Shown here: positions 1-64,000 of the stretch, one piece after another | How positions within the stretch are numbered: the first letter of the stretch is position 1 | How the letters are laid out: every line of letters begins with the position of its first letter | NCBI GenBank assembly: GCA_019843655.1 | Contig: JACDQD010000103.1 | Location: 11,035,501-11,099,500, forward strand | DNA length: 64,000 nucleotides | Source of the DNA: Lethocerus indicus | Lineage: Eukaryota; Arthropoda; Insecta; Hemiptera; Belostomatidae | Reading direction: 5' to 3' | Made by a program: the position numbers and the translations under genes | Notes under the pieces: generated by a model | What the model was told of the DNA's origin: nothing | Seen by the model: only the letters and a program-made list of their open reading frames with translations | The model's database searches: none

Positions 1-1169
1 CAGTCTTCCAAACGGAACAAACAAAAACTAAAAGGGCGCTCTTTATTAGGAAGAGAGGAGATGGGCTGGCGTGAAGCGTACTAAGCCGAAGGGCCGGCCA
101 GCGTTCTGCAATCGGGTGTAAAAAAAGGGGGGCCTCCGCCTGTCGATCCGCCCTAATGTCCGCCCGCTACTAGCCCTCAACCTACGAGGCCAATTTCCGA
201 GGAAAGCCCATGTATAAACACTAAGGGCCAGACAGTAGGAATCAGCCCTTCGCTTTCAGACCACGCAATTCAACTAAATCTAAACACCAACGAATTTAAA
301 AGTAGTTTCGTACAAAGCAAGGCATCGGGATAGGATAAATTTAAATATATATTTATTTGAGAATAAATAAACTATAAATTTCATAATTGTACAGTGAACA
401 ACAATATTCTATTTACCCTTATTGGACAAAGATTGGAGAAAAATGATTCGTTCCATATTCCAGGAATCTCATAATTATTTACAACTCCTCGAGCTCCTCT
501 ACTTTGTTCGACCACGAAAGTTTATAAGGATTGATTATTCTACATACGCGCGAGCTCGCTGGGCAATTCAGATAAGCCCTTGACGGCACTGCAAGTGTCT
601 TCCAATGTTAGCAGCCAATGTTTATTCATAGCGCAATGAATACCGATATTGTGACGGAACTATAAAGATGACGACGGCCGGCCGGGAGACGATGCAAATA
701 TGTGATGTATATGCATTGCATTGTTTATGTTAATTTGTCTCGGTAAACTGTGAACAAGACTTCAGGAAACTTTGGGAATATCAAACACGAATGGGGAGAC
801 AGACCGACTGGGGACTACTTATCGTTTCTCTCGTTCGGTAACACTGTAGCGATATTGTTCGTGAAATTTCGGGAGGGGTGCGTTCAAGTCTGGAGCCGAG
901 CGTAAAAGGAAAATGTCCATCATTTAAATTTAAAGCTCGCTCCGGCGGTAAGAATCTCGGCAACGAGGAGGACGAGGACGGAGAATGAAAAAAAGGAGGA
1001 GGACGGTCCCGAAAAATATTTGGCCAAAGGCGGCTGAGGGTAAGAGGGGCGGTCGGAGAGGAGGCACAATTCACTCTCTCCCTCCAAGCCGCAAGAATGC
1101 CCGACGATGGAATTTAATTTGGCTAAAAACCAGGCAAGTCGACGACTTTTCTGAAATATAGCTCTCACT

Positions 1170-1173
<4 letters not shown>
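1..1173. other. Non-coding: GC island, GGCCGGCC sites, purine tract
   Basis: No gene is seen. A GC-rich stretch (about 60-200) carries the 8-bp palindrome GGCCGGCC at 92-99, and the same octamer recurs at 676-683. Between them lies AT-rich DNA (300-420). Positions 961-1005 are purine-rich on the plus strand, with GAGGAC-type units. The 82-97-codon minus-strand frames opposite this tract are by-products of its composition. Confidence 0.5.
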
Positions 1174-1225
<52 letters not shown>

Positions 1226-1231
1226 CTCTCC
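1174..1231. repeat. (AT)n microsatellite followed by (TC)n
   Basis: About 24 AT units (1174-1221) run directly into five TC units ending near 1231. It is a compound dinucleotide repeat, expected to be length-variable and prone to assembly error. Confidence 0.95.
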
Positions 1232-2825
1232 TCCACTAGAATGAATGTATAATAAAGGGTAAAAATAAGAAGTAATCGGAAATCCGTCCGCGGTATTTTA
1301 TTCAAGGCCTAGATTTTATTTCATTCCTTTCTTCACGGATTCTTTAAAATTCCCCACCCCACCCCCCCACCCGCAGTGTAAAAATGAGAAATTCGTCATA
1401 TCGGAAGACGCGGCGGCCGTGGTATGCTCCGTTATTCGGAAGCCGCGGGAAAACTTTAGACGCGGAGGAAATTTTGCGGGATACAGCTAAAATTTTAATA
1501 TTTCCCGGGGGGGGGGGGGATCGACTTCTTAAATAGCGGCCGGTAAGCTTACATCGCTGTACCATATTCTGTACTCAAATTTGCCCCGTTGTCAGTAGCC
1601 ATCAGTAAACTGTAAAGTTTACTACAAAAAACATTAATAAAGTTTACAATTTGCATTAATTATTAGTATCCTTCGAAACAATAATGGGCAACGCACTTAG
1701 TCGAATCGGCGAAAAGCGTCTGCCAACTGTAGAGCTCTCGCCCAGTAGAATTGTCACCACAGCGCCAGACGGCATTTTAAAATAACGGCCGTCAATTTGC
1801 CGACGAATTGGAAACAAGAATAGGTAATTCCATGTTTATGTTCGGCAGTGTTGGACTGGTTTCAGTGGTGGCTCCGTAAAGTACACAATTAAAAGGCAAA
1901 CAGAGTCCGGGGATAATGGCGTTCATTACTGGCGACAGAGGCCCAAACCCCAAAAGCCGGAGAGAGTTAGTCACTCAACCCCACTCGCAGCCAACTCCAA
2001 TTCTAAATTGGAACGAAATTTGATTTCCTAGTTCAGAATAAAATTTCAAATAGAAACAGAACACGAGGCGACATATAGCAAAACGTTTTGCCTTGCTGTA
2101 CCTAGTGCTATGCATTTCAACAATTACAATGTTGAACAACAAATAAATTGATATAAATATAAATTTCTAAGAATTATATTATATTCACTCAACAGAAATC
2201 AATTATCTAGTGAAAGGTTTCTGGGCTGCAGTGATTCGCTCGAACGACCTCAAACCTTTAACTCAAACGGTTACAAAATATACAAAAAAAAGGGTTTTAA
2301 TTTACTAATTGCATGTTTTCATCAAATATTTTCAGTTGAGATCAATCATTGTTCCATTGCTTGATCATATACATTACACAATGTAGAGGGAGTGCACGTA
2401 ATTACAGAGCTGCATAGCATAAGCCATGTTCACAGCGAAATTCATGAATGATGACAAGCTAAATGAGTCATCGTTAATGCAAATTTGTAGATATGCATAT
2501 AATTAATCAACAGTGAATATGTATCAATCTGAATTCGTCCTAAAACGATTCAATGTTGGAAGGATATCCCACAAACGGATTGTTTGTTATAGGTATTATG
2601 CAATAACGTTGAATATAATTTCACGAGATCGAAGTTCCGTTTATTCTAAGTATGTGCTATTTGAAAACACGAAATCTAAGTGTTCAGAGATTTATAGAAT
2701 TATGACCAATATATTTTTGAACCGTAAGAGTAAGAAAGGTGATAGGGGAGAATGTGAATAAACCCTGTGAAATAAAACAGGTTTAGATTTTGGATACTTT
2801 AATTTTCAATAGTTCTGTCGGATTT
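1232..2825. other. Non-coding: G/C-run island then AT-rich DNA
   Basis: A GC-rich island (about 1340-1560) contains a four-run C tract (1352-1372) and a run of 13 G (1507-1519). After 2040 the DNA is AT-rich with no recognisable element. The small frames here have no family resemblance and no supporting splice sites. Confidence 0.5.
1352..1372 (-). other. G-quadruplex motif (minus strand)
   Basis: The plus strand has C runs of 4, 4, 7 and 3 separated by single A residues, so the minus strand is a strict four-run G-quadruplex motif with one-base loops, the most stable loop class. If the window is a minus-strand intron, the structure could form in the pre-mRNA. Confidence 0.7.
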
Positions 2826-5780
2826 TTATAAATAATTGCTGTACATCGGAGTCATATATACGAAGTCGGTGCAGACTTGTATAAATCGAATATAAAATGA
2901 TGAGGGAAAGGACGAGTAGGGGGTTGTAGCTAGGACAACGGCTAAAAGGGTGAGACCTTTTATTCGGGGAATAGAGTACGTGTCCGAGAGCGAGGTGGAA
3001 AAAGGAGATTGAGAGATGACGTGGGCGGCAAGCGGTCCACGGGTGGAACCTGCCGACAACTTATTGCTTTATTCCTTTCTGATACTTCTTCATGCGTCCC
3101 ACGGGAACCCGGCGCGCCTCTCCCGAGCCTGAGACATATATGCACAGTCGAGTTATAACGACTCGAGAAACAAGAAGGCGAGGAAAGTAACGGCCCTTCC
3201 CTTTCAAACCTTCTTTCAACCAAAGTCCATTTTGAAGTTCGCAGAGGAAACTAAGTACAAAAGCTCAAAAGTTACCCAACTACGGAAATGCAAACGATAG
3301 TTTTATTCTAATATCTTAAAAGTTATCCACTTATTTTATGATATATGTAGGGTGTTGGAAAAACTAGGACCGACGACTGGATAGTTATCGGAAATATTCG
3401 AAAAATCCGTAAAAGCAAATTAACCAAATAGCTTGCCACGAAATGGAAAATATCAGAAAATTTATGTTTTTAAAACCTGGAAGGAAAGGTGACGAAATTG
3501 ATATCAGGCATATTGAACAACTAACAAACAATACGACCCGCCTATATTCACTCGATTAACGTAACTCTACTACAGAAAGTGGAGTAATGAGATACAACAA
3601 AACACAATGCAAGGATTTGCCTGACATTTCATATTTGGTATGCATTTCCGTTATCGTAAAATTCGTGCCAAGGTTTCAATTTTGGTGTGGTGTTAGAAAA
3701 ATTGATAAAACCAAAAATTTAATTCTCAATGCGAATCCGATATATTAAAACCACACAATATCAAGTAGAAGGCTCTATACATTAAGGAATCAATTAAAAT
3801 TCAAAACCCTTACCATATATATGGCACTCATTGCTACCAAAACACTGCCTAATGCTGCTATTGACGGTGGTGAAACCGAAACCTGTTCAACTTAGGATCA
3901 AAGAAACGACTGACAATACATTTTTATTCGGCTAATAAAATTGACCCTCGCCCCCTCTGGCTCGTTCCAGTCGACAAATCTCGCAAGCGCCATTTAAAGG
4001 TCCTAAAGGCCGAAGGGCCGAAGCTTTATTGCCCGGGCATAAACCAAAGCCGTGTTGTAGGGGCGGTGGGGAGCTGGCGGCTTCCTCGATTGTCCCCCTA
4101 AGTAACGTTAGAAGTCCGGCAGTGGGCGAGAGGGCGCACTCCTCTTTGATTTCGGCACTCTGGAGTTCTTGATCTCGGCTTACAAATCACTTGCGTCATA
4201 CGGGGGTTGGGGGGGAGAGAGACACACGATACCGGACTTAAGTCCCGGAATGATGAAGCGAAAACCAAGAAAGCTGTAGATCATTAAAAAAATTGCAAAA
4301 ACAGCCATAACTACTGCCTAGCAGAGACCTATTGAGGAACACTGATGGGCAATTATCCCTGGGAAATGACAGGAGAATATTATTTCAAATAAAGAATTAA
4401 AAATTTTAAAAAAGCTAGTACAATAGATATCGAATTATTATGAGTGAGTTATCAATCCGATCGATTGATCGGACATACTTCACTGAGATTTAAAATTCTA
4501 TTTTTGAAAGCCCCTGACCATATAGAACCCTACATGAATACCTAATAGGTATAATATATTAATTATGAATCATTTAATTGGTAATATTTATTATTAAATC
4601 GCATCGCTAAAGGTAAAATTGGTAATAATCTCAAACAAAATAATAAAATACAAACGTATAATATTAGGAATTGAGTCAAATTCCTCTTCTACTTTAGGGT
4701 CCACATCAAAGGGCCCGGTTGAACCCACGCCCCTCCCAAGCAAAATTATTGTTGCATCCCCTTCAATGTTTTGGCTCAGCGAGGGAGGAAGCAGCCCGGC
4801 CGCCCTTTTCCAATAAAACCGTGTATCCATATCCATAAAAATCGTCCGGACGGAAAACATCCCTTAAGACGGACCTTGAGCCTGGCGGGAACACCCCACG
4901 GGGGGTAAAAAAAAACATATGAATATTTGAGAGAAGGGGTCGGTGGAGGAGTGGAAGGGGGACGGATTTAAAGTCTATCCTGTATGGAAATTCGTAAGCC
5001 TTAAAAAAAGGAGCAACTGAGGGGGCCGGTAGTAAAGCATAGCTTGAGGTAGTACTAAACATAGTATGGATGCCTATATTTGAGGGTAGGTACACAGCCA
5101 CAACCGTATTTCATCGTCCATCCAATATTTCGAAAATCGAATGAAAACATTCCCCCTTTCACATAAACTCAGGTGCGGGGAGCGATTCCTTCCCCCTGAA
5201 AAAGAACTGATGCACCATCCAGTTAACATAACTTAACAAACCAACTTCGCAGTAGAAAAAAAGTAATGCATTGTAAGGCTTATTCCGGTCACTACATTGC
5301 CTGTTCCTGTTGTGTCAGAAATAAGTAGCACAAAAATGAATTATATATATTCTCAGAGATGCAAATACAAAGTGTTTGAAACAGTCATAAATTTGGTATG
5401 AGATTTGGTACCAGTACCATCGCATTTAATTTTTTTTTACAGAAGCTGAAAATAAGAGTAAATATGCGGTTCAGATTATACAGAATAAATATGCACTACT
5501 ATGTGGCGTAGAAGTCCGAGAGAGTAAATTGGTTTCACCGAACATGAAATTCCGTGCTAGGGGAAATATTTTTCGCCTCCGTTTCTGACGTGTAATTTTA
5601 CAACCTGTATACCCGTTTAATGTATACTGTATGGGATGGGATGAGCTGGAACAGCTTGGGCGGTGCGGGGAGAGGGTTTGCCAAAACCATCGTATCGCAG
5701 AATCCACGCCTCAGAGAAAGGATTCAAAACCAATGAATAATTCATTAAAAACTCGGGTAGAAACCTCCGAACCGGTCTCC
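2826..5780. other. Non-coding mosaic with three GC islands
   Basis: GC- and CpG-rich islands lie at about 3000-3220, 3940-4240 and 4670-5050, separated by AT-rich DNA. An inverted repeat with 7-bp arms TCCGATC/GATCGGA and a 4-base loop is at 4456-4473. No gene, tRNA or transposon end was recognised. Confidence 0.5.
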
Positions 5781-5787
5781 TTTTTAT

Positions 5788-5811
5788 GGGTGAGGGGCAG
5801 GGGGCGGGGGT
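5788..5811 (+). other. G-quadruplex motif
   Basis: Plus-strand G runs of 3, 4, 5 and 5 are separated by loops of 1-3 bases, a strict quadruplex motif inside a GC-rich island (about 5630-5990). Confidence 0.7.
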
Positions 5812-7330
5812 GGAGAATCCTAATGACTTCCAATATCCGATCGACTTGTTCTTTGCGGTACCAACTTCAATCATATTTGTGGCAAGAGGGAAGATAACAC
5901 TCAAAACTTCCACACCAAATCCACCAATTCCAATTCGGAATCTGATCCAATCGCAAACCATCGATACTGATCCTTTCCTCCCTCCGAAATTTGGTATTTG
6001 AACTTATAGTTACAAACTTTATTGCGACGCCTAACAAAGAATAGTTTTTCTATAAAAAGAAATAAAAGTTTAGATAATATACTTTTCATCCATTCGCTTG
6101 TTGCGTTGTTGAGGCAGATGGACGTCATCTCCTGAGGACTAACACAACACTGGCCGACTGTGCTTTAGCCGACTAATTTTTCACCTAGCCCAACATATTT
6201 TCCCCGGGCGTGTTTTCACAGTTCTTAGTTTCCACCTGTGCATTAACGCGGCGGCATAAATTCCCCTCGCAGGGAGCAATTCCTTGAACCCGGGAAAATT
6301 TTACCGGCTCTCAAAATGTTTCCTCTCCCGCTCCTCCCCCCCGCACCCCTTCTTTTACTGGGCCTTTTTAATATACTGCCAATTGCCTTTTAATGACTTT
6401 CTTCCCTCCCTCTTTCTGCTTCCGCCTCTATCCGCTCTATCCCTTTTCTGTTTTTTCCTCCGCCAAGATGCGACCGGTCCCCCACGTCTTACCCCTTCCT
6501 CCTCCGCCTTATCCTCATCCTGACTTTTATTGGAATTCCGATTGGCTCGCATAATTCGGAGTCTGTCCGGATTTCTTAGACCCGGCCCGGGCGGGCTAGT
6601 CCTGTTATCCTCCTTCGAAGTGCTCAATATCTCTGGAGGAATTCAATTACAAGTTATTGTCGTCGAAGATTATTATTTTTGCCTCCATCTTCCCTCAATG
6701 TTTACCCCGCTCCTCCATAATTTTTCATTAACCAATAAACGGGATAGATATAGTCGGCCATGAACCAGACTTACGCCTTTCAAAAGGCATGCATGTTTGA
6801 CTGATAAGCGATATGGATAATGAATGTTTTCTTTTGTTCCCCCACAAGTGTCACTTCTAATAAAACCACTTATTATTATAACACTTTTGAAAGCGAATTC
6901 AAACACGCTGTTATCCCCAAATGGTGGGACCCCTCTTTCAAAACGCATTCTCGTGTAGTGTCACGACTAAACAAGCTTTAGCGGGGCGAGCGCGACGGGG
7001 GATCTTAACGCAACAACTTGTTCTTAATTATTCGCGAAACGGTTAAGTTTGTTGCTTAGAGAGTTGGGCCCAGACTCTCTTGGTGTTTGACACGTATAAT
7101 GTCTAGAGAGGCCTGCCTACGGGCAGCACTCTACCTCCATCCTGCCCTACACCATCATCAACATGTCGGCATTAGTAACATAGTGGGAGGTAGAATTTAT
7201 GAACAGTTTCAGACTATTAACTCAATTCATAACCTCCTCACTACTGTACTTCTTAAAGTACTAGAAATGCCCTTCATAATCAAAATAAGACCATTCTTTT
7301 TTAAACTTAACACCACGAAACATTAAACAG
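5812..7330. other. Non-coding: long pyrimidine-rich stretch
   Basis: The plus strand is strongly pyrimidine-rich at about 6319-6357, 6396-6472 and 6478-6526, giving roughly 200 bp of near-continuous purine on the minus strand. The 90-codon minus-strand frame over it, rich in R, K, E and G, reflects this composition. GC-rich DNA continues to about 6620. The rest has no recognised element. Confidence 0.5.
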
Positions 7331-9300
7331 ATCTGGGATCCAGTAACCGGTCGGATCCATCGCGATTTCCTTTCCCTTTACTCCTACACCGATCTCGGTT
7401 TTTCCTTTTCCTAAACCAATTTTCAGGGCGCCAGCATGAAATGAAAATTTCCCCCGGGGTGGTAGGACCCGCTCACAGCCCTTCGCGAAATTGAATAGAA
7501 TTATTGGGCGTCTGATGTGGCCTAATACCGGCCACTGAATGCGAGGCATCAAAGGAATGTTTGAGGAACGCCACTTTATCTCTTACGTATATCGGCGTTC
7601 AATCATACGTGAAACAAAGTGGAGCCCCGGCCGAAGCAACAGCCCAGAAAAACATCGGAATACATATTTTATACAAAATCTGAAATAAAGAGGAATTAAT
7701 TCAATATAATTTCAACGCGCACAATACAATATCTACGCAAATTTCAACCGTCCATCCTTTACTGAGAAACAATAATAATTTTACTGTTTTAATTACCCTT
7801 TCAATTTACAAAGACGGGGAATTTATTATTGTGGTAAATTTAGTCTTTTTTATTGTGGTAAAGTATTGGTCTATAACAAATTCTCAAAACTCTAATATAG
7901 TGCAAAACAATTCTAAAATAAAGAATTTATTATTATTTCCTGTTGACAGTAACGATATTTGATCTCGTCCGATGTATTTCGATCTCTCCTTCCCAGCCAG
8001 AGCGAAACTCGCGACTTCAAAAAAAAACAAATAAATAACAGAAACAATGTATTCCGAATACAACGCCGATCTGGACGGGAGCAGTAAACAAAAAAAACGG
8101 TGAAAAAACGTAATGTCAGGGCGACACATAAGAGATAAGGGAGGACGGCCCGGGCGAACCGGCAATATGTGGAAAATTCGTGGGGATGAGAAAGAGGGAA
8201 CCGCGAGAGCGAGCGATATAATTTATAGTTCATAAGTTGTTTCCTCTTATAAAGTTTCTGAGCGAGGAACAATATCGGGCCCGACACGCTCGCTCACCTC
8301 TTCTACCCACTAAATCTCCGCCGATATTGATAAAAACTTTTTTATTTTATTTTTTTTTAAGAAGTTATATTGTCGTCCCTCCCCTAAACGAAGGCATCTC
8401 CACAAAGATAATTTGGTACCCACCCCGCCCTGTGATAAAACGGACAGAAGAAGGAATACTGGAAGGGAAATATTAATAATAAATAAATATTTAATACTTT
8501 ATTGCTTTAACACTTATAATTTTTAATGTATTTTGAGACTACCAGATTGAACCTTTTTTCATAGTTATTGATGAGATAATAATTTTGATTAACACAGGCA
8601 CTAAGATTAGACGGAAAGAAGATACCCAACAATCTGCCAGGCAGGTCGCTTAAATGTGTCAATAAATTTCTCCGGATATTATTGCTGTCGTTAATAAGGA
8701 AACTAAATAGCCGTGGGTTTCCGACCGGAACTGTTACTGCGATTTTTGCAAATAAATGTAAGCGCGAAATATTCGGCCTATAAAAAAACAGAGCCTGAAA
8801 ATACTCTTTTCCAGGTCATAAAACCGTCTGCGGATTACTGATAGTCCGAGGCCGAAACGTTGAAAATAACAACTTTAGTTGGGGAAAACGTCCCGCGGTC
8901 CAAGTTGAACGCGGTGGGGCTGGAAAAAGGGTGAGGCGGGTCGGAGATAGGGCCGGGGAGGCCGCCGAGAGTTTCCCCACGTATTAAACGCCCGGCAGAT
9001 AAGCAAAACCGAATGCGAGTTTCAACCCTATCACTGGGTTATAGATTGCGATAGCGCTACGCCGTGCGTATGCCGCGCACGTTTACACGTGAGCGGGCAT
9101 GTACACGTGTGTGTTTGTGTGAAGCGTTGACCTGGTTTCTTTTTTTTTACCAGAGCGCTCATATACATTCTCTTTATCCACACCGACGCAGAGCGTGGAA
9201 AACGTGGATATTGAGGACGTCTATCTACCTGCTGCGTGGAATTTCTATGAATGAAAACTCTGGTGTACGGCGAAAACTATTAAAATAACAATAAATGCAA
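7331..9300. other. Non-coding: direct repeat, CpG islands, paired E-boxes
   Basis: A 13-bp direct repeat (TTATTGTGGTAAA) occurs at 7826-7838 and 7850-7862, 24 bp apart. CpG-rich islands lie at about 8090-8310 and 8690-9080; the second resembles conserved regulatory DNA in alternating AT cores with CpG-rich flanks. Two CACGTG E-boxes lie at 9086-9091 and 9104-9109, spaced 18 bp. No gene was recognised. Confidence 0.45.
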
Positions 9301-12240
9301 TATATGTGATAATCCGAAAAGTAGTTACGTGAGCCTTATTAGCGCACTGATTGATATGAGATGAAGTGATATTATGACTTGGAGCATTGACATTATTCAC
9401 AGGCTAATCATTCAACACCTAGTTATCGCTGACATTAGATCCGCGTATGGATTCCGCACCAAAATGGAGAACTGATAATTAGGAGGATAGCAGGACTGGA
9501 GGCATTGGAAGGTGGACAAATATGAGCTTTATTGGGCTTCGTAGTACAATATGATTGTCAACATAGAGGCCCATGCTGCGTGTTATTGATGCTGATGACG
9601 GGACTTCACACATGGCGGCTGTTGTTGTCTAGAGTCCGGACTGTTATGAGCCCCGGCTTCCAGTCTTCCTCTTTTGTGGGGCTGTCGGACGCCAATAACC
9701 CGGCGACGGGATACAACGTGGATACGTGTGTCAATCCACTGCACCATTAGTCAATAACCCGCAGCCCCCAAAGCGTTTACGAAGCCAATGAACCGGAACA
9801 TATAGAGATTTTCATGTAATAAAAGTCTCGGAGAAGGGACAAACACAAAAGAACGAAGTCCGCAGAACAATAAATAAGTAAGTTCTTTCTCGGTTAAGAA
9901 TAAATTCCTGGCATGTAATGATACAATAAAATTTTCTAGACTGAGACCGGTTTAACATTTTTGATCCAAATCTTCATGAAATCCATAGCGGTGGACAAAC
10001 TAATATTGCTGTTCCTTATCTTTGAAGTTTTTTCTCACTTTGTTCCCTAGAAAGTAAATTTATTTACAAGTTTCATCTATTAACGAAAGAAGTATTTCAA
10101 GTATTCAACAAACTCCCACTAAGGTGTGTTTTGAATGTTAGAGATTCCATCCAGCCGCCATAATATTAGATTAAAGATAGGTCAGTGCTTAAGGCTTAAT
10201 GGTCGGCGAATCGTGCCGAATACTTTATGAATCATATAGGCCATAAAAATGTACGATATAAAAGTTTGCATTATGAAAAAAACTTAGGCACATTACTAAC
10301 GAGCGTAGTAGTGATGTCGTCGCCGAAAATATTCTCGAAACTAACTTGCGGAAATGCATTATTCAACGTATAACATTATCCGGTTCGGCGTGTATTCGAT
10401 TTTCATGTTTCCATGAATTTGAATGATGCCTGTTGGCGAGCGTATCAGAAATAACCCCCTCCTCCACCGCCGCAGGTTTTCTCTTAAAATAGAGTAAGTC
10501 CTATATCAGATACAGGGATTAGATTTTCCTCCTTCTTCTTCGTATTTTTCCCCTCGCTATTTTCATCCGACCCAGTCCTGCTTGTTTGTCCCCGCAGCAG
10601 GTACCGGAAAATTATTGGGGATCCGATGAGAGAGCCCCGGGCCCCAAGGGCAACATCAGATGCCCTTCTCCCTCAGCGGTTCCATTTTTTCTTATACAAA
10701 TCCTCCGCTATGAATAACTACCGGTCGACTATTCCCCTGACCCTTTTTTCACTCTACTTCGCGTATAAATGATTTTTTTTCTATCACTAATCCTTTCGTA
10801 GTTCCTATCACAGATCGCTTCCAGTAACTCAGTTTTATTACATACTATTTGGTGAATTGGATCACAAGGGCCGGCGTTATTTATAGCAGAACGAAACTCT
10901 ATTTCGTACTAAAAATTAAATGAAATTTTACTATTAAATTTTAGTGTTCCCGGAATAACAGTTTTTACCGATTAAAATTGTACCAATTAAAATCGCCAAT
11001 AAGCAAAATAAACCCGTTCATTTCATTAATAGGTTTCGCAACAGATTTTTGGTACATTAAAACAAGTATTAAAATGCAGAAATGTTAAGCAACAGTTTCG
11101 AATCGACAGTTCTAAAACTAAAAAACATTGGATGACGTAGTCTGATACGTAGATTTTTGACATATTTTTTTCATGTTTTATTACTTTATTTTTGTTTTAG
11201 GAGGAGTTGGAGTGGCGTGGTGGTTAGGTTACACGTGGGACATGTGGCCGGGTGTTTTGGTTAATTTTTTTATGGGTCACTCGACTTCTGCATCGCATTC
11301 AGCGTCGTTTGACCTTAGAATGACGACCATTTAACACCATCAATGGTGTTCTCTTCCCCTACAGAATTTAATCAATGTTGAATTATAAGGATTATCCACT
11401 CCAAAATAGTTGTCAATTTTAAATTGATGATTGGAATATCAAATATTTTCAAATTATTATTGATTCATTTTTTAACTACAGCTGGGGGTCTCTCGACTTA
11501 CAAAAGCTCTAGTAACTTGATACAACTTCAGGGAGAAAATATTTTTTCGGACCAAACGGCTTGTCGTCACTTCATTTGTTGGAGGGCACTCGTAAATAAC
11601 CGGCCGCAATTTCCGAACGCCGCTGACTGTGAGAAAGAAAGAAAAAAGACTCGCGAAAAAATACATCCCCGATCGCTGAAATTGCTAAAATGCGGACGAT
11701 GAGAAACGCATATAGCTGATGTATAATTAAAAAAGCAATTTGCCGCGGTGACCTGAAAAGCTCTTCCCCGCAATCACGCTGATGGGCCCAGATCGGATCT
11801 GAGTGCATTATTATGACATGTCGCCGGCCTCTTTCGACTTGCCGGGCAAAAAAGAAGAAGAATGGGGCGGCCATTTTAATTTTGAAGTCCCGCGCGACAC
11901 ATTTTAAAGTCGGCTGTAAACCCGGCCAAGAATATAGATGCATCATTAATACAGTATGGTCTATACTACAGTTAGTACTTTGTCGAGAGTGCGACCGCGA
12001 CACTCGGGGGCTCCCACTAATTAATAGATCATACCCGCAGTACTTACGACGCTAAAACGGTTCGTAAAAATCTTTAAAGCCGTAAAAAAACTCGGATTTA
12101 ATGATGGCTTCCTATACTTCAAAATCTTAAAATTTTGTAGGTTGTAAAAAATTTCTTAGTGTATTCCAAAAAAATTAAAATGCCCCCGAATTGTTACTTA
12201 GACTGAATTTAAACCAATTAATTACACATTAAGTCGGCAA
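9301..12240. other. Non-coding mosaic
   Basis: AT-rich DNA with GC-rich islands at about 10440-10720 and 11560-12050. The second island carries a 143-codon minus-strand frame and overlapping plus-strand frames; none resembles a known protein, and such overlap on both strands is typical of a stop-poor GC island. A 91-codon plus-strand frame from the ATG at 11427 starts with a hydrophobic stretch, but nothing else supports it. Confidence 0.45.
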
Positions 12241-15200
12241 ATAATGCGACCAACATAAAAAAAAAATAGTAATTATTCTACTTTTTATCAATTCTACTGC
12301 TGACCATATTTGGACGTGATGTAGAGTCCATGATTTTATACAACATAATTTCGAGCGCGGAACAGACTTGCAAAGTAGTACAATGTGTTCTGGGAGGGGG
12401 CGGGCAAACATAATAACAGTTACTTTCAATCGGGCCCAGCAGCCCTTAGGGCCCAACATTTAGGATAACGCTTGGCCCGGGAAAACTTCCACCTTCGGGG
12501 CCGTAAACTTCAGTAATGATAACGACTCGACCAATTGGGAGGAGGCCGATGAGATGGGCCCTTCACAGCCTCCAACTAGCGGCCTTAACAGCTGTTCTCG
12601 ATTGGGGCCTGCGACATCATACAAAATGTTCCCCTTTACTGTCACACTGCAATTTAACGCCGTACGAAGTAATTAATTTATTTTTCCCAGGACTATTCCC
12701 AGTAAATCACATTCAAGTAATGATAATACAAGTTGCTATCCGACCGGAGTAAAATAATGTGCTCGATAAATAGTTTTCACTAAAAGATCAACCAATTTCA
12801 TTCTCACTATATCTTTTCACTTCTACCATACTCAGCATATAATCATAGTAACTAATAGATGCCCTTTTAAATTATAAAGTTTATTAGAATTAAAAAAATA
12901 AAATATACCAAAAATCGTACAGTGGGGTTAAGCAGTTATTATGGCCCAGTTGATGAACCGAAACCTGTGTCGCTTATGACCTCGTGGGGATAAAAAATCG
13001 AATATTAATTAAATCGAAAATGAACTGTCGAAATATGACTACCATATTTTTGAATATGCGTTATTCTCCATTTATATCTACAGTTAAACTGAAGTCTGTA
13101 TAGGTCGGTCTTCTAAATGCTGACATATCATGCTAACCTGTGCATGGCCCCTTTATAAAATTGGCATGAACCGCTAGGCCAAAATTGGGTAACGAATGAG
13201 GGCATTTACCGGTCGGGTGTGCCGGTGTGAGTGGAACTCACATGCAGACACACAGAAACAGTGCCGCCTTGGTCCCTAGGGAGCATTTCACTCGGATCTC
13301 ATCCTGCGGGCTACAACTGGAAGAATCTCATTACGCCGAGGCTCCTTCCCGGGGGGACGCGATACACGTCCACGTTTGTCAATAAGGGATCATCATATAT
13401 TTTGTTTCTTTCCCCTCGGAGGTTTCCTTTTCGGGTCCTCTGCAAAACAGATTTGATTCTAGTGGGAGAAAAACTGGGGGTTGGAAGGTCGAATCGTAAC
13501 AATATATAAATTGAGAACACCGGGTAAAACATCGATCGGAAGGGAGAAATGGCTTCGAATCGATAGAATAGTGCCTTGAAATAATAAAGCATTCGTGACA
13601 TCTTCACGGAAGTTGCGCCCCACTACTCGACTTATACACAGTTGCAAACTTTCACCCCACACAGACTTGCAACAACTTACATAAGCCGATTTATTTTTCC
13701 CACATAAAGGTTACCACTATTACTTGCAGCTTTCCCTTTTGTCCTGAACTATCAAGTCCCGCGGTAAGTGTTCCTAAGTTTCTACTTTGAACTTTAGCGC
13801 CCACAACTATCCCCACCCCCTTCGGTCTTTTACACAGAGTCCAGTTAACGCTATTACGTTCTACGCGCGTCTTAAGTTTCAAATGAACTTTAAAGAGAAT
13901 AATATAATTAACAAATTTCAACGTAACCCACCGAAACAAAACAAATGTCATGCTGTAACACTTGATTTGTTTTGTCTGCAATTAAATCAGTAATTATAAC
14001 TATGCAAAACTAAGCTCATAATTTCTTTTATATAAGTACTAAACAACTAAGCATTACGAAACTTACAGGCCTTCCAAGAAATATAAATTAGCGTAAAGCA
14101 AAAGTGTGAGGAAAAAAAGGCGGGCTGATTAAGCAAAACAAGCTTAGCACCTCAAGGAGGTGGTGGTTTATTTCGGTGCCGAAAAGTCGGAAATTAATGC
14201 GTCCTTCTCGGCTACTAGTGGGTGGGTAAAGCGGACCTCCGGGGAGAAGCTGAGTAGGACCCAAATGCGAAATTAGATGGAAATAAATTCTCTGTTTCCT
14301 CCGGGTAAAACATTGCCCTTTCTCTTGTTCGGTGAGGGGGCGGCCTCCACCCGATTTTCCTTCAACTAATTTGCATTCTCTTACGGACAATCTAGTCCGC
14401 TTATAAAACAGAGAGCCGAGCCGGAGAGAGCGAGAGAAAGGCGATAACCGACAAGAAATGTTTAACATTTCAATTTGGCCACTCTTTTTTCCCTCTCCTT
14501 TTTCGGAGCCCAATCCCTCCACAAACCTATTATATATTATAATGAATTTCGTTAGCTGGATGTTGGCCGAGTTTGAATATGCAGTAGGGGCGAAATATTT
14601 GAAGAAACGACAAAATAAACGCAAAATGAACGGCGCGAAATTCTCGTCAGTGGATTGGGCTGAAGCACAATTGAAACACCAGACGTAAAAATATTTAAAA
14701 AAAATTTTTTTAACACATAAGCTCTCTGACTAAACAATAGAGGCAAAGAAACAGAAAAAATTCGAAAAATCAAAACATTCGAACAGAGGGAAGATGTTCG
14801 TACATAACCTTGACAACGAAAAACGCCACAAGACTAATAGAATTGTGAATGTGCTGACAGGAAGCTCGTGGACGGCCGACATTCGTAAGTACCATAGTGT
14901 AATACTGAAGGCATGTTAGGTACGATAGCGATAGGGCACGATTCAACCTTTTGTCTGGCCAAATAGACACCACAGCAGATCGCAGTTGAGTGACGGCATA
15001 GCGAATGTGTACGCCCGGTTGCCTTCGCGTTACAAGATGGCTCCATAAAAGTATTCCAAGTCGTAATTTAGACGCGGTTCCACCTACATTCTTGCGGTTT
15101 GGTGTTTTGTAGCTAGTGAAGATGGCGAGCGGTCGAAACCGTTCTAGCAAAGGATGGAACAAGCGAGAGGAGACAGAAGATTGAGAAAACAACAGTACTA

Positions 15201-16140
15201 CAAACCATCGCAGACCGATGTTATCTTTGGGACCGTAGTGTTAATTTCATTTTCATTTATATTCTATAAATATTTCTGGTTTAATTTCCGGATAGACAAG
15301 GAAAGCTCGATTTGTTCTCCAACTGCCGAAACCCCATTGGCAGAAAATCGTAGTAAAATTAAATTCACGGCGAAAAATATTTGTCAACCCATATCTTCCA
15401 ACTGGGTACGTACGTACGACAGGGTCATGAGCGATAGATAGGAAAGTCCCGCTGAATTCATTAGCGTTGTGTCCAGCAACTGTAGCAGCTGGCTTTTCAA
15501 TTGTGCTTCGAATGGAAAAGTGTACGGGAACAGGTGTCAATGCGACACTGAGGGTGGTCCAAAGGAAAGAGAGTGCGGAACGCGCCTGACCAGGGAGGAA
15601 CAATGGAAGGCGCACCGACGAATCTGTAATGAGACCGTAGCCGTCACCGGTGACCGACCAGAGATCAAGGGCGTCATCACTACCGGCGAATAACAATTAC
15701 ATGTCGAAGCAACTAGGCGGAAAGAATGAAGCAACTCGGCAGGTTCCTTTAGAGTGAAAACAGTCACTGAATTTAATACTAAAACCATGTTCCAGCATAA
15801 TACAGGGAATGTGTTATTCTGGTCTATTTATTATATTATAGAGTTAATATAAACGAATCGAATTAATACATTATAAATTTATGAGGATTTATTATGGTAC
15901 ATGTAACTTACAGAGCACCACCATGATAGTCTTCTGGGTATCGTGGAGAAATATAGACTGAGAAGTAGAGATCCAACTGAGAGAAAAATTATAGTTGATA
16001 TTAAATGAAATAAGGCATATTTTATCAATGAGAAATAATAGTTTAACCCGTCCGGACATTGAAATATTGGGAATATTTTATTTCAACTTGGACTCAATTA
16101 GGTTGTTTTGTTTTATTATTTCATCAACCTTTCACGTTAT
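12241..16140. other. Non-coding mosaic, possible start-site-like segment near 15.1 kb
   Basis: GC islands lie at about 12400-12640, 13200-13500 and 14150-14660. The last carries the longest open frame in the window (178 codons, minus strand), which has no domain I recognise. An A8T7 palindromic tract lies at 14695-14713. Near 15060-15184 a CpG-rich segment ends in AAGATGGCGAGC and a 20-codon frame (15122-15184), a start-site-like context without further support. Confidence 0.4.
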
Positions 16141-19100
16141 TAGCGTTATTTAATACTGTTGTAGAGCACTGAGGAGAAGATGGCAATGATGTACGATCGA
16201 GAACATTACATTTTGTAAAGCAATAGACAAGAATGGGGCGCGTTTGTTAAGTTGCCCATTAAACGAGGACTGCGTACAAGCAACGTCGTTTGTTCTCGAC
16301 GGGTTAACGACACACAAGAAGCTCCCCCCCCCACCAAATCGCCCGTCTTCGAGGTATTTTCTATTATCCGCGCCGGAATTACACCGGGAGAGTTTCCAGG
16401 GAGGTTCGAGGAGTTCACCCGGCAACGACGACAGGGAGTTTTAATGCAGTTAACCGCGGTCGAGAGGGACACTTGTCACGGACAGCGACATTGGGGGAAA
16501 CGACGTTTAAAAGTGAAAGGCCCCGGCTTTCAACCCCGGAGAATTTCCTAACTGGATTATATGAAACCGGACAGTTGAAAATAGTTGTAACTCGGGCAAC
16601 AATTAAAGGGAAACGCGGTTGGTATGACGAGGGTGTGACAGCCAGCCTCTGAGCGCTCTCACTTATTCGCTGCAGGACACACTAACTACACTTAACGGAA
16701 ATCGACTTGACCGGATTAAATATGCGTAGGCTTCCATCGCGCAAGACTCAAGCAAAAAGAATTTTCTGAAGCCTGGAATGACCTGTTACTTGAAGAAGAA
16801 CCCGGAGAGGGGCCGGTGTAAAAGAAGAACAACCTGTTATAGAGGAAGTAAGTCAATGGGAGGAGCCATATGGTGCGCGTACAACATAGCATATGGTGGC
16901 TCGTAGAAGAGCAGCAGGTAGACGGGGGACCTGTACAAAACTGACCCGGCTTTCTTCTCCCCTACAAGTTATAACGATACCGGAGGGTCACCCTACCCAG
17001 CCAACAATGGAAAGGGACAATGGAGAAGGGGCAACAATTCTCGAAACAAAGCCAAGTCACAACTGGGAAAACAGTCCAATTCGTTACAAAGGAGATACCA
17101 TCGGAGCAACCATTGGCACCGATTCCAAACGGAGCATAGAAGTGCGTATTCAAATTAATATGACTGAATGAAAAATGAGATCAGCTACCTGCATTCTAAC
17201 CCGAGCAGGAGCGTTTTTGCTGTAACTACCCCGTAATTAATTCTTTCATATAGCCACTCGCATACGTAGCGCTGCCCTGAAAATATCTGACAAACTTATC
17301 TCTCCCTGTACTAAAATAGTATAGACTTTTTCATTCGGTTGATAATCTGTATGATAGATGATTGTTCATAAATGCAGATAGCTTCACAAAACCAAGAAAT
17401 CCAAGGTTTTAACATAAAGGGGAGGCTTTTTAATCCAGAAAAAAAGAAATTATGAATTTCTTAATGAAACATGCGAATATAATACAATTTTATTAATTAC
17501 GAATTATACGTATTTTCTCTGACCTCGGTCCTCTTCAATCTTCGAAATTTGCATTTCGCACTTGCACGCCGCATTATGAAATAAGCGGCGTCCAGCGAAA
17601 GGCCAAGGAAGCGGTCGCGTTATCTGGGCCGTAATAAAACAAACTGCGGGGTCCCATTTACATTGAACAACCCCCGGGGCCCGCAGCCCTAGGCCACTAG
17701 GCAGGCACTACGAGAGCGGCCCGCTGCTTTGTAAAATGGGCGTTAAACCCGGGATTTATGTCCGAAGGCATTATCCCACTACTAGGATTATATTCAAGTT
17801 CAAACCAGAAGACGCCTAGATTAGGGCATAATTCATCGTGATACTGAAATTTAGTGGACGGACGATTAAAACACGAGACCCACGTTAACAAGATGAATAA
17901 CAAGTATATGAAGAATCGTCGTGGACAATCTGTTTTTTAGTTCATTCTCTCGTCGGTACGAGTGAATGTTTTACTTAGTGACTGGTGCCAAAATTAAAAT
18001 ATTATCCCGGTCCCCAAGTTGTCCTATAATATTCGTCGAAGCTTCTCCCATGCAGGAATTACTTATAAAACACTCCGGATGAATCCCCGTCAAATTGATC
18101 GCTACGGCAAAAAACGGCGACCCCCTGCCGAGCGGACAGATTGGATCCCGCTATCCAGAAATTAGCAATTATGGCTGCACGGCCAGGCCAATTCCGGACC
18201 CTTGCCGGGAAGCGGCAAGGGCGGAAGGGCGGAATAACGAAGGGTTTCCCTTCCCCGCTACACCGGCCTCGGGACGCACAACTTAATCTGACTGCCGGAG
18301 GAAACGCTCCGAACACTTGGAGGGATTCGGCGAGCGCCCCAATCCCCGACACCAACAAACAGGCTCAGGAAAAAAAACATCCCCCCGGCAGCAGCGGGCA
18401 GATCTTTTCAAACGACCCTTCTCGACTGGGTCTCACGCCGCGGCAAAAAGTAATCTCTTTTTCCTATCTTATACAACCGTGTTCCCGCTGATGAATGAAA
18501 CGGGGGAGGGTGGTAAATATTTTATAAGTTCAAAATACACGCGAGTCCGGTAAACCGCTGTTACAATAGTTTTCGCAAGATAGGTCAGTAAGTGGCAGAA
18601 AGCTGGTCGTCGCATCAACTATTAATGATCATTGATACCGTGTTGCAGTAAAAATTAACCAACTGACGATAATATTTCATGACGGCGCCACAGTGAACGC
18701 GTCATGAAGGGTAAATACAATTCAAATCCAATTTATTCAGTTTTTCTAATGTAAGATAAATAGAAAAGACCGAAGTGTTTGGTAAAATGTTCGACGAAAT
18801 TCGAACGCCCTACTCTATGTAAAAATTTGCTGAAACATTTTCCTAATCACGAGAACGGAGTATATATACACTAATGTCGCTTTAATTTTAAATGAGATTT
18901 CACTTTTTGCGTCAAAAATGTCTCTCTTGTTTCATTGAATTACTGTTGCCGCGTATTATTTGAGTTTAATGAATTCGCTTTTGGCTTTGAAAAATAATAA
19001 ATGCGCTGCTTGAAGTCACAGACTTTGCCACACCCAGGACAATTCCAAAGAGAATTAATAAATCGGTATTTGATAAACGAAATCGTACTAAATAATATTA
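16141..19100. other. Non-coding mosaic of CpG-rich islands
   Basis: GC- and CpG-rich islands at about 16230-16560, 16860-17180, 17520-17800 and 18050-18500 alternate with AT-rich DNA. A run of nine C is near 16324. Frames of up to 116 codons occur on both strands in the 18.1-18.5 kb island, none protein-like. No splice-paired exon was found. Confidence 0.45.
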
Positions 19101-19102
19101 AT

Positions 19103-19118
19103 TAATTCGATCGAATTA
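19103..19118. repeat. 16-bp perfect palindrome with mirrored homeodomain cores
   Basis: TAATTCGATCGAATTA is a perfect palindrome whose ends are TAATT/AATTA homeodomain-type cores in opposite orientation around CGATCG. It could bind a homeodomain dimer; that function is an inference. Confidence 0.7.
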
Positions 19119-20894
19119 GGGTTGTCGGGGTGTTGAGCCTCCGATTGGCAAAAACCGCCGCTATCATAGCTAATAGGGCCGCTGCTAATGGGGACAGCGT
19201 ACATCTGTTAAGAGGAGCGTGAAGAGAGATTGGAAGACAACGGCTGAGTGTGTTGGGTCCTTTGAACATGCCCTTGAGGCTCATTAGACTCGGCAACCAG
19301 GGCCTTAAATAGCAATTACGTTACTTTCCCAACCTCTGTGAAGTGTATTAGGCGCTGAGAAACTGTTGAAACAAGATACTCCCCTACGCTTACTCCCTCC
19401 CTATACGGGACGGGTTGTTGATAGACAATCCCTCTTACGGATTGTAGCGAAAATCGTATTTTCAAACCACAAGAGTATGATATTATACTATTCATAGACT
19501 TCGGTCAGGGAGATTATGTAATAGAATTTATAGGAACAAAAATATATAGTAGGTAAATAAATAGCCTAATTGGTATACGGAACATAAGTAGTTCAGAGAC
19601 GACGTATTACTGACCTAATAAAATAAAATATTGGACAAGTTAAAGTTTACAAAGAATTGAATTAAACAATATACACATTATAATTATTTCGACTCCAAGT
19701 TCGGCAATTCAATTTCATTATCGATTCAACCATATTCTGACAAGTAGTCGAAATTTATCAAAGTTGGAACTAACATTCGCTCTTAGAGTCACATGAAATC
19801 CAGACCCACAAGCTCTGCCCACGTTTTACTGTCGGTCCGTAACAATAAATTTCGGTAAATTTCCCTTTTTCCCTCACAATGAACCGCGGACAGCGTCAGT
19901 CGTAGGAAGAATCAGAAAAAAAAGGTTATATACAACTACAGGGGTGGATTCGAAGCGATTTTCTCCTATTGAGAGCGCACGTACTGACGAAAGAAAAGTA
20001 TTAGGTATTCAAAGGAGAAGCCCGTGCGGCCCTAATAGGGGACCGGGCCCTACAAACGGCCCTATAGGCTCGGACCTGAACCCCCAGCAAATCAGTTCCT
20101 CTTTCCCACTGCCGGCTTCCTCTCTGCCGGCACATACAAGAACGTCTTCGGGCCAAACGCGATACGACGCCTTAGTCCAGATATTTACACGCACGAATAT
20201 TACAGTCGAATGCACGCAAAAATTCGGGCCACAAGAGAGAGAGAGGTGAGTTAAAAATAAATGAAACGGAATATGATATCGCCTATCGACTCCTACATAA
20301 ACTATATAAAGTCTTCCGAATCTGAATATCAAATGCGAGCGGCGAGTGGGGAAATTGCAGCTGACTTATCGAAGATCGTACATTTGTTTTGCCAATGGAC
20401 TGGAAGTAAAGAACGGAATGTCTGAAAGCACGCTTTTAGGGATTGTCGAAATGCGTCGTGAATCATAAATGTCTATAAACTTCCATTGTATAGCGCGTTT
20501 CAATTTCTTGAGTGATTCTGCCAACATTGAACGAGAATTCCTGAATTCAAAGCCAGAATCCAAGTATATATCATTTAAGAGTGCGCCAATATAAGAGACA
20601 AAGATACCAGTACGGATGAATGGATCATCGGATTGATCCCTTTGCAAATACGAACCTGTCAACGAATAGCGTCCGCTTCTTACCTTATCTTGAAGTACTA
20701 AACATTCGCCGAATTAGAATCAGAACTTTTTGATCGAAAAACATTAATTCCGGCTGGTCCCCGAAATTGATGAAAGTAGTACTACTCTCCCTCCCTACGA
20801 CAATCGTACTAATTGGCAATTTGTAGTTGGGCCAAAAACTCCTTGGGTTTGAATCAAATCGAATTAAATCCAGGGCCGGGGAGACAATTAAGCT
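19119..20894. other. Non-coding DNA with one GC island
   Basis: A GC-rich island (about 19930-20250) ends in a short AG repeat near 20236. On the minus strand a good isolated donor (AAG then GTAAGA) lies near 20674-20669, but no convincing acceptor precedes it. No gene was recognised. Confidence 0.4.
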
Positions 20895-20919
20895 GGGGTG
20901 AGGAGGGGCGGGGGGTGGG
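20895..20919 (+). other. G-quadruplex motif
   Basis: Plus-strand G runs of 4, 4, 6 and 3 are separated by loops of 6, 1 and 1 bases, with a second G-rich segment about 80 bp further on (near 20985-20997). Confidence 0.65.
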
Positions 20920-23900
20920 TTAAAACGAAAACCCTTTTACGAAATTCAATCCCGACCAATAAACTGGGATCTAAATTTGTTATTGGGGTAGGGGGGGATG
21001 GACTTTTGTTGTTGAGAACAACGTCTCCAGTGTTGAGAGCAAAGAGTCAAAAGTTATAAAAATATATCGGGAACAAGCAAAACATTCCAGTTTACTCTAA
21101 CCCATTTGCCCTCCACCACTCATTAACTGAGAATTTCTACTTGCGAACTTATTTTATTATTTTGTTTTTTAATAACAGCAGGTTCCCGAAACTTTCTCTC
21201 TAGTGTCCAATTAACGCGCCCTTATGGCATCACGAGAAATAAAAGTTATAATTTTTAGACCCGCGGAGCAAAGCTGAAACTTTAATCCGAACTTAATTGA
21301 ATGTAGAACAGGATATAATTGAAATCCGATCCGCCCAACTGCAAGATTAAATGTCTCGCCTTTAATTGTGACAGCTTCGTGAAATTAAATCTTCTTCGAA
21401 TCTCGCTGTTCTAAAAGACAGGAGTTATACTCTCGTCCTTATAATTAGGCTAAATATCATTTTGTGTGAGCGCGATGTGCCGGAAGGAGAGATTACGAGG
21501 AGTACAGGAATTCTGTCGCGTAGACGGAGAAGCCGCAGATTAATCACGGATGCGAACGGAGCACTTACACCGAAAGGAATCTCGGATCGGCCTCTAATTC
21601 TTTACTATATGAAAACCGTTGCCAACTGAAACCGCCGAGTCATATTGTATTTAATACTGTTTTTCGGATAATTCGGGATGATTCGATGAACAATATGCCA
21701 TTCAAGAACAGTACTTCCGCAAAATATTCACCCAAGTGTTCACGCAAGTTTGAGTTCGCCACTGAACAAATGGAAAATTCCCCAACCTGATTCCCATTGC
21801 TAACGGAATCTTATTGAAGATGGTGAGAAAATAGGAGGACCCGAAAAACAATCCGAGAAATAATTGGACATAAGTAAAAAGCTTTTCCTTAATGCCCCAG
21901 GGTTAATTGCACTTTAATTCTTTAACACCAAGTTCACTTTTCAATTAGAGACACAATTCTTGAACAAAGTTTTTGTTTAAAACGTACCACAAAAAAACCG
22001 AAAACGAATAATTGAGAAATAAAAGAGGAATCCTTTCCTTTATTTTCTAAAATAATTCTCGGTTACTTTCTCAACGGTTTGAAAGAATACAACGCAAAGC
22101 GGAATAGATTTTAATACGGAAGTTGGTCTGGTGGGAGGGGGCACGATTAATGAGCCGGAACATTGCTCGGGTTCCCAGCTATTATTCCAACAGCACAAAT
22201 GCCATAACGATAGTAGTTATTACTCCAGTATTTTATTATTCCTGACTGCTCCTCCTCAACGTTTTGATGGGATATTATTACGGGGACTTTTATAATGTCC
22301 CCCACTCAACTCTGCCGATTAATGATTACGGGCGACAATTTCCCCTTTGTTGTAAGAAGGGACGAGGGGGGAGGCAAGCACAATTATGCGGGATAATAAA
22401 CATAAGTTTTATCCGTGTTATCTTCCACGTTTAAGTTTCTCGCCGCATTTACGGATATTACCCGTTTGGGAGCGCGATTAAGACATGAATCTTGAGAATA
22501 TATAATATATAAAGGGGTCTGATTAAGCGTTTATTAGGCTGGGCGAACGCGACCGTAAAGAATGTCCTTAATATTTCTTTCAACTTGAGTTAACATTTTT
22601 TCTTTTATTCGGTCCAACCAGTCAGGAACCAGACATACAAGTAATACAGTTTAGAATGGTTAACCGATAAATAATTACTACCAATTGATCATTATTATGA
22701 AATGATTCAATGATTCATGATTATTATGTTTTATTCAAATTTTTTGGTAAACCCTCTAACACGTAAAATTGAAATTCCATCCCGATTTTTTAAGAGTTAT
22801 TTCTCCCTAATATCTAAATAATACATTTCGAATATCTCGACCTGTTTCCTATTATTCCTAAGAGTATCTTTTTTCTCGCGTAATAATCATTATTCCGTGG
22901 ATTAAAAATTAGCCGAAAACGGAAATTCTGACAATTTCAAGGCGAAGCAGACTGGAACCAGTGAACGGCCTAAGATTGCCCGGACGGGTGATAGTTTTAT
23001 CCCCCAAATCCTAGCGAAAGAAGACGCGTAGTTGACGAGCGGGAGTCAATAACGCGGGGTTTAAAGTGGGGCCAGGCGCGAGGTGTCAATAAAACGCGGT
23101 CTGACGGGCTTATCTCCTCGGGGAGGGCCCAGTCGGATATTTCAGAAGGGGCTGTATATACACCATCTCACCCACCTCAGCCATCCTCCTGTAAGGTGTC
23201 CGTCCCCCGCTTACACAACATTATACCCAGACATGTATGCACAACACGTTTATACCGAAAATACGCGGCCCAACAAAATAATCAAAGTCAACCAGTTGAA
23301 TATTATAACTTGCTGAAGGGATATGGAAAATAAGAAACTAGATTATTTCACACCAATCAACAAGAGAGATTATATTTGGTACCCTGTTCCAATTAATGAC
23401 AATAGGCTCGGGACAAGGTAAAGGGCGTCTGTGTCTCTGATGACGGACAGAATTTTCTTCACAGTTCAAATTTCTGTCGTTTCAAAGGGAAGGGCTCTTT
23501 AACTCCGGTACTCATTGCACTATAATACTATAATTTCTTTCAGTATATCCTGTATCGGAATTTTAAAATTATTTCAAGAAATTTCTCTTGTAAAATATCT
23601 GACTTTCTTCAGCAAAGTCCTCAAAGCGACATACACATGGGTAGGAAAGTGTATCCTAAAAGATCATATTTTGTTTTTATTAAACATGTATTAAGCTTTA
23701 AAACATAGTGATTGAAATACATCTGTTAGTTATTTGCAAGTTCAGAATTTTATGGACGAAATATTATCACCCCCACCATCAACATAGAACTTTCCACTTT
23801 ACTTCCACAATTGTGGAAATATATGGCCTTTAATATCTCTCTCTTAACTTTATTATTAAAAAACCTCCTAAAGTATAACACTAGCAATCATAACACCATC

Positions 23901-24270
23901 AACCTGTAAAACAACGCATCTGATGGAGAAGCAAGCCGTCTGCTTTGCGATTACTGTGTTATAATAACAGAAACTGGGCTAATTTGGTCAAAAATGCTAA
24001 TAAAAGGGGGAATTTTTATTTCCGAGATTTTAAAATTTAAAAAAAATATTTGCCAGTAGCGGAATTTGCTGAGGTTAGGCGGGGAGGATTGGCACCGCCG
24101 TCTTAGTCGGGTCGACTGAATTCCCCCAAAACTCTTGGGCAGAGAAATTAATATCGGGGAGAGAAGAATCCCCCTTCTTCATGGCGGGGAGAGCAACTCG
24201 ACTAACAACAATTCAAACTATGCCGACTATTCCAATAGCCCAGGGAACACCAACACCGACAAGACAGAGC
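20920..24270. other. Non-coding; tandem octamer and 16-bp palindrome
   Basis: Moderately AT-rich DNA with many TAATT/AATTA cores at 21200-22600, a texture often seen in conserved developmental enhancers. A tandem AATGATTC pair lies at about 22701-22716. GC-rich DNA is found at about 22920-23270 and 24060-24290. No coding exon was recognised. Confidence 0.4.
23803..23818. repeat. 16-bp perfect palindrome
   Basis: TTCCACAATTGTGGAA is a perfect 16-bp palindrome centred on CAATTG. It may be a symmetric protein-binding site; no partner is identified. Confidence 0.7.
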
Positions 24271-24285
24271 GAGAGAGAGAGAGAG
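24271..24285. repeat. (GA)n microsatellite
   Basis: About seven GA units at the end of a GC-rich island. Such tracts match the GAGA-factor consensus of flies. Confidence 0.85.
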
Positions 24286-24956
24286 GTCCCTAGAGATATG
24301 AAATTATTTTGTGGTTTCTTAACCGGACAGCGTTCGATTTAATTACGATAATATGTACAAGGGAGGGAACATCAGAGCCAACGGTTTCGGCCGGCCGTAA
24401 CAGAATTTCTCCGGGTCGTTGGGCCAAAACGCTGGAAAGCCATGACGTGAATTTTATCGGGAATAATTCTGCCGACCAATAAACGTATATAATAATTACA
24501 AAATGTCCAAAATATTTTAGAATACCGATCTTTGCGTACCTCATAATATTATACACCCTAAATGCAAAAAATTTATAATTAAATACAATGGCTAACAGAA
24601 ATGACCTAACAGCAATATATTGTTCAGATATACTGTAGAATTAATTTACTTAAAAATGAATATCCAGAACGATAACATGAATTTATAATCGGGAGCATTT
24701 CCATGTAATATTCTAATTCAGTTCCACCGAGTTCGCCATTTTTTAAACGTGGATTGTGAATGGACAACTCAACTAGGTTTCCTATCGCATCGGAATAATG
24801 GAATGTTGAATAGGAACGGGGTGTGCACCTGCACCGCGCCTCCCAGCATTGCTGTCCCGTTCGAAACCACGGAGATGGTAAAACAGCCGGCAGAGAGCGG
24901 GCCCGCGCCGACAATAGGTCCGGGTACCTGATCGCGTGGACGATCCAAAATCAACC

Positions 24957-24979
24957 GGGTACTGGGGCGGGGGCGGGGG
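24957..24979 (+). other. G-quadruplex motif
   Basis: Plus-strand G runs of 3, 4, 5 and 5 with loops of 4, 1 and 1 bases, inside the CpG-rich island at about 24730-25280. Confidence 0.68.
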
Positions 24980-25169
24980 CACCATTCATCATTGGATTGA
25001 ATCACATACCCGAGCCCCCTATCAACTCCATTATCAGTACGGGCCAAGCCACACACACGCCCACACGTATGCCGAGCGAGCGCGAACAGGCGGAAGGCAG
25101 GGCTTTACAATATGAGGCTATGAAGCACACGAGAGCGTACTGATAATTAATGCGACAATACCGGGAAAG

Positions 25170-25334
25170 ATGGCGGACGAGGCCAACGTTGGAGCGAGTT
25201 GTCGGAGTAACGTTCAGTCGGAAACACGATTTTTGATCCGACAAAAATGGGACATACGTCAAATATTCCTGGGACCCCGATGTATAGTTGAAACATGGAT
25301 CGTAAAATGGCATGGTTATGCCTGTAGAGTATAA
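25170..25334 (+). other. Small open frame (54 codons) in a start-site-like CpG context
   Basis: An ATG at 25170 sits in AAAGATGGCGGAC, which is both a good translation-start context and a YY1/Pleiohomeotic-type motif often found at transcription starts. The frame begins MADEANVGAS and runs 54 codons to a TAA at 25332-25334. It lies in a CpG-rich island with a G-quadruplex motif about 200 bp upstream. A short VKWHGY near the C-terminus recalls chromodomain cores but is too short to mean anything alone. No splice sites or homology support it. It could be a short first exon, a small peptide gene, or chance. Confidence 0.12.
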
Positions 25335-28300
25335 TTATAACAGGTCAATTTTGTAATATATTGTTTTATACATAATAACGTGGAAGTACATTTTTATTCT
25401 AACAAGATTTACGAACATCACTCGCTGTTACTCGGACGGTCCTAAAAACAGGAACTCCGTAACACTCATTAGACGGTCGTTTGTCCCGTACTAACTGCTT
25501 ACACAACACACACGAGGCCGCTATTGCGAGGGACACAGTCGGTGAGATACGCGTGCATAATGGGGCCAGGACAGGTATAAGGATTCATTATATTATAGGT
25601 CTAATCAGGTATATAGAGGAAGGAGAGGGGGGGGGGTGCGGTATCTCTCTGACAGGGTGGTAGGGGGGGAGGAGTGTTTCACGGCAACTATAACTCAGGG
25701 CTGATGTCGACCCGTCCATAAATCTAGACGATATCCTGTGGGCCAGATTAGGTGCAACCCCCTACCACACACACTTCCAATAAGGTTAACGTCATCAGCA
25801 CCCAAAACAAGTAAATGTTGAGCCGGCTTAAAGCCAGGCAACAGCGGCCCAATCTCACTTCGAGACTCGGTATCATTATTCTTTATAATACTCTACAGGA
25901 CTTGTAAAGTTGAATAGTGCAAATGTAAAATATAAAAAATATTACTTTATTCGTAATGAATAAATGCGAAACATAAATCTCTCACAAATAGATAGGTTGG
26001 TGGTTGATCCACCAACGTCTAGAAGGAGTTTCTGATTCGTACACTGATTATTTTAAAGAAGCAATATCAGTATTATAACTGTTATATACCCAATTGTGCT
26101 AATCGAAGAGTTCCACCCACTATGAACAGAAACGGCTAGTGACCGAAAGTGGAGATAGAAATGAGCGTTCGAACACGTAAATCTAAATAGATATTGGATA
26201 CTATGGATGCGGAGGCAGATTGGTTTTGGCAAAAGGGGTAGCAGCGGGGGACCCGCCCTTGGATAAAGACAACGTCATCATTCTTGGGCCAGTTCGCTGG
26301 GACCCCGAGACCAACTTTCTGTGATATCTCTTCGGACGGATTTTGCTGCAGGGGGCGAGCGGGTACACCGCCAAATTGGAACAGGAACCCCCGTCAGGAG
26401 AAGGAGGGACCAATAACTTGGACAAATATTTAGCTCAGTTTACAGCCGGCAAATATGTCTTTCCGCCCGGCCGTATAATAGGATTGGGTCAAGCGTGCAT
26501 TTCTCTAACTTTTTCATAACCCGAGACCAATTACAACATCAATTTTGTTTTTGAACATGGAGGATTCTCTGAATTCCACCGGTATCGATCAAAATCTCGC
26601 GGCGTACTAGTATACCATTATGCATTATTAATGCTAGAAATGGACTGAAGAGGATTTGAACTGGAACCTAGATCGAACGTCGAGACCAGCTATTCTGCTT
26701 GGGGTTATAAATACAATTTCGGGTATAAAAAAAGGATATAAGTGACAAAACCTAAAAAATGTTGCATTTATTCAAAACTAAGACCTACATTTACTCACCA
26801 TTTATGAAAGGAAGAATTCTCGTTAGTTTGAAACTGTTAAAATTAAAAATTATCAATCTTGATCACTTCAGACCTTCCTCAGGCACTATAAGGCCAGGCG
26901 GAATTTCAGCCCTGATTATATCGGACCTTCCGGGAATGCAGCGGTGCAGTAAACAAGTTATGACAGATTTTGCGAAAGGGCCCAGAGCCCAAAGGGCCAT
27001 TAATAACTTGTAAGCTACTACCGGTCCGTCCGGCCTTCATAGTTAGTCCCGAGGGCTTCTTGCATAGTTGAACAACTATCGAATCTTAGCTGGAGATATT
27101 AGCGAGGTCTGCGGGGAAGACTTATTTTAAATGCATCCCGAACCGGAGTTTAAATTAGTGATCTCTTCGGGACGATAAAGGGAAAGGGATAGCGCACACA
27201 AGGGCTTTCATACTCCTGAATAATTGTCGAACCAACTTTAGTCCGGGGGGAAGAGTCGTCTGAAGTTGAACTTCCACTGAAGATCTATAGTGACCGAAGT
27301 CAAAAGCTTATAAAATTAACCGGCTCCGATCATTCATTCGTCTAAGCAATGATTCCATCACGTAATGCTACTTTCCGAATTCAAATTACATTCAGAACAG
27401 TTATGTTAATGTTAGAGGGCGTTCTAAGATCAAACATTTATGAAGTGGAAATAAATAAGTAAAAATGACCATTCCTTTTTAATTGATTAGAATTAAGAAA
27501 TCAGTAAAAAAACATAAATCTTGCACTAGATTCCATTTCGAGAATGTTGTCTGTTTGTAAAAACAAACCAGAAAATTAATTAACATGAATGTAAACGTAA
27601 AACAATAGAAACCAAATACAGATCCTGGATAATTGGCGGAAAGGCAGTTTTTTCCGGTTAGTGACGAGGAACTCGAATGTAAAATCAAACTGCTGTTGTT
27701 TTACTCGGTAGATTGGGACGAGAAAACAAATTTTCCCGGGGAAAACTCGAGGGAAACCCGAAACGAATCGAATTTTCTACAACTCGGCAGAGGTAGATGG
27801 AGAGAGAGAGAGAGAGAGAGAGAGCAAGCGTTTTAATAAATGATTCGAATCAATTTCTGGTTAACACGTGAGCTCAGAACCAAGTTAGGCCAAATACCAA
27901 ATGAAATAATAATTTATCAGGGCAACTTGTTTTCAAAACTCGTAGCCAGAAATAAGTACTGTCTATCTAATGATGAATTTCATGTTTCGAAATTCCTCAT
28001 TACAAAGTATATAAGCCGATGCCATTCACCGCAAAGCAATTGACGATGGACTTTGCGAACTCTTTATTTTTATTGTATTATTGTCTGTTCGCACAATATT
28101 ATGATTTGTTCGGCCTAGTTATATAAAGTGTGAATCCGATACTAGTTAAGCTTAGACAGAGTTAACAAAATCACATATTCTAGTGCAATAATGTCTGCGG
28201 AAACTGTATTCCGTGTATTATAATATATAAATTTCCACAGCCAAAGAGGAGACGTATTTACCTAAAGTACTTGCACGTGTGTGTCATAATTATGATACGA

Positions 28301-28514
28301 TTAGCGAAGGCATCAAGGCGGAGTCCAAGTTCGCAAGGTACGGAGAAAACTTACAAAATGGACCGAAAAAAAAGCCGTTTCATCGACTACAAATCTGCTA
28401 CAGGCTAAAATCTCTGATGTTAAAATATGTAAGGAAAATATAAAAGTGGTTTTGGGCAACAGTGGCCTTTGCATTACTCAGGGCAGGGGTGATTTATCGG
28501 CTCCCCGGGCCGCA
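25335..28514. other. Non-coding mosaic with GA repeat
   Basis: Contains a run of ten G (25627-25636), GC-rich segments (26200-26420 and 26880-27010) and the (GA)n tract at 27800-27824. A TGATTCGAATCA palindrome is at 27842-27853. The region around 26655 has a box-B-like string on the minus strand but no tRNA arms. No gene was recognised. Confidence 0.45.
27800..27824. repeat. (GA)n microsatellite
   Basis: About 12 GA units, purine on the plus strand; the longest GA repeat in the window. Confidence 0.95.
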
Positions 28515-28580
28515 ATGGCCCATTAGGGCCATAAGAAAGAACAGCTTTTTTTTTTAAAAAAAAAAGGAACAAGTTCTTTC
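28515..28580. repeat. Two adjacent inverted repeats (double cruciform potential)
   Basis: The first element is ATGGCCC-ATTA-GGGCCAT (28515-28532). Two bases later begins an imperfect inverted repeat, 28535-28580. Its outer arms are GAAAGAAC/GTTCTTTC. Its core is a perfect 22-bp palindrome, C plus ten T, ten A plus G, at 28545-28566. Either strand could fold into two side-by-side hairpins. It is not flanked by an obvious target-site duplication, so it is not evidently a transposon remnant. Confidence 0.8.
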
Positions 28581-29413
28581 CACACCGCAATGGAGTTCAT
28601 TTTTTCACTTGTACAGAACACTGCCGGTAGGTCGCAGTGATTCATATTTGAACAAGAAAACCTACAGAGCCTTTTGTCGTAAAACATATGATTTTATTAC
28701 GATTAATGTTATAAATGGAATCAAACTGTACCAAAAGGAATAACTCCTACATTAATAAAAAGTGTGTGAAGTTGTATACAATGTATGTGTACTGCATGTT
28801 CTGTTGGGTATGTAACTGACACTGATTAAACTCACGCGTCCTGTCACCACTTTCGCTGAAAGTTACTCTCTTTGAAATGTCAATGTCAGACGACAGTATC
28901 ACATGTCGCGCCATTTTCTGTATAGCAAATTGATGTGGCAATGTTCATTGGATGTGGCTGAACTTGAGGTCTTGATTAACAGCGAAATCTTAATGTAGTT
29001 ATCGATTGACGTCGATTCGTTACTGCGCCCTCGCACGCCAATTCCAACCGCGGAATCGCCTTAAACGACAAAAGGAAGACAACAACGTTACGTGAAACGG
29101 AAAGAAAAAGGTCCATTATCTAAGTGTATTTCGGTCGAGGGGAGCACTTCGTTCGAGTAGTTCATCATAAAAGCGGCGCGAATAAAGCGAATAAGAACTT
29201 TTTTATGTTTTCGTCGCATTATTTTTATTGGTAGGAACCGGTGAGCGGTGGCCCTGCAAAGGGCCCTCCTCCCGCAATAATATCAAAGGGAAACAATAAA
29301 GGGAGATAGAGGGGAGACACGTACCGTTTCCTGTATTCTTCAAAAATTTAAAATCTCCTTCATACCAAAGTAAGACGTTTGTTCAAGCCACCCTCCTCCC
29401 CAACACTTCACAG

Positions 29414-29433
29414 CATGGACAATGCTGTCCATG
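29414..29433. repeat. Inverted repeat with overlapping alternative hairpin
   Basis: CATGGACA-ATGC-TGTCCATG has perfect 8-bp arms. A second, mutually exclusive pairing, CAGCAT with ATGCTG (29411-29427), overlaps it, so two hairpin forms are possible. Confidence 0.7.
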
Positions 29434-29653
29434 AATTAGGAACAGCGAAATATGCGTAGTTGAAGTTAAGCTCAATATACGGGATTGTACGGAATCATCT
29501 ATTTGAAGAAACAGTCTTACGAATTACAATCTTAAATGTTTAAATAACGGCTTCGATTTATAAATTCAATCCTAACTGAGTACAGTCGAAAAGGTTCCCT
29601 GAACCCGGGATTGAATATTAAGCGAGACTATAAATTTAGTTAAGTGGGGATGA

Positions 29654-29751
29654 AGCCGCCGCCGCCCCAACCTACCTCCAGCCAATTTCTACTTCCCTTT
29701 CAATAAAGTTCGGGGGAAAGGATAGGGTGTCGGTGGCGGCGGCGGTGGCGG
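29654..29751. repeat. GCC and GGC/GGT triplet tracts in opposite orientation
   Basis: A GCC triplet run (about 29654-29666) and a GGT/GGC run (29732-29751) are complementary and about 65 bp apart, so a transcript could fold into a GC stem with a large loop. Confidence 0.6.
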
Positions 29752-32003
29752 TTTTTAAAGGAGAATTTCCTTCGCGGTTCAAACCCTCGGCCTTTATTTA
29801 CGAAGGACTAATCCCTCCCGGCTAAAGGTTTACACCGTGTACAGAAGTTAGCCGCGCTCCCTTCGCAGTCTCCACAGCCGAAAGGGAATGCTCGACGAGG
29901 ATGAGGGTTGGGGATTAACATAAATTTGCAATTTACAGTTGGAGAAAGGGCGAACGGACAGTCTAAGTGCTGGAGGTTTACGAGCCGGGGAGTGGGCTGG
30001 CCAATGGAGTCGGCCGAATGGTAGTAAAACTGACGCGATGACACAGGCAAAACAATTCTCAAGTTGGAATTCCGTCGCGTGGAAATACACAAAATTTTGG
30101 GGTTCCATCCCCCGTCAAGGACATCCGACGTTCACACCCTCCAGCGGGCTTTTAGATTTCTACACTGGATGCCAGTTAAATGACAGTCGTAACATTTGAA
30201 GTTTCCGCAAGTAGTCCAACTAGTTTATGACCACTCAAAGTGAAAAATTGGAAAAGAAATAAACAGCTACGTAAAATATATTATATTTGAACTAGTCTTA
30301 AAGCTAATGGACCTAACCTGGGGCTTTCCTGCTGCAGATAGCGCTCCCTGTCTAGCCACATCCCCCAAACTAGAGCCCAACACAACCTGACTGAGTGCTT
30401 CGGCTTCCTCCCCCACCAACAACCACTTCTAGAAAACTTTACTCGGAAAAGTCACTCCTCGGGTTTTAACCCTGAAAATAAAACGGCTTTCCTCTCGGCA
30501 AGTAGAGTAGAGGAAATTGAGGTTACTCGGAGGGGCATTTATCTTTCTCTCGAATATAAATCAATTTACTCATAAATCGGTGCACTTATCGGTGTACTTA
30601 CGAGTTACCACGTAAGTAACTGTGCTGCGAATTTCGACTTTAGCCCATTATCCGTACATCTTACCTGTACCGCTACATCGAACAGTATTAAGCATAAATG
30701 GCAATCATTTACAGAAACAGTTCGCAAGAGCGAAGTATTTTTTAAAGAGGTATTCAATTAATGCATACTTCTATTAAGGTGCACTGAACCTAATAAATAT
30801 TAACTAAATGTAGCCAAAGGATACAGATTTCAAACTTCCTTAGCTATCGAAATAGTTGAGTTAAATCTAGGCCGCAACACCGGTGCGGATCGAAACTACG
30901 ACTTTTCCCCACAAGAAAGAACTTTTAAAATTTGACATTCCAATTCTACCTTTTTCTCAGACCTGATGTCGGTTTATATTTAAAATATCGTAATAAGTGT
31001 CGCAAAACCTCAAATCAGTTTTCGGTTTCGGCCGACCAGAGAAAACGTTTTTTTCGCTCAACTTTTCCAGCGGCCGGCACACAATTTTCCTCTAATTGAA
31101 AAGTTTGCACCGAACCCGGTAATTTGAGCTTCCAACTACTAGTAGTTCAATATTGCCTCACTGGAATCAAAACGTTGAGTATTGTACGAACCGTACACGG
31201 CCGACTGTATCGGGAGACCCACAGCTTCGCATTCACGGCGTTTCCCTATTTTTTTTTTGGTTACACCCCGCGGAGTTTACAGGTCGAGCCGGTCCCGAAG
31301 AGGAGTGTGAGAATATCGGAGATGAATTTCCTCACCCCTCGGGGAACACACCGTTTTTACTACCCTTTATTTTTTCCTGTGGAGCCGAGTCATTCGGAAT
31401 TTCAGTGCCAAATTAATAACAGATGCGGGCCGGCTCCACCCGGCATCCTGTGCTTTCGGCATGCATGAAACATACGCGCTTCCGTTCGATTCCCAGTATC
31501 GGGACCGTTGGTTATTGTCTTTTTTCCCGATAGCCTATAATAGGCCTTGGGTGTCACCCTTTTAAAAATCTATAAACGTAAAACCGAATTTACCATTAAG
31601 TTCTCAGTTCATAGATTTAGATTGTTAGATCAAATAACTGGCAACAAAAATTGCGCAGTGAGTTAAATAGGAGATGGGTACAGAAAGGTTTCGATCTATG
31701 ACTAAAATTCGCAGTCCTTCCGCATTTCCAAGCTACACGCGGTTTTCATAATAACATAATATTCAACTATTGTTGATTTATTTTTGTTAAACTAAGCTTT
31801 TCGTAGGCGTATTGCTTCACTCGAACTTTTCACATTACTTGCTGACCCGGTATCTAAGGATAATTTATACAATACACATTTTAGTATTAATTTAAAAATA
31901 AATCGAAATCATATATATTAATGGCAATGTGTGTTTCATATATGGCGACTTGTACCTTAAATACCTAATCAGAATACTGTGCTCGTCCAAAATTCAAAAG
32001 GAC

Positions 32004-32034
32004 GACAGCCGTCATTGAATATTAAACGGCTGTC
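32004..32034. repeat. Hairpin: 9-bp arms GACAGCCGT/ACGGCTGTC
   Basis: A perfect GC-rich 9-bp stem with a 13-base AT-rich loop. It resembles a bacterial terminator in shape, but nothing else here is bacterial. Confidence 0.75.
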
Positions 32035-32408
32035 TTTGCTTCTTCTATGAACTTATTTGCAATTCGAATAACACACGGGAATAAAGTGTTGTAGTAAACG
32101 AAAGACAAAAGACTACATAAGAGCGAAATGATCGATTATTTATAATTAAAACTAATACTTTACAGAAAAACTGACCGTAGTTTTACTTTATACAAACCAC
32201 GGTGTTGAATATTTTCCGCTACAGATGGATATTAACTTTCGATAAATTCATCAATTTCCAATTTGAAAGTAACTGAAGGGAGTACACGATTTCAGCATCA
32301 ATCTAACTCGGTCATCCTTCTACTATATAACGTTCGCTCTGACAGCCAACGCAGAAAATTAATTTTATCGCCTGTGAAATTTTTTTATCGGGCAAAAATA
32401 AAACAGAA

Positions 32409-32432
32409 ATTGAACTTTTATACAAGTTCAAT
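32409..32432. repeat. Hairpin: 9-bp arms ATTGAACTT/AAGTTCAAT
   Basis: Perfect 9-bp arms with a 6-base loop, AT-rich. It is the second of three hairpins within 560 bp beside ratchet site C. Confidence 0.75.
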
Positions 32433-32535
32433 CTAAACATTGAGTCCCAACCTCAGTGACTTTTACGTAGTTAATAATACAAAATTTGAGAAAGGGCAGC
32501 TAAGTATATGAGGATCTTTTGTTTTTTTTTTTAAC

Positions 32536-32558
32536 ATTTCTGTTGGACTAACAGAAAT
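32536..32558. repeat. Hairpin: 9-bp arms ATTTCTGTT/AACAGAAAT
   Basis: Perfect 9-bp arms with a 5-base loop, just after a poly-T run. It lies about 190 bp from ratchet site C on the downstream side in the inferred minus-strand transcript. Confidence 0.75.
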
Positions 32559-32708
32559 TTGTTCTGGACACCAGCGAAAATTGAATAACTAGTGAGTTCT
32601 ATTTAGTGCACACGAGTGGATTGGAAACTTGAATTACTATGGAGACATTCCTTGGGACGTTCAGTTAGAAAATGAGAATATGAGAGACTACGAACCTGAA
32701 AACGTCAT

Positions 32709-32777
32709 GATCACCTCTCTCCATCGAAAAGCACCAATATGTTAGCTCTTACCTGAAAAAATGGTAAAATATTAGTA
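32709..32777 (-). other. Recursive splice site (ratchet point) C with 38-nt cryptic exon
   Basis: On the minus strand a TACTAAT branch motif (32777-32771, branch A 32772) precedes a T-rich tract, CAG at 32755-32753, and directly GTAAGA at 32752-32747. The branch-to-AG distance is 19 nt. A weaker donor, GAG then GTGATC (32714-32709), lies 38 nt downstream and could close a cryptic exon at 32715-32752. That exon is not a multiple of three. Three hairpin-capable inverted repeats lie 190-750 bp away on the downstream side in the inferred transcript. This is the last of the three sites in the inferred direction, 16.8 kb after site B. Confidence 0.57.
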
Positions 32778-35092
32778 AGGAGTGTTTAAAATAAACATAC
32801 AAATTATATATTTGCCCGGAAACGATGTTAGAACTCATTACTGTTTGAGATACCACTCGTGATCATTTCAAATAGGGAACTGAAAAATCGCCAGAATCTC
32901 AACTGCTTTTACTAATTCTCCAGTGCACAATTCGTAAACAAACAACAATATTATTATATTAAACAATCAACATTCTACCTTTATACAGTATATTAAATAT
33001 TATTCGGTAAAGTAGACCATAAAAGTTTACCCACAATCTTCTCCAGCAGATCTAATTTAAGCTATTAAATGTGCATCACCTTAGGTCTGGCTTAAAGTAC
33101 ATAATTAAAGGTCAGTCCCTCACGGGTTTCAGAGAAAAGTGCCCCTTCACGACGGCCCGAAACCCAGAACTTCAGCAGTTAATCGAATTAACGCTCTGCA
33201 GCATCTCTGCAGCGGAGTGTTTTCACTGCCGGCCGCAGCGGTTTTATTCGGGCCGACAGCGCCCGAAAAACGCTAAATCTTACAACATTTTCTCCAGGTT
33301 TTCTCCCGAGGTCCCCCCCCCGGAATTGCGATTCGTTTTCCGAACTTTAAAATAAATTAAAGAAACATTTCTCATTTTCATTTTAATTGGGGCTGGACGG
33401 CCGAAGGAAACTTTCCTTCGGGGCGGACACCCGGAAAATTGAGGCCCCCCGGAGTTACTTAATCCTGATTAGGGGAGCACAGACGGAATACGCTATTATT
33501 AAAGAGTCGCGAACACTATGTGCGTTCAACTCCGAGGTACTCGTTAAAATTACAAAAATAACCTTGTTACCGTAACTCAGTTGAGGTGCCAAATATGAAG
33601 TTTAGTAATATCAAATAATATTGACATAATACCGCTGAGGCGCAACTACAAATCAATTCTGAACTCAATGACCTAAAGTTCCCAGGGATTATTTCGACCA
33701 TATCAGCCACTCTGAGAGGTAAATTGTTCTCCGCAATTACGGACAGAGTAATAAATTTCGCTAAAGTGGTTGTTGGCACTGGGCGCGAGGGGGAAAAAAG
33801 TGACAACAAACTGAATTACGTTCAACCGGGGAATGCCGTAATGTTAACAAATGGGTCGTCTGTGGACAGAAGCGGCGCCTAAAAGAATACAGAGGGCGGC
33901 TTTGATGTCCCAACTGAGGGCGGCACGACGAGGGAGAAGAAGAAGAACCGACGAAAAAGCACCGAAGGGTACGAAAAAAAGTATTAAAGCGAACGGGCGA
34001 TGAAAGGACAAATAGGAAAAAAAACTAAGAAGAAGGCCCAGGATTGTTCGCCGAATGAATGACCGCGCTTATAGGCATCCCACTCAAATAACATATTGGT
34101 TTCTGATCTAAGTGGCGCCCTCGCTAATTACGATACCGAGCGGACCCTTAAGGACATATATAACAAGGTTTAACTATATAACGCATAGCACTAATTAATG
34201 CTATTCAAAAATTGACGAGTTAAAAACAATTTAAAATCTAAATTAAAATAAAAAAATTGGACAACCGTGTAGCATTCCTGATGACTGTCAGTGTCAACAA
34301 CGAGGGTTCGGTTTGAAAGTTGTTATTAGTAGTAAGTGTTATTATACATACGGTATCCAAACAATATTCATTATGGCAAAACTCTCTGACATTATGGATA
34401 CAGTTACAGCGTAGTTTGTTTTCGTTAACACGACGTTATGATAAATTGTTTGCTTGTAGGGTGATTTCGCATGGGAGAGAATTAATTTAATACGAGGGGA
34501 ATAATTAGGGAAACATAGCAACAGGGATTAAAGCATGTTTGTTGGGAGGATGCCTAAATGAAATTAAAATATTACTAATTTTTAATTAATATTGGTTACA
34601 TAGTACCAAACGTTAACATGTACAGGAAATAAGTTGTTTTATTAGAGTAATCTCGATTTATTATAATGCAACATAATTAGATACATAAATTGGTCTCAAA
34701 ATGGAATTAAGAAGATTCCACTGAAAAATATCAGAACCAACGACTCGTAAGTACCGGGTACGATGATGAATTAAGTATCTATGAAACGACTTAATATATA
34801 TATTAATGTCGCTTTTCACATCGCTGCACAGCGTACATTCACACGGAAGCGCGTGTCCTGTCCATGAAATGAAGCAGATTATAATTTCATACACGGGTGG
34901 GAGGGGGAGGGTTTACGAATCGAAATTTCACAAAGTCCGATTTCGGGACGTGGGGCAAAGCCCAAAATCCCCGACTGAGGTGGCCCCGCCCCTGCCCCCA
35001 CCGGGCAACCCCTTCGTGTTATTCGGCCCGCACCGGACAGTATATGACGTCCCCAAGTAGGGAGGATTTACTGATGTCCGGCCGTTGAAATA
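32778..35092. other. Non-coding: GC island and purine tract
   Basis: A GC-rich island (33110-33500) has a nine-C run near 33314. Positions 33926-34036 are strongly purine-rich on the plus strand, with GAA triplets. The rest is AT-rich (34140-34830). No gene was recognised. Confidence 0.45.
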
Positions 35093-35116
35093 GGGGATGA
35101 TGGGGGGTGGGTGGGG
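35093..35116 (+). other. G-quadruplex motif
   Basis: Plus-strand G runs of 4, 6, 3 and 4 separated by loops of 5, 1 and 1 bases, in a GC-rich island (about 34880-35170). Confidence 0.68.
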
Positions 35117-37400
35117 TAGACGCCGGCCAGACGTCGCCAAATCGACTGGCGCCACCCCTATCCCTATACCACCACCGATGGAATAAATCATTTCGATTTA
35201 CGAACAAAAAATGGAATTCGAAATTTTTTATACACGCGGAAAAATCCATAAATGAAAGAGGGGCCAATAACATCCCACTCAATCACTGTTCGTTTCGGAT
35301 CAATTTCAACAGACATATCATAATATAACATTTGTTATTATTCAATTTTTTAGTCAAAACATCATTTAATAATTAAAATTTATAATTGAAGGAATCAATG
35401 AGATACGCTAATTATTGATTTACACACAAAATTCTGTATACATTTCATTATAAGGAATACATATCTGTTCCGCACATTCTACAGATGAAATGATCGAACT
35501 GAAAACCATGACGCAAGATAAGGAAAATAAAGAAAGAAAATGGTACAATTGGTGTGTATTTTTATCCTAAAAACAAATCATGTTTTTCATTCGCAAAAGC
35601 TTAAAAATAATTACCCCTCCACAGTACTCATTTGGTAAAGTACTCCTTTATTGGGAGTCAGGCCCTCGTCGCATTTCACAGCACGAGTACATGTCTGCGT
35701 CCGATACCGTTTTCCTATCTGGAAAAGGAGATAAAAGCTGGAAAAACGCTCGTGCGGAGTCCCCGTTTTAGGGCGTCTCCCCACTTGTCGAATTTACGAC
35801 CGTTTTGTCGTCGCTGAAAATCTGAGGGAAGTGGGACGGCGCCCAGACGGTCTGTCTCGCCACTTAGTGCGAATTACAAACAGTTTAATTCGATTACTGT
35901 TACTCAACTGTTTGATGCAATCAAATTAGAATTTAGAACTAAACTAATTGTTGACCTCTCAAATACGCCAGCGCCACTAGTGAAAATTTAACAGCAAATA
36001 TATCCAGAAAGTGTCGTTCCCTCTAAATAAATTGTTTCAAACAATTTCCATAACATTAGTATCCAAATCATTATTCGTGCTGGCGAAAAACCAAATCTGT
36101 AATACGATAGGAAGTGAGTGGTGACCAACGATCAATGATTTTATGGTCCTTGGGGAGTGTGTATCAATGAAGGAGTGTCTATGAAATTATAGACAAAAGG
36201 AAAATTTAATTTACTATGAATATATATTCATATCTTCAATATCTATTATACCGATTAGCTAATAATTAGTAGTGGTCAAGCCAAACAGAATACGTTAGGG
36301 CGAGGAAGGGACTAAAAACGAGTTTTATTCCGTTTCAAGGCGACACATTTCGTCAAATCTCATTTGAGATAGGGGTGTTAATCGGATGACTGGTGGAAAC
36401 CGGGTGCGGCATAAACATTCGACGCGGATTCCTATTTGGGACAGTGGAAAGCCTTAAAACCCCCGGGGCATTTATACGCCCGACATCTTTATACAGCGGA
36501 TTTACGACTGTTTCCGAGGGGAGGCTGGAGACGATTTCCCGGCAAACAATCCGCCGCGCACGGGGGATCTCTCCCGCTCCGCACCCCGCTTTCAAAATAA
36601 AGATATTGGCTGGCCCAGTGCCAACCGAGCCGAATATCGAATTAATCAGGGCCGGGGCCGGCAGCAGGCGCCGCCGCGTCGGCTTTTCCTCCCCGGGGAG
36701 AAAACACCGGAGAAAAACAGCGTTCGGAGCTGTTTTATTACAGTTTCCATTCCTTTTAATTTTCGATAGATAAAAAATCACATTGTTTGTATCACGACGG
36801 TAATACAAATTACTGCAGGAACTTTCTAAGCAAATATCCTGTTTTTCGAAGGAACGAATTGTGCCAGAGGGTTGGAACAAATTATATAACTGACCAGCAT
36901 TATTTAATCATTTATTCATACGGCAGCAAACGTAAAAATTATTTAACCGAACTTGAAACTTTATATTGTTTTCCATCTGGAAACCTGTCGTAAAGTACGA
37001 ACGGGGTTTGTTTGCGCTAAGGGCAGCTAGCACAGAGGGTCATTTGGCAAGCAATGTAGGCTGAAAGCAGAAAGGGAACGATTATATCCAAAACTCCACT
37101 TCCACCTTTTGCCACCCTAAAAACTTTCATCCCCTAATGGCTCGATTCATATTAATCCTTTACTGCCCTTCTGGCTTTTCCGAAATCGGTGCGGGCCAAG
37201 CTGATGACTGACGGCTGTAAAGGGACCTCTACATTCATCATTCTGGAGCTCGCCCTGCACCGTATTAATTAGGGCTTGTGACCATTGAAAAGGTGAATTA
37301 TAAAAGTAACGTAACGGGGAAGTAGTAAATTGAAACGGAAATTGTAATTTAGAAATTAAAGGACCGCGTAATTACTAAACATTTAATATCTTCCATTTAT
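35117..37400. other. Non-coding with GC island at 36.4-36.7 kb
   Basis: The GC-rich island at about 36390-36720 carries a 175-codon minus-strand frame and a 126-codon plus-strand frame over the same bases. Neither has recognisable domains, so I read them as stop-poor noise. Flanks are AT-rich with TAATTA-type cores. Confidence 0.45.
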
Positions 37401-40400
37401 ATTAATATGCCATTTAATTATGTCCAAATTATGAGAGGGATTTATCAGCACAGGAAGGTGGACGTTTAAATGCTTCATCATTAACGTAAAGTGTATTTAC
37501 AAATAGTTATATTATTTATATTTACATGTAGGTATTATAAAAGTACTCATTCAAATAAGAAAGAAGCGCACGAGACCGTATTTGGGGAGCTTTTCACAGT
37601 ATAGATTTATGACTAATGAAAATTTTACTTGTTAAGATAACAGATAATTATATAGAAAAGGTAAAGGTTCAGTTTCAAAATGTTTGCTCTTTATAATGTT
37701 GGATTGTTGTTTGAAAAACCAAGTTAAATTTTTGAATATTTTTATGAAAATTAAATCTACAATGTGTAATAAACTATTAGCCTTAGTAGACCAATAAAGT
37801 CGCCTCTTGGTTTTAACCTTCAATATCAGTGTCAGAATTCAAATATGCAAGAAATAAATCGGCGCGAAACTAACGTCACACGTCAGTCAGAAGGAATAAT
37901 CCCTTTGAGGATTAATCTGAAAGGCTCACAAATAGATTTAAGGGTATCTTGAAAAATTGTATTGGCCGACAAAATAAGATCGGGGGGACAAAAGTCGATC
38001 ACGTACCTGTTATTCGCCGGGGTCGAGAAAAACTGAAAATTCGCAAAACACACAAACACACTTGGCAAGTAAGGGAGTAGGAAAAACAGGAAAGCGAATT
38101 GGCGGCGGGGGGTAAGTCACGTGGAAAAGCAGTAAAGAAAGGAGTTCATAAATAAGACAACCTAGGCCCTACAGTAAAAGGGGAGCGGGTAACCATTGCT
38201 CCCATTCTTCACTTTACAGAATTTAGGAATATCCATACACAAACCCTCACATATATATACATATACTTATATTTATTTATTTAGATGTATTAATGAAAAT
38301 ATAATAATTAAATTTCTCTATCTACAGTTTTTTTATTAAGGCCTAAAGGGTTTTTAACCTTTCCTCCTGAGGCCCTCTCGGGTATTGTCTGCTTAAATAT
38401 GATACCACTCACACAAGATTGAATACTATAAATAACATTTTCGGGCAAATTAATTCTGGGAAAAACAGGAAAATGGGGCCAATATTATTTATGTAAGTGT
38501 TTGAAAATGTGAACACTTCAATTGCATTCATAGCTGCGGATGGTGATTACAATAAATTCAGGGAATTATCTTGACATTATATATCATATTATAGGTATAT
38601 ATCAGGCCAGAATGTGAAATAAGGTATGAAATTAAAGTAATAAGTTCTAGCGGAGTAAGTCATGGAAGCTCAAGGTAATATAGTTACAAAGTGCATTGGA
38701 GAGTAGTGGCAAATCTTGCTAGTCTATTTAAAATTCAATTCATACAATTTATGAAAGAAATTTTGAGCGGCCGGTTCCGGAATCCTTTAATTGATGGGTC
38801 CAATAAGTCGAAAAAGGGAAGGACTCCCCGCCCCTTGGGCGCGGTGTATTTTTCTCTTCGAAAGTATATTTTTCCATGATATATAGAAACCTAGTAAAAG
38901 GCGCCATCCGTCTTGGCGTGAGGATCAGTTGGCCCAGCCATTGTCCCCGGCACACGGCTTCATATATCACCAACTATAAAACATCCCCGCGGAGGTTTTT
39001 AGGACCTGGGGAAGACACTTGGGCCGTGGCGGGAGAAAAACAGGCGGCCAGGAAAAGGCCAAGTCATTTTTGGCGATTTCTTTCCTCAGTTTAATACTAA
39101 CAGTTTGACAAATAACGCGACGGGGCGGCGGGCCCCGTGCACAGTTGGAGCCGAGAAATATTTTTCGATTTCGCTTTCGGCCCTGATCATAAGTGGAGTC
39201 GCAGGCGCAGTTTTTCAATAACGGACTCTGCGGCACGGGACTAGGCCAACTGTAGCTCTTCCTCTTTTATCTCTTTATGTTAAAAGACAGTTCTATTGTT
39301 TTAACTAATAATTAAACTTCAATATCAGGATAAAAAATTGAAATTAAACAGAAACAATAATATTTTAGCGCTAAATTCTATTGTTAAGACTGGAGTTAAT
39401 GAGCTCCTCTCTTTTAATCAAATTTGCTATTGAAGAAAATTTCGCAACTGGGAACCGATTTCTTTACGCCGTTTCACTCCCACAAATACCATAAAGTATT
39501 ATATTTGAGATTATATTAATATTTTTAAATACAATAGGGCATTCATCGCGAGGAATATACGTATATATTCAACATAAATTTAACGAAACAGCCAAGTTTT
39601 TTTATTAGGTAGAAACAGTAATTATCGACTTCTATTAACAGGCGTGTCAATGTTTAGAAACCTAGGTGAACTGAGCCGCCGTTGAATATTTATTCTTGGG
39701 TCCCCTACGATTCGGAATAGTGCATATCCAGGGGGGCGAAAGCACTTGTGGGAGGGGCTGAAGACCGAAGGGTCGGAGCAGGGATGCTGGAAAAATTACG
39801 GAGAACAAGAACGGAAACGGCCGAGAGAAAGGGCCAACGGAAAAGTCTAATTTTGGGGGGTTGAGGGGAGCTGACGTCCGTAGGCCTCGGCCGTAAAACC
39901 CCGTCCCGCTTTTATAGCACCGACTGGGTAGTGCGCCGGGAAGACGTCCCCCCATAGATAAACAAATTTTATCCAGGGGTGCTGCTGATTCACATCCGCG
40001 AACAGTCCGAATTGCTAACGGGCCGTGACCGAGGGGGCTCGCTGCACGAGGATTTACAGGGCTTTCTGTTATCTCCAGACCTTAAAATCTAAGACGATCA
40101 AAGGGAAAAATATATAGGCGTAATAAAAAAATCATAACTTACCAGATCAAAAGCGCCAAAGGGAAACTTGGGAGAACAATTTTGCACTCTCCAATATTAT
40201 TCACGAAGAAAATGAACTAATCAAGCTTATAACGGACGCGTCTCATTTATACAGACACAAAGGACTGAACAGGTGGATGTAATAAATTTAACACTGTCAG
40301 TTAAAATGTTGTTGATACCTAATCTTCCTTAAAATGTTTCACAAAAAAAACCTTTTGTAAATATGTAATAACGAAAGGGACTTTGGTATTTACAAAAAGT

Positions 40401-41746
40401 TTTTAGTCTATCTCCAGTATATGAATATACCCGAATTCAAATTTACGAAACGAAAGCTTATCAAAAAAACAGGATAATGCAAACTCGAAATGCTATTTGG
40501 ACAATCCATTAATTTACAGAGAAAAGTGTACTTGGAACTTTTCCGAAGCTCCATTAACTGATACCCAAATATCAACAGATTATCGCCAGTAACACGAGAT
40601 GAGGTTGACAGGGATTGCAGGCCTGAAAAAAAGAGTAGGAAAAAGAGAAATAAAGGGCAATCAATTAAAAGTGGAACGGAAGAGGGAAACTTCAAACAGT
40701 AACAAATCGTATTTTTATTTGTGTATTTTTACCATTTCATTCTGCCTGAAAAATGACCACGCAAACATATCCTTCAATGAAACGTTAGCTATCCCAAGGG
40801 GTGCCGGTATTTAAAACTTCCTAATTGACGAATGGCTGTACTTTATTCATATAAATATAGATATATAAAATAAAATATCTCGAATAAAAAGTGAGACCTG
40901 GCTGTCAAGTCGTTTATTTTCATTAGGCATGTGTTGTTTGCGTAAGCCACAATATATATCCGTCAGGAAATATTAAAGTTTTGGAACGCATAAAGTGATT
41001 GGAATCCTATAATTCTCAATTTGAATTTTTATGACGATATCAATATGACGGGGAAAAAATTGAATCTATTACGTACACTATAATGAACTAGCAAGACACC
41101 TGATAACATAACATAACTAACATAAAATATGAGTCATTTGAATGTCGATCGATCTTGAGCGTAGCTAGAAATATACAGTGTTCAGCTGCTTTTAATTTGA
41201 GGATATCAATAATACGTTGAACTACAATTTTAATGAGTTAAAATTGCCGAGAATATATTTCTGTACTCGACAATATATAGTTAACAGCAACACAGAAGCT
41301 AGAGGGTTTTTTCAATCATTCCCACTACTCAAATTGTGTTGGACATCAGTTGTGTTGGACGCATATATATTTATATTCGAACGCGGTTTTGTTCTGTCTT
41401 AAGCTGTGTTATACCTGAAAGAGGACAACCGAATATAGAGGCGGGAGACGTTGGAGGAAATATTGTAATTTTTTTTCGGCGTGGAAGAGCGCGAAGGAGG
41501 CCCAGGGGGGACCCGGGGGACAAATAAATAGGGATCTGTCGGGTCTGACAACGTTAGTATGTCACCGGTGAATCATCCTGCCTGTCGCTTCCTCCCAGCG
41601 ACGGGGTCGGTAGGCTTTCACACGTTCAACTCCCAGCGAGGTCGCAAAAAAGAGACGAACTCGAAAGATATATCGCGTTTACGGGGCAAACAGAGAAAAA
41701 AAATTCAAATTCTAGTCAACATTGACGCCAACATCTGTTTAAAAAA
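37401..41746. other. Non-coding mosaic
   Basis: AT-rich stretches (37440-37870, 38220-38700, 39260-39660, 40090-40480 and 40810-41400) separate GC-rich islands at about 38760-39240 and 39690-40080. Minus-strand donors of good consensus (for example CTG-GTAAGT near 40137) have no paired acceptor. No gene was recognised. Confidence 0.45.
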
Positions 41747-41765
41747 AATGGATAACTTATCCATT
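41747..41765. repeat. Near-perfect palindrome: 9-bp arms, 1-base loop
   Basis: AATGGATAA-C-TTATCCATT. It is too tight to form an RNA hairpin loop but is suitable as a symmetric protein-binding site or DNA cruciform. Confidence 0.75.
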
Positions 41766-44700
41766 GGAATTTTATCCGCAGAATCTGTTTTTTTTTACTT
41801 GCTACGTCTCTCTATATTACCAACGGTCTGGTCCTGATGATGGCGAGAAGTCGATGCCAAACTGGCTTTGGATCACCAGACGAGTGGAAATAGAAATCGC
41901 ATGTAATAATGGGCGTTTCTTAAATGGAATAGGTTTAATCCAGCATAATTTTATGTAAAGAAACAATGCTATTAATAAAGCCGATTAAACCGAATAATTT
42001 AGAAGCATCAGTATTTATGTATTAAGTGTTTATGGGATCAGAAAATTACGTAAAGTTATAATATGACCTGTATACCAACATAGAAAGAAAAGCGAATCGT
42101 TTGCATTGAAAACATTATCGGGTTTGAACGCAAGTGCTAGTGTACCGGTTTAGGGACGTCCTTGGACGATAAGACTAAATTGATTCCAAATTAAATTCTA
42201 ACGTTGATTGGGGTCCCACCCTAGAAAGAGAATTAGAGGAGAGTTTTCGTTGTTGATAGAGGAAGTTTTTCAAAGAAAGGCGCCACTTCCCTTCGCCCAA
42301 CGGTCCATAATTAATAACGTCGAAAAGGTGGCGTGTCCGCCGCCCTCCCCAAAGCCACCATTATTGGCAAACTTTTCTAGTAATAGTCCTTCAGTTTTTT
42401 GTCCTCCACCCCGCTTTTTTTTCTATTCTCGACTGTTGTTTTGACCCTCAGACGTCCCCCCTCGTGGCATCAATAATGTCTGGAGAGTTGGGAATAGCGT
42501 CAATCCGAACTAATTAAAAAAGTCGATAAATATTACAAATTAAATTCAGGAATATTTCGCACGTGATGAACTCGTTCTAACCATTGAAATATGTTCAACT
42601 AAATATAAAAGTCAAAAGAATAATTTGTTATCTAAACACTTGGATGGTTCTATTTCTAGTATTCAGAGGTTTCTATATGCGAATTCACAACCGCATCCAA
42701 ATACTCAAAAAGTAATAATATAAATTGTTAACAATTATTGAAGCGCATTGAACGTTGTCAATATCAAATATTGTTGAACATCTTCTAACAGTAAGCCCCT
42801 TAGTGCCAAGGCAGATCCTTACATAGTACTTGCCTACACCCTCCCCCACCACGCTACTCTAATAAGCTTCCGCCGACCAAGTCCGATATTTCTTTTCTTA
42901 CCAGATGAAGCCCGGCCCAGGGAGGAGCTCTGCAGCTTGGAGCTTTCAGGCATTAGTAGATCAAAGTTTCTACAATCCCCGAGGTCGCAATTTCCTTTGG
43001 CTTCGCCTAATTAAATTATCAAAAAAAAAAAAATAATAAAAAGAGGCTCTCTTTTCTCTCCGTTAGCCGTGATTGTACAAAGGCTTCGTAATAATCTAGG
43101 GCCTAATAAAAGTGTATTTGGAAGCAAAATGTATTCAGAGATTTTACTGAAAGTAGGGCACGTACACATGCCGTCCCAGCAGCTCGTAGTTTTGGGAATT
43201 AAATGTGTGGAACGATACTTGCGTCTACTAGAATACTACTAGTTATTAGACTACAGTCAAACTACAAATCAAATTGTTATTTTGAAGCTCTTAATATTGG
43301 CATCTCAACGTTGTTCTTCCGAATGTAAGCAAATAAATTATAAAGATAAAAATTTCTGTGCGATTTTCTGTTTTATTAGGTTCTTTTATGCCCTTTTGAA
43401 TTCCAAAGAATTCCACTTCTTGGACACCTAAAACTGATTCTCGTAAATCGTAAATCTTAGCTCTAATATAATTATAATATAAATATATTTGAATTTATAT
43501 AAATAATTTTCATATGACTCTATAGGATACTTCACTTTTTTAGAATTAACGAGTTATATTTTACGGTTTTACATACATTTCAAGTTGCAATTGTTTCCCT
43601 TCCCAATTGAAAAACCAAAGAGTAAGGAGGGGGGCTCTGATCCGGGCCTAATCAGGTTGACAAGATCTGCCCTATACTTTTTTCAACATCGGATAATGGG
43701 GACTTACTAAAAGAGATTGTTTCCTCGACAATCATACTGGAATCGTTATTTGCTTTTCTGTCTCGTTAGACAAAGTCCTTTATCTAGGGGATCACCGTAC
43801 ATTCCACCTAACGAGGACGAAGGCTCACCACAACGAAAAATGAAAGCCAGTACATAATATATTTATGTGTATAATATACGTACATATAAATAAATAGATA
43901 GATACATAAGCCTATCGACCACGAGGCCAATTGACATTTGGAACAACACATAATAATATAAGAACAAAAATTTCAGAAAATTATAACCCCAAAACACATG
44001 CATTAACACTGATGATGTTGAAAAGGCGAATCGTTAAAACTAAACAGGCGAGTATAAAATCTAAGGACAACTGCAATTGAAGACGGAATTAATTGAACTT
44101 CCGTGTCAACAACATTAGGCGAACAACTGGGCTTGTTGTGGGCGGTCGGGTGGGCTACTATATAATTCGGTGATTTAATGCTTACAAAGAGAGTTCCTGT
44201 ACTAGTTCTAGTTCTAGCTAATACTGTCTAGTAATTCTGGTATTGGCACTAAACGTGATATTAATGATATATTAAATAACATTCAGATTATATATACTGC
44301 CACCACAGCCAGGCGCACAAAGACAAACACACGAGTGGTCGGGATCGGCCGACGAAATCTGTTTAACGCCAATTCAGTTCACAAAATTGATCATAAATAT
44401 AATAAGAGACTTATTCTTCCCCTTGCAAAATACAGCAGATGGTACTTGTCTGTCATTAAAAAAACTGTCAGGGTTTCCGAAATATCAGTCATCTCTATAA
44501 ATATGACAGAATCGAAAATGAATGCATCGGTGGCAGGGGGGGGCCATAAAGAATTTAGGTCCCACATACATCGCTGACGCGAAAAGTCTAAACTTAGGCC
44601 CTTTCCCCGAGGAGGGTTAAGCTACTACTAAGCTGTAACACAAAGTGATTGGCGAAGTTCCCCCAACCACCGTTGGCCTCCCTGAAAGGTGGAAGAGGAA

Positions 44701-46435
44701 CTCGGCGGGGCTCATAAACCCGGGAGAAACCTTTCAAGAGTCAGCACTGACGTCCACCCTATTTAAAATACGACCCTTAGGGGGCCTTCGAGCCTTCACT
44801 GGAGTCAATGGTGAGGCCTACCAACTGCATCCCGGCGAGAGTTTATATATAATAAAAGGGGATAGGTGAAGGGGGTAGTAGGGGAAGCCGCCCTTTCTTT
44901 AAAACCGCACAACCTTGATTGAATGATCGGACCCAGCTTCTTTTTTCGGTCCCTTCTAAAGGGCCGGGCAACTGCAAGATGTCTTCCTTTTTAGTGGATT
45001 CAACTCCATTGGCTCGAAAGGTATAAAACACCTGTTTGGCTTTTCTATTATAGCACTGACCGGGACTTTAAAGTTTCCCCTCGGTAGTTGGTGGATTTTA
45101 TGAAACCTATCTATTATGAAAACACATTTTGGAAAAGGGCGTTCAATGTTCAGGTTCAACAATGCAGATGGTAGGTAATATTAGCAACACCGGGAAGCTA
45201 AACTATCCATGCATAAGGAGACTGTAATTAGGGCCGTTCCACAAATATGTCTTTGAATTCATTAATTTCAGATAACCTATAAAATTGATTTTACTTATAT
45301 ACAACAACATTTTCTGTGACAATGGGCTTGATATGCTCATCGGAGTTTGAACAGGGACGTCGTTTGTACTGCATCGGGACGAGGCAGTGATTAGCCAGCC
45401 TAATGAATGTCAGCGGCCAAAAGCAGTTCAAACACGCTGCAGACACGTGTCTCAGCCCTGCTATTATTAACGTTTAATGCGAGATGAATACATCAGATTC
45501 TGCGAACGGAACGTGAGGGGTCAGGTTGGCGGGGGCGGGGAGAAGTGCGTGTGCGGAGATACTGAACTTGGTATCCTGGCAACGAACTTCATGTCGAAGT
45601 CTCACAACCTGATACCGACTGGCGGGGCTAATGTTACAGTTGTACAAAATATGTACGTATGTTTGTGACGTACAACGACTAAAGGGAACGAATTGTTATT
45701 AATACAATTAATTCTCGATCAGATTGTAAACTTCAAACCTTGATTAAATGGTAATAATTTAACTAACTCTTCATTTGACTTGTGTCTCGAGGATCGACAT
45801 TGGTACTTCGTAAACATTGTATGCTTTAAGTGTTCTTTAAGACTACTTTTCTGGACTATGTCCGAAGAAATTGTAGATCAACCGACCGAGGGAACTTGAA
45901 CTCGTTAACACGAAGCCCTACAACACAATTTATAGTTATCAAGGAATCTTCGGGGGTGTTAAATATAAGCCTGGCAGAATGGCTGGTTGAACTTTAAACA
46001 AATCATCTCCGAACCCCCACCGGGTACATAACTCGAGTTAAAACGGAGGTTGGGCGCGCTGACAAACTGCGGCCGTTTTAATACTTTTCTGGCCGGCAGT
46101 AATAAACATTATTTAGATTACAAGCCGCTGACGCCCAACCCGGCAAACACAAACGGGGGATGGGGGTTGGAGTTAATTTGAATTTTAAATAAGTTCGCGA
46201 CCGACCGACCCGATCCCTTGGAAGGGCTTCGGACTTGATAAACGTCGTCAACCGCCGGGTGAGAGAAGGAAGAGGAGACAACGAGCATTCTTATGTAGGG
46301 CCGGGACGACTGTCACAAGGAGAAATTCATTAGGGATGAAAATTTTCTTAATGAATAATATTTACATACCATGAATACTTTGGGGGTTTAAAAAGGGAAA
46401 AAACTCCTAGGGCAAAATTGAGCTCTCGGCGGATC
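41766..46435. other. Non-coding mosaic
   Basis: GC-rich pieces lie at 42210-42480, 42780-42960, 44580-44830 and 46010-46280; the rest is AT-rich. A short CTAGTT repeat lies near 44204-44217. No gene, tRNA or transposon end was recognised. Confidence 0.4.
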
Positions 46436-46469
46436 TTTATATTTACTTAGTGGGAGATGCGCTAAATAC

Positions 46470-46705
46470 TGACGTCACTATTAACCTACCAAATAAAAAT
46501 GAAAGTAATTCTTCCTACTGCTCTGGCTAGTCTGGTTGTTATTTTGAACATTCACTCAGTTGTCCGCGATGAAAGTAATTTCGGTATCTCTTATTTTATT
46601 TCGCGACGTGTTATCCCCGCAAGAGAAAAATACAAACGCAGAAATACACCGCGTAACTGTCAACTATTACTGACAGACGTCGTCATCGGTAACCGACAAG
46701 CCTGA
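46470..46705 (+). other. CRE motif followed by small open frame with signal-peptide-like start
   Basis: A palindromic TGACGTCA (CRE/ATF consensus) lies at 46470-46477. It is followed at 46499 by an ATG in the good context AAAAATG. The 68-codon frame ends at 46705. Its N-terminus (MK, then a hydrophobic stretch to about residue 18, then a polar region) looks like a secretory signal peptide, and basic pairs (RR, KRR) follow, as in peptide precursors. There is only one cysteine and no recognisable mature peptide. A TATA-like TTTATATTT lies near 46436. It is on the strand opposite the inferred host intron. Chance is the most likely explanation. Confidence 0.15.
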
Positions 46706-47464
46706 TTGATTCCTTGTTTTGTTACTGATGGATTGACACCGACGTAAACATAACAACGCAAAATTATTATAAAAGATATTGACATAAAAAAAAGATATTT
46801 TTACATTCAATCCGCTTAACGTAAATAAAAATGGGGACAAAAACGAGGAAGACAACCGTATTGCGCTGTCAGTTTTTTTCTCAGTGGTTTAAAAACAGCG
46901 ATGATTTCACCGAGGAGAAATTTCAGAGAGATGTTCTGTTAATTTCTGCAGGCTTCAGCTGTGAGATTGATGAAGAAGGGAGCCGCAGTCTCCCCTTTTG
47001 TCAATTATCGCTCTGGGTATTTCACGCCGCCAATATACAGGCCGCCCTGAGAATAAGCGAAAAATGCTAACTCTTCGCTAACTAAATTAAAATGAATTTG
47101 TTCCGCACGGACACAGAACGGTCAAACAACGCCGGAGGAAAACTCAAGGCGGTAGTCGTGATCGTTCAGCCACGAGTCTTGCAACAAAAATAAGCCTGAA
47201 AATAGCAACTTAACATTTCTGGAAATTTAAGTAATATATTTATAGGTATCAGAAAATGTATGTTATAAACAGTGTTGTCCATAATTTACCGAATATATGG
47301 GACAGAAAAACTCGGGCATACTAAAACAAAGGTGGACACTAAATGATCAGCTTTATCATTAAGGTATCTGATGATTAGCCTAGTCGATAGGCTTTGTTTA
47401 GTATAATAGTGAAAAAATCACGATTAGCTGGTCAATAATCCAACCGATATTCAAACAAATTACA

Positions 47465-47480
47465 CATTTTTCGAAAAATG
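47465..47480. repeat. 16-bp perfect palindrome
   Basis: CATTTTTCGAAAAATG, perfect and AT-rich with a central TCGA. Confidence 0.75.
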
Positions 47481-48374
47481 AGTTGTTTATACTAGCTTTA
47501 TTACACCTCAGGGACTTCTCATGTCGTACCTGACGTCGATAGTACTCGTTTGCGGCGCAATAAATCGATGGGCGTATATTTTTTTTAACGGGCAATTTAT
47601 TATTCTCCCCATTTCTGATTCCTATTCTCCCGCCTCTACCCATCCCCGTGCCTGTCCCTGTGACAACCCCGCCCCCGCCCACTCCTCAATTGCCGGGGTA
47701 CGCACCCCGTCGCATTCACACGACCACCAACACCTATTCAGATTGTACAATGGGCCGAATACAAGGCATTGAAACCGGCGGAGGCCGGCCGGACAATACT
47801 GGACGCCGGGAAGCCCTAACTAATTATGTTAGGCACTGGGAGAGGCCCGGGTCGGACCCGGACCCGGCTGTGTGTGTGCCCACAGGATGCCCAATTGGCC
47901 GCTATAGATTCCCACGGCATCTCCGGTCACCATGTTGTACTGTATTTTTTGGCGAAATGAGTTTTTGATAGACGAAATATGATTTGGCAATATGTGTGCA
48001 TTGTTTGGAAATATTTTCCCGAAATAAAGTTAGATTCAATTTTAATATCATCGCACATTATGGGTTCGTATTTTCAGTTCACATATGGAACAGTCATACG
48101 ATGTGGTACTTCAGCGGAGTGTTGATGTCTAAATCGTTCTAGGGTGTTCACAGGAAAATTTATTAGAAATAGCTACAATATAGCGAGCTATAGAGCTTAG
48201 TTTCACTGTAAACTGTTTACATACGGCCGCTATATGGCATGTTTCAGTGCTAATGGCCATGTGCAGTTTTTTTTAGTTCATTCTATTTTCCTGGTGGCAT
48301 TTCTGAAAGTTTCGCTCTAGAATATGACTAGCCTTAGCGAGGCCTTAGTGCCGGTGTTTAGTGCAGGTCGCAAT

Positions 48375-48390
48375 ATGCAGCTAGCTGCAT
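48375..48390. repeat. 16-bp perfect palindrome
   Basis: ATGCAGCTAGCTGCAT, perfect. A further CTGCTGCA-like string follows within 15 bp, giving several ways to pair. Confidence 0.75.
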
Positions 48391-49091
48391 CCACAACTGC
48401 TGCACCCGAACGGGTTCCCCCACAACTCGGCGCATCCGCTTAAATTAGAATGCTCCCCTCGACTGCTATGCGGTTTTTATATAGCCTTGTCATCGCACTT
48501 TAGAAGGTTCAACATGACAATCTGCCTTGACTGTTTACTAATACAGAATAACTGATACAATGTCTCAATTCTTTCCGTACCAATAAAATAATTTTTTAAT
48601 ACATCAAGCTGTAATCGAAATGCTTTCTTCAACTTCCAGTCCTACACGAAGTATTTTTCATACAATTTGGATTATCAACAAATTCATCGATTTCCCTAGA
48701 TATGATACTTTTATATAAATTATTTTTAAGTATTCGTGGGTTTGCCAGCAAATAGTATGGCAGATGATAACAGGGTGTGATGCTAGTGATATTAGTAACG
48801 GGTTGCGGAAAAGTCGAAGCGGGCCTAGTGGAGAAGCAAGGGGTAGAGCTCGAGAAACCTCGGGGCTGACGATTTTCTTTAAATTTCTCGCTGGGCACAG
48901 AACAAATGAACTAAGAGGGGAGACGCGTTCGGCGCTGTGTAAGGAGCACCGTAAAGACGGCGGAAAATGAGCTGCCGATATCTGTTTCTGATGTTGTCTC
49001 GAGGGCCGACCGGCTCGTTACAGCCTCTATCGGCCCCTTCTCCGGTAATTGAAATGCTGAGCGCCGCCCTTATCACAGCCTGAAGAGGGAA

Positions 49092-49106
49092 AAGAAGAAG
49101 AAGAAG
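49092..49106. repeat. (AAG)n microsatellite
   Basis: About five AAG units within a longer plus-strand purine tract. Confidence 0.85.
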
Positions 49107-49451
49107 TTCGTTCATCGAAATGTCATTTTGCGAAAGATGTAATTTATACGTCGGCCACGATATCGGTTTCTTTTTTCGGCCCAGAAAAGAAGAATTGGGT
49201 TGATTTACAAGTTGTGTACAGTATCTAACTTATATATCTAACAATCCCCTCTACCAATTCTCCTAATAGTTTATGAAAGCCAATTCACAATCCACCAACG
49301 AAATCGACACCTATCAATAGGTATGTAATTCTACCTCTGGAAAATCTCCTTGTAAGATAAGTACGGGGGAGCCAACACCATCGAAAACATATTCCTATCT
49401 GGGAGCTAATAAAATTCGCCAAATTGTTATTGCACGCAAGACAACATAAAA

Positions 49452-49529
49452 ACTCACCAATTTTCTTGGCATTTCGACATTCTTCAAGTAAAATTTCCTC
49501 ACCTGAAAACAAGGAAAAGCGTGTTAGTA
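49452..49529 (-). other. Recursive splice site (ratchet point) B with 45-nt cryptic or alternative exon
   Basis: On the minus strand a perfect TACTAAC branch sequence (49529-49523, branch A 49524) is followed by a pyrimidine tract, CAG at 49505-49503, and immediately GTGAGG at 49502-49497. The branch-to-AG distance is 21 nt. A full GTGAGT donor lies at 49457-49452, so the downstream cryptic exon is 49458-49502, 45 nt. Unlike site A, this exon is open in two frames and its length is a multiple of three. One frame reads EEILLEECRNAKKI, the other VRKFYLKNVEMPRKL. It could therefore be an alternatively spliced microexon rather than, or as well as, a ratchet point. I do not recognise either peptide. 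Confidence 0.62.
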
Positions 49530-51402
49530 AAAAATAACTGTAATCACTGAGAAGTAAATGTTTGGAGCAGTTGTACTGAATGCCATTAAAATAGAATTTA
49601 ACTATAAATTAGCTATGTATTTAAAATATATAGGTGGATTTGAATTGAGTGAATCGCAAACTTCTGCAAAGATATTTATAGGAGTCTCAAATATACATTT
49701 AAAATATATTTAATCAGACAACTCCCCATAAACACTCTACACTATGTTGTTAGTTTTATTATTGCTTAACACATAATACAGTGAATTCATTTTCACAATA
49801 ATATATTCATTTTACGGGATTAGGATCCCGGCCTTGTAATACTATTGATAATATAAAAAGAAGGTAACAAGTGAATTAAAAACTTCCTTTTGGTAGGTGC
49901 GGTTTAATCAGCGACAATGGTCAGCCGAGGAGGTTTGGCGAGTAGTTAGTGTTCAGTGTTTCAGGCTGTATAAAATAAAGCTTCAATTACCAATTACTTT
50001 CCGTCCCGGTGGACAACATCTCCGGTGGCATCTCGCCTCCAATCTCACTAATTCAACGACACTATCTCAAGCAGAATCTTAGGGAGTTGAGAGAGACGGA
50101 AGAACTGCTGTATTCTCAACCTCAAGAGTTCTACCGAACCAAATTCGTTTTATAAATAGCCTATACAAAGAAACCGGAATATAAACGGACATATTGTTGC
50201 GAATTCCTTTGCTGATTGAATAAAAACATATATCGGTGATATACATGGGTACTATTAAATTCAAATGTATGGTTATGTTTATTATTGGACAATACAAGAA
50301 TAGTAAGAAATAAATAGTGCTAACCTAGAGTACAGCATTTGAAATATAAATTCAATAGTACCAAAGGACAATGTACAAGAGGTTGTAAAGACTGTCGTAA
50401 CATGATATAATCTTAATGGCGTCATGACTTGTACGAATTTGTCATTTACTTTCACTTGCCTACAAGAACAAAAGTTGCTTATTCTTGAATTTCAATATAA
50501 ATATTTCTATTCATTATTCATATCGTATTAATTCATCACAACCGCCATAGGACAGGTCCTACTGGATAGTTGGAAGGGCTGGTTTATTATTACCGACACT
50601 AATTATTATTGAAAAATATTTGGAACAGTATTGATATTAAATAAAATAAATTGAATTAAATATTAAAGGAATTTAGTATTAAATGCAGTAAAAATTCAGT
50701 ATCAAATAAGGTCAGAAAGAGTAAACATCCCTGTGTAATTTCGTAATAAGTCAAAAAAGAGAAGGTAAGAACATTGTACATTACATAATTCCACCATCCT
50801 ATTACAGGTCTGTAGATTTAAACACGGCAGATAACGAGATTTGGATTGCACAACATTATATAGAGGAACAGGGAAGGCGACGGTTTCGTGTGCCGCTATT
50901 ACGCCATACTATAAAACGAAATAAGAAAAATGAGAGGAAGAAACCGACTTTATGAAAGATTTCCAATTCAGTTTAAGGCTAAGAATTTGTAATTACTAAT
51001 TTCTTAGATATAACTGGTATTTGATCAAACAGAACTGATTACAAAATAAATCCACAGTTAAAAGGAAATGGTAAGTTCTTTAAAACAGAATTTTAAAATA
51101 GCCCTTTAGTACAGCTCCGGCTACTAAATACAGGTTTTAATTTGGATTAACCTTTTAAAACGCGACCTCCCCCTGCCCCCTCGTAGAAATCCAAATTTTA
51201 AGTGGGAGGTCGGAAAGGGCGTGACGTGCTTTCCAGATTATGAGAGAGAGCAGAGAGTCAACAGCCTGCCGGAAAAGACCTTAGGGACGTGGTCGGGGTA
51301 TGGTGAGGTGGGCCGGGGGATCAATCGCAACTTTTAATTGCATAACTTTCAAAACTTTCAACCTTCTTATTAAGGTAATCAACACGTTCCCGGCATTAGA
51401 GC
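49530..51402. other. AT-rich non-coding DNA
   Basis: Mostly AT-rich. A plus-strand acceptor-like string ends near 50810 (pyrimidine-rich, ending TTACAG), but no exon with a paired donor is apparent. No gene was recognised. Confidence 0.45.
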
Positions 51403-51422
51403 GGGACAGGGGGAGGGGGGGG
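51403..51422 (+). other. G-quadruplex motif
   Basis: G runs of 3, 5 and 8; the 8-G run can supply two triads, giving four triads with short loops. Confidence 0.5.
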
Positions 51423-54400
51423 AGACGGTGCCGAGAAGACGTACCCGAAACCGCCGCCCGACGACCGCTTCCAATATTGCGCGTCCCGCTGGGGAGGTCT
51501 CCCAACTTTCTACAGGGAAGTTTTAAAACTTCCCCCGCCCCCGGATATTTCCCGAAAGCCGGAAGGCAAATGTACATTCGGAAGTGGCTGGCCGAAAGTG
51601 GTTCGGCAGTAACAAGTTACGTGGAGGACGCAGAGCGTTCAGGATGATGTGAGGCGCAATGTCCTGAGACATGGATAGTCCCTCACTGATATGAGGGGAA
51701 ATACATGATCCACTCGTTATCTCTGCTTCATTCTATATACATTTCATACTGATACTGATATTCAAAATTTGGATAATTTCTAGAACTAATATTTTCAGCT
51801 ACAACAACCGATTTAATTATAATCAGTTGGCATTCGCAATTGATATCGTGTTAAGGTCCATAACCATGTCAATCTATAAATTCAGTTCATAATCGATATT
51901 TGTTATAATAAATGAGAAAGTAAATTCCCGGAATGACTACTCAATTACCTCACCCTATGAGTGACGTCCAAGTCTAAAAATATGGTTGCATCTTTCAGAA
52001 AAAAACACGTCTAAAGTGGACTAATCAATTAACTTAGATATTGTTCCGGACTTCACATTAATAGTCCGTGCTCGTAGGGTAAACAAATAATAAATACATT
52101 GTTGGCGACTAATTTACATCCGGTAGGGTGGGATTAAGCCTCGGCTGTAGGCCAATTAAGAACCCGATCACGTCTACCCCGTGCAGGTGTAAAGTCGGCA
52201 CAGGTGAAAAAGGAAACCCGGAAGGAAGAGAAAGGCCTAAGAACGAGCGGTTGACTCGTTATAATGGTATCACTTCCGGCCCGGATGTGGCCGCAGCTCG
52301 CACTACTGGCGTACACACACACACATACCCACGGCCCAGTTTTTATCTTCCGAGCACGTCATCCCACAGGAGGAGACCCCGGTTTCCTCTACCGGTCAAA
52401 ACTTAATTGGTTTCCTTCGTCGGGTTTCAACTCCAGTCTAGACCAGCTCTAAACAAGAATTTCAACGGTCCCCCGCCAGATTAATTCAGAGGGACAATCG
52501 GTGGTGACCGACAATTATATTTCGTGTATTATTTATTTCAGATATGAACGAAATTGTCCTAAATAGAATTGGAAAAAATAACGGACGCTATAATGCCGAC
52601 CCGTCATTAGAAAATTACGATCGTATACACTGCTGAATATTTCCATCTCTACGGTGTTTTGTTAGGAATATCACGACTAATGGGATCGTCTGTCACCATT
52701 CCCTTGTTTGGTCCTACGCTGGACAGGTTTTTCTTTATCGCCAATTTCAGTAGTTTTTCGCGAGCAATCCGAAAAATTACTTTTCTCCACATCATTTTTT
52801 TATTGTCCCTTTTTTAAAGATTTATATAAGGATTTATTTGTTAGTTATTTATTTATACAAGCTCTATTGAGTGTCCCGCGGTGAATTATTTTATATTGAA
52901 AGTCTGCATGGAATACAGCAATAAAATGTAATGTCTCCTTCTTGGCAATAAAGATTGAACAAGCAAATGTGTTATCCCTACAATAGTTGTCGAATGGAAG
53001 CGATTTGTATGCAGTACCTCCGCTTTGAACATTGAAAATGAATTGGTCGGATCACATTTCGCGTTTGAACTGTGCCATATATAAGACCGATCCGGGAACG
53101 CTATCGAATTCTCTTGTATTTCACCGGCTGGCGGAAGATTGGAAAACTCGCCAAGATTCGAAACATACAACGGGAGAAAAGGAAAGCACGGGAATCGGAC
53201 ACGCGAAGAGTGTTTGAACTGGGGTTGAATTTTGAAAGTGTTTGATCAATTTCAAACTCCGATGAAGGGTTCTCGGTTGTGATGGTTCAAAAATTGGGTC
53301 AAAACCACAGAACAATTGTACGATTTCAATGATGTACTACAAATTGTACTATCTGAAAATATTCAAAATAGAATTACGTAGACATCACATATTCCCACTG
53401 AATAAGGAAACTCTTAGCAGGTTTGTCAGATTTATACTTAAGTTCACTATGTAAATTTATTATTGTAAATTAATATCTTTATAGCCGTCCATCTAGCATT
53501 GAGAAACTAGAATTGTTTCAATACGATATATCTGCATTAGGAACAACATTTTGTGATATATTTAGGTTGAATAATATATGAGCCAAGTTCTGAGGTTAAT
53601 CACGGTGTTCTTTATTATACTAACGTTAAATTAAATTTAGACAGATACTCGGGAACTTTTATTCTCTCGATTAGAAACCACTGACATAGTTTGACCGGAG
53701 TGCAAACCAAGTTTACAAATTGAAGTCTTGTTGTTGCGGAAGGAATGCGACCGTCTCTTTGTCGATGCAACGGGGGCCCTCGGCAGAGTTACACCACAGG
53801 GGGGGGGGGTAAAGCGCAGTGAAGAAGAAAAAGAAGAACGTGACGAGGAGGAGAGACGAAGGAAAGGGCCCTTTTGAGGCGCCAAGGGCCGGAAAAGAAA
53901 CTGTAAGAGGACACACTGACGATGATAAAGGCTCAATGATCAAAGTGCTGAAACTCCTCCCTCTTTCGATTCGAACTCGGCGGAGAAATCCGTTGAAAGT
54001 GGGCCACGTCCAGTGAAAAACATTCGGTCAAAACAGTGGAGCATGTACACATTGCAAGTTAAGCCTTAGTACTTTGAAAAGGCTTGCTTAAAACATTTTA
54101 TGTAATGATGTATCAACTACTTCCGACAATAACCAAACTTAATTATAAAGAATTATACAAAGAAGAAATGTAATGTTTAAGGTATACGTTAAATAATCAT
54201 AAATGTAATGATGGCGCAAATGGGGTATTGAAAATAGCTATTAAAGTAAACAAAGAATTCTGACTCATTCAATAGTTGTCGTCACGGTCATTAACCATAT
54301 CGGACAGTTGCCGACAGAATAAGATACGCCATTAACAACTGCGAACGCGGATAAATAGGGAACGACACCGGCAGTTTATAGGCAGGCAGCCCACGGGCCC

Positions 54401-55675
54401 CGGCCTGTGTTCAATGGGCCGCTGAATGTTTGATCAATGCCGAGGAGGCATACGTGAAACCCGGCACAAAATATGGGGGCAATGAAGCCAACAATAATGC
54501 CAGCTCCGTCTCGCTTCCGAATTCTGGCCGGCTTTGGAGGCCAATTTTGGAACAAAAAGAAAGTTTCGTTTTGATCCCGCCGATTGATGGAATTAAACTC
54601 CGGGACATTATTGGATTCCCGGCGGCCTAATTTCACGACAGACCGAATTATTATGAAACATTCGTTATAGAAGTGTACGGCATGGCCGTAATATGTTTAA
54701 GTGCGGCTATACGTTTTCAGATAATCATATATAACAGTCCGAACTTCAACGTAGCGGTGGGGGAAGGGGGAGGGGACACTCGTTAACGTACTGTTATACA
54801 AATTAGGCCCGCAATGAAGTACATTACGTTAATTGGATCCAGTTAACTCGTCGGTGCCGATATCACGGCGTTACACCTCTAGAGTACAATCACAAGGATT
54901 AGTTTTTACTTATTTCGCTAAATCTGTTAGCTAACTTCATTGTGATAACTAATTCATATAACTCATATAATTCATATTCGAATACAAATTTGAAAAATTA
55001 TCATTTCGGCAAGGTTTTATCTACTTGACCGTAAAGTAGACCAATTTCGGCTTCTCTCCACCACCAGTATAAAGTACCACCGATTAAAAAATAACAGAAC
55101 TGATCAATATTGGCGGTATGACAGGGATAAATCCTCGTATCTCCGCCTCTCAATTCACGTTTCCTCCGCATCCATTAGCTGATTGCTAACAGAGAGGAGC
55201 GCTCGCTCGGCTCGTTCGTCGGGGGCTATCGGACACGCGAGGCACTGTCCAATGAGCGGGTCAATAAAAAATTGACAGCTCCCTGTCCGGCATATCAAGT
55301 GCGGTCTCCAAACTAGACGCAGACGTGTCTAGGGGAGGATGCGGCGGTGGTGGTGAAGAATGCAAGAGATGAGCTCGGCTATTATCCAGCCTCCATTGTC
55401 TCGGACCGACTTGAGCTCCGTACGGGATTAACAATTACAACGTATAATTAATTCTTTGTATTGCTGGAAGGCAAGAGTGGATATTGGCAATAAACTTGGA
55501 ACGAATAAGAAATCATATTCAGTATAATAACTGCATAAGAAGTTAAAAAGAGAAAAAATTGTGTTGTCGCCATACTGTTGGAATACATCGGAATATTTAA
55601 GGGGAAAGATGGATTACATATTTTTTTAAATATAATTTCCGGACTGAATTCGAGGGAGCTATTAGATTAAGGGGG
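51423..55675. other. Non-coding mosaic
   Basis: A six-unit AC microsatellite lies at 52313-52325. GC-rich islands are at 51170-51640, 52120-52400, 53740-53900, 54360-54640 and 55130-55430. A run of 11 G (53799-53809) precedes a purine tract (53818-53868). Frames over the tracts are K/R/E-rich by-products. No gene was recognised. Confidence 0.45.
52313..52325. repeat. (AC)n microsatellite
   Basis: Six and a half AC units within a GC-rich island. Confidence 0.8.
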
Positions 55676-55694
55676 ATGCTGTGGTACACAGCAT
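55676..55694. repeat. Hairpin: 8-bp arms ATGCTGTG/CACAGCAT
   Basis: Perfect 8-bp arms with a 3-base loop, about 60 bp before the open frame at 55758. Confidence 0.75.
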
Positions 55695-55757
55695 GAACAT
55701 GACTTTCGGTCTCGCAGACATAGGCTGTGGGGTGGAGGGGGCAGGGGGGAGGATTGA

Positions 55758-55997
55758 GGCAGTGTGCTCAATGAGGCGGCGGACGGGGCCACCGAGCGGT
55801 TAACGACCGGAACACTCCACTATAATAGTTTATCTTGTGAACAGTCCAGACGGACTATTGCCAAACGCAAACAGTCCGCCGTTGAGAAACTCAACGGACA
55901 GTACACGCCATACGAGCGACAATTGCTCATTAATGCAATCCATCGAATTATCGTCGAGTTAGCAAAATTAGCAAAAAAAAGGAACAGTTTTGGAAAG
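55758..55997 (+). other. Open frame ending at a good donor; unproven exon candidate
   Basis: An 80-codon open segment reads like a protein in places, with a basic, helix-prone C-terminal half (for example ERQLLINAIHRIIVELAKL). It ends at AAG-GTGAAT (55997/55998), a plausible 5' splice site. A possible but mediocre acceptor (pyrimidine-poor, ending CGCAG) lies near 55710, and an in-frame stop falls at 55755-55757, so exon inclusion from there would be interrupted. I do not recognise a family. A hairpin with arms CCGTTGAG/CTCAACGG sits inside it (55879-55897). Chance remains likely. Confidence 0.1.
55879..55897. repeat. Hairpin: 8-bp arms CCGTTGAG/CTCAACGG
   Basis: Perfect arms with a 3-base loop; the second tight hairpin within 220 bp. 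Confidence 0.75.
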
Positions 55998-58912
55998 GTG
56001 AATGTCATCCTCTATACTGGATGAAGGAGTCCACAATTGTTGATCATAGAGTTACTAATTTATCAAGTACTATTTGCATCACTATTTCTATAATTTATTA
56101 TCATCATTCTTATTGGCCGTACTAAAAGTTATTGATAGTCATTTAGTCATTGACTCAAAGTCACAGGCTAGTTTAATACTAGAGCGTTACATTTTATTTT
56201 ATAACATATTCTGGAGTATAAAGACACGAATGTATTAGCAGTTTGATAAAGTTTAAATTGATGGAGTTTTGAAGCGCGAATTTTATACTTCGTCCTCGAA
56301 AGGCATGTGAAGAGACATGTGAAACAACCGACTATTATTGCGGGCTAGGTTGTGACGCCCTTATTATGAAACGTCGGGGGTAAATTCAAGATTAATGCGA
56401 GACCTACCCCGCATAAGAGGAGTATTACTCCTTCTACCCTAGAGGAGCACTACTAGTTGAGCTCGGGGAGTCCAATGAGTGAGTACTAGGAATACAGCCC
56501 AAAACTTAAGCCCGTATATAACAAGCTCATTATGTCTCAACGCCGTCTCAGTCGCCGCTCAGTAGAAACTTAATAAGAAGCTTAGGGGAGGAGCCTACAC
56601 AGAAACATGAGTCTCCGAGTTTAATACAACAGTGATGAAACTGAAGAACGGGAGAACGAGAGTGAGCCCCTATTTAGAAGCGGCACTCGCAATCATACCG
56701 GACTGAAAGGGAAAGCCAATCTCGAATGGTGATAAAAAATATACCCTTGAGTATATTAAGGATATTGGAATTGTTGAAACGTTTTAACTGCATAGTGACA
56801 ATGCAAACAGGATGCCCTATCACCTAAACGTGATGAAGAAAGGCCGAAGCCTGTCTAAGTAGGATCGAATCAGCGAGTGGCGACATAGGAGTGATGATAT
56901 ATTCCTTAAGATATTACATGCAACTTAGCATATCATTCCTAACATCCAACAGATACAGTTCACTATGGCAATTGTTACATTCACCAGGAAAGAACGGCAT
57001 ATCAACAGGTATGGCTGATGACCCTGCTCTGTACTGCTTATAATGCAGAAAAAAAGGATCAACATTAATTGGGGGCCGGTATAGTGATTTAAATGCAATA
57101 CAAAATACCTTAAAATTCAAATTCTAGAGAATTGAAATAGAGAGAGAGAGAAAAAAGAGTTAAATAGAGAGAGAAGGGGGAAAATAAAATAGTAGAAAGC
57201 AAGAAGGCCCCATTACAGTGAAAGGAGCATAAGGCGGAATAAAACTTTATTCACAGGCAATCTTCGTGAAGAATTGTAAGCTCCTTAGTAAGAGCTGACT
57301 AGTAACAACAGTAAAATTACCCTCCCTCATCCAGTATTCAATAGAGAGTAGATTTGAACACCCATCGTATTGTATCAGAAGGCTTCTCATTGGGAACTAT
57401 GGAATCTTGAACTGAAAGTGGGGAAAAAGTTTAATTTTAATTAATCCCGCTTCAAATGCTCACAAACATGCGAAAATTCTAATTTTAATTTTATAAGAAT
57501 TTGCACTCCACAAGTAAAATTAAAGAAAGGATACAACAACAATATTTTATAACACAAGTTTTAATCAAGTTTTGCACTTGCTCCGCTTATTGCTCTCTGT
57601 TTTTGAGTTAGACTTAATTTAATTTGAAACAAATTAGAATTGAAAGAAAGTAATAATTATTATGGACTTGGAATAAGTTTTTGCAAACTTCAAATCAAAT
57701 CGTCAGATCAGTAAAAAGCAAATATATATTGAAATCTTATTGATTATGCCCAAGACATATTGTTATAGCTTAAAACTCGTGAAAAAGTAATTCATCCTGA
57801 ATTGTTGAGGCTATTGAAACGGTTGGTGGTCTTGGGCGGACTTGATAACACGTCATTGGCTACCCAGCTCTATCCTGGTGGTAGTATCACTAGAATTGTC
57901 ACTATGGTCCCGCGTTTTACCTTCTTAATTAGACGCGCGTTTTCATGTTTTTATCTTTGTATTACATTTGCACAGTTAATACAAGGCATATTTACGCGGC
58001 AATTGTTTGGAATGTCATGCATTAATCTCGCGATCTCCAAATCCACACTTGCTTATATTCAGTGGAAGTGACACTATATTTTTATGTTTCTATTTATTTG
58101 TTTGTTAACCTAAACAGGTCTACAATGTGAACATAGAGCCATCATATTCTAAGTGTTAATATTTAGAACAAATATTTTGTCATTCTGACAAAAAACCCCG
58201 AAACTCCGAAGCAGAACTTATTGCTTGAATGGAATCCTTTAAGTTGCCGAACTACGTTTTGGCGGGCACATTTTTCAAGGCACGAAGTTGGCACCGGGAT
58301 TTCTTCGAGGCTTCTAAAGCGACGCTAAGCCTCGGGCGTCACTACGCACCCGGCAGATGACGCATCTCGATGTCCCAACTACGCACAGAGATAAAGTGCC
58401 CGGCTTTAGCGCAAGCCTTATATCCAGGGGCTGGGGTAGGGAATGCCACCACCCTTAAACCCCTCACTTCACCCTCTGTCTTCATTCGAATCATCACTCG
58501 AGTCGCCAATTCCAATTTCAGCTACTATTAAGTCGGTATATGTATAGCACCGGTCTATAACATCTAGAAACTGGTTTAACGAACTTTTTTAATAAGAATC
58601 AGGAAAAAATAGATTCAAAATAACAACACTCGCACCTTTTTTTGGCTGCTACACCATAGTTGCTGGAATTAAGAATTGTTTAAGTCGATTTACTCTAACT
58701 GTACTCTTACTTATTGATTATGATATTGGAAGAAAATTTTGGAGTATTGGAAATTATTTTTACTGACTATAGAATTCACTAACTAGCCTATTAACTAATT
58801 TAAAACTGGCATCGTAGACATAAATGATATATCAAATAAATTATGTATGTCTATGTTTAACGTATTTAGTACAGAGGACATATTAAGTCAAAACCCTAAG
58901 CAGAATAACCGA
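55998..58912. other. Non-coding; two AG runs and an unusual mixed-composition stretch
   Basis: Positions 56340-56900 have even base use and little of the AT/GC alternation seen elsewhere, with short inverted repeats such as AGGAGTA-T-TACTCCT (near 56419). AG runs lie at 57139-57150 and 57166-57174. An open frame upstream of and through 57802-58071 reads smoothly for about 45 codons but has no family resemblance. A GC-rich island lies at 58240-58460. Confidence 0.4.
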
Positions 58913-59014
58913 CACGTGAGATGTGAGGAATGTATGTAACGTATTGTGATGTCATTTCAGTAATGAATAAATTAGATTTGGGTCAAATAACAACCACGTG
59001 CATAGCAACACGTG
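58913..59014. promoter_or_regulatory. Cluster of three CACGTG E-boxes
   Basis: CACGTG occurs at 58913-58918, 58995-59000 and 59009-59014. The last two are spaced eight bases apart (start-to-start 14 bp). Such clusters are bound by bHLH, including bHLH-PAS, dimers. The function here is inference only. Confidence 0.35.
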
Positions 59015-60817
59015 CGTCTGTATATATCCTTCATATATATTATGATAAAAACTTTTTTCGGGTAACCGATTTTATGTTCTAAATAATTTTGTGCAAGTAA
59101 AAGTTGGTGGGTGGCTATAAAAGCTGTAGGGGGTGGATGGTGGATATGCCGATAAGTTGTCCCCCGCCTCCGTCCCCCTTAAGATTTGGCAAGATTGATG
59201 ATTGAGCCACTTATGTAAAGCCGAAATTTACATAGTTGATGCCTAACCACAACTCAACCCCCGTGGCCAGCCCTAAGGAAGAAACGGTGGGGTTGCTCCT
59301 CCTGCAGCCCCCCTCCCACGAAGAAGATATTATCTGTCGTTCGTTACTACCATAAGTTGTTTCTGTTTCGTTCGGCAACGCTTTGAATCGCTTAAGGCAA
59401 GGAACAGGTCCTGTTTTATGCTTCAATTTAGAGAATTGGATAAACGATTGCAAAAAAAATATCGATATATAAGTAATTTTATATGAATGTTAACGCCATT
59501 AAATAATCACTGCGTATAACAGAATAGTTGTATGTTGTTTTCACTTTCTTGGGTTATGCCATTAAATGGCAATAATATACTGTTTTAACTGCCCCAATTC
59601 GCATTCTCGGTTAGATTATCAGAAATTTACATATTCCATTAGTGGGAAGACACCGCACTGAGACTCCCTGGAATTGAGTTTTTAAATTTTTCATGCGGAA
59701 ATATTGTTTTTAATTCAATCGTGTGTTCATTGGGCGGGTCCACAAAAGGGGTTGGAAAACTGTATTAAAACCGAAAAGTGAATATACAGGGAAGAGATAC
59801 TGGGTTTGTTGGCCCAATAAAAAGTGAGCTTATCCTCGAACGGCAAAAAACGTGTATTTCTCTCACCTAGTTCAGCCGACCGATTGTTAACTGTGTTTAT
59901 TTAACTAGAAACTTTCATCGCGGACAATTTTTTTTCGTCCCGGTGTTTATTACTTCCCCAGATTTAATTAAATTGGATGTAACGTTTGGACCCTTACGGT
60001 GGTTCCCTCCACCGAACTAAAAGCAGAATGGAATTTTCATTCGAAGGAAGGTACATGTTTTGAGTATGACCTGCAGTCGAGGCTTCCAGATTATCCAAAA
60101 TTGAATGAAAAAGAAAACAGAGTATGAGTATTATTTACATACATGTTCACTAGATAACACTCGAGATGTTACGATTTTAAATTAGAGCAGTGTAGTGATA
60201 TTCGTAAAAGGATGTTCCTAAGGTGAAATGCGTACTTTTCTTTCCATAAAATGCGCTTCTATTTCCAAACTTAACAGGTTTAATACATTTATGAAAAAGT
60301 AAATACAATAATTACCAGAAAATATTACTTTTCTGCTTCGAATTCTGAAGAATTATACAGATACATATTTTCGCTTTTGCCGCCACATCCCTTTATGGTT
60401 GAACTAAAATTACATGTGGCTTTTATTTTTTGTTACACGAAAGGTAAATTTTGTCGCTGACAATCTCTCCTCAGATTAAGGCAAAAATCCCGGGGGAGTA
60501 AGAGGAGAAAGAAAAAAAAATTAAAAGCAGATGGAAAGCGGGAGGGTGGAGGACTTCATCCCCAAATGGAATACATAATGGGCCGGGGAACGAGGAACGT
60601 TTAAGGACTTTAAAATTTTAATGCCTGACCAGAGCTGAGCCACTACTGCGAGAATGAGAGCTATCGCTTCCGTAACATTTCGCCCTAAGGGGAAAGTAAT
60701 CCGAAATTATCTCCAATTTTCCAATGTTGATATATTCTCACGCTTTCACACCCTTCAAATAATAGCGGTAAATATTTAGAATGCAGAACATTTTAGACAA
60801 TGAAGAAATATATCTGA
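59015..60817. other. Non-coding; DRE-like palindrome and purine tract
   Basis: TATCGATA (DREF-type element) lies at 59460-59467. A GC-rich piece is at 59130-59330. Positions 60491-60554 are almost pure purine on the plus strand. No gene was recognised. Confidence 0.45.
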
Positions 60818-60897
60818 ACTTACCTTGAATATCTTGGGTATATGAATGTACAATCATGAAATCACGTTACTCACCTGAAACAAATAAAATGTATTAG
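60818..60897 (-). other. Recursive splice site (ratchet point) A with 51-nt cryptic exon
   Basis: On the minus strand the order is a CTAAT branch motif (branch A at 60894), a T-rich tract, CAG at 60877-60875, then GTGAGT at 60874-60869 with no exon between. The branch-to-AG distance is 19 nt. A second strong donor, GTAAGT, lies at 60823-60818, defining a 51-nt cryptic exon (60824-60874). That exon has a stop in all three frames, so its inclusion would be disruptive. This matches the Drosophila design in which a short downstream cryptic exon defines the ratchet point before the regenerated donor is used. It is the most upstream of the three in the inferred transcript, 11.4 kb before site B. 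It has the best donor consensus of the three. Confidence 0.62.
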
Positions 60898-63800
60898 ATG
60901 ATTTGTTTAAAATTCAAAGTTTTCCAGACATAAACCACAATTAAAAATATTGTCAGGTAAACAATCATTAATTTTAATAAACCGGACGGTTTATAACACC
61001 ATTAACGGAAAATAATACCATTAACGATTAAAATTTCAATTTCCCAGCCAAAATCTTCGCCCTAAATTCCGCGGAGTGATAGATAACACATTGGTTACAA
61101 CAATACGATTCAAGATAACGTCAACGGCGGAAGGCAGAATGTTACAATGTTTACGGAATCGGAGATGGCGGACGTTACGTAAAACTGTCGTAAATTGCCC
61201 ATTGTACTTCACCAGCGGAGAGGATCCGGTGTGTTTTCCCTATTTCAAGTTCGTTTCCAGTTGCATAATGTCGGCCACTATTTAAAATAGCGTATTTGAA
61301 GAAATACTCGACTGTTGAATAAAGATGGTATTCTTGATATAATGCCTCTTTCCATGGATTATGAAATAAATATGACTAATGGTATTAATAATTCCCAGGT
61401 AGGCGGTTAGATTACGATAAAGAATAGTTCAAGATAAGAACTTTGAATGTATATGACAGTAGCAATTTTCTGCCTCCTGCATTTTGTCACAAATAAAGTG
61501 AAGTACCTTAAGAATGTTCCGTCAGATCTCATACTGGAGGATTATTAATTATGCTAAAAGTGTTAGTGTGTACGTAGATTTGACTAATAGTGCGTATTGA
61601 CATATTTCAGTAACGCTAATGATTTCACCGCAGGTACGTTCACAGGGTCTTGACACTAAACCATTTTTGGACAAGGGCTTGGAGGTGTCTTATTTTAACT
61701 ATTCTTTTCGGACTAACTTTCTTGGAAAACTTGTTAAACAAAGCTAATAGTGAGTGGCGTAACGCAAATTTATTATTTAGCCGGGCCAAGTGTTGGCCCG
61801 ACTAATCTTAATTTTCACTTTATAATTGAATCGCGGGATTGTTCTGACTCAGGCTGAATCGTCTGATGAAATAATAAACCGACTACTTTCAGCTCAGTCC
61901 GCGGAATAATTTTGCAATATGATCTTCTTAACTTATCCGGAGAACGACTTTTTAAAAATGCAATGCTATTGGTACAAATAATGGGGGTTATTAGTTTCAA
62001 CTTAAAGTAACAGTTTGATTTTTCACTTGAGGCAAATACTAACTGAGGTAAACGTATAATTATGCAAAGATCCAAAATGATACGCCACATCGCAACAGAA
62101 AGAAAAGGAAGGACTACCAGTAGAATATAAAACTTCAAGAAACAAGAGAAACAGGAGCGTGTAGCAAAGTAGGCAAGTCGGTCATGCAACACTTAAAAGG
62201 AGACAATTACCCCCTGCTATGAGAGCAAAAAGTCAACTGCAACCTAGAATCTTGAGAGGAGTCAACGGCTATTCATTTTGAAACCAATCTGGTTCGAACT
62301 ACCTTCAGAGAAGGAAACAAGTAGCCACTCCTCTTTTTACAGCGACAAAGTGAGTTGCATTCAGGTCTGTTTCCAGTGTCCCTTACACAACGTTCAGCGG
62401 TTCCTCTCGCTGCAGTGCGGGATTAAACTAGACCTAGGGGCCGGCTACGAACACTCAACGGGCAAAGAAATACTGCATAAAGCGAGAAAGTAGTCTCACT
62501 CAAAGCGATCTACAATAGAATGAAAGAAATTTGAAGCCAATAATGTGGCCATTTAACTCGCAATCGAAGTATTTTTTATCTTTTTCATTACGTGCAGTGT
62601 TTGAATACTGCCAGAGATAGAGTACGTAAATAAATTTTAGCTATCTGATAACTAAGCTTTACTAGTAGGAAATCATTCGAACTGCAGTCTATAAGGTGAT
62701 ATTACTATAAAATTCTGTAGTGTTTCTTTATGAGTTTTTTGGTTCTGGAAGCAAGTTAAGATTGTTGTATTTGAATATATCTTTAGTGACCTCTCTATTT
62801 AATAAGGTTTCCTTTTACGATTTCAGGGAATTCTTGTTGCTCAGGGGGAAAATTAATTTATTTTTGCTTTATTCCTGATGATATTATTGGGCATTAATGT
62901 ACATATTATTCGAATGAAAATAGATTCTCGTAGAGGAAAAGTTTGGCTGAGTAATTGAAAAAAACGAGTCCAGGTAGAAAAAAACCGGGTTTTTTTAGAA
63001 TTTATTCTAAAAACCAGGACCGAGAGCATCAATCGAAGCCTGGAAGCTTTGCGAGTAGGCAATCGGATAGGATTATGGTTTAGGCTCCTCTCGACGCGTT
63101 TCCGGGTTCCGCCATTTTGTTCCGGGCCTTTGACCCGGGGGTCGGCGGGGGGAAAAAAAACGGAATTAGGAAATCCGGACCGGAGGAAAGCCGAGGAGAG
63201 TTCTCCCCGGCCCCAGGAAACAAATTCGCTGTCGCAAAAACCGTCAGGTGGGTACTTTATTCGGGGGTGAAAACCGAGATGGGATTGTCAAGAACAGGCG
63301 TCCGGCCGACTGTCTTGAAGGGCGAGAGATGCAAATTGTACTCCCGAAATCCCCCCTCATGTCCGCCGCATGAAAGAAATTTCGCCGTGGGGAACGAGTT
63401 CGGAAACAACATCCGAACTAAAGCGAACTGATTCCAGTACAGAAACAACACGCGTTCCCGGAAAGATTGCGAAACGTTGACTGTCTCGAAATGAATTCGC
63501 CTACTGTTCCGAGTAATATTCGCAGTGTTGCTCAGACCAAATTACGGTTGCACGAATATGTGCATACGTTCAAACGTAATTGTGTAAATAAGCACTGTGC
63601 AGGTGACCACTATACCGTTATTCTAATTACCATCAAAGTGAGAACACAGATAATGGAACATGGAATAGAGTAATCAATGTGGCATATGTTAGTGCACGTT
63701 CAAATTATGTTCTGTAGTTCACGGGTGTTTATTAATAATATTATTTAGCATAAAGGTCATTCGATGCCCCTTTTATGGTAACCCAAATAACACTTTATTC

Positions 63801-63945
63801 GTTGGTACTTTAAAAGGAATATTATTTTGTAGAAAACTTTTTTCCTGTTGGAATAAAATCTGCGTTGTCGTTAGTTGTGTTCAGTATTGCAGGTAATATA
63901 ATGAACAATACTATACAATGGTACTAAACCATTCTTCAGTGACTC

Positions 63946-63948
<3 letters not shown>
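60898..63948. other. Non-coding DNA with one hairpin and one GC island
   Basis: A plus-strand acceptor-like string (pyrimidine tract ending ACAG at 62342) is followed 7 nt later by GTGAGT (62350), too short for a normal exon. A GC-rich island at 63050-63420 contains GCCATTTT (63111-63118). Frames there overlap on both strands and are not protein-like. Confidence 0.45.
62992..63013. repeat. Hairpin: 10-bp arms TTTTTAGAAT/ATTCTAAAAA
   Basis: Perfect 10-bp arms with a 2-base centre; the longest perfect short-spacer arms I found outside the A/T palindrome at 28545. Confidence 0.75.

Positions 63949-64000
<52 letters not shown>
63949..64000. repeat. (AT)n microsatellite, cut by window end
   Basis: At least 26 AT units run to the last base, so the true length is unknown. 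Together with the tract at 1174, (AT)n repeats lie near both ends of the window. Confidence 0.95.

Follow-up and report, generated by a model that had tools for sequence, protein, structure and literature searches.

The window analysed here (the whole stretch of DNA, 64,000 nt in length) contains, on its minus strand, three sites at which a branch-point candidate, a pyrimidine-rich tract, CAG and GTRAG follow one another in a single fused arrangement. The sequence-only reading had placed this arrangement at 60874, 49502 and 32752, and at all three positions it is present. The component features are given below, with a slash marking the splice boundary and total scores ranked among the 301 AG/GT sites of both strands.

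60893-60897, minus strand: site 1 branch-point candidate CTAAT, with its A at 60894
60869-60893, minus strand: site 1 candidate ratchet point, pyrimidine-rich tract and CAG/GTGAGT, boundary 60875/60874, total score 16.8, second of 301
60824-60874, minus strand: site 1 candidate cryptic RS-exon of 51 nt, with a stop in each of the three frames
60818-60823, minus strand: site 1 second donor AAG/GTAAGT at +51, second-best donor 9-mer of 6771
49523-49527, minus strand: site 2 branch-point candidate CTAAC, with its A at 49524
49497-49523, minus strand: site 2 candidate ratchet point, pyrimidine tract and CAG/GTGAGG, boundary 49503/49502, total score 18.3, first of 301, its acceptor the best of 6596 AG
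49458-49502, minus strand: site 2 candidate RS-exon of 45 nt, frame-preserving and open in two frames
49452-49457, minus strand: site 2 second donor TTG/GTGAGT at +45, rank 28 of 6771
32771-32775, minus strand: site 3 branch-point candidate CTAAT, with its A at 32772
32747-32771, minus strand: site 3 candidate ratchet point, pyrimidine-rich tract and CAG/GTAAGA, boundary 32753/32752, total score 15.6, third of 301
32709-32752, minus strand: site 3 segment of 38 nt with a weak GTGATC at +38, for which a role as a good second donor is not supported
First base at 60877, 49505, 32755 and 30667, minus strand: CAGGTRAG octamers

The branch-point candidates (CTAAT, CTAAC and CTAAT at sites 1, 2 and 3) place the branch A 20, 22 and 20 nt from the first base after the AG, and pyrimidines fill 10, 11 and 10 of the 12 bases before the CAG. 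Across the whole 64-kb window the minus strand holds four copies of the CAGGTRAG octamer and the plus strand none, nor does any plus-strand AG/GT site score near the top three: the earlier observation that the plus strand holds nothing comparable is thus borne out. The fourth minus-strand octamer (30660-30667) was dropped and looks like a chance match: the 45 bases before it lack CTAAY, pyrimidines make up 4 of 12 bases, and its acceptor ranks 1613 of 6596.

All AG/GT sites on both strands were scored with acceptor, branch and donor matrices. These were drawn up after the sites were already known, and the scores are for that reason approximate; on this scale sites 2, 1 and 3 (18.3, 16.8 and 15.6) stand first, second and third. 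The fourth-best score, 8.6, is common to one plus-strand and one minus-strand site, which leaves a gap of 7 bits and no score between 8.6 and 15.6. Judged on acceptor and branch alone, the three sites rank 1, 7 and 14 among 6596 AG sites. Their fused donors (sites 1, 2 and 3) rank 1, 8 and 6 of 6771 GT with the CAG counted as exon bases, which in a real second step the upstream exon would supply; on the intron bases alone they score 5.2, 3.0 and 3.2. By rank, both acceptor and donor are near consensus at all three fused sites.

Acceptor quality and the GTRAG that follows it coincide more often than expected. GTRAG lies directly after the AG at 10 of the 6596 AG sites, and among the top 14 acceptors it follows three, every other pentamer class following one at most (P 9e-7 by the hypergeometric test; it was the third site that determined the cut at 14). 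Among the top 100 acceptors the low-complexity class TTYTT also reaches three.

It is conceivable that the three sites are chance matches without function, and sites of this quality do arise singly in simulation: with 600 minus strands simulated under each model, a score of at least 15.6 was reached by five sites in total (order 2) and by two (order 4). This amounts to an expectation of 0.008 and 0.003 per strand, against the three that occur on one strand of one 64-kb window; the other strand has none, and the scores between 8.6 and 15.6 are empty. Simulations of the plain pattern, which are independent of the scoring matrices, point the same way. The bare octamer had been expected once or twice per strand by chance, and the simulated means are somewhat lower, at 0.93 (order 1) and 0.48 (order 3) per minus strand in 120 simulations each. 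The full arrangement averages 0.008 (order 1) and 0.0 (order 3) per strand in the same number of simulations, in agreement with the claim that three on one strand are very unlikely by chance. In the reversed sequence the octamer occurs once on one strand and not on the other, and the full arrangement is absent. We consider a chance origin of the three sites scarcely credible. One further minus-strand candidate, AG/GTCAGT at 19614 (score 8.6), was dropped as background level, the best site of a simulated strand having an average score of 9.2-9.7.

The sequence-only reading had also assigned to each site a second potential donor 38-51 nt downstream. Such donors are found at site 1 (+51) and site 2 (+45), and the claim fails at site 3, where the GTGATC at +38 is weak. 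Of the top 300 acceptors, 0.3% have nearby a donor as good as the second donor of site 1. At site 3 no donor scoring above 2 exists within 150 nt, and the highest donor score 20-100 nt downstream is 1.9, a value matched or exceeded near 10% of the same acceptors. Support for a cryptic exon is good at site 1, fair at site 2 and lacking at site 3. Only site 2 joins a frame-preserving open segment to a usable second donor, the combination that characterises the Ubx m1 type; site 1 lacks it on account of its stops and site 3 for want of a good donor. The openness of the site 2 segment is weak evidence, because 86% of sampled 45-nt stretches of the minus strand have at least one open frame.

Acceptors and donors 20-500 nt apart were also scored as exon pairs. 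The 48 pairs are led by sites 1 and 2 (20.3 each), followed closely by 38455/38006 (19.7) and 40622/40142 (19.1), neither of which has an open frame. The lead of sites 1 and 2 over these background pairs is slight, and the cryptic-exon part of the reading consequently has less behind it than the fused motif. The minus-strand pair at 38006-38455, which lacks an open frame and combines an acceptor ranked 4 of 6596 with a CAG/GTACGT donor 449 nt further on, might be a non-coding exon or simply background. No conventional coding exon among the 48 pairs was convincing, a search which short exons without a Pfam domain would escape.

Identification of the host gene through the peptide encoded by the site 2 segment was dropped for lack of a match. 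In the PDB the best match (E 0.97) is an archaeal-type ribosomal protein and is not convincing; the peptide does not occur in the text of papers, and its pattern is absent from viral and prokaryote contigs, where an insect exon is not expected anyway.

The high ranks of the three acceptors, together with the open segment of site 2, would suit a different explanation: that the acceptors are real and that the 51- and 45-nt exons of sites 1 and 2 are ordinary alternative microexons, conventionally spliced, which begin with GTRAG fortuitously. Under this explanation site 3 would need a good second donor, which it lacks, and the site 1 segment has stops in all frames. Moreover, since GTRAG so seldom follows AG, it would take a coincidence for three exons to start with it. 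We therefore regard conventional microexons as improbable, and return to the ratchet points.

The surroundings of the sites carry a strand bias. On the minus strand T exceeds A in 55 of 64 1-kb bins and in 16 of 16 4-kb bins; G exceeds C in only 21 of the 64 and 3 of the 16. The counts are the same after masking of A/T runs. PMC10946897 reports the same direction, T>A and C>G, in the 5′ part of short introns in Drosophila. Extending as it does across positions 1-64000, the bias on the minus strand is a possible signal of transcription direction for unannotated long introns; replication can be an alternative source of such skew.

Coding content was assessed by a Pfam scan of 39 translated stretches. 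The 21 from the minus strand, covering the whole strand, contain no domain, and the 18 from the plus strand (1-55992) gave one sub-threshold match only, to POTRA_3, which was dropped (14.5 bits against a cut-off of 27). The longest stop-to-stop frame on the minus strand, 213 codons at 14088-14729, has no Pfam match and is probably non-coding. The window gave no Rfam match at the gathering score and no tRNA. Dispersed repeat families are absent: both families of direct repeats consist of simple AT and GA sequence, and of 38 inverted pairs the 25 listed are AT arrays. Arrays of (TA)n/(AT)n, of about 26 units, stand near both ends of the window (1169-1221 and 63949-64000), the second running off the end. 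The GC content is 40%, and the observed/expected ratio of CpG is 1.10, values that may point to an insect.

The skew and the absence of domains suggest that the minus strand is the sense strand and that the window lies within one intron. A minus strand without a coding domain, and a host gene that, if there is one, is outside the window, would also be compatible with splice sites that function in two or more minus-strand transcripts, or in some long non-coding RNA, and not in one giant protein-coding intron. The excess of T over A in every 4-kb bin, as from one long unit, argues against this arrangement, which we consider very improbable.

Spacing provides a further point of reference for a single giant intron. 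The segments between sites measure 11,372 nt (60874 to 49502) and 16,750 nt (49502 to 32752). At 11.4 and 16.8 kb they are close to the ∼9-15 kb typical of recursive segments in flies according to PMC6110457, where a high-confidence recursive site is reported in 63% of fly introns longer than 40 kb. From 32752 to 1 on the minus strand no comparable site exists, the best AG/GT being that at 19614, so that the last 32.7 kb exceeds the other two segments; this stretch to the window edge exceeds the expected length if the intron continues through it.

Taken together, the occurrence of the fused motif above chance, its restriction to one strand, the spacing of the sites, the skew and the lack of a Pfam domain in the scanned stretches support the original proposal: judged from its sequence, the minus strand very probably carries three recursive-splicing ratchet points within one giant intron.

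For transcription, use of the sites and the order of steps we infer the following course. An upstream exon beyond 64000 would be joined first to the acceptor at 60874. Joining there would restore a donor at the junction, which would then be spliced to 49502; the next step, from 49502 to 32752, would restore a donor once more, and a final step would connect 32752 to an acceptor or exon whose coordinates are lower. Removal of the intron would thus proceed stepwise in the 5′ to 3′ direction. With a second donor lying close by downstream, sites 1 and 2 may initially have their acceptor recognised within a short exon, and site 3 is predicted to be a pure zero-nucleotide point. Site 1 would present two strong donors, and its segment, because it has stops in all frames, is predicted to be left out if it falls within the reading frame. 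Site 2 is the predicted best candidate for an alternatively included RS-exon, because its segment keeps the frame and is open, and because its fused donor is the weakest of the three on intron bases alone. Inclusion of this exon may occur; the forecast is tentative, since in fly reporters inclusion is not well tied to donor strength. It is possible and rather doubtful that one giant intron, probably outside Drosophila, holds ratchet points of three different sorts in succession – one that has a pair of strong donors and a segment full of stops, then an expressed RS-exon of 45 nt that keeps the frame, and last a pure zero-nucleotide point – with stepwise removal and isoform choice coupled.

Recursive splicing in long fly introns is already established, and enrichment of RP sites in the large introns of other insects is in print (PMC2773006). 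Our query of the literature on recursive splicing in insects, made without a species name, returned no report of ratchet points in this species or intron. Set beside the ratchet points of Drosophila, as described in PMC6110457 and PMC8605326, the three candidate sites share the fused pyrimidine-CAG/GTRAG motif, the presence of several sites on one strand at steps of ∼10 kb and, at two of them, a downstream segment of ∼50 nt with its own donor. They differ in that two of the three fused donors deviate at +6 (GTGAGG, GTAAGA) and in that site 3 is without a clear second donor.

In flies, according to PMC8605326, cryptic RS-exons have a length of ∼50 nt, with the fused donor usually winning; in reporters inclusion followed donor strength poorly, and the fused donor was the stronger one in all seven reporters of expressed RS-exons. 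The same source describes the Ubx microexons m1 and m2 as expressed RS-exons of 51 nt each within an intron of ∼73 kb. The sites described here resemble these in having a short, donor-starting segment inside a giant intron, that of site 2 being 45 nt, frame-preserving and open. Site 1, in contrast, has the length of 51 nt but stops in all frames, and the likeness is one of kind only: no sequence link to Ubx is claimed.

The motif class is also that found on the sense strand in bee, beetle and mosquito. For introns longer than 50 kb, Table 2 of the 2009 survey (PMC2773006) gives 0.484 RP sites per 100 kb of sense strand for bee, 0.807 for beetle, 1.029 for mosquito and 2.196 for fly; the survey also gives 0.540 for the large introns of sea urchin, and 0.000-0.122 for the complementary strand. 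The three sites in 64 kb correspond to 4.7 per 100 kb, which is higher but not directly comparable, because it was scored with our own matrices and not with the survey's 80% threshold.

If confirmed, the locus would represent a clear case of a recursive intron with three steps that can be recognised from raw sequence alone, and in genomes that lack annotation the fused motif could serve to flag giant introns and the strand from which they are transcribed. The differences between the three sites would, in addition, offer a natural test of skipping versus inclusion – a choice that in flies donor strength alone fails to explain (PMC8605326).
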